64,000 nt of DNA from Entoloma clypeatum (Eukaryota; Basidiomycota; Agaricomycetes; Agaricales; Entolomataceae): assembly GCA_963565915.1 (NCBI GenBank), contig OY751486.1:5084001-5148000 (forward strand), written 5' to 3'. Every line of letters starts with the position of its first letter. Position 1 is the first letter of the stretch. The notes beneath the pieces are model-generated. The model saw only the letters and a list, made by a program, of their open reading frames with translations. It ran no database searches and was not told where the DNA came from. Position numbers and translations under genes: made by a program. This document shows positions 1-64,000 of this stretch, one piece after another.

Positions 1-759
1 GAGCGGTAACAATGCTAGAACTGGTTCGTCGAAACAGGGAGCGTATATCGTCACTGGCTGCGGCGCCGGTTCCGTGAAAGGCACGCTGGACAACGAAAAC
101 GGTGCTGGTTTTGGTCCATCTACTGTCTCATCCCACTGGCGTTTCTCCACCAGGACGGCCTCTAGAAGCTGGCCCCCCACCTTCTCGACAACTTCTTGAA
201 GGACCTCCTCCACCTCGGCGTGCTTTTGAGGACCAAGAATGAACGGCCGGCCGTGTCGTGCGATTCCCGCCTTCTCCCTGGCAATCTCCGAGACGGTAGA
301 ACCCAGGAATGCTTGATGGTCGAGATCGACAGCAGTCAAGAGCGATACGGCAATCGCTTCGTCTGGCATGATGTTCGTCGCATCCAAGCGTCCGCCCAGG
401 CCCACTTCCACGACGGCGATGTCCACCTCCGCTCCCTCGAAGATGTGGAACGCTGTCAGGACGAGCATTTCAAAGTTGGTTAGTTGGGTCTTGAACTCCT
501 TGTCTGCGGCTTTGACCAGCGCCAGTGCGGTGTTGTAGGAGGAAGGAAGGATCGGTCTGTTGTCGATTGTGATGCAGTCGTAGACGGAGGTGAGGTGGGG
601 ACTGTTGAAACGTCCGACGGAGAGGGAGGAGGATTGTAAGATGGTGGAAAGCAGGGAGGAGACGCTGCCTTTGCCGTTTGTACCTGCTACGTGTAGTGTT
701 GGGCGGGTGTACTTGTGCATTAGACGGCTGAGTCTGTCGAGGCTAAGATCAATCGACAT
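1..759 (-). CDS. FOL3: Dihydrofolate synthase / folylpolyglutamate synthase, N-terminal part
   Basis: One open frame runs on the minus strand from an ATG at 759 to the window edge (253 codons seen; the 3' end is missing). It belongs to the Mur-ligase-like family that joins glutamate to dihydropteroate or folates using ATP. The ATP-binding loop HVAGTNGKGSVSSLL lies at about residues 23-37, followed by FNSPHL, and the family hallmark VGLGGRLDATN lies at about residues 121-131. The start is chosen because the next residues (SIDLSLDRLSRLMHKYTRPTL) match the usual N-terminus directly before the P-loop. Short versus full-length family members only because the window cuts it. Fungi use a Fol3 enzyme for dihydrofolate and a Met7 enzyme for polyglutamation; Fol3 is my preference, not proven. 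It shares a 223 bp divergent promoter region with the next gene. Confidence 0.9.
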   Translation of the reverse strand, partial: MSIDLSLDRLSRLMHKYTRPTLHVAGTNGKGSVSSLLSTILQSSSLSVGRFNSPHLTSVYDCITIDNRPILPSSYNTALALVKAADKEFKTQLTNFEMLVLTAFHIFEGAEVDIAVVEVGLGGRLDATNIMPDEAIAVSLLTAVDLDHQAFLGSTVSEIAREKAGIARHGRPFILGPQKHAEVEEVLQEVVEKVGGQLLEAVLVEKRQWDETVDGPKPAPFSLSSVPFTEPAPQPVTIYAPCFDEPVLALLPL

Positions 760-982
760 GATGGTGGTCAGAAGGAAGTTATCACCTCGGCTTTTACATT
801 ACTTTCACATAGCACACTATATTTGGATGCTTGGCATGTCTCAGACATTCCATTTTTAGCCCGACGTCAGCCCTGCGCCTATAAAAGCCGCCAGGAATGA
901 GCGATAAAATCCCCATCCCTTCAGGACTTCTCTACTCAATCTATTCCACACTCTCTTATAACACACACTCTTTTATTTCACG
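760..982 (+). promoter_or_regulatory. Divergent intergenic promoter region with TATA box
   Basis: A good TATA box (TATAAAA, 880-886) lies about 97 bp upstream of the ATG at 983, and the stretch between is pyrimidine-rich, as in strongly regulated fungal promoters. It reads toward the secreted repeat protein. No comparable TATA is seen for the folate gene on the other strand. Confidence 0.6.
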
Positions 983-2689
983 ATGCCCGCTCTCAAAAGA
1001 CTCCTCCCTCTCCTTCTCATCGCCATCGGCTCTGCCGTCGTCGCTATGCCCGTCACGTACTCCGGTAACGTACGAGAGCTCTGCTCGCCGTTGTTGGCAT
1101 TCCCCTCACTGATCTGCTCGTTACAGGAGCTCGGATACGGACACGGCGGCTACGGACACAAAGACTTTGAAAGGGAACACTTCGATCGTGAGGACAAGGT
1201 CAGGAAAGACGAGTTCAAACACCGTGACGATGAGAAGCACCGCGAGCACGACGACTTCCACCGCCACAACGACTTCAAGTTCCGTGAGGCTGCCAAGTTT
1301 AAGGAAGTCTTCGAAGAGCACGACGAGAAGAAGCACCACGACAAGTTCAGACACCGTGAGGACAAGGACCGCCATGAAGAGTTCAAGCACCGTGACGACC
1401 TCCACAAGGACGAGGAGCACAAGCGCAAGGACCGTCATGGGTACGGCGGATATGGGCTTGGCGGATACGGCGGGTATGAACACGGCGATCATGGCTACGG
1501 TGGCTATGGCGGTGAGGGGTACGGCAAGAAAGTCTACCGCAGGGATGGGGGAGACTATGGATACGGCGGTTATGGCCACAAGGACTTTGAGCGGGAACAC
1601 TTCGACCGCGAGGAAAAGGACAAGAAGGACGAGTTCAAGCACCGCGAGGACAAGAAGTTCCACGAACACGATGACTTTCACCGCCACGACGACTTCAAGT
1701 TCCGCGAGGCCGCCAAGTTCAAGGAGGTGGAGAAACATCATGACGAGAAGAAGGAGCATGACAAGTTCCGCCATCGTGAGGACGAGAAGAAGCATGACGA
1801 GTTCAAGCACCACGATGACCTCCACAAAGACGAAGAGCACAAGGATCGTCATGGATATGGTGGTTATGGTCTCGGTGGCTATGGCGGATACGGCGGCAAC
1901 GGTTACAAAGGGCGTGGCGGCTATGGTGGTGAAGGCTATGGCAAGAGGGTCTATCGCCGCGACGGTGGCTATGGCGGCTACGGACACAAAGACTTCGAGC
2001 GGGAGCACTTTGACCACGAAGACAAAGTGAAGAAGGACGAGTTCAAGCACCGCGAGGACAAGGAACTTCACGAACATGACGAGTTCCACCGCCACGACGA
2101 CTTCAAGTTCCGTGAAGCTGCCAAGTACAAGGAGGAAGAGAAGCACAACGACGAGAAGAAGCACCATGACAAGTCCAGGCATCACGAGGAAAAGGACCGC
2201 CATGAAGAGTTCAAGCACCGCGAGGACGACCACAAAGACAAGAAGTACAAGGAGGCTGGCCGTCATGGATACGGCGGTGGGTATGGCGGTGACAGTTATG
2301 GCAAGCATCTCTACCGCCGCGACGGTGGCTACGGTGGCTACGGGCACAAAGACTTCGAGCGCGAACGCTTCAACCACGAGGACAAGGAGAAGAAGGACGA
2401 GTTCAAGCACCTTGAGGAAAAGAAGTTCCGCGAGCACGATGACTTCCACCGCCATGACGACTTCAAGTTCCGCGAGGCCGCTAAATTCAAGGAAATCTTC
2501 GAGGACCACGACGAGAAGAAGCATCACGACGAGTTCAAGCACCGTGACGAAAAGAAGGAACACGAAGAGTTCAAGCATCGCGATGACTTCCACAAGGACA
2601 AGGAACACAAGGATCGCCATGGCTATGGAGGACACAATATCCACCGCCGCGGCTTCCCCTTCTTGAAGAGCTTCGGAATCGGCCAGTAG
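983..2689 (+). CDS. Secreted His/Lys/Glu-rich tandem-repeat protein with Kex2-type sites
   Basis: Model: exons 983-1069 and 1127-2689, 549 aa. The 57 nt intron (GTACGAG...TTACAG) is itself open and in frame, so retention would only insert 19 residues. Residues 1-22 look like a signal peptide (basic start, then LLPLLLIAIGSAVVA). The rest is four similar units that start at GGYGHKDFE. Each has a highly charged His-rich middle (FHRHDDFKFREAAKF, then KHHDKFRHRE-type heptads, probably helical) and a Gly-Tyr-rich linker. Dibasic sites follow the linkers (KKVYRR, KRVYRR, KHLYRR, then HRR before a 12-residue tail), the layout of Kex2-processed repeat proteins. I do not recognise a named family. The His and acid density suggests metal or hydroxyapatite-like binding, or a cell-wall role, but this is inference. 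Confidence 0.8.
   Translation: MPALKRLLPLLLIAIGSAVVAMPVTYSGNVRELCSPLLAFPSLICSLQELGYGHGGYGHKDFEREHFDREDKVRKDEFKHRDDEKHREHDDFHRHNDFKFREAAKFKEVFEEHDEKKHHDKFRHREDKDRHEEFKHRDDLHKDEEHKRKDRHGYGGYGLGGYGGYEHGDHGYGGYGGEGYGKKVYRRDGGDYGYGGYGHKDFEREHFDREEKDKKDEFKHREDKKFHEHDDFHRHDDFKFREAAKFKEVEKHHDEKKEHDKFRHREDEKKHDEFKHHDDLHKDEEHKDRHGYGGYGLGGYGGYGGNGYKGRGGYGGEGYGKRVYRRDGGYGGYGHKDFEREHFDHEDKVKKDEFKHREDKELHEHDEFHRHDDFKFREAAKYKEEEKHNDEKKHHDKSRHHEEKDRHEEFKHREDDHKDKKYKEAGRHGYGGGYGGDSYGKHLYRRDGGYGGYGHKDFERERFNHEDKEKKDEFKHLEEKKFREHDDFHRHDDFKFREAAKFKEIFEDHDEKKHHDEFKHRDEKKEHEEFKHRDDFHKDKEHKDRHGYGGHNIHRRGFPFLKSFGIGQ
1146..2640 (+). repeat. Four imperfect in-frame coding repeats (360-420 bp)
   Basis: The Gly-His-Lys-Asp-Phe-Glu codons recur at 1154, 1574, 1982 and 2342, giving spacings of 420, 408 and 360 bp. 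The charged core is best conserved; length varies in the Gly-Tyr linker. All differences keep the frame, so the array is under coding constraint. Confidence 0.85.
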
Positions 2690-3698
2690 ATACTATTGTT
2701 CCGCCCCATTTGTTTCTTGAGATGAATGTCATAGATTTCTATCCTCTCCGTTTGACTTGAGTGATAGTACCGGAACTGCTCTCCACGAGTGATCGATGCT
2801 GACAAGCGCCTGCTATTAAAGCGGTGGATGAAACGTTTGGAATACTTTGGTGTACCCTTCTACAGACGTGCATTTACTGTTCTCGTTGGTGTTGATATGG
2901 TTGATCCGTTTGCGTCACCATCTCAACTTGAAGCCACCGGGAAAACTTGGGAAACTTTGATGCCCCTTCTCGATTTACGAAGTTTACTTCAAACAAGGAC
3001 CTGTTTGACATTCAAATGGTTAATTCGACTTTGAGCAGCCCAGTTCGAGAGGAGAAGGGAGGCCACCGCGCCGTATATACTAGACATCTACGTGACGTGT
3101 GTAGAGGAGGTAGCTCAACATTTCAGAGGCCAACAACCCGACCAACAGGATGCAGGAACGAGCGCTCGCTGTGGAACTTTACCTGATCAGGGTGGCGCTG
3201 AAGACTGCGGATGGAAGGTACAACACCTCATCTCTGCGGATATATTCCGATGCTGTTCATGAATCACCGCTACCGTCTCGGCGAACATCCACCGCGCCCA
3301 CGAAAGCATTCCAACCGCCTGTGTCGTTATCCGGGGCCGAGCCAAGATTTTTGGCTTGAATCCCGTTGAGTCAAATTGCATTGTTGCCCCGTCCCGACGC
3401 AAAATAGCCCAAGAGTTCTTTGAACATGGCGGTCTTCAAGAGTTCTATTGTAGATAGATTCGGGAAGCAACCACTCACATTACCCTTGGTGCCAAGCAAG
3501 GATGTTCTTCGGGTTTTTCGGGAAGAACCACACAGCGAGGATCTGGAATTTTTTTTATGCTCATGTGGTGGACGACAAGAAAATGTCGAAAAAGATGTGG
3601 TCATCCAAAGTCTCGCATCCTCGGAAAGGAAAGTTGTCGATTGGGGAACGAATTCGGGACCTGATAATAAGTACAGACATACACGCCGTAACTACACC
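2690..3698. other. No gene recognised
   Basis: Open stretches of up to about 80 codons exist in several frames, but none shows splice-consistent extension, a known domain or composition like the neighbours. This holds the 3' ends of the flanking genes and probably spacer or a relic I cannot identify. Confidence 0.4.
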
Positions 3699-4385
3699 TC
3701 ACAGAGTGAGATTGTATTCATATTCACTGGCTCCACTTTGCGCAATCCACAGGACGATGGCCGAAAGCATGAGGGCTACACTCTGCGAAACATTGGCATA
3801 GCCGTAATAGGTGAATTGCTCCGGATATCCATTGAGGATGTACTTCAAGATCAACAAGCTCTGCGGTATGTCATTTCATTCATGTCGATTCTAAAGATAT
3901 CATGGCTCAGGACGCACCACGCTGCCAGCAAGCCCACCCGCCATGAGGGCAAATCCCACAAAAAGAACGACTCTGGCCCTCCAGACAGCTCTCGAGTCCC
4001 CAAGGCCTTCGTCCCCGCGTACGCGGTCTTTATCGATGAGGTTGATAATCAAATATCCGAGGAGAGAGCAGATGCCGGGAACCCAGTCGGCGAACGTGAC
4101 ATGCACAGGAGGTGGTGCGTCCGGTGCATCCGGCGGTCCCCAGGGCGAGCGGGCATGCCCTGAAAGAACAACGGCATCGATGAAAGTCCAATTGGCCAGC
4201 GCAAACTGTTAAGAGTCCTGGGTTTTAGTCCGCACGTTTTTTTTTTTGAGGATCGCGGGGGATCCACTTACTAGAGCGCCGGCAAGGTAGACACCGACTG
4301 TTCGACGATGCTTCCCGAGTGAGAACTCAGGGAAGGGGTTGACGAATACACGTCGAGGATCGTAGTTGGCCCGTGGTAGCGACAT
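3699..4385 (-). CDS. VPS68: Vps68 / TMEM50 (UPF0220) family membrane protein
   Basis: Three exons on the minus strand: 4385-4272, 4205-3918 and 3860-3699; 187 aa, close to the 184 aa of yeast Vps68. Family signatures are clear: the first membrane segment VGVYLAGALFALANWTFID, then VTFADWVPGICSLLGYLIIN, then VLFVGFALMAGGLAGSV, and the C-terminal YYGYANVSQSVALMLSAIVL. Four membrane helices are expected. The first intron has a clean GTAAGT donor; the second uses GTGCGT and its exact position (3917 or 3920) changes one residue. Vps68 works in endosomal/ESCRT-linked vacuolar sorting in yeast; this role is taken from the family. Confidence 0.88.
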
Positions 4386-5050
4386 TGTGTGCACAACAAG
4401 GCGCCTTCGTTGTTGGGAGCAGGATGCTGACGTTAGATGGACCGTGGGAAACCGTCTGATCATCGATGGCAACCGCGAACAGAGAGTCCAGGTACTACTT
4501 AAAGCCATCCTGAGTACTGTTGACTTCAAGTTTCGGTGTGAAGCACTAGCTTTCCCCGGTAAAAATCTCCGGTATGCTACACGACAGGAACTTTGGAATT
4601 TAAATAAGTCCTGGTCAGGACTTGGGAAAGCCACCCGTGTAGGTGCCTTAGGTATGTTCTCTACTATCTAGCTTGTCTCTAGCTCTATTGATTCCAGCAG
4701 AGACGCGGTTGGACCTGTTGTTATTGTCTCACGTCACGGCTGACAGCCCTCCCGAAGCCCTCCCCACTGTTTCACCAACGCATCATGCAATCCGGCTTTT
4801 CGTGGAAGACATCCCAGATGCAACGGATATCGCGTGTCCCTCAGTGAACAATGGCCGCCTCGTATCAAACCTGATAACATGGTCTTACTGGTATCAAGGT
4901 ATCATCTTGAAAGCCCCGAGTTCGCCATAGCGTTTATCTGACGTCATAAAGCGCGGTGAGCAAGAGCGTCATCGCGCCAGTATTCACCTATCTGGTCGAC
5001 AATCTGAAACAGGAGCTCTATTTCCCTCTCTTCTCTTCAGTCTTCTTGCA
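4386..5050. other. Divergent intergenic region, no gene recognised
   Basis: Lies between the starts of the Vps68-like gene (minus) and the glycine-rich gene (plus). It has a TGACGTCA-like site near 4939 and a pyrimidine-rich stretch just before 5051. Small open frames here have no supporting feature. Confidence 0.4.
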
Positions 5051-5977
5051 ATGATGCCAGTAACCGAGCTCTCCAAACCGAATCAATCCCTTTTCCGAAG
5101 GAAGGGTGGTGGTGGCGGTGGCGGTGGCGGGAGAGGGGGTGGTGGCAAGGGTGGAGGAAAGTCTGGCGGTTCAGGAGGCAAATCCAGTGGTTCAGGCGGA
5201 AAATCAGGTTCACCGAAATCGTCTGGTTCCCCCCTGTCATACGGAGGCAAGCAGAACTCGGCCAGCAGTTATGGATCAGGAGGCCGCGCGCCCATTACAA
5301 TACCCCCTGGTGGGTTGTTCGCCGGGCGTCAGGCAGGGGGTGGAAGAAGGGATCAGGTATATGGATCATCGTGTGTTGTTTTTTTCCTGTCAATGGTCGT
5401 GGCTGGTTCAACGTGAAGTAGGACATACGGAAGTGGTTATCCGGGATTGACCGGACGAGGGGTTTCAGGACGCGGGTTCCCTTTCTACTTTTGGCCTATA
5501 GCTTGGGGTGGTGCTGGGCTCGCAGCTGGGTCTTATCTGCACAGCGGTTCGGAGGCAAGTTTGGAAGTTTCACGGGTTTCCATAAAACTAATAATCTTTC
5601 CCCAGTATGGTCTTCCCGGCAACACGAGTCGACCAGGAGGGCCAATGGCTGCTGCTGCCTTCCAATCGTCATCTACAAACACGACCTTACGCCTCGTCTC
5701 GGATAATGCTACAGCAGCTGACCTCGTCACCGCCATCAGGAACAATTGTTCCTCAATGCTCAATCCTTCGGGCACGTCTTCGTCCCCGTCGCCTTATGTC
5801 GATACGCCGAAGCCGGAGCAGGTAGTTCAGTATTACCGGGCAAGCTCCATCGCACTCGCCTTGGATGGGTACAACAATACGGCCGCTCTTCAGCCAGAGG
5901 GCACGCCAAATGCGCCCCTGCCACCCAACATCGACACGAAAATGGTGGATTGCGTGGATCAAACCATTGGAGTCTGA
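5051..5977 (+). CDS. Glycine-rich conserved basidiomycete protein
   Basis: Exons 5051-5370, 5422-5554 and 5606-5977; 274 aa. After a short N-terminus comes a Gly/Ser/Lys-rich low-complexity segment (about residues 19-100), then a conserved block YGSGYPG...GRGFPFYFWPIAWGG that looks like a membrane or amphipathic segment, then a C-terminal domain with NTSRPGGPM, LVSDNATAADLVTAI, VVQYYRASSIALALDGYNN and a final Cys-Val-Asp-Gln motif. This architecture is familiar from uncharacterised Agaricomycete proteins; no function is known to me. Relatives often start with a signal peptide; here the codons just upstream of 5051 read like one (SLLFSLLA) but lack an ATG, so the true start may lie in an unseen upstream exon. 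Intron 1 uses GTGTGT; intron 2 appears to be GC-AG (donor GCAAGT) and is 51 nt, so it also reads through in frame. Confidence 0.75.
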
Positions 5978-7069
5978 ATGTCACGGTGATGTTATACCGC
6001 AGTTGGGACTTCTGGGTTTGCTGTATGTCATTTGGAATATCTACTCTTTAGTTTGACGAGGCCACATTTGGTACGGAGAATTTGCCGCCGTTTGCGGGTC
6101 TCTAGAAGTGACTCTCGTTGCAAGGTACAGGTACAATCGAACATGTCAGCGACGTATACCTCTATCGCGATTTTATCCATGGGCCTTGATACACGGTCCG
6201 GGGTGCGCCCTTCGAGTATTTCTCCAGATCCTCTTCAAAGGATGGTATGTAGAATTATGGGTTCATTGCGATCGATGAAGGCAAATTACCCGTCAGCGTC
6301 GTCGGACAACCCGGGCCCGGCCCGGGGGTTGGCAAATTTGGTGACTTCAACAAGTCATAGAAGAATCCTTCGACTTTGAGTCGTTTGCCCGGACCAGAGC
6401 CTTAGAAATCACGGTGGCAGAACCTCTCAACACGGCCCAAAATTGGTTTGTCGCGCGGTGCTCGGTGGCTCAGCCGAAACTCGGTGCACAAATACCGCAT
6501 CCTTGAAGGCGCTCACTTCGGGCCGCGCAACCTCGTTTACGTCTTGTGAACGATAAGAAAGATTTTAGACTCGTTGCGGGTTCACACTGGGATTTTAGCA
6601 CGACTGTAGGAGAGTCCGATTTCGAACGCAACGACCTAGTTGAAGGCAAACAAATGGTTATGAATGACCCTAACGAGTATTCATCCCCATCCCAAGTTAC
6701 TCCTTACCGACCTGGCGCTGGGGCGAAGAGCGATGTGGACTGTCTCAAACCGGACGCGAGGAGAAGTTCAAGGACCTGTTGAGCACGAGGAAGATTGCAG
6801 TCTACCGCGGAAGATATTGAGTGGTGCCAATAATGTACGATCCAGTGTTCGCATGAAAGGACAAGCAAGACCAAATAACGCTACGTCAACTTTTCTTCGC
6901 GTCCCACATTCACCTCTCCTCGCGTTACCCCAATTCAACAGCTCCAAAATCCCCTGGAAATCCTTGGATTCACGACTAGAGCAATACAGTACTCGCTTCC
7001 GCGCGCACGACACGACATTAGGACTGGGGAAACTTTGGACTTAGTGGCAAGCACTTGCAGAGCCTTGAG
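5978..7069. other. No gene recognised
   Basis: About 1.1 kb without a convincing coding exon on either strand. A G+C palindrome-like run lies near 6310-6328. Weak open frames up to about 125 codons show no domain. Confidence 0.35.
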
Positions 7070-10000
7070 ATGGCAAATTATTCGACGGATGGACATGGCG
7101 ATCTCGACCTTGTAAGTGACCTATATCTTGTTGAACATTCCCATCAAGACCCTTCGTCCTCAGACCCTTTCTCCATCGACAACATTATATTCTCCTTCCC
7201 CGCCCTTTGAGAAACATTGCCTTCCCCGCCTTGAAATTGATTCATTGGATACATCTCCATTCTCGGTATCAAGATACTCTTTCTATTAAGCAGAGCCCTC
7301 TGCTAATTTACCCGCAGGTTCTATTCTCTGGCATGATCAAAGATGAATTGCCGATCTTCAAAACCCAACTTGAATGTGCGGCGCCTATGCCCCCCGATTC
7401 TAGCTATGATATCGAAGTAGGATATTCGTTTGATGTGCCTCCCACTTTCTGAAGCGTCCACCACAGCGTTTCACGAACCTCAACGACCTGGAATCTGGAT
7501 GGTATGACGAGGATGTGGAGGTAAGCCAACAGTCTTCGTGCTGCGTCATTAGATTTAATCACCCGTCTCAAGGAAATTCTTGTCTTATCGCCGAAGCGCA
7601 GTTCGCGAATACCCTTTGCGAATCAAGAGGCGCTCCGGATCGACGCAAACGTCAAGGTACCTCCCCCACCCTTCTTCGTCCGCTTCCTCTCTCACGATAC
7701 CTAGTTCAATCCTACACCCGATTTCGAATCTGTCAACGCTCTACCGTTGGCGGAGCCTACAGCCACCACCACCACTCGCTTATGCAGAAAGCGCGATACC
7801 GGGCGTATTTACGTCATGAAGACCTTTATCAACGCTGTAGGCCGGGTTCCTTTGGAACACGAAATACTTCAAGTCATCAACGATTTGAAAGCACCTTTTC
7901 TTCCCCAAATACTGTGGTCTTTCCCTGGCGAGAAAGACTTGTCTATTATAACGGTACGTGACACTCGCGACTTTTCGTTTGCCAAAGGTCTTTGACGTCA
8001 AATAGGATTACTATCCTCGGAAGAACCTCGAAGGCCTCATTAGCGGCGGGGGCCCACTCATACCGAGCGAAGCCTTGTTTTATGCAAGTGAAATCGTGGG
8101 TTGACTGGTATTATGACCTTGTTCGCAACGATGGTGCTGATATGCCTTCATGTAGATTCAAGCTATATCGTTTCTGCATACTGCCGGAATAATTCACCGG
8201 GACCTGAACCCGGGAAATATCATGATCGACACAGACGGTCATGTCGTCCTTACAGGATATGCAGGCGCTGATATCTTTCCCCGTCCAGGAGCTCGTGGGC
8301 CTGGCGGCCGGCGTTTCTCTAAAATGCATGTCGGGACTGGGGAGAAGTCTATCCTGTTTCAGGCTCCAGAGCTTGTATTGGGTTGGGCACACGACTTTTC
8401 GGTGGACTGTTGGAGCTTCGGGGTGTTGTTACATTACATGCTCTCGGGGAAGGTAAGCCGCCCCTTGGGTGACCATTCGTAAGTCAACACTCGTCATTTT
8501 AGTATTTATTCTCGGCGGAAGACGTAATCGCGGACCTGCCGACTTTGAAGAACAGAATCGTCCATGAAGCAGTTGTGTTATCTCCACTTCTTGAGCACGA
8601 GAGTCGCGATCTGATTTGTAAAGTGCGTCTCGTCCTTGATTGTGACCACATGCTCATTCCCGACAGTGTCTTGAACGGAGCTCTATCGCCCGTCTCACCC
8701 TCGAGGCCATACGAGGGCACGCTTACTTCTCTTCCGTGTATGTTCTCCTCCTTGATAATTCGTCATATTTGACATATGTATCCTTCTAGGGACTGGAAGC
8801 ATGTGTCTGCGAAGAACATTCCAGGTTTGCTCTTCTTTCCATTCGCGTGCTCTGTCACGATCTGTTGCTAACACATTGTCGATTTAGTGCCGCATCTTCT
8901 AGACCCTACTTTTGATACCATCTCCGATCTTACCCTTGTATCAGGACGGCAAAGGACTACTTCACTCGTCACCCAAAGCGATGGTTTGGATTGTCGACAT
9001 TCAGAAACCTTGGAAGCCGGTAAACTCGCGCCCAACGACGCAACATCCATTGGTTTTTCGTCCGTAGGACTTCGACGCCGCAATGTCCAATCTCTTCCCA
9101 GGATCTTCAGGATGTCTTCTTTGCTTGACGACGTTCCGGAGGAAGCCGAGGACACCACGAGCGTCAGGACATATCGTGCAGGAGACTCGTCAGCCGACAG
9201 CTCAGGAATATACGGCGACTCTTATTCGTCGAATAACCGCCTTGACGAAGTGAATGGCGCACGCGACAGTGACATGAGTCGCCGAGACCGCATCGCTCAG
9301 TTCTGGGTATCGTTGGACTTGGAGCAAGAAGCTGCGACCTCGTTGCATAGGATGCGTTCCGTTAGTGGGCTTGGGAGTAGTGGAAGATCCCGCAAGCTTC
9401 GGAAGGCTCGGTCTGCGGTATCTGTCCATCCTTTGCGTCGCTTTTCGACCTTGAGTGCCTCGTCCCTTCATGCCAAGCTGCGGAAGAAGATTCGACCCAC
9501 GACTTTCGTTCCGGCTGTCCCAGAGAGCAAACACGGCGAATGTCAAGGTCAAGGCCAATCTGGAAATGAAGATACGCAAGTCGGTTCGGTTCCTAGACCT
9601 GTATCTGCAACGCCGTCTTCGGGTGTGACTCCGGCAGAATTCCCGACGGGCATCAAGCAAATCGGCAGCGGGATTGGCTTCACGTACAATCTACCCCCGG
9701 ATCTGACCAAATCAAAGGCATCCATCTGCACCGCGAGCAACGCGCCTCTGGCCTGTCATGGTATGTTCCAAGGACTCGGGCTTACTGGACTCGGACTTCG
9801 GCTCGGATCGACGCGGAGCAAAAAAGCCAAGGAGAAGATTCGTGGCACGCTGAGGAGCCTTAGTTCGAGCGTTTCAATGTCTATGTCTGCTTCTGGAGTC
9901 TCTGGGTCTGCTTCTGATTCTGGCGCTGGTGGGGTTACTCTGTCTGTATCTGGACGCGACGACGAGTTTGGAGGGTCGAACTGGAGCTTGATGGCTGTGC

Positions 10001-10302
10001 CTTCTGGGACTGTGTTGGTTATTGGAGATGGGGCCGTCGTAACGGAGACTATAGGGGATGTGGATTTGCCCGTTTTTCCGCACCCGGAGGCTGGGCATGT
10101 TGAGGTTCGTGGGATGTTTGGTGAGAAGGCGCTTGGTGAGCTTGAGCCGGGTGTGGTGGGTCGTAGTGCGTGTGAAGCGGTGGGGAGTTATTTGGGTGAT
10201 GATGGGAACGAGGTGGTGACGCTGAGATTGGTTCCGTCTCCTCCTGCAGAGTTTGCTACGCGTTTGGAGAAGGGGGATGAGACTACCTCGTTTTGTGGGT
10301 AA
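7070..10302 (+). CDS. AGC-type protein-kinase-like protein, predicted pseudokinase
   Basis: Twelve exons fit one frame: 7070-7111, 7164-7265, 7318-7416, 7455-7520, 7573-7656, 7705-7953, 8006-8095, 8156-8452, 8503-8622, 8667-8737, 8790-8824 and 8888-10302; 889 aa. The kinase fold is clear: the ATP-anchoring Lys in YVMKTF (K170), HRDLNPGN with HRD at 258-260, APE-like QAPELVLG, and DCWSFGVLLHYML. The DFG motif is replaced: after HVVLT the sequence reads GYAG (278-281), so the Mg-binding Asp is missing. No Gly-rich loop is visible and the usual Lys after HRDL is Asn. The C-terminal 480 residues are Ser-rich and probably disordered, with several Arg/Lys-Ser patches. The fourth intron would be only 38 nt, so the join between 7416 and 7455 is the weakest part. 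Likely a regulatory scaffold rather than an active kinase. Confidence 0.78.
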
Positions 10303-10629
10303 TGGGACTTTGCTCCTGTGCATTTGGTTTCTCTTTCATTGCAAAGGGTTTTTTTCTTCATCGTAGTGGTCTCCGATGTCACCGTAGAAGGAAGAACAGG
10401 GATTTTACGTGTACCTCGTTTGGTATGAATGTGTATTATAAGTCAAACATAGTATTTCGACCGATTATTAAAACAATCGTATAGAATATAGATGCTACAT
10501 ACAGAGCAGGTGAAATCGGAGGTCACGGTATGTGTGTCGGAGGTGTCATTCAGTGACGTAAAGTAGTATTCATAATAGCAAGTCTAGCTTTCCTGCACTT
10601 GCAGGCGAAGATTTTCGGCCTACAATGTT
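10303..10629. terminator. Convergent 3' intergenic spacer
   Basis: Lies between the stop codons of the kinase-like gene (plus) and the acetyltransferase gene (minus). It is AT-rich, as expected for overlapping 3' untranslated regions. No other feature is seen. Confidence 0.4.
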
Positions 10630-11795
10630 TCAGTGGATCTCATGTTGGTAAACGTGGGTTCTCTGATCATCTATACCGCCGTCATAATTCTTCAGCATGG
10701 TCTCTGGCATGGAAAAGTATGAGGGACGTACGATGCTAACGACGACAGGCCGACCATCCCACGTTGGGTTGTGCTCCCCAACTATGAAAGTGTCGACGGT
10801 AAAGAAGCTATGCTTGTTGTAAAACGGGGTATTGGCGATGTTCGAGGAGCGCACCCAAGTCGTTTTGCCCGCTAGATCTGCCTAGAGCGTGGAGCGCTTG
10901 CCGTAGGTGTGATGTTTAATCATATGGATTGGAGAAGGACGAACCAGCCAAGTCACGGATCTCAAAAGTCCCCCTCCATATCCCCGCCCTTGCTTGGAGG
11001 GATCCACACCTAGGTTGTCGACGCTCCACATCTCGTTCACGTAGTCTCCGAAAAGGCTCGACTGGGCTTCTAACATCTTCTGGTCAAACTCTTTCCGGCG
11101 CTGGTGGGAAAGTGAACAAGTGCATTAGGCGTGCAAGGGCGTCGGAGGCGACAGCTAGTGTGCTGACAGGAAACGAGGGAGTTACTCACCGTGATCTCCT
11201 CGGGATGCTTTGTGTTTTGTTCACGAAGGCGACGCAAATGCTTTGCGAGCCACTTTATGGATTTTGTATGCGGGTCCCTGGGATCTGGCTCGCTTTGCGG
11301 CGGAGTGCTGGAGTTGATAGTCCAGAAATTGAAAAGAGTGATATGACTGTCTGACGGCGATCCACAAATTATGACGATCGGGGGCACTCACGCAATGACG
11401 TTTGCTGCACCTTGGCCTATCGTCAAAGCAGTTTTGGTGCGGACACAGAGGATCAGGTAGGCGGAAATTTGCAGCCGTTCATAGGCCAGCTCGCGCAGAT
11501 TGAGTCGGCGATTCTGATAGCGATGGGGAGGGCCTCTAAGCGAAGGAACGGCATCAGGACTGTGTTCTTACATTACGAATGTAGCGGACGAGTGGATCGT
11601 CAGCGCTCGCCAAAGAGAGGGATCTCGCAGCCCTCCTGGGGCATTTCAATCTGTTGATCGTATGGCAAATGGGTAAGACGCACCATACTTCATTTGAGCT
11701 ACGATGAAAGGTGCACCGAGCATTTGAGCTACGATGAAAGGTGCACCGAGCAAAGACAGAGGACGACCAGCAGGTGGATTCGTGAACATCGACAT
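10630..11795 (-). CDS. GNAT-family N-acetyltransferase
   Basis: Reliable minus-strand exons are 11572 and upstream, 11513-11392, 11346-11190, 11100-10945 and 10881-10630, with introns of 45-89 nt. The acetyl-CoA-binding motif is unmistakable: VDNLGVDPSKQGRGYGGGLL, followed by the typical end of the fold (WVRSSNIANTPFYNKHSFF). Such fungal GNATs act on small amines or proteins; the substrate cannot be told. The 5' part is uncertain. An ATG at 11795 opens a short segment containing a perfect 30 bp tandem duplication, but no good intron joins it in phase to the exon ending at 11572. Either a first exon is misplaced or the 5' end is damaged. The gene faces the kinase-like gene tail to tail. Confidence 0.72.
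11691..11750 (-). repeat. Perfect 30 bp tandem duplication at the 5' end of the GNAT gene
   Basis: The 30 bp at 11691-11720 are repeated exactly at 11721-11750. Read on the minus strand they encode the ten residues LGAPFIVAQM twice, in frame. A perfect copy implies a recent slippage event. Confidence 0.95.
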
Positions 11796-12204
11796 TGGAA
11801 GGCTCGAGGCGATGTTTGACTAGGAAAGACTCCCGTATTTAGGACCATGCTTGATATACTCCTCCGGACCTGGGAATGCGGTGATTACGGTAATTGTGAT
11901 GACTGCGCATTGTCTATGTATCACCAGGGCAGTGAAACATGGTCTTGCGAGAATAAACCCCCCGCATTGCTGAGGTCTGTCATAGACATATATTGCACTG
12001 TTATCACGAATCCCAAGACAGGGGTGATTGGGAAACTGTCAGTGTAGGAGCCACGATGCTGAGGTCCGCTCGTGCAGCTGCGGGCTGTGCCTTCGCTTCA
12101 CGTCATCCTCGCTACTCAGAGACTTCGCGAGTCAATGATGGCATTCTTGAAAGTGGGACTACAAAGGGAAATGGATCTCATGATGCAGGGAAGAGGCGCA
12201 AGCA

Positions 12205-12378
12205 AATTACGGGAAAACATGCACGTGAAAATGTATCTGCTGCCTGAACTTGCGCAGCACCCTCGATTGCCGGCAATCCGGTCCAGCGATCTTTAATGTA
12301 GACTGGCAAAGACAAAATGAGAAATAATAATCGACCCTGGAGACTGACAGGCTGACGTTCAGCGGCAACCGGGATTCA
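12205..12378 (-). pseudogene. Truncated relic of the Gfa-type gene (3' end only)
   Basis: Minus-strand sequence here matches the last exon, last intron and downstream flank of the Gfa gene at 13985-14146: KDRWTGLPAIEGAAQVQAA versus KDRWTGLQAIEGAAQVQAA, preceded by the same IPVAAE splice junction region. The stop is lost and nothing upstream of about 12378 matches, so this is a partial duplicate. The remaining sequence of 11796-12590 shows no supported gene. Confidence 0.75.
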
Positions 12379-12590
12379 ATGTGCACGAAAGTGTCGTCTT
12401 GGTGAACGGGTAATATGTCCCGTTGACTGGGTCGTGCGGTCGTTTTCGAAAAAACGAGTCATTGTCGCCTGTTCGTGAAAAAACCCGGTAAACCGGTGGA
12501 CCTGCCGCGACAATTGCAGTTAGGGGGCTAGGTGAAAACCGTGGCTTCATCATGAGTGTGTGCAATTACGGGTTTGTCACTGTACCACTA

Positions 12591-12898
12591 CTAGCAGTTA
12601 TAAGGTTTGTCGGGTTGGAAACACTGCATTCAAGTTAGTTTATGCATGCCTATCAGAATTGAAAATCATTCACGGACAGGCCGTCGTGGGTCGGATGACT
12701 TACGTATAACATTGAATTGAACTTGGTCACATAAAGCAGCTTACAGGTACTATTACAGCAACCTGTGTCGCTAGCGTCTTTGCAAGGGGTGTTTGGCAGT
12801 TTGGTGCAAATTGGCCTAGCACCACCGTGCCCAGCGGAGGCACTTGCCAACTTGAAGCAGAGAGCCACGGTAAGGATGAGAGTACGGGAGAAATGCAT
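12591..12898 (-). CDS. Small cysteine-rich secreted protein
   Basis: Two exons, 12898-12704 and 12623-12591, joined over an 80 nt intron (GTAAGT...TGCAG); 75 aa. Residues 1-23 are a classic signal peptide (MHFSRTLILTVALCF, then KLASASAG). The mature part of about 52 residues has seven Cys, including a CC pair and a terminal Cys; the second exon supplies the last two (CFQPDKPYNC). It has the profile of a fungal small secreted protein, an effector-like class, but matches no family I know. A TATAAAA box sits about 95 bp upstream on the coding strand (12991-12997), the same spacing as at the secreted repeat protein gene. Confidence 0.72.
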
Positions 12899-12990
12899 GG
12901 TGAAATCGTGGGGTTTGTTCAAGTGAAAGCGTGACAACAGTGACTTTGAATAGTTGCTATGCTGGAGAGGACGAACCCCCCACGCACCCA

Positions 12991-12997
12991 TTTTATA
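12991..12997 (-). promoter_or_regulatory. TATA box of the small secreted protein gene
   Basis: TATAAAA on the minus strand, about 95 bp before the ATG at 12898. Confidence 0.5.
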
Positions 12998-14002
12998 CAG
13001 CAATAACAATGCCGTAAATGCCATAGGCGGCTCCTGGGGTTGATCCAACGAAAACCATCAACAGAGAAGCCTACGAGTCCGAATTTGAAGTATGAAACGT
13101 GAGAGGAGGTCAGGGGTACGACATTGGACAGAAACAGATGTGCGCAAAAGTTCACGTCAATCCTTCTGCGACGCCAAGTGCAATGCTCCTTTCGAAGTCG
13201 TCATGCCTTTATCGATGGGAAGTATTGATTTTGGGTTTTCGATAAGGGATTATTGGCGACCGAGATGAACAGAACGGCGACGACCGTATAGAGGAACGTT
13301 GAAACTCGAATATATGAATCGCTGACGCGCCGACTCGGAGCGGCGTTCTTCATCTACCCTTTCAGACGTAACGTTATACAGGGAAACAGGTGGGCTCTCA
13401 CTTGTTCCCAGACGGCGCAGCCTCATCTCAAAAATGATGAGGAGTTGATGGAGTTCCCTCGTCTCACTGCGGTTCGGCCCAGTCTCCCGACATGGAGTGA
13501 GCCCTTCACACGGGAGGCGTGGAACGACAAATGCCCAATGATTGATATCGATTCATGACGGACTTTCGGACGGCCGTTGCTCTTGGGCATAATCAACTCC
13601 CATATCCCCTCTGAACCTGAAGCGGCCCAACACGGGGACATTGCTCACACTTCCTTCCGAAGAAACTGACTTGGGTCAGATATATTTGCAAATTACCGCG
13701 GACTCACGTTCAATCCACTTATGTGATCGCAACGAATGCTGCCCTCCAAACGGAGTTTGCGAACTGTTCGTGTTTTGCGAAGGCTCCTTCCCAGAGAAGG
13801 CTTGCTGCGTACGACGAAAAGGAAGTCACTCGGGGGCACTGAACACCTGGGATGAAGATGGGGGCCAGGTAAGGAGGGCATAGTACACTCTCACTCAGGG
13901 AAAACCCCAGACGTTGGTGCTGGAGATTCGTGAGTGAGCTGCTGACAAGCACGGGACTATCTCTCATTAGGTGTTGAGCGAAAACATGCATGAGAAAATA
14001 TA
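12998..14002. other. No gene recognised
   Basis: About 1 kb upstream of the secreted protein gene. Open frames of 60-80 codons on both strands lack domains or splice support. Confidence 0.35.
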
Positions 14003-14563
14003 TCAAGGTGCTGCCTGAACTTGGGCGGCACCCTCGATGGCCTGCAGCCCCGTCCAGCGATCTTTCATGTAGACTGGCGAAAACGTAATGAGGATTGATC
14101 GACCGTAAAGACAATTAGACTAACTTTCAGCGGCAACCGGGATTCTCGCGAAGAACGGGAATAATCCAGTTTGAATTGCTTGAGACTCTCCGAAGACAAC
14201 CGATTTATGCGAGATGGCGCATCCACACTCGCCACAAAACACACGAGTGACTGTGATGGGCTCAATGGTGAATGATCAGGGGTCATTGATTGTGATAGCG
14301 AAGCACCGATGTTGCCACTATCTCCCTTGCTTCCATACTCCTTGATGGGGCCTGTTATCGTGACGTCTTTGGAGGGAGCCAGGACATTGGTTGTGAAGGC
14401 ACTCCCGCTCGTCCACTTGCAATCGGTGCAGTGGCAAACAACCTGGTCCAGCGTGAACCGCGTTCCCAAAGCAAAAGGATCCCAAGGGGCGTACCTGATC
14501 CTCGTGGGCGGATTCTAGGGAGACTGTGGTTTTTCCGCAGAGGCAAACACCGATGATAGGCAT
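14003..14563 (-). CDS. Gfa / CENP-V domain zinc protein
   Basis: Four minus-strand exons: 14563-14495, 14442-14307, 14250-14125 and 14073-14003; 133 aa, the usual size for the family. The zinc ligands are all present: CLCG near residue 8, VVCHCTDCKWTSGSAF at about 24-39, and FCGECGCAISHKS at about 73-85. The end KDRWTGLQAIEGAAQVQAA is the usual C-terminal helix. Members are annotated as glutathione-dependent formaldehyde-activating or S-(hydroxymethyl)glutathione-related; real substrates of fungal homologues are mostly unknown. All introns are 51-56 nt with consensus ends. A partial copy of its 3' part lies 1.7 kb downstream. Confidence 0.85.
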
Positions 14564-15030
14564 TGTCGGATGTGTTGAATAGGTATGAGGGGTAATTGAG
14601 GACGTCCACCCGCTTGTTCTCCCATCCTTTTATAGGTGCTGGATGATGGCGTTGTTCACTAATCCGCAAAGTTGTCAGCTTCGGGGTTCGGTTGGCACTC
14701 GTGGGTCACCAATCATGGACAAGACGGTCAGATGCTGCTTACTCGGAGTGGCTCGTTGAACGAGGGATGCGAAAGCCACGTCGCAGATGTGAAGATGTCA
14801 AATTGAAAGTTTCAAACCACGTGACTCAACCAGCCAAAGTTCGTCAAGAAACTCATATGATCAAGTCTTAAAACAAGGTATTTGATCCACCTCAAACACC
14901 GGATTAATTGGGAACTCATAGCACTTATCATAAATAATGACACTCATGAAAAAAATCTGCAAGTTTCGGGCCAGGCTCCGAGATCTGGTGTGACGCGTGG
15001 GTCACGGGCATCGCTCGCGGCTCGCGCCCA
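14564..15030. other. Intergenic, no gene recognised
   Basis: Sequence between the start of the Gfa gene and the split plus-strand gene. Nothing supported. Confidence 0.35.
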
Positions 15031-15039
15031 CCTCAACAA

Positions 15040-15766
15040 TGCACTCCTTCACCATGGAGGGCAATGACCTGTGTGAGTGTGCAAAGGGGATGTTGAACGT
15101 ACTACTACTTATCTATGATCCCCAGCACCGAGTGAGTACAATGAAGGAAAAGGCATATCTGTTGCCCTCGAGCTTGAGGCGCTTCCACCACCAGCAAAAG
15201 AAGGCCAGCCGAAACGTCAAAAATGCTAAACCTCTCAAGGTTACTGGGAAGATGTTCGTGCATGAAGAAGAGAGCTTACATGAGATGTTACGGAGGGCTG
15301 CTACTATACTCAAGCGAGATGATGTGCAGGAGTACGGACCTCGATGAATTTGATTACTTCTGTTATGAACTTCTCTACGACATCCCAAGGTCACCATGGA
15401 AGGGAATCACCATCAACAGCTTGAGCGACTACAAGCAAATGATTGAGGAAGTAGTAAAGAAGGCGAGTCCATTGGTGAAAATCATCTTCATGGAACATTC
15501 CAATCTGAGATGGGTGTGTCATGTACTTCCTTTACCATTTCCTATCACTTACAGCAACATAAACCAGTGGAGCAGGGATGATGAAGATCAAGATAGCAAT
15601 GAAGAGGAACCAGAGGCCGAAAATCTGCGCAAGAAGACCAAGGTCAGTTTCAATGTCTTATATGTCTTATATGTCTTCTACTTTGTCATTCCACCACAGA
15701 AAACACATGAGCTGTCACCCGAGGAAGTTGAGCAATCAGCTCTGATCAGCTCGCTTCAGACTAAGT
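15040..15766 (+). pseudogene. 5' half of a basidiomycete repeat-family gene split by the giant transposon
   Basis: This fragment resembles the N-terminal half of a large family of uncharacterised Agaricomycete proteins: a ubiquitin-like segment (KMFVHEEESLHEMLRRAA, then DLDEFDYFCYELLYD and IIFMEHSNLRW), an acidic linker flanked by introns, and a helix (ELSPEEVEQSALISSLQTK) that in relatives runs straight into a C-x4-C motif. Here the coding sequence stops being gene-like after 15766. The missing C-x4-C part is found in the right frame at 43712. A frame change near 15330 suggests an indel or unrecognised intron, so the gene may already have been decaying. Function unknown. Confidence 0.7.
15759..15766 (+). 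repeat. Left 8 bp target-site duplication of the giant element
   Basis: GACTAAGT, identical to 43704-43711. Removing the interval plus one copy leaves the host reading frame intact across the junction. Confidence 0.85.
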
Positions 15767-15889
15767 CAGGGCATCCAGTGGAAAGTTTCTGTGATAACAT
15801 AAGCGCGGACGTGAGATTTAAGCTGTGATGACAGGCCAGCGGAGTCAGCCCACGAACAGGTAACACTTAATCTGACAGCTGGGCTGATG
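15767..15889 (+). repeat. Left terminal inverted repeat of the giant element
   Basis: Compared with the reverse complement of 43587-43703, matching blocks appear in the same order and spacing: GCGGA near 15803, GTGATGACAGGCCAGCGGA at about 15824-15842, AGTCAGCCCA, and ACAGCTGGGCTGATG at 15875-15889, which is exact. The outermost 20 bp do not visibly match. Confidence 0.7.
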
Positions 15890-16939
15890 TGTCGGCATAA
15901 TATTACTTTCGGCTTATTGGGGTGCTCGGGTCGTGGGTACAGGTACAGCTGGGTATGGGTATGGGGATGGGTATGCATTTCGGGACCCCCAATAACCACG
16001 TTGGAGTGTTAGACGGGTTTTGTGAAGTATGTTCTGGCTGCCTCCAGAGGTCCATAGATGCCAACCACATTTATACCCATGGGAGCCTGTAAACCTGTCC
16101 ATGGCTGCAGGTACAGGTCGACCCAAAGGTATCCGAGGGTTACCTGTGGCATTCACTGACACTGGGATAGGTATAGGCACTAGGGCTGCTACTAGCAGCT
16201 CATAATTTATGAGGGATGAACACAGCAGGAAATTAGATTGAAGAGTCTACAAAGGAGTCTACAAAGGAACCAAGGATGAAGAAGAGCTCCAGTGTGAAGG
16301 AGAATTTTGTGGGATGAGGGTTGGTGGGCATGGACAATCTCCCAGCTCGCAAGGGGAGTATTTCCGTCCCGTCGGGGCCGGCTTTGTCTTGGAGGCTGCA
16401 CCCTATCTGCATCCTGTGAGCTGACTGTCTGGACATGCATGCCAAGGTCTGCAAGACTCTATATTCCCATCACACGAAAAAGGTTTCCCATGCCTCGGAT
16501 ATGGCACAAGGTGATGTCAATGCAGCCCCGATGGGATAAATATACTTCCCTCAGTTTGTTTCGGTTGCCAATGCGTCGGAGCAACCTGAAAATCGGAACA
16601 CAATGGGGGAAACCGGGGCCGACGGGAGATATATTTCCCATTCTGGAACATTATCAACGTGCGGAGAGGAGAGGATAAGGGATAACATTGTGAGGATGAG
16701 GCCCATTTGCGGGTCAGTCTGGAAGTCATTTTTATTCAAGGGCATATAGAAACAAGGGGTGAAATGAAAAAAGCGCGATATTGTACATGATGAGAGTAAA
16801 GAAGTATGAGGTCAACTACGGTCCAAGCTTTGAACACAGGAGAAATGATTCTGTGGCCTGTCGAGACCGGGTATTTCTCCGAATGCAGCTTGTCGCTTAG
16901 GCTAATTTCTCTGTATTCTCTGACATCTTGAGTGAATGA

Positions 16940-17392
16940 TCAAGATACTACAGTCGCAAAGAACATACCTGCAAGGGCCTGGCACATAATTTTGACCTCT
17001 GCCACCATATCCCTGAACCTTTGCGCCCCAACATCTTCCAGCAAATCATGATCCCATCGATCAGCAGGCGCCGCATCGGTCACAAGGCCCGGATGACTTG
17101 CAATAAAAGGAGGAGTGAGATTGTTGTTCGCTTTCGTATACTCAAACACAGAAAAGCGTGTACCCATTGCACTGATGCCATACAGTTTGGGAATCATGAG
17201 ATCGTGTTCAGCAATAATCAGGACCCGCTCGCGCATCTGTAAGTCTGCGCTGACCCGTTTATGGATGTGGTCAAGGTGGGGAAAAGGCTTGATTTCGAGA
17301 AAAAACACTGGGAACTCCCGCAGTTGAACGAGGAGACATGGATTGGGAAATGGAACATGGTTTGGGAACAGAGTCACTAAATCATGAGGCAC
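16940..17392 (-). CDS. Hypothetical protein, small cargo gene or gene fragment
   Basis: A 150-codon minus-strand frame with normal protein composition (DLQMRERVLIIAEHDL, KLYGISAMGTRFSVFEYTK, DRWDHDLLEDVGAQRFRDMV). It resembles a segment of uncharacterised Agaricomycete proteins (Met-Arg-Glu-Arg, then Leu-Tyr-Gly-Ile-Ser...Gly-Thr), but I cannot name a domain. Upstream exons are likely missing or not recognisable, so this may be a captured fragment. It lies just inside the left end of the giant element. Confidence 0.45.
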   Translation of the reverse strand: MPHDLVTLFPNHVPFPNPCLLVQLREFPVFFLEIKPFPHLDHIHKRVSADLQMRERVLIIAEHDLMIPKLYGISAMGTRFSVFEYTKANNNLTPPFIASHPGLVTDAAPADRWDHDLLEDVGAQRFRDMVAEVKIMCQALAGMFFATVVS

Positions 17393-18964
17393 ACTAGGGG
17401 GGATTTTTGTGTGAACGACTTATCGGAAAGACTTGGACCTGGGGCCGACGGGGGACATATTTCCCGTCGGGGGTTCGGGAACATATCATCGACCGGGATC
17501 GGGGAATGCACTCTGTATCTTGTTCCGTAACGACTTATGGGAAAGACTTGTGGCAGTCAAGCTATAGGTGTAGCGGACATAGGACCTAACTGGGTTTGGG
17601 GGCCTGTGCGCCTGTCAAGTTGAACTTGACACATACAAAGGCAACACCACCAAACAGCACCATGTCGCGTCCTCGCGCGTCGAGGTTTTACTCCTACCAA
17701 GGTTCGTGTTTTTTTCTTTTTTACTGCATCATTATACTCTATTCTTGTATTATGTTTCTCCTGACTTCACCGTTGAGTTTTCCGGTGATCACATGGGTCA
17801 CACTGGGTCAAATTTTGAATACCATACCCATACGTGAAAAAACAATGTTGAATACTGTACGGCAGGCCTGGAATACATATATGTATTTTTATACTGATTC
17901 CAATGACAAACATTGATATATACAAGCACCCTGCCTCGAGTGTCGGGGATGCGGACTTGATAGAAGTTGAACCGTGGCAGGGATGCCTCTCGTGTTTTGG
18001 ATGATTGAAATATACATATATTAGAGTATTCTCGCCGAATGAATAGTCTGGGTGATTCCTGGATTAGCAGGTAGGTCCTGATCTCATCAAAGCTCCAAAT
18101 GCACCACAGAATCATTTATTGTGGCACATCCAGTGCATGGATCACTGTTGTCTCTTTTGCCCCTTGTTCACTACATATAAGAGTAGACTTCCACCGAAGG
18201 GATAAGGTGGGAGATGCTTGGATGAGTAAATAGGTTGTCCATACTCTTCTCCTGCCTCCTCGATTTAATTTATTTGATTTAATTTAATTTCCTGGCCATA
18301 TACACATATAGCACCACATAGCCAAGACTTGGACCTGGGGCCGATGGGGGAAGGATTTGCCGTCGGGACTTCGGGAACACATCCTGGACGGGGATCGGGG
18401 ATGCATTGTGTATCTTCGGGAACATCAGAATGTGGCCGGGGCCGACGGCGGATATGTTTCCCATGGAAGGAAACAAGTGCGGGACATGGGTTGTTTCCGC
18501 GGAAACATAAGTATTTGATATTTGGGTCCCCCTGAGCCTGCCTCATAGTTTACAGAGTCTGTTGCCAAACCATGTTCCATTTCCCAACCCATGTCCTATG
18601 ACCTGCTGGGGCATTGCATCTTCATGTTGCAAAATGCTTGGCTGACGCATGCCTTCCAATATGCTGAAACAAGATGCAGTCAGACATTGGTGAAGGAACA
18701 ATTGCTGAAAGCTATGAACAAATTTTGGGCCATGAATGGACTAGTCACTTCCCAACCTGTCCTAAGATTGGGTCACAAAGCTGGGAGAGACCAAGGAACA
18801 TGTCAGAAGCATGGGATAATGGGGGTGGAATTTGGGCAATGGTCGGATCTCAACCCTCGGCCCCGACGGGATGGGGTGTGATGACGGATTTTATTCAGAG
18901 GGAGCATATGCAGACCAATGGGAAAATTTGGGGAAATAAATCGATTTTTAGTATAGGTTCAAAA
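17393..18964. other. Non-coding part of the giant element with motif copies
   Basis: Holds at least five copies of the GGGGCCGACGGG motif, two of them with a nearby inverted CCCGTCGGG. Small open frames here show no domain. Confidence 0.5.
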
Positions 18965-20487
18965 CTATGTACTAACAGATGGAGCAAGCACGCGGTTGAC
19001 AGTACTTGCCCCTCCGGGGTTGATTTGGAGGTAACTCCTAATGTCATCCCTCATGAACCATGCAAAACAAGCTCGGTCACCAGCTTGAATGGGATCGACG
19101 GCATGAGAAAGGATCCGCCCAGACAGTGCTATAACTGTGCGGGGGCCATATGAAAATGAGGTATGGAGACCGGGAAGATGGAGCGAAATTTGTTCATATA
19201 AGCCTGTAGTGGCTAAGATGTCATACCACTCATGTCGGGCTTGTGAATCTTTATGGCAGGGAGTCTGGCGATTGCAAATGATGGAAACACCCGAGAATGG
19301 AGTACACCAAGTCTCGAGGACCTTCGAGATGTGAGCTGGTTCCCAGAGATGAGAAGGATCGTCCTTGAGCCGTTCGAGCATAGTGAGGCCGACTAGGTAC
19401 TGCTCTGGATGTGTGACGGCCAAGATGGAACCCATGGCTGAAAGGAAGCGGCTGTTGGCTTTGAGCCAGGAGGTGGCACAGGATGACTCTGTCTTGTATG
19501 ATTTCGAGATTTCTGGCCGCCCGGTGCTTGCCTGTAATAAGAAATGAGTTGACATTGACCAAAAGAAGGGGGAGGAAGGAAACAAACAGAATGGCCTGCT
19601 TGGAACCAGCAGGAAGCGATGTCAACAATCCCTGGAACTAGGACTTCACCTGAGGTGAACAGGGTGGGATCATGACTCCAGGGAGCGCGACGATTTGAGG
19701 CATTGCTGTCCTCACTACCCGGGCGGGAAGAACGGGTGGGTGGGGCCCGATGACCGGTTTCAACATGGATCGGGTAGTTTTTCCGTTCCTCTCGCATAAG
19801 AGAATCCAGAACTGAAATTGAGGCAAGCCATTCATCCTTGAAAAAGGGATGAGATCCAGGAAGCATGAATGTTAATGGGGCACGTACATGCACATCTTGT
19901 GAGAGGGCATCCGGTAAATACCAGAGGATGATATTTCCATCGGCGTCAAGGACTGTCATGGGGGTATTGACCTGAATGAAATCATCATCGTCGGACTGGA
20001 AGTCGGGGCCGGGAGGGAAAAGGAGATTGCGGGAGGTTTCTTGGGCCTCATCTCGGCCGTCACAGGCTTTTCCCAAGGTAGCGACATAGTCCGCCACCCT
20101 CCATGGGACCCGTTCTGAATGGGAAAAGGAGTGAGAATCAGCATGGTGTAATACAATAAGTCAGTCACTTTGATTCCTGAGGGCGATTGCTGCGATCTCG
20201 GCAATATGCTGACCATCCTCGATGCTCGCATATGAGACATTGAGGGGCAGTGGGAGGTCAGGAAGTAGGGTGGGATCCGCCTCATGGTAGTGATGCTGGA
20301 AGAGATCATGGGTGTGCTTTGCAGCATGATATGCTTGATAAAATCGGGGGGAGAAGTCCTGATGGAGGGTGGATGGGTCCGCTCTGACTATTTCCCGAGC
20401 AGCAGGAAAGATTGTAAGGAGGCGTGGGTCCACCACATCAAGCTCATCAGGGATGGGGGTTTGGGGACCACTGTCTTCGGCAAGCAT
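18965..20487 (-). CDS. TET/JBP-family 2-oxoglutarate/Fe(II) dioxygenase
   Basis: Four minus-strand exons: 20487-20169, 20114-19894, 19836-19588 and 19531-18965; 451 aa, no internal stop. The catalytic core matches basidiomycete TET/JBP proteins: VLDADGNIILWYLPDAL upstream, then CNRQTPCHKD with the metal-binding H356-x-D358, GLYEQISLHLPGL, SYGPRTVIALSGRILSHAV with the third metal ligand H406, and GDRACFAWFMRD with the 2-oxoglutarate-binding R416. Such enzymes oxidise 5-methylcytosine or thymine in DNA. All key residues are present, so activity is plausible. The start is uncertain: an in-frame codon run continues upstream of 20487, and an ATG at 20592 could begin a short first exon through a weak GTCCTC donor. 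Its place in a KDZ element fits the known co-mobility of the two families. Confidence 0.88.
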
Positions 20488-20592
20488 TTCCAGAACAACT
20501 GTTGCATCCTGTAGGTTTTGTCAATAGTCAAAGGCAATGGAGAGGGTCTGCTGCTGTTCGAGGACATTCATGGATGCCCAGTTGTCCCTCAT

Positions 20593-21379
20593 TGCTCTCT
20601 CGACAAATCAGAGGAATCGACTTTGATTAGGGGAAAATATGACATTGCGAGCCAGCAACATCAAGACCATAGCCGTCCCCATCATATACAGGCTTTCGAT
20701 TTTCAGGTTCATGGTGATTGGATCAGCATGGCGACAAGACGTGATCTCATGATGGATTCCGATCGGGACGTGTCCGGGGCCGACGGGGGGATACGTTTCG
20801 CATCGGGAATGAGGGCGGTCATGTCGGCGACCAAAGTCGGGATATGAGTTCTCGGCGAAGTGAAGGAAATATTAATGGGATGTGTCTGGGGCCGACGGGG
20901 GATATATGTTATCTGGAAAATGCACTCCCTGCGATATGGAATGAAAGTACTCAACACTTTGTTCCCAGTGGATGCACGACCTTATGGAAACAATTGGGCT
21001 GGCAGGGGAGGCTCAGTCCCCTATGGCTCAGGCTTTCAAAGCAGTTTGTTTATTGGTATATATGGAGGCGAAGTTATACCAATAAAAAGATGAATATGCG
21101 TAGTAAAAACAGGGGGAAAAGCAATATCGGACGGCAAGATCAATCGAGTCAGGAAGACAGCGAGGGAGGAGGAGCGGGAGAGAGGATGATAGGACCCACT
21201 TTCTTCATGCCCTTCATGCTGTACAAAGTACCTGTCTTGAGACCTTGACCATCCCCTGCGAGTCACACGACAGTGGGCTGGGCTTCCACATCACCCACAT
21301 GCGAGGCAGTCACGACGTCCTCCGCGACAGTGGGCAGCGGAGAATTTCTGCTGCATCTGTCAGACTTCTTGCGAAGGAG
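20593..21379. other. Spacer with motif copies
   Basis: Contains two copies of GGGGCCGACGGGGG (20777 and 20889) and no supported gene. Confidence 0.5.
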
Positions 21380-23660
21380 TCACGCGTTGCGCTTGTGGAT
21401 CACCCGATAGTCGGGGGTCGTCTTCCGCTGATGAAGTTTGGCCAGCTGGTTCGCGACCTCAGGCTCATCTGCTCTCTCAATTTCTCGAGGTGTTTCGCGC
21501 TGTATACCTGATGCATCTGCGCTGTGGGATAGGCCTGGCATGGGTAGGGCCACTGGGGCCACAGCTGCAGGAGCCTCTGGACTTGGTGCAGGAGCTGATG
21601 AGCGAACGGGGTCATTCGAGACAACTGGCGGTGCGGGCGATCCAAGGGAGGGATTGTCGACATGCGGCGCTGCTGATGACGTTTCCCCAGGATCATTTGG
21701 GGGTGACCCCATGACCACGTCGACGTTGGTTGCGATATTGAGCTCAGCCGAGGCAGAAAGTGGGGTCGGGGACTTGGGGCCGACGGGCAGAGTTTGGAGG
21801 ATCGTTGCTGCCGGCGTCCCACCTCTAGGAGGAGGGCCCAAATCGGAAGGGGACCCTCCATCTTGACTGCCAAAGCCCACGCAAGGCAATCTTGGAGACA
21901 TGCCGATGTCGGTCGGAAGCTTCGGCAAGACGGCGGGCCCGACGGTCTGGCTTGGTCCAGTCAGAGATGACGCCGACGCCCCTCCCAGGCTACCAGTTGG
22001 CGATCTGGAGACGATCGTAATGTCGGTCGCCATATTCACCGGCGCCGCCGGGGAGCGCGATCTTGACGCGGCGGGAAATGCTTGGGTGGCAGCTTGGGGG
22101 ATAATGGGAGTTGGAGGGGTCCTTGCATTTTCAGGCTCCATAGAATCTGTGCCTGAACCAGCTTCAACGTCACTGGGGAGGTTGACGTAGGCTTCCAGCA
22201 AGGGTGATGCAGGTGATGGTGGATGACCACCGGGAATTGTCGTCAACGGGGGGGTGGGAGTTGTGACAGCAGGACCAGCAAGTCGGGAAGCGATGAGCGC
22301 TGGAATGCCCATCACCACGTTGGTGACGAAGGCTGTCAGGGAAGGTGATGTGGGCAGAGGCCCAGCGTTCATACCAGATGTACCTGGGACCCCTGTGACA
22401 TTGCTTGGAGTTTTGAATACAGCTGATGTTGAAGGTGGGAGGAGGTTGGTAGCCAACGATGTGCCGTCAATCATCGGGACATCGGGGGATGGAGCCGCCA
22501 CTCGAGAGACAGTTGTTGTCTCCCGAGCCCCCTCGGGTGCCTGCCGTATTGTGTCCCAGACCTGAGCGATGACCCGTTTCATAGCCCTGTGTTCCCGATC
22601 TCTCTCCTCCTCTGACCAACGCTGTCTTGTCAGTTCCTCGAGCAATTCATGATGGGCCTGTTGAAGATTCCCAACTACCTTCTCCCTGTCTTGAAGACAG
22701 TTGTCCAGTTCACATACCGTCTTCTCCAATTCCGCAATCCTCTGGGTATTCATCTGCCGTGGACCGGGCTTGGCCGACACGCTCCGACGACGTTTCGGAG
22801 GGTCTGTCGGTTGTTTCCCATCATTGTTGTCATTGCCGCCAGTCCTTATGCTCTCCTGCCTGACAGAGCGCTTCCCTGAATCAAAATGTAAGCTGATGCC
22901 AGCTGTGATGAACGGCTGTACACACGAGGGTTTGGCTTGCTGCTGCTTGCTGCGCTCGATGCCCTTGACTTTCCACGACCCCCAACACTGCGACTCTGGG
23001 AGCGTCCATGTGGGTCGTTGATGGATTTCCAGTATTCCCGGACGGCGTCCTTGAGGTTGCATCGTTTGTGGGACGTGTGACAGTAATCGCATGCCCCCTG
23101 CCCGCCCTTCAAACATTCGATCTTCCGAGCCTTGATACAGTTTAAACATTTGGCATGAATGACGGTTGTGGGACTGGCGGAACGAGACTGATGCATTTCC
23201 TGGGCAGGAGAAAATCTGTACAGCTAGATGTCACATGATTCAAAGTGGGCCATACCTCATCGCTGTCCATGTCTTCCACTTTCTCCCTGTGGCCATCCTC
23301 CTCCTCATCCTCATCCATCGCATCAGGTTCCACATATGTCGCCTTGGCTTTCCCCTTTCCCGATGTAGGTCCATCTTTTGCAGAGCGTGAAAGCTTGGGC
23401 CGCTTTCGGTGATGATCCGAACCCTCGTCGGCTCCAGTCGTATTCGGGCCAATGATCGTAAGTTTCTGCTTGGTCTGAGATGGCCCGGCGACTGGGGGAG
23501 TCGGGGCGAGCTGGGGGTTGACCGTGACAGTCGCACGAAGGGGCTCTAGGGCCTTAATGTCATCCCATGGAATTGGTTGGTCGTGTCGTAGCGGTTCCTT
23601 CAATAAAGTCATGGCCTGTTTTAAATAATCGGACCGACGGGACCCCCGATTCTTTGACAA
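21380..23660 (-). CDS. Zn-cluster/coiled-coil protein of the KDZ element, long paralogue
   Basis: Exons 23660-23256, 23199-22926 and 22875-21380 on the minus strand; 724 aa, all joins in frame. The N-terminal block SDYLKQAMTLLKEPLRHDQP-IPWDDI is shared with the next gene. An acidic stretch follows, then a six-Cys cluster C-x2-C-x7-C-x7-C-x2-C-x6-C (CLNCIKARKIEC to CDYCHTSHKRC) resembling a fungal binuclear Zn2Cys6 domain. Next is a coiled coil (RIAELEKTVCELDNCLQDRE...ELLEELTRQRW) and a long Pro/Ser/Thr/Ala-rich tail. I expect a nuclear DNA-binding protein. Two GGGCCGACGGG-type motifs lie within the tail coding sequence. Confidence 0.72.
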
Positions 23661-24215
23661 CTCTTGATGTACTTTGTACTGTGTGTAGTAAAGTCACTAA
23701 CAGCTTGCGATCCAACAGAACCTGGAAGACGACATATGTTGAGCTTGCCCAAATCGTCTCTCACACATTGCTCAGGGTGACAAGCATAGAGGCTGATAAG
23801 GTCCTCGAAAGCATTGAGGAGTTGGGAGACATTGTTGTTGGAGGCCATGTGAGATGCGTGAAAAACACTGAGATGAGCAGGGACGAAGGTAAAAAGTTGC
23901 AGCAGAGAAGTCGCATCAGCAAGGGTCACGTGACACCTACCCTCGGTGGGCAGCGGAATGTTGAATGACGGGCCTGCCAGGCCCGACGGGATGGGGTTGT
24001 TCCCATCCCACGGGCTTTGTTCATCCTTTCGGCCGATCCCGACAAGGAAGGGAAAGGTCGGGAAAGCTGAGGTTGCTGCCGGGCCCGACGGGATGGCTTT
24101 GCTCCCATATCGGGGCCTCGGGACTGCAAGGTCGGGACTGGGATTCTGTCAGGAGGCAGAACGTCTCAGATTCCATTCCCAACAGATTCCCATAAACCTC
24201 AAGTCACAGATTCAC

Positions 24216-24295
24216 TAGAATGATAAATACCTACATACCATGTACTACTTTTATCTAGATTGACTAGAATGATAAATACCTACATACTATGTACT
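24216..24295. repeat. Short tandem duplication
   Basis: CTAGAATGATAAATACCTAC followed by ATAC and ATGTACT occurs twice about 47 bp apart. Confidence 0.7.
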
Positions 24296-25394
24296 GTTTG
24301 TATCCTCAGTAGGTGTTGCACGTTTTGCCAGCCCCAGTTCGGAATTCGACGACAGCTTCCGTTTCTTCAATATCCTGTTCATCGGTTGCTGACTGAGTTC
24401 TTCTCTCAGTGCAGTGACTTCTCTCATGAGCAGGCCGATTTGCATTTCGTGACTGTCCTTCATCTGCCGCATCTCTGCTCTGAGCAACCCGACATCCTCA
24501 CGGAGGCTTCCTAGTTCTGCCAGACCGGCATCCTGGTTCCGACGGATTCCCTTGATGTCATTTGCAATGCCTAGCATTTAATGGGGATCAGGTCTGAAAA
24601 CAGAAACCTGCATCAGCAGTCGGCGGTACTCACCTTCCTTCCACTCCGCCCCAATCAGCTCTGGGGCTGAGGAGCGAGCCTTGCCCTCTCTCCGAATGAC
24701 ATCCTGATTTTTCCTGGCCCTTCCTATTGCCCGGGCAACGGACGTGTGGCTACACCATTGCTGTTTCGTGTGGCAGGAAACACATGCCGACCAGGCGGGG
24801 TGCCGATCACAGAGAAGCCGATTCTCCCTGCATGCTGTACATGGCTCCATTATCAAAGCGTCCTGCTGGGGCCCTGGACTGGAGACAGGATTGGACGGAT
24901 GTGGGCGATGTTTCAAAACCCCCGGCTGAGGGGCCTGGCGGATGACCCGATACTGGCCTCTTGCGGTTGCTGCCTAACAGGGGGAACAGGAGTCAAGCAA
25001 GGGTTGGACAGGGAATGTATTGTAAACTCACTGGGGAACCTCTAATACTCCTCTCGTGATTGTCCTCCAACGCATCCCCACATTCTGCGCTTCTAACCGT
25101 TTCTTGCAGCCATTGCTGGGCGATCCCAAGCTGCTTGGCCAATTGAGGGGCTGAGTGGTCCTGCGAGGGGCATGCATGAGGATCGGGGGGGTCGGGAGTG
25201 CAGAAACTCTCGCGCTCAAGTGCTATGGCATCTGGAAGCACAGAACATGTTCCTCGGAGTGAGGCCTTCAGCAGAACGTCATCCCAGGAGATTGGTCGTC
25301 TATCCCGAATTGCTTCCCCAATGATCCGGCATGTGTGACGAATATACTGAGTCTTTGGAAACTGAGCACGGTTTGAGTCGAGAAGAAATTGATA
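24287..25394 (-). CDS. Zn-cluster/coiled-coil protein of the KDZ element, short paralogue
   Basis: Minus-strand exons 25394-25032 (5' end open), 24973-24634 and 24570-24287 join in frame (about 329 codons). The start, SNRAQFPKTQYIRHTCRIIG then RRPISWDDVLL, parallels the N-terminus of the neighbouring long paralogue. The Cys cluster is C-x2-C-x6-C-x8-C-x2-C-x6-C (CTACRENRLLC to CVSCHTKQQWC), the classic Zn2Cys6 spacing. A coiled coil follows (LGSLREDVGLLRAEMRQMK). The first exon is not found; the sequence enters at a good acceptor (TTTTCCCAG). Same strand and order as the long paralogue, so a tandem duplication inside the element is likely. Confidence 0.68.
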
Positions 25395-25816
25395 CTGGGA
25401 AAAGAGGTCAGCTTAGTCGGTATGCTAATAAAGCAAAACATACAACGCGCCGTTGGAGCATCCGCTCTGCCCCGCTGACCAGTTCCTGGGGCTTCTGTGC
25501 GAAATGGAATATTTCGATTTCAAGGCTCGTTTGTATGATGGTCAAGGCAGTGTGACCAAGGGTGTCCTCGTTTTCCATGTGATCGTTCCTCGAGGACGTC
25601 GCGTGGTGGAAGAAGCTGTTTCAACCTCCCTGGCAGGTCAACAGGCTGTGACGGCAGAGATGTGGCCTTTGAGATCACACATCAAGCGACCCTGTGATGA
25701 CGACTCCAGTCACAGGTTGTCATCATTGAATCCGACAGTTCATAGTGAAGGTGAGCCCAGGATTTCCCCTCAATTCAGAATTGACTTAAGTAACAAGCTT
25801 ATAGATCTCTCGAAGT
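25395..25816. other. Possible first exon region, otherwise unassigned
   Basis: Should hold the 5' end of the short Zn-cluster gene (minus) and the promoter of the Ser/Pro-rich gene (plus). I could not place a first exon with confidence. Confidence 0.35.
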
Positions 25817-26530
25817 ATGGCTGATGTTTCACCATCATACAACACACCCCTTCAATCCTTTCCCTTGCCTCCTCTGACACCTGAAGGCTCTGCTGAAACT
25901 GGACCTATGCTTCTGGATGACGATGCCCCAGCGTATTGGAAAACCTTCGACTCACCATCCCCGGCCTTCTCTTCCCCAGGAGACGCTGATTGGAAGGACT
26001 TCGGGTCGCCGATGTCCAGTCCGTCCGATGCCACCGGGGATGGAGATCTCAACTGGAAGGATTTCGGGTCAATTGCTCCTTCGCCGACATGTTCCGCTGC
26101 AAATTCCTCCCAGAGTTGCAGCCCGTCGGGCCCGGGACGCACAGAAATTGGGAGTACCAGTGATAGTCTGCGGGGAAGCCTGCTGTTCAGGTCAGATGGA
26201 TTGCCTGGAGTGACGGATACCCAACTTCCTGCCCTGGACATCCCAGGCCTCTCTCTTGGCACTCCGTCGAGCAGCAATGGATCAATGGGCCGAGGCAGCG
26301 ATACTTCACCAGACTCAGGGCAGCGGGATATCATCGATGTCACAGCATCTCCAGCTATGCCCCAGTTCCCCGTTTTTGACTTCCCAGAAGGACTGAGGCC
26401 CAGTCTCTCCCTGCCGATCCACGGCACCACTCTCGAATTGGCACACCTGCCAGCATTGCCAACAGGCTGCTGCACCAAGCCCTGCTGTGCGCCCCGGTGT
26501 TCCCAGGAACCCCCCGATCTAACCGATGAC
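25817..26530 (+). CDS. Ser/Pro/Asp-rich N-terminal segment, probably 5' part of the Ulp1 gene
   Basis: Open from an ATG at 25817. Low complexity, with two similar acidic-aromatic repeats (ADWKDFGSPMSSPS and LNWKDFGSIAPSP), a Cys-rich patch (GCCTKPCCAPRCS) and an acidic end (LTDDDE). No fold recognised. The Ulp1-like domain begins directly downstream in another frame, and relatives have such a disordered region before the protease, so I infer one gene. The joining intron is unresolved: candidates are either very short or out of phase. A CCGTCGGGCCCGG motif lies at 26126 within the coding sequence. Confidence 0.5.
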
Positions 26531-26549
26531 GATGAGGTTCTGGGGGCCA

Positions 26550-27515
26550 GAAACCCTTCCTGTCCATCGAGGTCCGGCATGGGAAGAAGCCCGTGAAACT
26601 TCCACCTTGGTGTCTCGCGTTCTGGGAACCCATGGCATTGTATTGGAACGATGTCCGCTGGTGGTACAAGGCAGTCAAGAGGCTCAAAGAGGCTGGTGAC
26701 CAAACCACACTCGATTTCATCGCGACTATCCCATGGCATTCCCCTTGTCCGGTTCGTGGCTTCGAAACCTACGACCTCGCCCAATTCGCGACGAAGGCAT
26801 GGCTCTTGGACAACCATGTCGGCATCCTAGCCTGGCTGATCAACCGGGATGTCATGGACTTGGGATTTGAATTCCTAGCACCTGCGTTTCCAATCAGATT
26901 GGGCCGCGAATACCGGCAGTTTCTATCCGACAACCCCCCCCAGACTAAATATCCATTCCTTGACAATATCAGAAACAGACTCAAGACCAGAGCCCTAAAA
27001 CAGGCCGGCTTTTGTCTGCACATTGAGTCAGGCAAGGGCTTACCAGCCGCAGAGGAGCTCGGTAATCACTGGGTTGCGGTTGTCATCGATGTCACGAACG
27101 ATCGGATCCTGTATGGAGATTCTATGGGCGATCCTCCCAGCACGAAGGTCCTCGCGATGCTGAACTGGTGGTTGGAGCCAGCATTTGGAAGCTCATTTGC
27201 AGTCCAGGAGCTGTCTTGCAACCGGCAGGCTGGTGAGTGGAGTTGCGCCGACTTTGCCTGCAACATGATCGCGCATCAGCTCGCACCCGACAAATACCCC
27301 CTTCTCGACGGTGACTCCGAGGAGGAAGCTGTGAGGCATAGGCTGCACCTGTTGTTCCAAACCGTGGAGCGGATTCGTTCTGTGGTATGTGATCTATCCT
27401 TTCTGAGAATACAACACTGATGGTCCTTGGTGCTCAGGATAATACTTGGGTGTATCAATCCCGATTGCCAGTGGCCTCCGCGGGCGGCGTTGTGGGCAAC
27501 CCATCGGGCCCGTAG
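26550..27515 (+). CDS. Ulp1-type (C48) SUMO-protease-like domain protein
   Basis: Exons about 26550-27384 and 27438-27515. The start is not fixed; the frame is clear from about 26550 (KPVKLPPWCLAFWEPM). Catalytic layout of Ulp1 proteases: His in ELGNHWVAVVIDV (27067-27069), Asp in RILYGDSMGD (27118-27120), Gln in LSCNRQ, and nucleophile Cys in EWSCADFACNM (27244-27246). These enzymes cleave SUMO from proteins. Ulp1-like genes are common passengers of large eukaryotic DNA transposons. The final 26 codons come from a repeat that is non-coding elsewhere in the element (34800-34930) and end at the GGGCCC motif. Confidence 0.75.
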
Positions 27516-28300
27516 TCCCCCGCATTTCTTCTGTCAATATTTCCATGTTTGCCTGTCTCGATGTCCAATGTCACCCCGTTTGGTTGTATAGAACTGATGG
27601 CAGGCAGACCCCTGAGATTGACCCGAACTTATCATGCCTATCCTTCTTTGTACTGTTAGTGTGTACATATTCGCAGGTGGACTAATGCAATGAGATTCTG
27701 TGGATGGAATCTCAAGAAGCATGGGACCTCGATCGAGGCTCAATCCAAGAGGTCCTCCATGCATGTTGTCAGGGTCCATTGGCCCCGTCAGGCCAGGATG
27801 AAACTTGCCCCCGTCGGGCCCTCAGCAAATTCCTGAACCTGCCTAGAAATGACTATTCCCATCATTGTTCTGGATCACCCCCGATTGAAATCGGGTCCCG
27901 ATGGCGGCGGGCTTCTCCCCCCGTTGGCCCCGGGGAGATCCCTCGGGAACCCGATGCCGGCCATTGGGTAGCTCATCGGTGCTGTGAGCCCATGTGTTTT
28001 CCATGATCATCACCCATATGTCTTTTCTAGAGGCCTAGAAATAACTATTCCCATCATCGGCCTGTATCAGCCCCTGGTGTAACCACATCCCGACGGCGGT
28101 GGGCTTCCCCCCCCGTCGGCCCCGGGGAGCTCCCCTTGGGAACCCAATGCCCGCCATTGGGTAGCCTGTCGGTGCAGTTGGGCCCATGCATTTTCCATGA
28201 TCCTCTCCCATATATCCGTGCTAGACTTGTGTCAGGTTTTGTCACTGGTGTTGCCCGCCTGTCATGATTGGGAGGGAAGGATGGAAGCATGTCTGTAAAG
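27404..28300. repeat. Cluster of element-internal repeat units around the GGGCCC motif
   Basis: The stretch 27404-27520 resembles 34800-34930 (CAACACTGATGGTCC, GGTGCTCA, CCCGATTGC, then the motif). Two further units at about 27860-27965 and 28050-28175 share TCCCATCAT, CCCGA-GGCGG-GGGCTTC, and CCCCCCGT-GGCCCCGGGGAG. No gene is seen between 27516 and 28400. Confidence 0.65.
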
Positions 28301-28400
28301 ATGCAATCATTCCTTTCTATGTACGAAAGATCCAGCAGAGACCTGTGTTTGTCTACCCTTTTTTGCTATACTACAGGCCTCCCTCCGCCCCAGAAGGTTT

Positions 28401-30890
28401 CTACTTGCGTTGCCGTTTCCATCTTGCGCTGAGATCAAATGGATCAGCACCATTCTTGCTGTCCATCCTTTCCGCAGTCACTTCCTCTCCTTGAATCCTG
28501 GACTTCTTTCTGGGATGTGGGATATCTCGTGAGTGATCGCTGTTGTCTGTCCGTTTCCGCCCCGCTCCATCAGATTGGCCTTTACGGGTGGTAACAGGGC
28601 CAGTGTCCACTATCTCGTCCCGTTTCTTGACCTGTTCAACAATTTCTGCAACTACGATACCTTTCTGCTTCGCCTGTCTTCTGGTTTGCAGTGATTCTCT
28701 GACATCCAGCCTATTCTTCTTGATCATGGGTTGGCCTACTGGGTCTTCTGTGAATGTCTTGTCTTGTTCTTCACTGATCTGGCCGTTGATGATACCAATA
28801 CCCATAGCATTTTCCATCTCTTCAAGTCATTGTCGGAGTCTTTTAGATTCATCGAGGATTGGATTCTGGGCTTCTGATGTCAGGCAGCTCTGATGATGTT
28901 TCATTTGTGCTGGGACGTCAATGGGTGTCGCCATAGAACCACGACTGGACTCCCCAAGTTTGGGCTGCAGCTGAGGATCCACAGGACAAGCCGGCAATCC
29001 AACGCCGGGCCCGACGGCCTGGCAATGCGGCCTCATATGTCCCTTCAGGAGGACCATCTCATCGGACAGGCTCCCAAAGCCCACATCCATCTTTGTCGGT
29101 TCATCCTCTTCTTCCCGCTCGCTGTCACGTTTGCGGTGATTGTGCACCTCAACAGCCCTCACCTCAGCCAGCGCCCCCTCCATCATAATCCCTCCAGTCC
29201 TCATGGCACCCGTTGTAGACCTGCTTTTCTTGTTGTCTCTGTCCATATCATCTTTCCGGCTTCTGCTTATGCCCGCAGCTGTCATTCTTGGAATCCCCAT
29301 CTCCTGCCCACTGTCTGCTTGCTTGCCCATGACTGGCCTCCCCTGCTTGCCATTTTTCCTCTGCCCCTTTTTCTCTGACCTTTTGGCCATGTCATCTTGA
29401 ATATTCTGATCGCCCGCAATGGCCTCGACATAGTCGGCCATGGCCTCTCTCCAGATATGGTGGAATCGGAATGCTTGTCATCCCGCAATCTGCGACTCCC
29501 GCCACAATCGCAGACAGCTGTTAATAGGCTCAACCGTCATTCGACTTGGTTCCTTCAGCTCCACACCATCTGGAAGGAATTCAGAATCAAAGAATGATCT
29601 CGGGCTGTTCATCAGCTTTGCCCAGGGTGGAGTGCATCCAGAGCCTGGATATCTAATGTCTTTTGCAATTGCTTTGTTCGGATGTCAGTGCTTCATTTCC
29701 GAAGGCCACTATAAGTGAATCGGCTCTCACCATAATGTGCCTTCACGAAGCATCTGACAATCTGTTTCTTATCATCCAATTTCGCCTGCAAACAGTCAGC
29801 GGGAATCTGAGGCTCTCCATGAGCATCCCGGTCAAACACAATATCAGCCTTGTGTGTCGACAGTTTACCACCCCGCATCGGAATGATGTTCTTCTCCCCA
29901 TCGGCATTGGCAGCTGTTTCATCATCCGTGAGGTTGTTGCTGATGTACTCATGCCATGCTACTTCACATCCCTTGACAGCATCCTTGTATTCTGGCAAGA
30001 ACGCTTTCTTGCCACGTCCCAGACTGGCATTGTAGTCAAAACTATAATATATGCATTGTTAGATTGTCCTTTGACAAATCTGGTTTACTCACTGTCCGGC
30101 ACAAGCTTCATCATTCGTGTTCCGGTAACCCACCATAACCGTACATTGTGCGCCCAGCTCGAAATACATTCGGCTTGTAAATTCCATGACCATTTTTGCA
30201 GCCTTCTTCTCTGCCATCCTTGTGCCCCCTGCTCAGCTGGCAAACATAAGAGAAAATCTCGGTCACACACTGCTTTCTCCTCTGCCTCGGAGGGCCCTTC
30301 CTAGTCCACTCATCCCGAGCAATCTCCAACTTTTCCCGTTCGTCCTTCAAGGTCGCTTCCGATTGCAGCCAGCTTTGAAGGGCACTCAACTCTTTCTTCC
30401 ACAATCCAAGGAATCTCTTTTGCCCTCCGGGTCTCACCCCATGTTTCTCCAGAACCGTTCTGGTTATCTCAGCCTCCTTGTAATATGCGACCACTGTCTG
30501 AAGGCTGGGTCGATTTCCAGGTCCATATTGAAGCCTTTTTCCTGCCCGTCGCTTCAGCCATTTTCCAAGCTTCTTCCGGAGGCCTTCTCTATCCCGAGGT
30601 TCTAGCTCCATCAGTCTTCTGACACCTTCCTCAAGAATTCCCTTTCTGCCATCAGAATCACTTTCGAACCATCGGTCTTTCAGCTCTGCCACTGCCTCTA
30701 ACTCTTCTCCAGTCCAGACTGGGGCACCTTGGGGAACATTTGTCACATCCTGACCCTCAGGCTCCTCCTCTCCATCGCTCTGTTGATCACTATCCTCCGA
30801 TTGATCGGCAAGTGAGCTGTCAGTCCCGTCATGATCAATGTCACTGGAATCACTCTCCTCATCAATGATTGGGTCGTTCAACTGGGCCAT
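28401..30890 (-). CDS. Large KDZ-companion protein with two in-frame TGA codons
   Basis: Minus-strand exons 30890-30269, 30228-30093, 30041-29731 and 29671-28401 give one frame of 780 codons, interrupted by TGA at 29478-29480 and 28827-28829. It belongs to a family of uncharacterised Agaricomycete proteins found around KDZ elements: acidic N-terminus, LEIARDEWTRKGPP, MAEKKAAKMVMEFTSRMYFE, FDYNASLGRGKKAF, RCFVKAHY, then PWAKLMNSP and LKEPSRMTVEPINSCLRLW. The tail is Lys/Arg/Glu-rich with several nuclear-localisation-like patches. Function unknown; probably accessory to transposition. The TGAs sit in otherwise healthy sequence and look like point lesions. Confidence 0.65.
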
Positions 30891-31045
30891 TTGTGGGGGG
30901 TTTGTCCTTGTCAGGGGGAGGGGCTTTTCTGGTTGCCTGGCTCACCCTTCTTATACAGTTGTTAGCCGAAGATCAGACCCAATTTGCTAGTCAATATATT
31001 TATTTTCCCATCCTGTCAATCATCCAGATCTCCACCCCTCTCAAG

Positions 31046-34000
31046 ATGCCAAACAGGTTCACGGTCGTTGACAAGCCCAAGATTATCCATGTTGCAGGGA
31101 ATGTATATTCAACACCCAAGGGTCCATGCGTAAAGCAAATGACCTGCAAAGTACCTAAAAAACCAGTCCGAGCTAATATTAAAGTACGCCGCATCTCTGA
31201 AAACCCTCTGGAGAAGACAGAACAGCCCAACACCTGGAACTATGACTTCGGTCCTGAAGATCCCCCACTCTTAGTATTTGAACCAGAGCTTGAGTCAACA
31301 TTTACTAGCAAAACCCATACCAAGGTCAGACTCTGTCCTATGCCAACTCCAGCGATAGCTGAGTCTCCTTGTATGTTACAGTCCCAGCATGATTTCATGG
31401 ACGAATGGTTGCCCCGTTGTCTTCCGTACCTTAGGGCACTCGCATTGCGAGATCATCAAGCATCTACTCAATGTGATCAGTGCTCCGCTCCTGCAGCATT
31501 CTGGCATTGTGAGGACTGCTTTGGATGAAATATCTTGTGCCGGAAATGCTGCCGGACCACACACAGTAACCTACCGTTCCATCGAATCCATTACTGGACA
31601 GGTACTCACTACGAACGGGATTGGCTCTCAAATCTCGGTGTTGTTATTCATCTAGGTCACCGGAGCCAGCCCTGTCCTGTTAACAATCCTGTCAAGATTG
31701 CCAGTGAAGTGACATTCGGAGCTGTCCACTCAGAAGCGTTTCGGCATGATATTTATGAATCCCCTTCTGGAACTCGGGACAGGCCATTGGACTGTATCCC
31801 ATTCACAATCGGTCACATCAATGGAATCCACAAGTGCTGGGTAAAACATTGTGGATGTCAAGAGGGTGGTCAAGAGTTTCAGCTATTACAGCTCGGGCTG
31901 TACCCTCTCAGTTATCAGAGGATCGAATCTGCCTTTACATTTGATCTATTGGATGGTTGTCATTTGGAGAACCTCAAATGTCATACATCTGTATATCATC
32001 TTTACACCAAGCTCCGTCGTTTGACCTCAGCAATGTTTCCCCATGCTGTTCCTGTACGTACTCCTGTCGTACCTATTCATCCCTTACACATTGTCCTGCT
32101 TTAGAACCGATATCAAGAACTCTATAGAATCCTCCGACAATGGAGGAACCTCAAGGAGTGGAAATGGAGCGGTGTCATCTATCAGGAGGGCTCCGCCGTC
32201 GGGCCCGGTTCCCTTGCATTGTTTTGTGCCTCTTGTCCTCAGCCAGGGATCAACATCCCTGACAACTGGCAATCTGATCCAGACGCCTTTGCCTACACCC
32301 GGAGCTTTGTCATGGATGGAAATTTCACTGCGTCCCACCAGAGGCGAAACAACGCTGTTCCCGAGAAATGTCTAACTGATGGCCATCTCTACATGGTCAG
32401 CGAAACCAAATATCAATGTCATCTTGCTTCTGCAAAGGAATACAAGGAGGTAATGGTCTTTTCACTCACTTCTGCTCTGTGATTCAACATCTGTAGCCTT
32501 CAACATGTAACGAGCACCATGCTATCACTGATAAGTTTGTCAAGCACAAGGGCCAGGACGTCACTGGGATCGGCGCCACGGCATGCGCCCAGCATGGTGC
32601 ATTTCTCCCGACAGGAGTTGTTAATTTTCAACTTGGAGAAAGGTATTCATCACCTATCAATCACTCCTATTCATTCTGTAATGTGTTTTTGTGGTGAAAA
32701 CAGACAAAAGAACATGGACTACTCCTTGTGCCATGGAATTAATAATAGCAACATCGGGGACATTGACAGATTGATACTGTATTATGATGTCATCTGCCAG
32801 TATTGCGTCTACCTGTTGAGAAGGGTAAGAGAGGGAAAGATGTTCCTCCCTAACCCCTTGGAAAGAACAATTTACTATGGCATTGGCGCCTTCCACATTT
32901 CCGGTCATATTCCCCGATGTTTCCCCCGATTCTCACCTCAATTCATCCCTGGTGCTGGAGTCATTGATGGCAATATTCTGGAGACCCTCTGGGCTGTGCT
33001 CAATCAAGTATCCCCCAGTACACAGACTGCCACTCTTGCAGCTCGAACAGAACTCCTGGATCACCACATCCTTGATTCAAACTGGAAAAAGATCATAAAC
33101 ATAGGTATGCAAGCACCCAATATTGCCCCTCTAGTCAATCACCCTCTTTTTGACAGTTCCCACAATTTCCAAAAAATATCGGAAAGCCATACTCGGCGCA
33201 GAGCAGAGTGCAAGATATCTGGAAGAACTGTCGGAGAATATCGATCCCCAGTCTCTGAAAAAGTGGGAGAAACAAATGTCGGAGGCACAGGCCAACCGAA
33301 CGTCTGACATAGGGGCCATGGACATTTTCGATACTCAGCTGGAAAATGGTGATGAATTCATTTCTCTATGCGCACTGTATACTAACCGCCAGGTGTTCAT
33401 AGCACCAACATGTGCTGAAAAACAGCTGGAACTCATTGTGGAGGAGGCCCAGTCATCACATCTACGGGGTTGTACATCTTGGATTGTTGAGGGCTTGGAG
33501 ATTCAGCAATTACAGTATGCCGATCTTTGGCCCAAACTGGAGTCGCACTTCTGACATACTAGGCAGACTAGTACTACACTCCGATGCTCGAAAGCTACGA
33601 ACCAAGGTCACTCCAGATCAAGAGCTTACATTGGCAAGAAAGCGTCAAGCTCTTGATGAGCGGATCGATCGACACCAGGACCAGGCTGAGAAATATCTAC
33701 CAGGAAGGGCAGTTGACAAGATTCTCTATCCCACTGACAATGGGTCTGATGAGGATTGGGCAACTGATGATGAGAGTGAAGCTGATGATGATCAGCCAGC
33801 AGCTGCGGCCAATATTCCATTCACCTTCTCTGCAGCCCTACCTTCTCAGCTGGCCGTTCTCGCTGACAAGAAGTCCATCTATCTCCCTTCCACAATTGGC
33901 TATGAGAGGTGTAATGAAATGGGCCTCCAACACCTCGTTCGCAATGAGCTCTCGCTCCGACAAGGCCAGGCAAATGATGCTTTGCAGGCCATAAGACTGG

Positions 34001-34670
34001 CAATTGGAGAGAAGTCCTTCAGGTTCCGAAATCAACTCCGGCATGCAAAAAGCAAGGTAAAGAAGACACGATCCTGGGATGCCATCCACACAGCCGACAA
34101 ACAGTTGCAACACCATCAGCTCGTCTACAGACAGGCTCGGTATGCCATGATTCAACTGGGAGGGGGCAAGGACATCCTCAATCGATACCTGGAGCTCAAA
34201 CCAGGAGATCTCCGCATGAATACTGCCGTACAGGAGCCCAATGCTCGGGGTCAAAGAAATCAGGAGCTGTCCTGGATTTGGAAAATGCCTGGACTGAACT
34301 TCACTGATGAACGGACTGTCCTTCATGAATGTGAGCTATTCTCGGTGAGGTACTCCTTCCCACTCAATTTCCTCCAGTATATAGGGTAAATTGGCTCAGG
34401 GCAAAGTCCCGGCGCGATCGCTGGCATGAAGAGCTGGTGATCACCAAACATGAAATGGTTTGGGTTGTCCTCTGGCTTCAACACCGTGCTCTGGAGTGGC
34501 AGAATCGAGCTATGGCACAAATTGGTTTCGCTTCATATGAGGGCCTGGCTGCTTATGCCTTTCGACAGGCTGGAAACTGGGAAAGATTGAAAATGGTGGC
34601 CCTGGGTTCATTCCAGAGGCTCAATCCAGATATCACAAAAGTATTTGGTTTTGAACATATTCATGTATAG
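31046..34670 (+). CDS. KDZ-superfamily transposase (one in-frame TGA)
   Basis: Eight exons fit a single frame: 31046-31324, 31382-32053, 32105-32449, 32497-32642, 32704-33104, 33157-33514, 33567-34330 and 34378-34670 (1,086 codons including stop). Cys cluster typical of KDZ: CDQC, HCEDC, LCRKCC and HSNLPFHRI. The RNase H-like core has VMDGNF (D388), YYDVICQY (D509) and GNILETLW (E574), the expected acidic triad, with ATACAQHGAFLPTGVVNFQL and NMDYSLCHG between. The C-terminus has the usual YRVNWLRAKSRRDRWHEEL helix. The only break is TGA at 31526-31528 (codon 142), within the Cys cluster between DCFG and NILCRK. This enzyme would cut out and reinsert the element; this copy would need readthrough or help from another copy. 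Confidence 0.88.
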
Positions 34671-35439
34671 AATGACTGTAAATGATTGTTTCCTGATCTG
34701 GATTGACGATATTTAGCCGTCCTGAAACCAAAGTCCACCATGTGCAAGATTTTTCCTGTTCTCCAACCAGGAGCGCGCAGCATTCATTTTCCCCGAGTTC
34801 TGGGAACTACAACACTGATGGTCCAGGGTGCTCATGATAAGACCTGGTTGTATCTACCCCGATTGCAAGGCGGCTCCGACGGCGGTGATGTTGCCCCCCC
34901 GTCGGGCCCGGCAAGCTCCCGCATGCCACGAACACCTCCCAAAGTCATGATGGCCTTCCCTGAACCCTTGTGTAGTTATCAGGTGACAAGTGCCCTGTGA
35001 TGATCTACATGAAATGACCAGGGGCACAAGAGCTTGATTGAGGATCACCCAAAGAGGCTCTTTATGCATGTTGTTGAGGTTCATTCAACTTCATTGCCCC
35101 CAGCAGGGTGTTCACTCCATTGCCCTGCCCTGTACATGCATGCTGATTTAACCTCTGACAGGTATGGGTTTGGTTCGATGAATACCCATCGTAACCCGAC
35201 CCTGACAGCGGCAGTGTTGCCACCCCGTCGGGGCCGGGGGGCACTCGCATCGCTGCCAAACACAATATGACCATATACTATCTAGTTACTACTTGATATG
35301 TGGCACTGTTGGATGTATGCTTGGTGTGGAATTAGATACAACGAAAACTAGGTTATATAACCCCAGTTCTGCGATAGCAAACTCAGCTGCAATGTTGTAC
35401 CGAACATTAAATACTACAACTCGCGACTACATAAATTTG

Positions 35440-35960
35440 TAGGCAAGGGCCATAGATAGCAACCATTATGAATGTAGATCATATTAGACAAAAGATTGTG
35501 GCCTTTCGCTATGTAAAACGGCGCATGAATATGAATGTAGAATAAAAATACTCACTATTGTCAGGCATCAAACTTGCGACTGCAACAGGTCGAGTATGGA
35601 AATCCATCCCGATGGTAACCAGATCCCGAGCACAGCGGCGTTGCCAACCCGTCAGGCCCCAGACGCTCCCACATCCCTGTTATCAATATTGCCGTGTTGA
35701 ATTCCGATGTCCCCCCAGTTGTTTGGAAGGTTCTGATCGTCTTTATTTCCCCCCGTCAGGCCCGTGTCGGAGCACCAAACACATCCCGAACTAAGCATTC
35801 CCATCTCTGAAGCACTGGTGTGAACATATTTACGTTCGGAAAACTTTCATGTTATTCCTGGTATGAGATGACCGGAAGCATGAGAACATGATCGAGGGTG
35901 AGGTCAAGAGGCATCCATGTTGTGAGGGTTCATTGTCTCCATCAAGGTGTTCACTCCGGC
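35440..35960 (+). repeat. Dispersed repeat, copy 1
   Basis: Shares, in order, CATATTAGACAAAAGATTGT, TTGTCAGGCATCAAACTTGC, ATCCCTGTTATCAATATTGC and TTCATTGTCTCCATCAAGGT with 39060-39580. Contains two motif copies (35651 and 35754). Confidence 0.8.
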
Positions 35961-36054
35961 CGTCTTGATGTCCGACGTCCCCCACTTTTTGGTATAGTTC
36001 CGGTCGCCGTTATTTCTCCCCGTCGGGCCCGTGTCGGAGTCCCCAACATGTCCT

Positions 36055-36893
36055 TTATACTGTCACCTACCTACATAGGTACCTACTCTTATACATAGTA
36101 TAATATACTATAACCAATTTCCAACCAATCCCCTGAGGTATAGGTGATTAATATGGCTAAGAAAGCGGTCAGAGACAGAGGAGCAAGGAGGAGCACATAC
36201 CTCTCCTTGAGATACTGGCATCCCCAGCCAACGTGTTACATGTAGGTTGGTTATAATGTATATATGTGTGTGGGGACAGGTACATAGACACCCCAGCATG
36301 GGTAGAACATTGTGAAAAGAGTGAAGATGTCTGTACTTACCTTGGCTGCAGATCATCATCTTGATCTCTCAACATGGTGAGGGCACCTATTTAGGCCCCT
36401 TCAATAGTATAAATAGGCCTCCAAGCATTGGTAGCACAAGGTATGCAATCACTAGATTAGGTAGAAAAGTGTATAGAATGAGATGTACATCAAAAACACA
36501 TATTCCTCGGTTACCATTAGTCTCTTATGGTAGAAAAATATATAGAGGGCTACAGAGAGTGTCATGGATGTATATATACACACTGAAAAAGACCCCAAAG
36601 GAATCCAAGCAGTGTGGAAGGTGGGAGACATGATTCAGTACCGAAAACACAACTAGAGAACAAGACTTATCATAAACATACCATCCTGAAGTGTATTTCA
36701 GACAAATTGTATCCTCTGCCTTCCACACTGCTTGGATTCCTTTGGGGTCTTTTTCAGTGTATATATATATATCCATGACACTCTCTGTAGCCCTCTATAT
36801 ATTTATTTACCATAAGATACTAATGCTAGCTGAGGAATATGTATTTTTGATGTACATCTCATTCTATACCCTTTTCTACCTAATCTAGATGGT
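36055..36893. repeat. Palindromic (foldback) unit, copy 1, right arm truncated
   Basis: Arms of about 170 bp around a loop near 36640-36700: CTAATCTAG and CTTTTTCAGTGTATATAT on one side mirror CTAGATTAGG and ATATACACACTGAAAAAG on the other. The outer left end is CCTTTATACTGTCACCTAC; its inverse is found at 41865-41885. Confidence 0.8.
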
Positions 36894-37080
36894 GGTGTTC
36901 TTCATGTATGTTTTATGTATGTAGAGATGTATTGCAGACTACATATACCCTCCCCTGGAGTATATACACTCATATAAGTGTACATCTAGATGTACTACGT
37001 TGGGGTCGAGGGGACGCCGCCGCCACCCCCTTGATTTACAGAGCAGAAAAATAATATATTACATCATCATTCGTTCACAA

Positions 37081-38331
37081 TGTTTCCCAGAGGAACATCG
37101 GCTCAGCGACCCTATGGTCCCCATATTATAGTTGCCCAGACTACAGTATGTAATGCGACTTGCAACTGTCATGGGTTCTTGGCCCATTCCTTTGTTCAAC
37201 TTCATAACTAGACCTCACTCAATGCGGTTTGCTAGGCCATAACAATTTGTTTCCTTCTGACCCCCGTGTTATGAACATTTATGCTGACGAGCAACTCCCC
37301 CCCTCGAAGTCTGGCAAAACAGCAGGCGACAATCCAATGACCTTAGCCTTACAGCTACAGCAGGTACATGGCCTCACCAAGAAAAAGGTGTATGCAGGCA
37401 AACCATTCCTTCGGGAACAACGGGTGAGCAAAGACTGCATTGCCGCTGGCATCGACTCTACACCGTAGCTGACTGGTGGGCGAGCCCCATCGAAGACCCG
37501 GACAAAATGTGCTCTCCCGTTGCCCGGGCTGGCAGCCTGACAGAGTCATATGGTCGTCGACCTAGGATGACCCGAAGAGGCTCTCGTTTATCATCCCCCG
37601 AAGCGGCTGTTTCCAATTTGCCAACGTCCTATCACACATTTTCGAGCATGTCCAATGTATTTCCTACTTCTCCAACAAACCCATACCCACCTGCATGCAT
37701 GCCACTGCAGCCAAAGGAGCCCTCATGGACTCCAGTGCAATGCCCCTCTGTCATTCTCTCATCCTCTGAGTCACTGGGATACCGGAGCAACCAGCAGACA
37801 ACATGTGGAGATCCGACCTACTCTCTCTTGGGAGTGACAACACCGTCAAATGACAGGACAATTCAGCTGTCCCTTCCCAGCATGCCTTCTCGCTCTGAAC
37901 CCAAATCAAATACTCAAATTCCTGGGGAAGGGGAAGTGGCTACCTCCTCCCGCCCAGTGACCCTTGCTGAGCACGAGGAACCTTTCGGGTTTGACAAGGG
38001 TTACGTAGCGGCGACAGCAGCTCTGTTCAACAAAGACGTCCTTCCGGTGTACCCGAACTTCAGTCTGTCCTGGGACGAGACTGCACTCCGCTCGCCTTGC
38101 CGCCAAATAACCACTCATCGAGAGGCCTTTTACATTGTCCAGGATCATTCAGTAGCACCAAGCCCTGTGCCAGTGTACGACTATGAGCCCTATTTTGGTG
38201 TGTCCTATGAACATTCCTTCTATCCTGCCATCCCTCCCGTTGTCGATTCTCCTGGCCTCCGATATGCTCCGTCGTATCCTTTGAGCAGCAAATCCTCGAC
38301 CACATCTTCACTAACAGGGTGGGCGGGTTAG
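37081..38331 (+). CDS. Hypothetical element protein, possibly the HMG-type cargo
   Basis: An ATG at 37081 opens a short exon (to about 37146, donor GTATGT), then coding-like sequence from about 37235, and a clear frame from 37507 to the stop at 38329-38331. The tail is Ser/Pro/Tyr-rich with a basic patch (GRRPRMTRRGSRLSS), like the region that follows divergent HMG boxes in proteins carried by KDZ elements. The segment just before it (WHRLYTVADWWASPIEDPD) could be the end of such a box, but reaching it needs an unplaced splice. No firm domain call. Confidence 0.45.
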
Positions 38332-39059
38332 GAGCCTTCTCTCTCCTTCAGCACTCAGCCTCCCTTCTGCCTATCATCTCCATCTAACTACTCCATCACG
38401 ATGCTTTTCAAATGTCTCTGTGGAGTTTCATATATTTGTATTGTCGCCTGTTCTCACATTTTCCTGCCTTCCATTTTGAGTTTCAATATGTTCGGGACTT
38501 TTATTAAGGAGATGCAACCTTGTACGCCACATTGTTGTCTCCAAATGCAAATCATCTGCAACCGACCCTTTTCCCGGTCGTCATACACCTACGGGAGTCT
38601 GGCAGGTACTTCGCAGTCAACATTGTGTCGAGTTCTTCAGTAAATGCAGATGAAAGGCCATATCACCCACCACTTCACAGTCAAAGCACCTGCCATGCAT
38701 CAAGTCAATTCGAAAGAGAGAAGGCAGAAGAAGCAACCCAGAAAATATTCCCATCATCGATAAGGGGCACACTCCGGTACATCTTTTGAGCCTGTCTGCA
38801 TGCGCCACTATAAGTGGCTGGTCTACATCAGCTGTTGACACAAAATAAGTAAGGGAGCACACCATAGTATTCATCTCGACGATGTTCTTCCACATGGGCA
38901 ACCATCCAACCTATCACAGGTATGAGTCGTCAATGTGATGAAACGGAGCAAGCACCCCTCACCTCCTCAATCTGCCACCATGCTCCTCACCATCCCTGGC
39001 ACCCTCTAGGGCGCCGGCAAAATCAAGAACGCCCAGTCAGTGCAGGAGGTGTCCCAGAC
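38332..39059. other. No gene recognised
   Basis: Open frames of 80-94 codons on both strands without domains or splice support. Confidence 0.35.
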
Positions 39060-39600
39060 AGAGTACCCTGTCTTGAATGTAAATCATATTAGACAAAAGA
39101 TTGTCGCCTATTGCTACATAAAATGCCCCATACATGAACATGAATGCAGAATTAAAATACTTGCTATTGTCAGGCATCAAACTTGCAACTACAATGGGTC
39201 GAGTATAGAAATGCATCCCGATAGCAAGCAGATCCCGACCACAGCGGCGTTGCCAATCGGGCCCGGGACGCTCCCAGATCCCTGTTATCAATATTGCCAT
39301 TTTTGGCCATGTTGAATTCCGACGTCTGCCCAGGTGTTTGTATCGTTCCGCTCGCCTTTATTTCCCCCCGTCGGGCCCATGTCGGAGCCCCGAACACGTC
39401 CCGAACTAATCATTCCCATCTCTGAAGTCCTGATGTCAACGTATTTACGATTGGAAAACTTCCATGTTATTCTTTGTATGAAATGACTGGAAGCATTCGA
39501 GCATGATCGAGGATGAGGCGCAGAGGCCCTCCATGCACGCCGCGAGGGTTCATTGTCTCCATCAAGGTGTTCACTCTATTACTCTGGCTTTTACACACCT
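39060..39600 (+). repeat. Dispersed repeat, copy 2
   Basis: Direct copy of 35440-35960 at roughly 85 percent by eye, with motif copies at 39257 and 39366. Confidence 0.8.
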
Positions 39601-39627
39601 GATAAACCCACATATCCCCCAATAGGT

Positions 39628-40470
39628 CTCCAAGTGTTGGTAGTACCAGGTGTGCAATGGCTGGATTAGGTAGAAGAGGGTATAGAATGATACATACATC
39701 AAAAATACATATTCCTCAGCTAGCATTAGTATCTCATGGTAGATACATATATAGAGGGCTACAGAGAGTGTCATGGATGTATATATACACACTGAAAAAG
39801 ACCCCAAAGGAATCCAAGCAGTGTGGAAGGTGGGAGACATGATTCAGTACCGGAAACACAACTAGAGAACAAGACTTATCATAGACATACCATCCTGAAG
39901 TGCATTTCAGACAAACTGTATCCTCTGCCTTCCACACTGCTTGGATTCCTTTGGGGTCTTTTTCAGTGTATATATATACATCCATGACACTCTCTGTAGC
40001 CCTCTATATATTTATCTGCCATAAGATACTAATGCTAACCGAGGAATATGTGCTTTTCATGTACGTCTCATTCTATACACTTTTCTACCTAATCTAGCCA
40101 TTGCATACCTTGTGCTACCAACGCTTGGAGACCTATTTATACTATTGAATAGGCCTAAATAGGTGCCCTCACCATGTTGAGAGGTAAAGATGATGATCTG
40201 CACCCAAGGTAAGTACATACATCTTCACTGTTTTCACCTTGTTCTACCCATGCTGGGGTGTCTATGTACCTGTCCCCACACACATATACTCTATAACCAA
40301 CCTACATGTAACACCTTGGCTGGGGAGGCCAGTATCTCAAGAAGAGGTATGTGCTCCTGCTCACTCCTCCGTTCCTGACTGCTTTTTTAGCCATATTGAT
40401 CACCTATACCTCAGGGATTGGTTGGAAATTGGTCATAGTATATCATACTATGTATAAGAGTAGGTATCTA
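39628..40470. repeat. Palindromic unit, copy 2, left arm truncated
   Basis: Same inner palindrome as copy 1, with a complete right arm that ends at the assembly gap in GTATAAGAGTAGGTATCTA. The left arm begins only at GGTCTCCAAG. Confidence 0.8.
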
Positions 40471-40670
40471 NNNNNNNNNNNNNNNNNNNNNNNNNNNNNN
40501 NNNNNNNNNNNNNNNNNNNNNNNNNNNNNNNNNNNNNNNNNNNNNNNNNNNNNNNNNNNNNNNNNNNNNNNNNNNNNNNNNNNNNNNNNNNNNNNNNNNN
40601 NNNNNNNNNNNNNNNNNNNNNNNNNNNNNNNNNNNNNNNNNNNNNNNNNNNNNNNNNNNNNNNNNNNNNN
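40471..40670. other. Assembly gap (200 N)
   Basis: Exactly 200 undetermined bases between two palindromic units; the flanks are inverted copies of each other. The round size suggests a placeholder. Confidence 0.99.
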
Positions 40671-41885
40671 ACATAGATTCCTACTCTTATACATAGTATA
40701 GTATACTATGACCAATTTCCGACCAACCCCCTGAGGTATAGGTGATTAACATGGCCGACAAAGCGGTCAGGGACGGAGTAGTGAGGAGGAGCACATACCT
40801 CTTCTTGAGATACTGGCCTCCCCAGCCAAGGTGTTACATGTACATTGGTTATAGAGTATATATGTGTGGGGACAGGTACATAGACACCCCAGCATGGGTA
40901 GAACAAGGTGAAAACAGTGAAGATGTATGTACTTACCTTGGGTGCAGATCATCATCTTTACCTCTCAACATGGTGAGGGCACCTATTTAGGCCTATTCAA
41001 TAGTATAAATAGGTCTCCAAGCGTTGGTAGCACAAGGTATGCAATCACTAGATTAGGTAGAAAAGTGTATAGAATGAGATGTACATCAAAAACACATATT
41101 CCTCGGTTAGCATTAGTATCTTACGGCAGATAAATATATAGAGGGCTACAGAGAGTGTCATGGATGTATATATACACACTGAAAAAGACCCCAAAGGAAT
41201 CCAAGCAGTGTGGAAGGTGGAAGACATGATTCAGTACCGAAAACACAACTAGAGAACAAGACTTATCATAAACATACCATCCTGAAGTGTATTTCAGACA
41301 AATTGTATCCTCTGCCTTCCACACTGCTTGGATTCCTTTGGGGTCTTTTTCAGTGTATATATATATATCCATGACACTCTCTGTAGCCCTCTATATATTT
41401 ATCTACCATAAGATACTAATGCTAGCTGAGGAATATGTATTTTTGATGTACATCTCATTCTATACACTTTTCTACCTAATCTAACCATTCCATACCTTGT
41501 ACTACCAACACTTGGAGACCTATTTATACTATACAATAGGCCTAAATAGGTGCCCTGACCATATTGAGGGGTCAAGATGATGATCTGCACCCAAGGTAAG
41601 TACATACATCTTCACTCTTTTCCCCTTGTTCTGCCCATGCTGAGATGCCTATGTACCTTTCCCCACACACATATATATACTTTATAATCAACCTATGCAT
41701 AACACATTGGCTGGGGAGGCCAGTATCTCAAGAAGAGATATGCGCTCCTCCTCACTCCTCTGTTCCTGACCGCTTTTTTAGCCATATTAATCACCTATAC
41801 CTCAGGGGGTTGGTCGGAAATTGGTAATAGTATATTATACTATGTATAAGAGTAGGTATCTAGGTATCTAGGTGACAGTATAAAG
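40671..41885. repeat. Palindromic unit, copy 3, near complete (about 1.2 kb)
   Basis: Both arms are present: the left begins with CCTACTCTTATACATAGTAT, the right ends with GTATAAGAGTAGGTATC then GGTGACAGTATAAAGG. The single-strand form would fold on itself over almost its whole length. It has no coding capacity; small frames within it are mirror images of one another. Confidence 0.85.
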
Positions 41886-42289
41886 GTGTAGATGACGGGA
41901 TGGTGGTGTTGTTGATGTTATATATATGTAGACATGTATTACAGACTATGTATGCCCTCCCCTGGTGTATATACACTCATATAATAGTGGTAGAAGAAGC
42001 CCGAGACATAGAAAAACAGCGGAGATTGAGGGAAGGTGGCAGGGTGGGGCGGGCATGGGAGTCTACTCAGACATTGTTCAGCATTGTCGGGACTCGATCT
42101 GAGGCTTTGGGAGATGGTGGGAATGGGACCTGAACACTGTCGATGGAAGCCCCCTTGATTGATGGTGCAGAATGTGCCAAGGATCTCTACAAGACATGCT
42201 TCAAGTCCCTGGGATTTATTCAACAATCAAGTAAACTAGCCTATCTAACACTAACAGTTCTTGTTAGAGGTGCATCAGGACCCCTGATG

Positions 42290-42940
42290 CACCTCTAAAT
42301 AAGGGGGATATGTGGGTTTATCAGGTGTGTAAAAGCCAGAGTAATAGAGTGAACATCTTGATGGACATAATGAACCCTCACAACATGCATGGAGGGGCTC
42401 TTGGCCTGATGCTCGATCATGCTCTCATGCTTCTGGTCATTTCATACAAAGAAACAACACTTCAAAGATGGGAATGATTAGTTCAGAACATGTTCGGGAC
42501 TCCGACATGGGCCCGACGGGGGAAAATAAAGACAACTGGAAAAGCAGGGGGACATCACTCCAAAGATGGGAATGATTAGTTCGGGACATGTTCGGGACTC
42601 CGACACGGGCCCGACGGGGGAAAATAAAGGTGACTGGAAAAGCAGGGGGATGTCGGAAATCAAGATGGGCAAAAATAGCAATATTTATAACAGCGATCTG
42701 GGAGTGTCCCGCACCCGACGGGTTGGCAACACTGCTGTGGTTGGGATCTGGTTACTATCGGGATGGATTTTGATACTCGACCCAATGCAGCTGCAAGTTC
42801 AATGCCCGACGCTACCAAGTATTTTAATTCTACATTCATATTCATGTATGGGGCATTTTACATAGCGAAAGGCCACAATCTTTTGTCTAATCTGATCTAC
42901 ATTCATGATGGTTGCTATATTGCTGGTGAGACGACAACTA
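42290..42940 (-). repeat. Dispersed repeat, copy 3 (inverted)
   Basis: Reverse complement of copies 1 and 2. Includes a tandem duplication of about 97 bp (42454-42550 and 42551-42650), each holding CGGGACTCCGACA and GGGCCCGACGGGGG. Confidence 0.8.
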
Positions 42941-43036
42941 CAGAGGTGACATGTGTTCTTGGTGGCCTTTCAACTTCATCCTATATTTCGTCCGTGTCCA
43001 AATTCTTATAGAAACTGACATATGGTTCCCTCCATA

Positions 43037-43117
43037 TAGGTCCAGGGGAATCAGGTAAATCTTCCATCGTCTAGCAAATGAAAATCATCCACCAGGGTGG
43101 CTTCAACAAGCCATGAG
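43037..43117 (+). pseudogene. Fragment of a heterotrimeric G-protein alpha-subunit gene
   Basis: One frame reads GPGESGKSSIV, a stop (TAG), then QMKIIHQGGFNK. This is the P-loop and following helix of a Galpha protein, where the family has GAGESGKS and KQMKIIHQ. It is preceded by a splice-acceptor-like CCATATAG, so an intron-exon border was copied too. Nothing else of the gene is seen. The TAG replaces the conserved Lys. It lies just inside the right end of the giant element. Confidence 0.75.
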
Positions 43118-43586
43118 ACTTCCCTCCGATCTCCTCTCCCAGGGGCAACACAATTGCCTTCCACATAACAAAACCTCAAGGATTTCTTTGTCATGTTTCC
43201 TCTGCCCAGCATATGAGACCCGTTCCCGCCTCCGACCCTCACCCGGCCCCGACGGGATGAAATTATTCCCCTCCGGAGCAAGACTCGCCATCAACTCCTC
43301 TCTCCATTTTTCCTCTGCATGAAGCATTCCTTTCTTCTAGACAAAGTTCTTATCTGTCCCCGTTTTGCAAACCCATGTATCCCCCATTTACAATATCAGC
43401 AAGGAAGACAATGTCTCCCTCAATCCAGGTTCCCGCACTCAAATGGCCACTGTGAACAAAGGTATCATTCTTTGGATAGCATTCAAAAGCCATACATAAG
43501 GCTATTGCCATTTCACCCTTATAACATCAGAGCATATTGACTTAATGTCTCATCAGCCCAGCTATTGTTTACAATGTTCACCCACT

Positions 43587-43703
43587 CATCAGCCCAGCTG
43601 TAAGTTATAGACATCATGCTGGGCTCAGTCCGCTGTCACTGTTATCACATGTTATTTTCCACATCCGCTATTCTGTTGTTTATAGGTATATACTATAACA
43701 TGT
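43587..43703 (-). repeat. Right terminal inverted repeat of the giant element
   Basis: Inverted relative to 15767-15889; CATCAGCCCAGCTGT at 43587-43601 is the exact complement of the left inner end. A second CATCAGCCCAGCT lies at 43551-43563. Confidence 0.7.
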
Positions 43704-43711
43704 GACTAAGT
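43704..43711 (+). repeat. Right 8 bp target-site duplication
   Basis: GACTAAGT, same as 15759-15766. Confidence 0.85.
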
Positions 43712-44157
43712 ACCGCTGTGAAGACAGGACTTGCCCCTTCGACACCTGTTGGATCGCTCCAACTTCTGGACATGTTCATCTTACGTTCCGTCACCTGCAG
43801 CTCTGGGCCTCAGGAATGGTGGAAGACCCCGATTCGATCATGCTGGAGCATCCTCTGAATAACAAGATGTTCGATCCGGCCTTCATCAATTCTGCTGACT
43901 GTTCTTTACTCTCACAACACACTCCTAAAGATCTCAAATCTGATGATTCAAAGGTCGTTGTCAACATCTCTGGCCTCGATGTCTTGAACAGCATTCAGCC
44001 CTTGGGAGACCGTACTATGAATGTCCCTGCTACCAGATCTCATCCCAAGCTCCCTCCAAGAATGCCTCCAAGGGGGTGGCAGAACCAGAATCCCAGACCT
44101 GGGATGGGGGCCCACCTGGGGAAAAAGAAAAGTTGCACACCCCGAATTATGATATAA
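43712..44157 (+). pseudogene. 3' half of the gene split by the giant transposon
   Basis: Directly after the target duplication the frame reads YRCEDRTCPFDTCWI, then HVHLTFRHLQLWASGM, SIMLEHPLNN and KMFD. In related basidiomycete genes the block with this Cys pattern follows immediately on the helix that ends the fragment at 15766. Frame and strand agree with that 5' half. The C-terminus is Pro/Arg-rich and ends at 44157. Confidence 0.75.
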
Positions 44158-44355
44158 TCCTATCAAAAACGGCAGTCCCACACAACCACTGAACCCTTTG
44201 CCCAGCACGCAGGTGGAAGGTGACCTGCCCCGCTCACCTTTCAATGGTTCTTCTGTGCTCCACCCTGTCAGCACCTTGTCAGAGACCCACACATGCACAT
44301 CGGGGACCAGCTCCTTCGTGATGTCATGCATGGCAGCCTCAGGCAGGTGAACACC
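44158..44355. other. Short spacer before the copia element
   Basis: No supported gene. Its end does not match the sequence on the other side of the copia element. Confidence 0.4.
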
Positions 44356-44665
44356 TGTTGAAACTTTTCCATCACATAGATTAGATTAGATTAGATTACA
44401 TCACGTGACCATTTACACATCTTCAATTACATACTTATTTGGTTGGTACAAACAGTAGTATGGTATATAAGACCAGGAAACTGTCAATATCAACAAGTTG
44501 TCTCTTGACTCTTAACCAGCTCCATCGCTCTTACCAGCCTCAACCGCTCTCACCAGCCCCACCCTTCTCAACCAAGTAAGTGACTAGAACAGTAGATTAG
44601 AGTACTTCCACTGTAGCTGTGTTGCTCAGTACATCTGCGGCTAGCGCCCAGGTGGAACTTCAACA
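44356..44665 (+). repeat. Copia 5' LTR
   Basis: Contains TATATAAGACC at about 44464-44474, a likely promoter, and a short AGATT tandem repeat. Confidence 0.92.
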
Positions 44666-45026
44666 GGTTATGGGCCCCGGATAGCAGAGGGACTTGGGAA
44701 TGCTGGCAACAGCAAGTACCTGCCCACTCTACCCTGGTTGACAGGAGAACCGATCGCAAGATCTAGGTTCTGAGTCATACTTCTTCACATATGAACCTGG
44801 GAACGTCATTACGACAAGTACCTGTCATGAAGCGTCCCTAAGGGGATTGACTTAGTACACATCATGTGGAAACATTGATCGCACCTCATACACTTCTGAC
44901 AAAAAAGGGTTTTTCCCACAACCGCTATTCCTAAAGGGAATATGTTATGAGGAATCATTTATTTGTTTTCTCTAAAAATCAAGAACATCACTGATTGGGA
45001 GAACTTCTTTTAGACTCATTAAAAAA

Positions 45027-46082
45027 ATGTCTACCTCTCGCTCCGCCCTCGACTCCATCGCCATCTTCGACGGCATTGACTACCAAAGTTGGGCCGAGAA
45101 AATGAAGTCGTACCTTCTCCATCAAGGAGTCTGGCGCCTCATATCTGGCGACATTGAGCACCCCGACATTGCGGACTTTACGGTCACGGTCTCCACCCCT
45201 GCCTCCGCCACCTCGACGTCTGCGACTCAACCTCCGGTGGTCACCACTACCATCGACCAACCCGCCTTCCACAAGGAAAGGAAGACCTGGATCAGGGACG
45301 ATGACATGGCTCTAGGTTCCATCTGCCTCAAAGTCTCCGAGGCTATCAGGAGGCACATCAAAGACGCCAAGTCCTCAAAGGACGCCTGGAAGGTGTTAAA
45401 AGATTCTTATTCGAAGGTCTCCCCCGCCACCATATTTGGCGACTTTAAAGCCGCTGCCTCCTTCAGGCTGTTGGGTCGCGACCCCGTACCAGAAATTGAG
45501 CGCCTTGGGTCACTCTTCGCTTGCCTCAGCGACTCAAAATTCGTTGTGCCTGATCTGATGCAGGCTATGATCTTGGCAAGTGCCATTCCTGACACTTGGG
45601 CGTCTCTCTCCACCGCCCTCTTCCAGGTCTACGATGCCGATGACTTCACATGGCAGGCCGTCACCGACAGCATTGTTTCAGAATACAGGCACAAGTATGC
45701 GATAGGGTCTACTCAGGCGTCCAACGAGCAGGCCCGGAAAATCTCCGGGACTAAGCAAAAGGGGCAAGACCCCAAATGGGAAAAGCAGACAGCGCCGAGT
45801 ACCTCACGTAACAATGCTGACGAGCAGCCTAACTTGACCGACCCAAGTACCGCTTCTGAAAAGAAGAAGGGAAAGGGACGCTGGCGCAACCAGAAGAAAC
45901 ACGCCAACAACGCTGACAACGACTCCGACCATGCTGAGGAAATGGTCGAGTTTATTGCACCAGCCATTGAGCAAGCCCCTCGTCATCCTGCTCCCTGTCC
46001 CCTTCCTCCTCGTCAACGTGCCCCTTGTCCTCTCCCTCCTCGTCATGCACCTGCCTTCACCACTGTGCTGCCCCGTCGATAG
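45027..46082 (+). CDS. gag: Copia Gag
   Basis: 351 codons from the ATG at 45027. Typical UBN2-like gag: FDGIDYQSWAEKMKSYLL, then AWKVLKDSYSK and a Lys-rich tail (KKKGKGRWRNQKKH). No zinc knuckle is visible. The frame ends in a Pro/Arg repeat and is overlapped for 58 bp by the pol frame in another phase. Related fungal copia elements are usually one frame, so an indel in the CCTCGTC repeats is the simplest reading. Confidence 0.85.
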   Translation: MSTSRSALDSIAIFDGIDYQSWAEKMKSYLLHQGVWRLISGDIEHPDIADFTVTVSTPASATSTSATQPPVVTTTIDQPAFHKERKTWIRDDDMALGSICLKVSEAIRRHIKDAKSSKDAWKVLKDSYSKVSPATIFGDFKAAASFRLLGRDPVPEIERLGSLFACLSDSKFVVPDLMQAMILASAIPDTWASLSTALFQVYDADDFTWQAVTDSIVSEYRHKYAIGSTQASNEQARKISGTKQKGQDPKWEKQTAPSTSRNNADEQPNLTDPSTASEKKKGKGRWRNQKKHANNADNDSDHAEEMVEFIAPAIEQAPRHPAPCPLPPRQRAPCPLPPRHAPAFTTVLPRR

Positions 46083-49000
46083 AGCAATCACTGAAGATGA
46101 TGGACATCGACCAGGAACGGATGGGGCCAGATGAGTTTGTGGACGAGATAGAACTTGACGGTTCGTCGAAACCCTTTCTTAAACCTTACCAATTGCGGAA
46201 AGCTAACAATACCTCTCAACAGACGTATGATATAATAGCCAGTACCAGTACAAAATGCGTAGATCACTTTAGCAGTGATTTACATAAAAAATATATTAAA
46301 CATTTTGCTTCTTGTACACATTGTAAGGAAAAAGAACACGCGCAATGGATATTAAATTCCGGTGCCTCTTTACACTTCACCTATGAGTTTAAAGACTTCG
46401 CATATTATAGACCTCTCACGGTCAAGCAATTCATCCAAACTGCAGCTAAAGGGAAGAAACTGGAAATACTCGGAGTTGGGGCCGTTCCAGTACGGCACAC
46501 CCTAAATGGGGAAGTTAAAACCCATCTTCTCAGACCGGTGTTCTACATTCCGGACATGGACACATGCCTATTGTCCCTAGGCATCTTCCTTAACCATGGT
46601 TACAAAGTAGACGGGACTTGTGGAGAAATCAACATCTCCAAAGGGCTGAGCAAAATCCAGTTTTCGCCCCACATCCTTGGTCAAACCATTTACTGGTTAG
46701 ACACTGAAATATGCTATGACCAGATCCATGCGATCTCAAGCGAAATCACTGTCGAAACATGGCACAAGTGCCTTGGTCACCCAAATTATCAAGCACTCCG
46801 AAAGATTCCCACCAGTACCAAAGGGGTACCTGAGACACTAGTACGTGAGAAATCACAGGAAAGTTGCACAGGTTGCCTCAAAGGGAAAATGCTGAATCAG
46901 TCATATCCCAATTCAATGACAAGGGCAACAAAAACCTTTGATCTGATCCATTCCGATCTCAAACAGATATCCACGGCATCATACCACAAATATAAATATT
47001 TCCTTACGTTTTTGGACGACTTTTCATCCCACGTCTGGGTCGTCTTGCTTAGGAAGAAGTCGGATGCCGTCACGGCACTACGACAATTCCTTGCAATGAT
47101 CCAGAATCAATTCACCGCCACTCCTAAGAAATGGCGAGTTGATGGAGGTGGAGAGTTTGACGAATACAAGGATGTACTTGCCGATCATGGAATTCTGATC
47201 GACGTCACGCTCCCGTATCAGCACCAGCAGAATGGTAGAGCAGAATGGATAAATCGAACACTGTGGGAGAAATCTCAGGCCTTGCGCTTCGACGTGTGCT
47301 TACCCCCTATGTGGTGGGAATTCTGTTTGGAACATGCAGCCTTTTTCTACAACAGAACCCCCATGCAGCGTCTTGAATGGAATACCCCTTACTTCAGGGT
47401 GACCAATGAGATCCCCGATATGTCAAGTATCAGAGTCTTCGGATGTCAGGCATATGTGTATATCCCAAAGGAAAAACGTAGAAATTCCCTGGACTCTAGA
47501 TCTCGATTGATGATTTATCTCGGATCAAAACCAGGGGTCAAAGGATACCATTTCATGGATCCTGAGACTAATACAATTCTCATGGGTGGGAAAGCTATCT
47601 TTGATGAAAGCAAGTACCCTAGATGCCACATCGACCCTTTGCCAGAAAACCATCCAGAAATGGAAAACCCAGAACCGGCTGATGAGTTTGAGGACCTCAT
47701 CCCTGGAAACGATGACAATGACAGTCATTACGAAAAACCTCACGACCCTGTTCCCACTGGACAGGATCACCCTGAATCAGACAATGACTTGCCATCTAGC
47801 GAGCCCGACGATGAACCATGAGTACCCACCCCGGAACCCGAACAAGTACCAGATCGACCGATCAGGGAACGATGAGTTCGGAGAATGCCAGGTAGCATCT
47901 ATGGGGAAGACACCCCTGCTTCTGATCTTGAAAAAATGGATCGAAGACGTAGATTAGGCGGTCAAACGGCATGGATGAACAATCTCCTAATAGAGGCAAT
48001 CTCTATCCAAGTGGGCATCATCGAAATGTCACACAAAGATATATACCTTCTTCCAAACAAAGAAGATTGGTATGCGGCAGAACAAAAAGAGCTAGACATG
48101 CTCAAAAGCCACGGGGTGATCACGGAGTTAGTACCCCTACCTACAGGGAGGAAAGCACTAAGGAACAAATGGGTTTACAACAAAAAATCCGACGGGCGTT
48201 TGAAAGCGCGCCTTGTTGCAAAAGGTTTCTCACAGGTAGAAGGGATCGACTTCGATCAGATCTTCTCACCAGTAGTGAGATACAAGACCGTCTGGTTGAT
48301 TCTGGCATTGACAGCCCTTGAAGGGTGGTTCATGACATTCTTGGACATCTCATCAGCCTTCCTCTATGGAACACTCCATGAGGTAATTTACATGCGACAG
48401 CCTGAGGGCTACATAGTAAAAGGGAAAGAACACTTCGTGTACCGACTATACAAAGCCCTATACGGACTTAAACAGGCCACATTAGCCTGGTGGAGGGAAC
48501 TCAATTCCTCCATGAAAAAGCTCGGTTTTGTCCAGCTTCACTCCGATGCGGGAGTTTTCATTCACACAAGTACCAAAGGGGAAATTGTGATCGCCGTCAT
48601 TTATGTCGATGACTCTGCTTTTCTTGGCACAAACCGAGAATACACGCTAGAGAAAAAGAAGGTCTTCATGACAACATGGGAATGTAGGGACCTAGGCCAC
48701 CTAGTGTCTAATGGGGAACCGAAAGAATTTCTCTCGATCCAAATAAGGCAACATGGGAAGAGGATCTTCATTGATCAAGTACCTTACCTTGAGAAAATTC
48801 TCGCGCGAATGGGGATGAGCGAATCCAATGCCACCCACACCCCACTCCCGACGGGCTACAAACCCATGAAGTCCGAAGATGAACCCAATGCGGAACTCAG
48901 ATCCAAGTACCAATCTGTCATTGGATCACTATTGTACTTAATGATCGGACATTTGTTTTGCTGTAATCAAAATGTCCCAATTTTCTGCAAACCCTACCAA

Positions 49001-49556
49001 ATGCCATTTAGAAGTGGCAAGGGATGTTTGCAGGTATTTGAAGGCAATGAAAGATTACACAATCATGTATGATGGTGATTCTGGGAAAGGAATCTACGCA
49101 TTTACAGACTCTGATTGGGCGTCAGACGAAAACACCAGAAAATCCACCACTGGTTACTTCATATCGCTGGCGTCTGGAGCAGTAACATGGGTTTCATCGG
49201 CGCAAAAGACCATTGCCCTCTCTTTCACAGAAGCAGAGTACATGGCGCTATCAGATTGCAGTCGCGCAGTGACATGGCTTAGAAGCATGCTTGCTGAACT
49301 TGGAATGCAGATCGGATCAGTTCTGATCTATGGAGACAACAATGGCTCCGTCTTTATCGCATCCAATCCTGTAACTGAGAAGCGATCCAAGCACATCGAC
49401 GTGCGATTCCACTTTGTCAGAGAAAAAGTATCTGAAGGGATTATTACGGTCGAATTCATTGAAGGAGTGAATAACCCTGCAGACCTTTTAACTAAAAATC
49501 TGGGGAAAATCCTCTTCAACAAGTTTATCCCGTACTTTGGATTACTTAAAAACTAG
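46025..49556 (+). pseudogene. pol: Copia Pol, broken
   Basis: Order: protease, integrase, reverse transcriptase, RNase H. Protease has ILNSGAS, so the catalytic Asp is Asn. The GAG-pre-integrase block has WHKCLGHPN and CTGCLKG; the integrase has D (IHSDLK), D (RVDGGGEF) and E (NGRAEWINR). Reverse transcriptase has LDISSAFLYG and YVDDSAF; RNase H has FTDSDWASD and FTEAEYMAL. Breaks: TGA at 47819-47821 and 47873-47875 in the linker, and a frame change near 48950 where about 11 nt seem missing between LMIG and CFAVIKMSQ. Confidence 0.88.
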
Positions 49557-49625
49557 ACAAAGAAAGAGTACCTATATGGGAAAAAGAAAAGATGTATTTA
49601 GAAGTATGTACTAAATATGGGGGGG

Positions 49626-49933
49626 TGTTGAAACTTTTCCATCACATAGATTAGATTAGATTAGATTATATCACGTGACCTTAGACATCTTCGATTACAC
49701 ACTTATTTGGTTGGTACAAACAGTAGTATGGTATATAAGACCAGGAAACTGTCAATATCAACAAGTTGTCTCTTGACTCTTAACCAGCTCCATCGCTCTT
49801 ACCAGCCTCAACCGCTCTCACCAGCCCCACCCTTCTCAACCAAGTAAGTGACTAGAACGGTAGAGTAGAGTACTTCCACTGTAGCTGTGTTGCTCAGTAC
49901 ATCTGCGGCTAGCGCCCAGGTGGAACTTCAACA
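49626..49933 (+). repeat. Copia 3' LTR
   Basis: Near-identical to the 5' LTR; ends directly at gypsy gag sequence. Confidence 0.92.
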
Positions 49934-50540
49934 ACGACTAAAGTGACCCGTTTTGTTACATCTGAAGCATGCATTGGCATTCTTGCCTTTGATGCGTGAA
50001 GTATCAATGTCCATTGCATTGGGGTCCCTTGTCAGCGGAGCGGATGCGGATGCGAGCGGAGCTGTACGCGGAATGAATGGAATGTAGGGGCGAGGGAACA
50101 CTGAGGTGCCAGGTACTCTTGGTCCGACAACATTGCGGAAGGCGGAGGTGCGGGTCGGAGCAGTGGCTTTGAAGGCTTTGTTGGCAATCCTATTGTCGTC
50201 ATTGACTCGTGCTGCAGAGTACCACTCATCGGGGTTGTCATCCGCCGGTTGTCCGTGGGTCAGGGTGGCAATCTCATTCTGAATGTCGGAACGGAGACCA
50301 TGGCGGAATTTGAGTACGATGTTGGTATCCTCCTGATAACCCGCTTTGTCAATGTAGTCTTTGAACTCGTCAATATAGGTCTCGACATCCCGTTGACCTT
50401 GCTAATAGGATTCTCCTTCGAGGATCAGTCTCGCGTCCTGTTCCTCATTCTTCGGAGTGAACTCCGCTGTAAAGACTGCACGGAAGTCCACCCAAGTCCG
50501 ATAAGGCGGAGCACCGGTCCTCCGCTCCTGTCGGATAAAT
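49934..50540 (-). pseudogene. Ty3/gypsy gag C-terminal fragment
   Basis: Minus-strand coding-like sequence with the retrotransposon gag pattern (VDFRAVFTAEF, VETYIDEFKDYIDKAGY, ATLTHGQPADDNPDEWY) ending in a zinc knuckle ACFRCNKTGHFS cut off at the copia LTR border. A TAG-like break near 50401 interrupts the frame. It differs from the gag of the adjacent gypsy pol, so the two may come from different elements. Confidence 0.7.
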
Positions 50541-50688
50541 GACTCATCTGCTACCGCCTATAGTCAGTACCTATATAAACCTCTTGTACTATAGTAGATT
50601 CCTTAGATTTAGCAATCACTTTGCTCTTCGCCTTTCCACTTTCCTGCAGACTCTGCCCGAACCTTGGAACGGTTTGTTAAGCATAACA
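50541..50688 (+). repeat. Gypsy LTR fragment (3' portion)
   Basis: Matches the end of the LTR at 55173-55574 from GACTCATC to GCATAACA, including the TATATAAACCTCTTG promoter segment. The 5' part is absent. Confidence 0.8.
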
Positions 50689-53600
50689 CTGGTGCATCAC
50701 CCCGTTTCAGGTTCACATACCGTTCCATCTCTTCTCGTGCTTTTACTAGCGCCGCTTCTGCCTCCTCATGAATCTTCTTCATTCGCTCCGCAAATTCTTT
50801 TGCTGGTTCTGACTTTTCTGTCCTCCGAGGTCCTATGCCCATCCTAGGGTTAAACCCATAATTTACATAGAACAGCAAAAACTGAGTTGCCATGTGAATT
50901 TTATTATTATAGACAAACTCCACGGTTGCCATCGTTTTTGGGCCAATCTGTTTGCCGATGGGAGATAAACGATCTTAGATATTGCTCCAACTCCTGGTTG
51001 ATGTGTTCTGTCTGTCTGTCTGTCTGTGGATGATCCGCCGTTGATAATCTAGTTGTGATTCCCAATATTTTATTTAGTTCCTTCATAAATATTGCCACAA
51101 ATTGTGGTCCGCGATCTGACGTTAATGATTCTGGAAGTCCATGAAGTTTCCAGACTTCATCCTGATATAGTTTAGCTAATCCTTCTGCTGAGACTTCATC
51201 GCATGTTTTGATAAAGTGTGACTGCTTAGTGGACCTGCAAGCCACAACTAATACCGTGTTGTACCCCTGAGCTTCTGGGAGTCCCACAATAAAATCTGCC
51301 ATAACGTGTTTCCATGGTCCTGCATGTTCCGTGTTTGCTTTTAATTTACCGGCTAGCGGTTGAGGCACGTTTTTTGATCGTTGACATCTGTCGCAGCCCT
51401 CGACATATGCTTTGACCATGTTTGTAATTCCAGGCCACCAATAATTACGTGTAACCAATTCCAGGGTTTTCCATTGCCCTGGATGTCCCGCGACCGGATT
51501 GTTGTGATGTAATTTAATAATTTCCACCCTGAGTTCCTGATCCTTTGGAACGTACACCTTTCCTCTGTGCAACCATAAACCCTGCTCCTCATGCCATTCC
51601 TCCACTTGTAATGTTTTTGTGTTTGTTTTCTTTAATTCTTCCACCGCTTTGAGCACTTGCTCGTCAAACTCTTTTGCATCCCTGATGCATTTCAATAGTT
51701 TAGTTTCTTCTCCATCAATAAGTAGATGTCCCCGATCCATTGCACGCAAGTGGAAATATTCGGGTTTCAATAGGGTTACATCCTCATTATCATTTTCCAC
51801 CCCCTTTCTATGGTCAACTCTTCTTGAAAGAGTGTCCGCCTTCCCCATTGAAGTTCCTGCCTTGTGTATTAATTTAAAGTTGAAACATGTTAGATACAAC
51901 ACCCAACGTGCTTGTCTGCGATTAAGCTTTCGACCCTGCATGAAGTACTCGAGGTTTTTATGATCAGTCCAGATCTCGACCTCATGTTTGGCTCCTTCAA
52001 GGTGGTGTCTCCATGCTTCCAGCACTCGAATTATGCCCAGCATTTCCTTATCGTGTACGTTGTAATTTCTTTCCACATCATTTAATCCTTTAGATAAAAA
52101 GGCACATGGCCTCCATTTCTCATCCTCACATTCCATAGATAGAATCGCTCCCGTGGCAAAGTCCGATGCGTCTGATTCTACTCTTAACTTCCGATCTGGA
52201 TCGGGCGATACCAATATGGGTGCTTCCGTAAATAACCTTTTTAGCGCGTCAAACACTTCCTCCTGTTCCGTACTCCATTTCCATACCATGTCTTTCCTTG
52301 TTAACTTATGTAATGGTCTGGCCACTTTAGAGAAATCCTTGACAAATCTCCGATAGAAGTTGGCGAGTCCAAGGAATGATTGTACTTCCTTGACCTTAGT
52401 CGGTGTCGGCCATTGGTTGATGGCGTCTACTTTCGAAGGGTCCATCCGAATTCCATCCTTTTCAATAATTAATCCCAAGAACTCTATTTTGTCTCTATCA
52501 AAGAAACATTTCTCTGGTTTCAGGAATAAATCGTTTTCTCGTAATCTTTTCAACACTTCCTCCACTATGGTGTCATGTCCTTCCTCTCCTTCTGTTGCCA
52601 CCAATATATCATCGATATAAATAACCATGTATCCCTGATCGATCAAGTCCCTAAATATATCATTCATCATGGTCTGGAACATGCTCGGGGAATTATTCAA
52701 TCCGAAAAACATGACTGTCGGTTCAAAGGCTCCATCGGGGGTTGTAAATGCCACTTTCCACTTGTCTCCTTCCTTGATGCGCACATTGTTGTAGCTCCAT
52801 CTGAGATCCATCTTGGTGAACCTTTTCTTCCCTTTTAACTTATCGATCAACTCTGGAATCAACAGGAGTGGATAATTATTGCAGACAGTCCAGCTGTTAA
52901 TATGTCGGTAATCCTGTACCATTCATTTCTTTCCATCCTTTTTGGGTATAAAGAATACTGGCAAAGTTTGTGGTGACTTGGTAGGTCAAATATATCCTTT
53001 GCATAATTGATCGTCCACAAATTCAGATACTTCTTTCCTTTCATCCGGTGACAGGGGGTAGACTTTGGCTTTCCTTGGTACAAAATCTGGTTTTAGGTCT
53101 ATGGCGTGATCCCATGGTTTCCGGACTGGTAACCTTTCCGACGCTTTCTTTTCAAAGACTGATAGATAGTTGTGATATTTCCGGGGGACAACCTCTTCCG
53201 CTGGTACCTCATCTGAGGGTTCTCCCTTAGCTGCTCTGAGCATGTGGATCACCTCCTCTCCCACTTCTTCTTCATTTCCTTCTACTACTTCTTCCATTCT
53301 TCCACCCCATCTGGTTCTTGCAGTTTTATTTAAATAATGTGTTCGACGCATGCCGCATTCTTCTGGACATCTGGATAGTTTAATTTCTGCTTTTTCCCAA
53401 TCGATCTCTGGATTATGGTGTTTCAGCCAAGTGTGTCCAACAATAATCTTAGCTTTTTCTAAGTTGCATGCTTCAAACACTGCTATTTCCACATGTCCCT
53501 TATACCGCATGGCCATGACTGCCTCATGCATGATCGAACCTCCTTGGTTAAGCGTGCCATCAATGTTGTAGACCCAAATGGGGAAAGGTAGCTCCCTTAA

Positions 53601-53738
53601 CTTAATATTGTTTCTCTTGGCGAAGTCCAGATCAATGAACATCCCTGTCGCCCCTGAGTCTAATAATGCATCAACATCAAAGGTGTGTTTGTCCTGCAAT
53701 GTTTCCAGCGTGATTTTCATCATAAGCTCCTTTTCCAA
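50689..53738 (-). pseudogene. pol: Ty3/gypsy Pol, broken
   Basis: Minus strand: protease ([18 protein letters not shown]), reverse transcriptase (PKKDGKK, VQDYRHIN, YIDDILVATEG), RNase H (FATGAILSME, IWTDHKNLEYFM), and integrase (HHNNPVAGHPGQWKTLEL, WKHVMADFIVGLP, LTSDRGPQF). In-frame TGA codons at 52986-52988 and 52923-52925 sit where relatives have Arg. A frame change near 50915 separates the integrase from its last 100 residues. The coding end runs into an LTR fragment. Confidence 0.88.
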
Positions 53739-53789
53739 AGAAGCAGATCAAATAGAAAGATGGTTCCCCCATAGAGTCCATTTGCCTAT

Positions 53790-54750
53790 TCAAGTGATCT
53801 GATTCGTCTGAACAGGGATTAAGCATTCGTCCGTAAGGGCTGAACCAAGCCTTGTTTCCAAGGACTCCCCAATGATATAGTTTACAAGCGTATCTAAGTC
53901 CAATTCATCTTTTTTTGGTTTTTCTCTTTTAGGTTTATCTAATAGTATTTTATTGTACGTAACTGCTGCGTCCAAAAGTTTCTGAAACCATGATTTTACA
54001 GTGTCCTTATGTATGTAAGAGTCTATAGGCAATGCGGGGGAATTACTGGTTGATGTTCACAAAACCCTGCTGCCCTGCAGCTTGTCCATTGGTATTCAGC
54101 GCAGGCATGCTATTCACACCCATTTGTCCATTTGTGGCTTGACGTGCTTGATGCCTTGCCGTTATCAGAATTTCTTCCTCCTCGTGCTCATCAATTTGTT
54201 CAATCATTGCCGCTTGTACCCTGCGCTGCCGCTGCCTGCAATCTCAGGCGAAATGCCCCTGTCCACCACAGTTATAGCAATTACCAGGAACTCATCGCTG
54301 GTTTCTGTCGACATTCATCGTGTTCAGATCGCGTCGTTGTTGCTGCTGACCGTTTTGCTGGAGATGGTACCCCCCATTCTGTTGTTGCCCAAAGGGCCTT
54401 CCAAAATTATTCTGGCCTTGCAGCCGCGGTCATCCCTGTGTAACAGATCTCGATTTACTCGGATCCACGTGAGCATTTTTGCCCACCATCCTGAAAACAG
54501 GAGTCGGATCCATTATATTTGCTGGGATCTGTGGCTATTTCAATTCTTTGGCCTGGTCGGTGAGGAGGAGGAGGAGGTGGTGGTGGTGTGATGGGGGGAG
54601 CATGATGTTTGGGGAGTTCAGGGGCTTCGTCCTGAAAGTCTTGGTTGTCCATGATGGTGTTTTGACGGGGGGAGGTGCTTTGGTTTGAACAATAGTACCT
54701 TACATCGGGCGCGCAACCCTGTTCTGACACTTAGGCAAAAGAAAATCTGA
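53790..54750 (-). pseudogene. gag: Ty3/gypsy Gag remnant
   Basis: Pieces of gag in several frames on the minus strand. The zinc knuckle NCYNCGGQGHFA-stop-DC lies at about 54238-54282, with TGA (54244-54246) replacing the residue between Ala and Asp. A His/Gln/Asn-rich stretch precedes it. Confidence 0.65.
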
Positions 54751-55172
54751 AAAGAAAACCCAAAGAACAATCTGTCTACCCAGGCAGTCAGGATGCCCGA
54801 TTAGAGGAAGATCTGGGAAAGATGAAGTCCATGCGGTCAATACCCCTACACGCGCTGGACTGGTTGAATCAAGATGTCAAGGAGTTGGGGCTTGGAACAC
54901 CTGTTGTGAACTAGATGTGTACAGTCTTCTCTTCCAAACTGTCACATGCACCAGCAACTTCCCCAAAGGTTAGATGCGTCGGCCTTTGGTCACCTCGACA
55001 CGGGACGGGCTCAATGTTTCCCTGTGTGTCTCGAACGGCAACACTAGTTATAATGGGTGTACCAAATGTTTCTCTTCTTATCCCTGAAGTCCGGGAGGTC
55101 CCCCTTAACGCTAGGGTCCACGTATAGATGTGTACTTTTGACAAAAAAGCACGAAACGGCAAGGTTGAAATG

Positions 55173-55574
55173 TGTTACGGACTCTACGGTATGATGACCA
55201 TGTCATATCTTTTACTTATCGGCCCGACTCAGTGCCCTCTTACGAACTCACTATGTCTAATGTCTACTTTCGCAACCTTCGATTTCCAGTCTGACTCATT
55301 ACATTACTTCGTCATCCCCTTTAGTATACTTCGCTCCCGCGCTGACTCGCTTTCCGCAGTCAGCTTACTCACTGTACATAGCCCTCCGCAGTCGCCTTAC
55401 TCATGCGCACTGCCTTCCGCAGTACTGACTCATCCGCTACCGCCTATAGTCAGTACCTATATAAACCTCTTGTACTGTAGTAGATTTCTTAGATTTAGCA
55501 ATCACATTGCTCTTCGCCTTTCCACTTTCCTGCATACTCTGCCCGAACCTTGGAACGGTTTGTTAAGCATAACA
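55173..55574 (+). mobile_element. Solo gypsy-type LTR with 5 bp target duplication
   Basis: 402 bp, TGTTACGG...GCATAACA. Flanked on both sides by AAATG (55168-55172 and 55575-55579), so an element inserted here and then recombined out, leaving one LTR. Promoter TATATAAACC is at about 55459. Confidence 0.92.
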
Positions 55575-55579
55575 AAATG

Positions 55580-56750
55580 GAGGAAAGGGAAGTGAGTTTG
55601 GGCAGGCGAGTTTTAGAGCTTGTTCTTCTGTTGAGGTGACGCTAAGTCAAACGACGTCGTGAGCCCAAACTTAGGAACTTAGAAGATGGAATGTGGAAAG
55701 ATGAAGAAGGGGCTGTATTGCCAAGAGACCCAGTGGGAATCTCAAGAGAACAAGCTATTGAATACAAGTGAAAGTACCCTACTTATATATGTAAATACCA
55801 TGAGGCTGCATTGAGGCAGTGTCATGCTGCGCGACTCCAGATCCTTCACATCCTGCTGTGTTGTAATGATAAGATGCCCTCATGTATGACACGATGTAGA
55901 TAAGATAAGATCAAGATAAGATAAGATAAAGTGAAAAAGTGAAAATACAATCATAACAATCCTCAGATAATTATGGAGTAATAGGAGGATTTCATCCTGT
56001 TAAACATCATAATGCATTCATTATATGTAGATTACTTCTATCTGCCAGTAATTAGCACTCAACGAACTATTGAACTATTGGAACTATTGGAGCTCTTCGG
56101 CTCGTGACGAGGCCAATAGCTCTAAATAGTTCAATAAATTTTTGTGAAAACCCTCATCAGCAAATCCTGATTGGCCCTGGGAGTACTACAAAGCACTCTG
56201 TAGTGCTGTAGTATGGTAGAACAGGGTATTTGAAACAGGGAGCTCTGTAGTGACCCTGGTCACTACAGAGGACCCCTGGTAGACTGGCAGGCCACTCTGT
56301 AGTGTCCTGTAGTGTCCTGTAGGAAGCACCCAGTACTCTAGACAGATACTCTGGGTCCAGAACCAGTGGGATAGCTGGTGGTATTGTAAACATCACACAC
56401 TGTCCAGATGATGATGTGGTGCAAATTTCAAAATTATTATAAAGTTTCTCTATGCTACAAACATGTAAATAAGTTTATCGGCTCTCTAGGTATTGGGAAT
56501 GAAGCACTGTGGGGTGTACATCAGTGAATACAGCAGATTTCAGATAGGAATGACTTACAGCTTTCCAGGCATTGTCATGTCCTCTGGTGCCCTGTCTGCA
56601 CATCTCCCCCTTTGCCCAGGTTCTGCTAGAGACGGATTCACCCACCTCACATGTAGACAGGCCGCAGATCGGGAGGTTCAAATTTGGAAGGTTCAGTTTA
56701 GATTTGAACTGTGGTTCAACATGAAAAATTGCGAAAAAAAAGGTGGCAAG
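55580..56750. other. Repeat debris, no gene
   Basis: At about 55738-55955 is a copy of an LTR-like sequence also present at 59040-59307 (TCTCAAGAGAACAAGCTA, CTACTTATATATGTAAATAC, then AGATAAGATAAGAT runs). At 56160-56350 the short word CTGTAGTG recurs at least six times. Confidence 0.55.
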
Positions 56751-56759
56751 GAGGCCGCA

Positions 56760-57840
56760 CAGGGTGAGAGGTGCCACTGGAGACGAGATATGGCCGCAGG
56801 GGACAAGAGGCAGCCATTGGCCAGAGGTGGCTGTTGGAGGCGAGAGACAGCCATAGGGCATGAGTGGGAGCCATTGGGGGTGAGAGGCGGCCGTAGGACA
56901 CGAGTGGGAGCTGTTGGGGGTGAGCGGGAGCCAAGGGAGACGAGAGATGGCTGTAGGGCACGAGTGGGGGCCGTCGGAGGTGAGAGGGAGCCAAGGGAGA
57001 TGAGAGACGGCTGTTGGGCACGCAGGAAAGCCATAGGGAACAAGAGGCAGGCGTTGGAGACAAGAGGTTGCCTGTTATGCTTAACAAACCGTTCCAAGGT
57101 TCGGGCAGAGTATGCAGAAAGTGGAAAGGCGAAGAGCAATGTGATTGCTAAATCTAAGGAATCTACTACAGTACAAGAGGTTTATATAGGTACTGACTAT
57201 AGGCAGTGCGCATGAGTAAGGCGACTGCGGAAAGCTATGTACAGTGAGTAAGCTGACTGTGGAAAGCGAGTCAGCGCGGGAGCGAAGTATACTAAAGGGG
57301 ATGACAAAGTAATGTAATGAGTCAGACTGGGAATCAAAGGTTGCGAAAGTAGACATTAGACATAGTGAGTTCGTAAGAGGGCGCCGAGTCGGGCCGATAA
57401 GTAAAAGATATGACGTGGTCCTCATACTGTAGAGTCCGTAACACAGCCATTGGAGGCAAGAGGAGGCCATTGGGGGCGGCAGGGAGCCGTTGGAGGTGAG
57501 AGGCGGCCATTGGAGACCAGAGATGGCCGTTGGGCATGCAAGAAAGCCGTAGGGGATGAGAGGCAGCCATTGAGGGTTAGAGGAGGCTGTTGGGGGTGAG
57601 AGGAGCGGCAGGGAGCCCTCGGGGGCGAGAGACGGCCATTGGGGGCAATAGGCAGCCGTTGGGCATGCGAGAAGACCATAGGGGATGAGTGGGAACCGTT
57701 AAAGACGAGAGATGGCCATTGGGAACCGTCAAAGACGAGAGATGGCCATTGGGAATGGTAGACGGCCGTTGGGTGCAAGAGGTAGCCCGTGAGGAAGTTG
57801 TAGGGGATGAGAGGCAGCCATTTGGGGCGATGACCATTCG
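56760..57840. repeat. Degenerate 21 bp-period minisatellite split by an LTR
   Basis: Units such as GAGAGGCGGCCATTGGGGGT and GGAGCCGTTGGAGGTGAGAGG follow one another from 56760 to 57072 and again from 57444 to 57840. A period divisible by three leaves long open frames on both strands, which I regard as accidental. Confidence 0.8.
57073..57443 (-). mobile_element. Solo LTR inserted in the minisatellite (inverted copy)
   Basis: 371 bp, inverse of the LTR at 55173-55574, about 90 percent identical by eye with some deletions. The flanks TTGCC and CAGCC resemble a diverged 5 bp duplication. Confidence 0.85.
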
Positions 57841-57889
57841 AGGCAAACAAAAGGAGTCAATGCAATCCCCAGTACATGCTGGAATCTGA

Positions 57890-59000
57890 GGACTGCTTAC
57901 TATTTTTTTGACTCAGTCGTCTTCTCAGATTTGTCCTCAGCTTGGGCCGTGCGGGCCTTTGCTTTGGCATCAGAAGACAACTTCTTTGAGCAGTCGGATG
58001 CCCAATGACCCACATTGCCGCAAAACATGCATAAATTATTGTCAAATTGTCGTTGGCGTTCTTGGGGAGTTAATTTCCTGTCTTTGCCAAGTTTGCAGAT
58101 TTTGGGGAGATGGATGACGATTTTTGTTGTTGTCTACATAAGTTTAAAGACTATGTCGGAGGACATGTGGCTTCATCGAAGTCAGATAACGAGTGGCTGT
58201 CGGAGATGCTTAACAGATTTGTCCTCAGCTTGGGCCGCACGGGCCTTTGCTTTGGTGTTAGAAGACGATTTCTTTGAGTAGTCGGAAGCCCGATGACCCA
58301 CACTGCCGCAAAACATGCATAAGTTATTGTCAAATCATCATTGGCATTCTTGGGGAGTTAATTTCCCATCTTTACCAAGTTTGTCGGAGAGGGTGGATTT
58401 CAGAGAGGTGGATGACAATTTTTGTTGTTGTTGCAAGTTGGGTTTAGACGATGAAGTGGGGGTATGTTTCTTGTTGGATTTGTTGGATTTGTTGGACTTC
58501 AGAGTGGATTTGTTGGAGGAGCACAATTTCTCATGTTGACATTCCAAGTAGCAAGCATCAATGTTATGGGCTATTATCTTCAACTCAGCCAGAGTCTTAG
58601 GTTTGGGGTAGGTCCCTAAAACATCTTTGATATGTTCCACTAAACCAGTGTAGTACCAATATTGGAGCACGCCGTCATCCCACTGCATGTGAGCAGAAAG
58701 ACGTTTGAAGTCCATGTTGTAACATAGGATCTTCTGATTGTTGCGCATCTGAAGGTGATCCAGACTATCCTCTGCTTCTCCGGTCCAAATTCAGATCAGA
58801 GGATGTGCACAAAGGCAGACCAATCGTCCAACCACACAGTGTCGTCATTGGATTCTCCCAAGAGGCTGGGCTCAAATCCTTTAGAGTCCTTTGCCTTTTG
58901 CTTCTCAAGATACCACTTGGGGGCTTGGCCCTCCTTTCTGTTGAGACGACATGTGAGTCTGACGACTACATCCACAGGCCCAAACATAAAACGCGCAAGG
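57890..59000 (-). pseudogene. Ty3/gypsy gag relic with internal tandem duplication
   Basis: Minus strand. RNNQKILCYNMDFKRLSAHM, WYYTGLVEHIKDVLGTYPKP and KLGKDGKLTPQEC are close to the plus-strand gypsy gag at 61.5-61.9 kb. The zinc-knuckle end (CMFCGSVGHRASD, last Cys changed to Tyr) is present twice, at about 57917-58100 and 58205-58390. Confidence 0.75.
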
Positions 59001-59039
59001 AGAGGTGATACGATGCCATCAAGACAAAGGAGTGATGCT

Positions 59040-59307
59040 GACTATTGACCCACATGGGATCTCAAGAGAACAAGCTACAGAATACAAAGGAAAGTAGGCT
59101 ACTTATATATGTAAATACCATGAGGCATCAATGAGGTGCACAGTAAATAAGCCTGTTCTAGAATAACATGTGTCTAACATGAGGTAGGATAAGGTAAAGG
59201 TTTCAGATAAGATAGGATAAGATCAAGAGATAGGATAAGACGAGATAAGATAAAGAGATAAGATAAAAATGAGATTAGATAATAGGATAAGATAAGAGCG
59301 ATCATAA
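59040..59307 (-). repeat. LTR-like sequence with AGATAAGATA runs
   Basis: Starts TGTTATGATCGCTC on the minus strand and interrupts the gag below. Related to 55738-55955. Confidence 0.55.
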
Positions 59308-59971
59308 CACTTTCCGCCTCCCTTGGCGAAGCAAGTATCCTTGGTATGGCCCTTTTTTTTACAATTAGGACATTGTTTAATTTCTTTGCCTTTCCCCTTT
59401 TGCTTATCCCCATAGTCCTTTCCCGATTTGGAATGCGCAGACATCATTGCCACGTTCAATTTATTGACATTTTCTGCAATCACTTTTGCGCTAGCCTCCT
59501 CATTGAGGTACCAAATGAGGTCCGTACTTGTGAGCGGGTTTGCTGAGGTACAAGCAGTGGTACTGAGGGTTATGAGGAGAGGTCGATAAAGAGGGGCAAG
59601 GGACATGGAGGTACATATATAATTAACAAACAATTTGTCAGAGATGGGTTGACCAATCTTGGCTAGGCACTCGTGTATGTCCTTGAGGTTCGTAAGGTGA
59701 GTGCGCATGATGTCTCCTTCAGTAAAATGGGAATTTTGCAAACACGTTAACAGTTCTGTGACAAACATCGACCCTTTATTTGCTGGATTGAGGTCAACTT
59801 TTTCCAGACCTCGGAGGCGGTTTTTTCGCCTTTAATCTGAGGGAAAGTGGATTTGTCAATGGTGCCATAGATGGTTTCACGAACCTGTGCTTGATGTTGT
59901 TCCCATAGGTCAATTAAGTCTTTGTGAGCTGTGACTTCCCCCTCTGTCAGGACAGTGGTGGATTTAGGCAT
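59308..59971 (-). pseudogene. Copia-type gag relic
   Basis: Minus strand from the ATG at 59971: DLWEQHQAQVRETIYGTID, VWKKLTSIQ, then after a frame change near 59765 MFVTELLTCLQNSHFTEGD, and a zinc knuckle CPNCKKKGHTKDTC. The coding sequence ends abruptly at the LTR-like repeat. Confidence 0.75.
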
Positions 59972-60770
59972 TGTAAATTTGTCTCCGGTAAGAATGAGGT
60001 CGACAGGCTTTGGTGCAGTACCAAGAAGGTGATGGCAGAGTTAGTGTTTTGAAGTCCAGTCTCAAAGACCTATAACTGGATCAGAACCAGACTGATAAAG
60101 ACTGGTGAAAGACTGGACTGCAGTCTCAAGTTTCAGATTTTTGAGGATTGAAAAGAAGACTGGTTTAACACCAGTCTTGATTTGTGTCATAACCATACAA
60201 TTCATATTCGACTTATCCGACGACTCCGACGATTCATCTGATCCGACATCTGCTCCGACAACACCCCACTTATATTTGATATACTTCTACTACATAACAT
60301 CTCAACCATACTTACAAGTAGACATTGTTGTTCACTTTTTATTTGCTACTCTCCGTACTCCGAATGTTCCAATGGTCAACTCCGATATCTGCACATCACT
60401 TATAGTAATACCGATCGTTCTAGTTCACTATAAATAGTGTACCAAACTTGTCGTAGAACCTCAGTTCAAATATCATATGTTACACCTCATTCGCATCTGT
60501 CTCTACTTGCCTTTGAGCATTCTCTCTGTCACCTCTGCTCATCCGCTCATCCAACATCCACCAATCCGAAATTGAGGACCACGTCAAAGAGGTGGGGCGC
60601 AATGCACAAGTTGAAGCCAGGTCCTTTCTGCCAACATCGCACTTATCGCATCCACTCCTCCGCCACTCTGCTCCGACTCATCCAACATTTTCTGACATTG
60701 AGAAAAATGCTATGTGACAGTATATTTGAACTACCACCATTCTTTGATTTACCCAACAACCTCTACCCAC
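59972..60770. other. Probable upstream LTR/leader of the plus-strand gypsy element
   Basis: No gene. Pyrimidine-rich with recurring TCCGAC/CTCCG words, as in the downstream element. I could not fix LTR ends because the other LTR lies outside the window. Confidence 0.4.
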
Positions 60771-62058
60771 ATGTCTCAAACCCGTAATACAGTTCAAACA
60801 ACTAGGACTGCTCGTGCAGCAGCAGAACATTCATCATCCACACCACGCTCTGCTTTTCTTCAAGGAACACGCAATGTAACCATTACCCCTTGAGGAACCA
60901 CAGCATCATCATCTGCTCCTACCCCCGGACCATCCATTCCTCCACCTTCTTCCAATCAGCTTCCACCACTTCCCCCCAGTTCTCCAAACCCACCAACGGA
61001 ACCCTCTGCACCTCTAAATTCTGGCTTATTCGGCGGACCTCCAGGAGGATCTCCTCCTTCCAACGGTAGTTTACATGGAGATTTGGACGACTCCGATTCC
61101 AATCCAGATCAGGAACCCAACCTAGCTGAAGCCATTCTGCTCATGACCAAAGAGTTGAAATGTCGTGAAACAAAGAAGAAAAAGTTGTATGCCAATGAAC
61201 CGGATACCTTCGACAGATCCAATCCGCGCAAACTCTCCGCATTCATTTTACAATGCAAACTTTACTTCTCCGACAACGACAACTTCAACTCAGAACATTC
61301 CAAAGTCAACTTTGCCATGTCTTACTTCTGAGGCACAGCACACACTCAAATTTTTTGAACCCTTCATTCTTGACGATAATGAACCCAATTGGCAGGGTTC
61401 TTTCCCCAACTTCATCCAACTTCTCCGCTCCGAGTTTGGTACTATTGACCCTCAGGGCGAAGCCAAAGAACAGTTGGACAACCTATGGATGAAGGAAAAT
61501 CAAAAGATATTGAAGTACAACGTTGAATTCCAACATCTTGCTACCAAGACTGACTGGGATGAAAACTCTCTCCGACACCGCTACTATGTCGGACTTCCTG
61601 ATCCGATCAAGGACATCCTCTCCCAACAACCCAAGATCAAGTCTTTACCAGACCTACAATCCGCGGCTCATACTATTGACACTCGCTACTGGGAACGTCA
61701 ACGAGAGAAATACAGAACTGATAAACCCACTCCCAAGTCCGACAAGAAACAATCTGCTCCGAACCAATCCACCGCACAAACATCATCAACCAAACCCTCC
61801 ACTCTCACTACCGCTTCTGCTTCCACATCTGCTCCAAAACCCGACCTCTCCAGTAAATTAGGCAAAGATGGCAAACTGACGTATCAAGAATGCAAACGTC
61901 GTTTCGATAATAACCTTTGCTTATTCTGCGGTAGCATTGGACCTGCTGTCAAGGACTGTCCCAAGTCCACCTCCTCCACTTCCAAGGCTAAAGGAAAGGC
62001 CGCCCAAGTCGGCACTCAAGCCAAGGAAAAAGGTAAGGAAATTGAGTCAAAAAAATAG
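60771..62058 (+). pseudogene. gag: Ty3/gypsy Gag, broken
   Basis: Starts MSQTRNTVQTTRTARAAAEH at 60771. An in-frame TGA lies at 60891-60893 (ITP-stop-GTT), then a Pro-rich region, the gag core (PNWQGSFPNFIQLLRSEFG, RHRYYVGLPDPIKDIL) after a one-base frame change near 61325, and a knuckle CLFCGSIGPAVKDC in which the usual His is Pro. Ends at 62058. Confidence 0.82.
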
Positions 62059-62132
62059 GCAGTGGTCCTCATGAAGCACGGTCTGAGGACTGCGTTGACT
62101 CTCTCTGTGCCTCTGCTCCCATCTGACTTAAT

Positions 62133-64000
62133 GTGTCTGCTCTCTCCGATCTGAACTCTTTACATATTAATATCTCATCCTCTTTTTTCTCTTCAGATTT
62201 TGTCCCAGCACTTATTGATTCAGGATCTACCCACTGTTTTATTGACAATAACTTTTCCTCCGCTTATGATCTTCCGACCTCCGCTATTCCGCCTTTAGAA
62301 CTAAAGCTTTTCGATGGTTCTTCTAACGTGTTTATCACTCAAGTTGTAACAATACCTACTGTATATGTTTTCCTTCAGGTGAATCTTTTGAACAGGATTT
62401 TTATGTTACTCCGCTCGACTCCGCTTCTTCCGGGGTTCTTGGATACAACTGGCTCACCCGCCACAATCCTATGATTGACTGGGTATTGGGCAGTATCACT
62501 TTCCATCCACAGATGCAAAAAGAGTCATTTCCGACATCAACATCAACCTCCTCCCAAGGTAGGACAGCTACGCTTCCTCCTCCGGAACCTCTGATCATAC
62601 CTCCGCAATCTGCTCTGCAGATTTCACTTATTAACGCAGCCACATTTATGAGGGCATGCAAATTGCCTGGTACACAATCCTTTCGACTTCACCTTTCGAC
62701 TCCCTCTGTTTCCGCTCACTCCGCATCTGCTTCCGACACCCCCGACTTGACAAACATACCCAAGGAATACCACAACTATGCTGACGTCTTCAGTAAAGGA
62801 AAAGCAGACACTCTTCCACCACACTGTCCCTACGACCTCAAAATCGAACTCAAAGAGGGTTCCGCTCCTCCGTTCGGTCCGATCTACTCCCTTTCACAAA
62901 CCGAACTCAATGCCCTCCGTGAATTCATTGACGAACATCTCACCATTGGATTCATCCAACCCTCTTCCTCTCTGCACAGTGCTCCCATCCTTTTCGTTCG
63001 TAAAAAGGATGGCTCCCTTCGTCTTTGCGTCGATTTCCATGGTCTTAACAAAATCTCAAAGAAGGACCAATATCCGCTTCCGCTCATATCTGACCTTCTC
63101 CAGACTGCTGGAAAAGCCAGTGTTTATACGGCTCTCGACCTCCGACACACCTATCACCTCGTCCGCACATGACCTGCTCAATAAGTATGTTACCATATAT
63201 CTCGATGACATCCTCATCTACTCCGACTCTCCCTCCAAGCATCGGAAGCATGTCTGCAAAGTCCTCCGACGTCTCCAACAACATGGCTTATACGCGTGTG
63301 CAGACAAATGCGAGTTTTCTACGGATACTGTTGAATACCTTGGCTTTATCCTCTCTCCGACAGGCCTCCGCATGTCGGATAAGAAAGTCAAAATTATTCA
63401 AGATTGGCCTGAACCAAGGAAGGTCAAAGATATTCAATCTTTCTTAGGTTTTGCCAATTTTTATTGTTGATTCATTCCTTACTACTCCGAAATCACCGTT
63501 CCGCTCACTCGACTCACCCGCAAAAACACACAATGGCACTTCTCCGACTCCGCTCGCGAATCTTTCAAAACTTTGAAGAAAGCCTTTACCACGGCACCTG
63601 TTCTTACGCATTGGATTCCTGACAGCCCTATTATCGTCGAAACCGATGCCTCCGACTACGCTTTGGGTGTGATCCTCTCCATCCGCACCTCCAACGATGA
63701 AATCCATCCGGTCGCTTTCCACTCCCACACCTTTACACCTCCTGAGTTAAACTATGACACCCACGACAAAGAACTATTAGCGATCCACGATGCATTCAAG
63801 GTTTGGCATCACTACCTTGAAGGCTCCGCTGCTCCAATCGATGTCATAACGGACCACAAAAATCTTGAGTACTTTTCTACTACCAAGGTTTTATCACATC
63901 GACAAGCTTGTTGGTCCAAATACCTCTGCCAGTTCAATCTCGTCACCCGCTTCCGCCCTGGCCATTTAGGTACGAAGCCCAATCTTTTAAGTAGACAATG
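62133..64000 (+). pseudogene. pol: Ty3/gypsy Pol, broken and cut by the window end
   Basis: Protease ALIDSGSTHCFIDNNF, then reverse transcriptase (PILFVRKKDGSLRLCVDFHG, YLDDILIYSDS) and RNase H (VETDASDYALGVILS, VITDHKNLEYFST). About 50 residues are missing between YHLVRT (63170) and YVTIYLDD, including the template-grip region. At 63465-63470 the conserved FYRRFI reads FYC-stop-FI, matching two C-to-T changes. A frame shift lies near 62400-62470. Confidence 0.85.

What the first reader, a model, noticed from the sequence alone, without database searches (positions are those of the whole stretch)
15759..43711. A 27.9 kb KDZ transposon caught with its target-site duplication, splitting a gene in frame
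GACTAAGT occurs at 15759-15766 and 43704-43711. The gene fragment before it and the fragment after it are on the same strand, in the same frame and belong to the same family; deleting the interval and one copy of the 8 bp gives an uninterrupted helix-to-Cys-motif join, as in relatives. Imperfect inverted repeats of about 120 bp mark both ends. This defines the whole element, which is rarely possible for fungal KDZ elements: length, cargo list, duplication length and target. An 8 bp duplication agrees with what I recall for Zisupton.
Basis: partly seen in the sequence, partly recalled or inferred. Interest (0 to 1): 0.95.

Follow-up and report, generated by a model that had tools for sequence, protein, structure and literature searches.

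The report
Giant mushroom transposon carrying TET gene
A jumping gene about 28,000 bases long, of a known fungal kind that carries a gene for an enzyme acting on DNA methyl marks, sits inside another gene with a clean 7-base footprint on each side.

Summary
The core holds: one KDZ DNA transposon, window 15767-43704 (27,938 bp including a 200-N gap), interrupts an open reading frame. Three details change. (1) The duplication is 7 bp (ACTAAGT), not 8: all 14 right ends read finish ...CATGTG, so the G belongs to the element. Of 252 left-flank x right-flank comparisons, exact 7-mers occur only in 3 of 5 same-contig pairs (27.9, 28.8, 33.0 kb) and in 0 of 247 others. (2) 7-bp duplications, CA..TG ends and no TIRs are what Kojima 2025 reports for TET+ Kyakuja; the Dileera family it describes has 8 bp. 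The '120-bp TIR' is an imperfect subterminal inverted repeat of ~105 bp starting ~27 bp inside. (3) The element carries a TET/JBP gene related to CcTet; 9 of 11 TET/JBP matches found in the genome lie antisense within 20 kb downstream of a copy of this left end. The window transposase has an in-frame stop, so this copy is probably not autonomous. No empty allele and no relative of the target gene was found. Verdict: a well-bounded new member of a known kind (TET+ Kyakuja); useful, not very surprising.

The parts
15767..43704 (+). Kyakuja-type KDZ transposon, CA...TG ends, 27,938 bp including the N gap
   Evidence: ends shared by 18 left-end and 14 right-end copies
15760..15766 (+). left copy of the 7-bp target-site duplication, ACTAAGT
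43705..43711 (+). right copy of the 7-bp target-site duplication, ACTAAGT
15796..15904 (+). left arm of the imperfect subterminal inverted repeat
   Evidence: local alignment, 0 of 300 shuffles as high
43573..43677 (-). right arm of the imperfect subterminal inverted repeat
18968..19621 (-). TET/JBP dioxygenase frame with the catalytic domain (domain match 19049-19471)
   Evidence: PF12851 E 9.9e-18; CcTet E about 1e-19; genome coordinates
19666..20160 (-). probable upstream coding part of the TET/JBP gene; exon borders not determined
   Evidence: no Pfam match; dN/dS 0.31 against copy B
21383..23230 (-). stop-to-stop frame of 616 codons, function unknown
   Evidence: dN/dS 0.53, with 4 codons that are stops and two insertions in copy B
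26536..27417 (+). frame with a weak Ulp1-like (Peptidase_C48) match over 28 residues
   Evidence: PF02902 E 2.9e-4, 21.2 bits against a cut-off of 20.7; no PDB match
30869..34386 (+). KDZ transposase gene region: CxC2 at 31799-32029, KDZ at 32699-33082, several probable introns, in-frame TGA at 31526-31528; exon borders not settled
   Evidence: PF18803 E 1.6e-21, PF18758 E 1.1e-22
40471..40670 (.). 200-N assembly gap near the centre of an inverted repeat with 496-bp arms
15178..15766 (+). 5' part of the interrupted open reading frame
43712..44154 (+). 3' part of the interrupted open reading frame

Best explanation
Window 15767-43704 is one insertion of a TET-carrying Kyakuja-type KDZ DNA transposon. 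A CxC2-KDZ transposase joined its CA...TG ends to a 7-bp staggered cut in a single-copy open reading frame, and repair made the ACTAAGT duplication. Shown here: the ends, the duplication in three bounded copies, the KDZ, CxC2 and TET domains, and a relative lack of amino-acid changes in transposase and TET between copies. Inferred: cut-and-paste movement (from the DDE transposon class); that the TET enzyme helps the element escape methylation silencing (proposed by Kojima 2025); and, because this copy's transposase frame has a stop, that it now depends on sister copies.
For: 18 left and 14 right ends at the same bases, reversed-pattern controls 0. Exact 7-bp flank matches in 3 of 5 same-contig pairs and 0 of 247 other combinations. 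KDZ and CxC2 domains. TET/JBP domain closest to CcTet in the PDB. Copy B with the same gene blocks and its own duplication. dN/dS 0.22-0.31 for TET and transposase parts, off-frame controls 1.71 and 1.09. 7-bp duplication, CA..TG and no TIR match the published Kyakuja description (PMC12730594).
Against: Two of five same-contig pairs show no exact 7-bp match: the 3.7-kb C14 pair (an 8-mer with one mismatch, a level also reached by two non-pairs) and the 97.7-kb C13 pair. Ten of 18 left ends, at least, have no partner found. A 200-N gap lies inside. Copy C is bounded but has no TET match. In copy B two codons of the TET stretch compared and four of the 616-codon frame are stops, and there are small insertions. 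No transposase tree against reference Kyakuja, Dileera and Zisupton was possible. No empty site and no relative of the target was found.
Confidence: 0.88

Rival explanations
1. A Zisupton- or Dileera-type element with an 8-bp duplication GACTAAGT.
For: GACTAAGT is repeated exactly at both borders. The 3.7-kb C14 copy has flanking 8-mers with one mismatch. Dileera (Zisupton-1_PGr) makes 8-bp duplications (PMC12730594).
Against: 14 of 14 right ends have the terminal G, and in copies B and C the left flank has C and T at the eighth base, so the G match here is a 1-in-4 chance. No true TIR.
Confidence: 0.06
2. Not one insertion: two elements or an assembly join at the N gap, with the outer ends belonging together by chance.
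For: A 200-N gap near the centre of a large inverted repeat; about 4.9 kb on the right (roughly 35,782-40,671) is absent from the matching stretch of copy B.
Against: Both ends belong to one family, with matching 7-bp flanks and an in-frame join; two further copies, 28.8 and 33.0 kb, have both ends with their own duplications. Nested or rearranged DNA inside would not move the outer borders.
Confidence: 0.04
3. A Starship-like giant element whose KDZ gene is only a passenger.
For: Large size and cargo only.
Against: The ends, duplications and transposase travel together in sister copies, and 7 bp with CA..TG matches Kyakuja. No tyrosine recombinase appeared among the 22 distinct element frames scanned with Pfam, but that is a part of the 184 frames of 70 or more codons listed for 15-45 kb, flanks included.
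Confidence: 0.01

Closest known systems
TET+ Kyakuja transposons, e.g. Kyakuja-1_LB and Kyakuja-2_LB of Laccaria bicolor (Kojima 2025, PMC12730594, sections read; figures and supplement not seen)
   Same: KDZ transposase, 7-bp duplications, 5'-CA..TG-3' ends, no true TIRs, TET/JBP gene
   Different: Lengths and sequences of the published families were not visible to me, so identity with one of them is open. The Gly331-equivalent of TET is Ala here, where the paper reports Gly or Ser.
Cryptococcus neoformans KDZ1, KDZ2, KDZ3 (PMC12810828, passages)
   Same: KDZ transposase, insertion into a gene with a short duplication
   Different: About 9-11 kb, TIRs of 139-241 bp, CxC1 instead of CxC2, 8-bp or 4-8-bp duplications; no TET mentioned in the passages seen
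Giant KDZ elements of Ectocarpus (up to 30.3 kb) and Chlamydomonas (31.7 kb, active) (PMC12477816, passages)
   Same: About 30 kb, nested insertions, transposase often broken, movement in trans suggested there
   Different: Algal; no TET cargo mentioned in the passages seen

Membership tests
KDZ superfamily | KDZ transposase domain (PF18758) | tested here: met
   E 1.1e-22, 81.3 bits against cut-off 26.6
KDZ superfamily | associated CxC cysteine cluster upstream of the transposase core | tested here: met
   CxC2 PF18803 E 1.6e-21
Kyakuja | 7-bp target-site duplication | tested here: met
   3 of 5 same-contig pairs exact, 0 of 247 others
Kyakuja | 5'-CA..TG-3' termini | tested here: met
   18 of 18 left and 14 of 14 right ends
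Kyakuja | no TIRs | tested here: met
   the tips share only CA/TG; an imperfect inverted repeat begins about 27 bp inside
Kyakuja | AG-type TET/JBP dioxygenase: HxD, later His, Asp337 equivalent, Gly or Ser at the 331 equivalent (for TET+ families) | tested here: inconclusive
   HxD, His and Asp337 equivalents kept, 331 equivalent is Ala in the CcTet alignment (residue roles from PMC12730594)
Kyakuja | transposase groups with Kyakuja in a tree | not testable with these tools
Zisupton / Dileera | 8-bp duplication | tested here: not met
   7 bp in window, B and C
Starship | tyrosine-recombinase captain | tested here: inconclusive
   none in the 22 distinct element frames scanned; the remaining frames were not scanned

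The most novel reading that the evidence does not exclude
In this fungus one giant Kyakuja lineage is the vehicle of nearly the whole TET/JBP repertoire. TET lies antisense behind the left end and stays under selection while transposases break, so that TET-bearing copies act as silencing-escape modules moved in trans by sister copies.
Probability: 0.35. Interest if true: 0.55.

Novelty: new member of a known kind. Interest (0 to 1): 0.38.

Why it matters
It gives base-exact ends, duplications and gene content for a giant TET-carrying Kyakuja family in one long-contig genome, with three bounded copies and many end fragments. That is a ready test bed for whether transposon-borne TET genes protect their own element from methylation, and a clean case of a roughly 28-kb element inside an open reading frame.

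Tried and rejected
8-bp duplication: rejected, the G is part of the element in 14 of 14 right ends. Zisupton label: rejected on duplication length. True TIRs: rejected for the tips. Paralogue or empty site of the target in the same genome: the joined protein found only its own two halves and five weak matches to the C-terminal tail. Relatives of the target and of the 616-codon frame in the large protein database: none; I do not know how many fungi it holds, so this says little. PDB relatives of the Ulp1-like and 616-codon frames: none. The 3.7-kb C14 copy has both ends and mostly unrelated DNA between them, without an exact 7-bp duplication. I did not identify the species. Eleven TET matches is well below the 46 TET genes reported for Laccaria bicolor (PMC8889193, passage) and the 46 for Coprinopsis cinerea (PMC12730594, section read), but the scan gives lower bounds.

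Papers. PMC12730594: abstract, sections 2.1, 3 (parts 1-2 of 3), 4 (part 1 of 2) and the figure-legend section read, plus passages; figures and supplement not seen. PMC12810828, PMC12510652, PMC8290104, PMC7641404, PMC12477816, PMC13066641 and PMC8889193: passages only. Iyer et al. 2014 is not held and is known to me through citations and recall.
Full report
OBSERVATION. GACTAAGT lies at 15759-15766 and 43704-43711 and nowhere else on the + strand of the window; its reverse complement is absent. The window is contig C2:5084001-5148000 of a 60.08-Mb genome in 20 contigs. The stretch holds a KDZ transposase domain (PF18758, E 1.1e-22) with a CxC2 cysteine cluster upstream (PF18803, E 1.6e-21). 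It also holds a 200-N gap near the centre of an inverted repeat with 496-bp arms, so the true length is uncertain.

ENDS. A 24-base pattern from the left end matches 18 places including the window (13 exact, 5 with one mismatch; up to 3 allowed). A 22-base pattern from the right end matches 13 places (12 exact, 1 with three mismatches). The same patterns reversed match none. The window's own right end is not among the 13 because it lacks 3 bp there; with it there are 14 right ends. All 14 end CATGTG and all 18 left ends start CA. In the longer left-end search, 18 of 33 matches begin at base 1 and 15 are partial or truncated.

DUPLICATION. I compared the flank of each of 18 left ends with that of each of 14 right ends (252 comparisons). 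Five pairs lie on one contig and strand in the right order within 120 kb. An exact 7-base match occurs in three of the five (window ACTAAGT, 27,938 bp; copy B on C6, CCTTTCT, 28,767 bp; copy C on C14, CCACATA, 33,041 bp) and in none of the other 247. In B and C the eighth base of the left flank is C and T, not the G that an 8-bp duplication would need, so the G in the window is chance. The other two pairs are a 3,691-bp C14 copy, whose flanking 8-mers differ at one base (two non-pairs reach that level), and a 97.7-kb C13 pair without a match. Most other ends have no partner.

INVERTED REPEATS. The left end and the reverse complement of the right end align over about 105 bp (15796-15904 with 43573-43677; 0 of 300 mononucleotide shuffles as high for the outer 150, 300 and 400 bp), but the match starts about 27 bp inside. 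The outer 60 bp alone reach 22 of 300 and 5 of 300 under two scorings; the tips share only CA/TG.

RELATED COPIES. Copy B matches the window element in seven listed blocks, in order, at 82-92% identity up to window 34,911, with about 6.6 kb of its own between blocks. Copy D on C8 matches in four blocks at 91-98% (about 12.6 kb), with about 6.1 kb inserted and about 6.5 kb missing that B has; its right end was not found. Right of the transposase the copies share many inverted repeats, and about 4.9 kb of the window copy (roughly 35,782-40,671) is absent from the matching stretch of B (that list was cut off). The genome scan lists 118 KDZ matches, exon by exon, 116 over the cut-off. Of ten KDZ matches that I assigned to this family by neighbouring homology, three have both ends within 30 kb, one has a left end only, five a right end only and one neither.

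CARGO. On the minus strand near the left end lies a TET/JBP gene: Tet_JBP E 9.9e-18. The only PDB matches are two CcTet sequences of Coprinopsis (E about 1e-19). In that alignment the HxD, the later His and the Asp337 equivalent are kept; the Gly331 equivalent is Ala. The genome scan found 11 Tet_JBP matches, 10 over the cut-off, and the window one is the best. Nine of the 11 lie 1.1-19.6 kb downstream of a copy of this left end, all nine antisense to it; two of the nine lie behind the same C15 left end, and one of those two is the match under the cut-off. A tenth (C8:3819020) lies in DNA similar to the element interior; one (C2:255418) is unassigned. Copy C has no TET match although it is bounded and has its duplication. 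Other frames: 616 codons of unknown function and a weak Ulp1-like match of 28 residues.

SELECTION AND STATE. Between window and copy B, dN/dS is 0.22 and 0.31 for two parts of TET, 0.30 for a KDZ stretch, 0.27 for the CxC2 stretch and 0.53 for the 616-codon frame. Frames shifted by one, tried for two of the five, give 1.71 (TET) and 1.09 (616). Against intactness, two codons of the TET stretch and four of the 616-codon frame are stops in B, with insertions of 1, 2, 27 and 30 bp in the compared stretches; B's TET domain match itself has no stop. The window transposase has an in-frame TGA at 31526, 191 open codons at CxC2 against 387 in B, 411 in D and 373 in a C1 copy; six other family copies show 90-274, one of them 191 as in the window. 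Introns also limit these lengths. I infer that the window copy is probably not autonomous.

TARGET. Fragments 15178-15766 and 43712-44154 join into one open frame of 344 codons. Both are single-copy in the genome apart from the C-terminal tail, so an origin from different paralogues is unlikely. No family or relative was found; 'as in relatives' remains untested and no empty site is available.

COMPARISON. Kojima 2025 (PMC12730594, section 3.2.1 read) reports 7-bp duplications, CA..TG termini and no TIRs for the TET+ families Kyakuja-1_LB and -2_LB, and 8 bp for a Dileera family. The end and duplication features tested here agree with Kyakuja; the 331-equivalent residue of TET does not fit the reported Gly or Ser, and no tree was possible. 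Giant KDZ elements of about 30 kb are in print for algae (PMC12477816, passages). This is a well-bounded member of a known kind with much within-genome support.

MECHANISM. Shown: ends, duplications, domains, conservation. Inferred from the DDE-transposon class: cut-and-paste with a 7-bp stagger. Proposed by Kojima and not tested here: the TET enzyme oxidises methylated bases and helps the element escape silencing.

Noticed in passing
window 44356-49933: A copia-type retrotransposon with near-identical direct repeats (44356-44665 and 49626-49933) begins about 200 bp past the end of the target frame.
   Followed up: partly
window 50910-53747 (-): Gypsy-type protease, reverse transcriptase, RNase H and integrase domains.
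   Followed up: no
window 39921-41224: Large inverted repeat (496-bp arms, 96% complementary) with the 200-N gap near its centre; possible assembly trouble spot.
   Followed up: no
L084 (C14:1562256-1567000): A 3.7-kb copy with both element ends (89-90% identity) and mostly unrelated DNA between them: a possible non-autonomous relative.
   Followed up: partly
G000 C2:255418-255900 (-): The one Tet_JBP match not tied to this family; the nearest KDZ match listed is about 25 kb away.
   Followed up: no
window 983-2689: A long open frame built of repeat units of about 360-408 bp.
   Followed up: no
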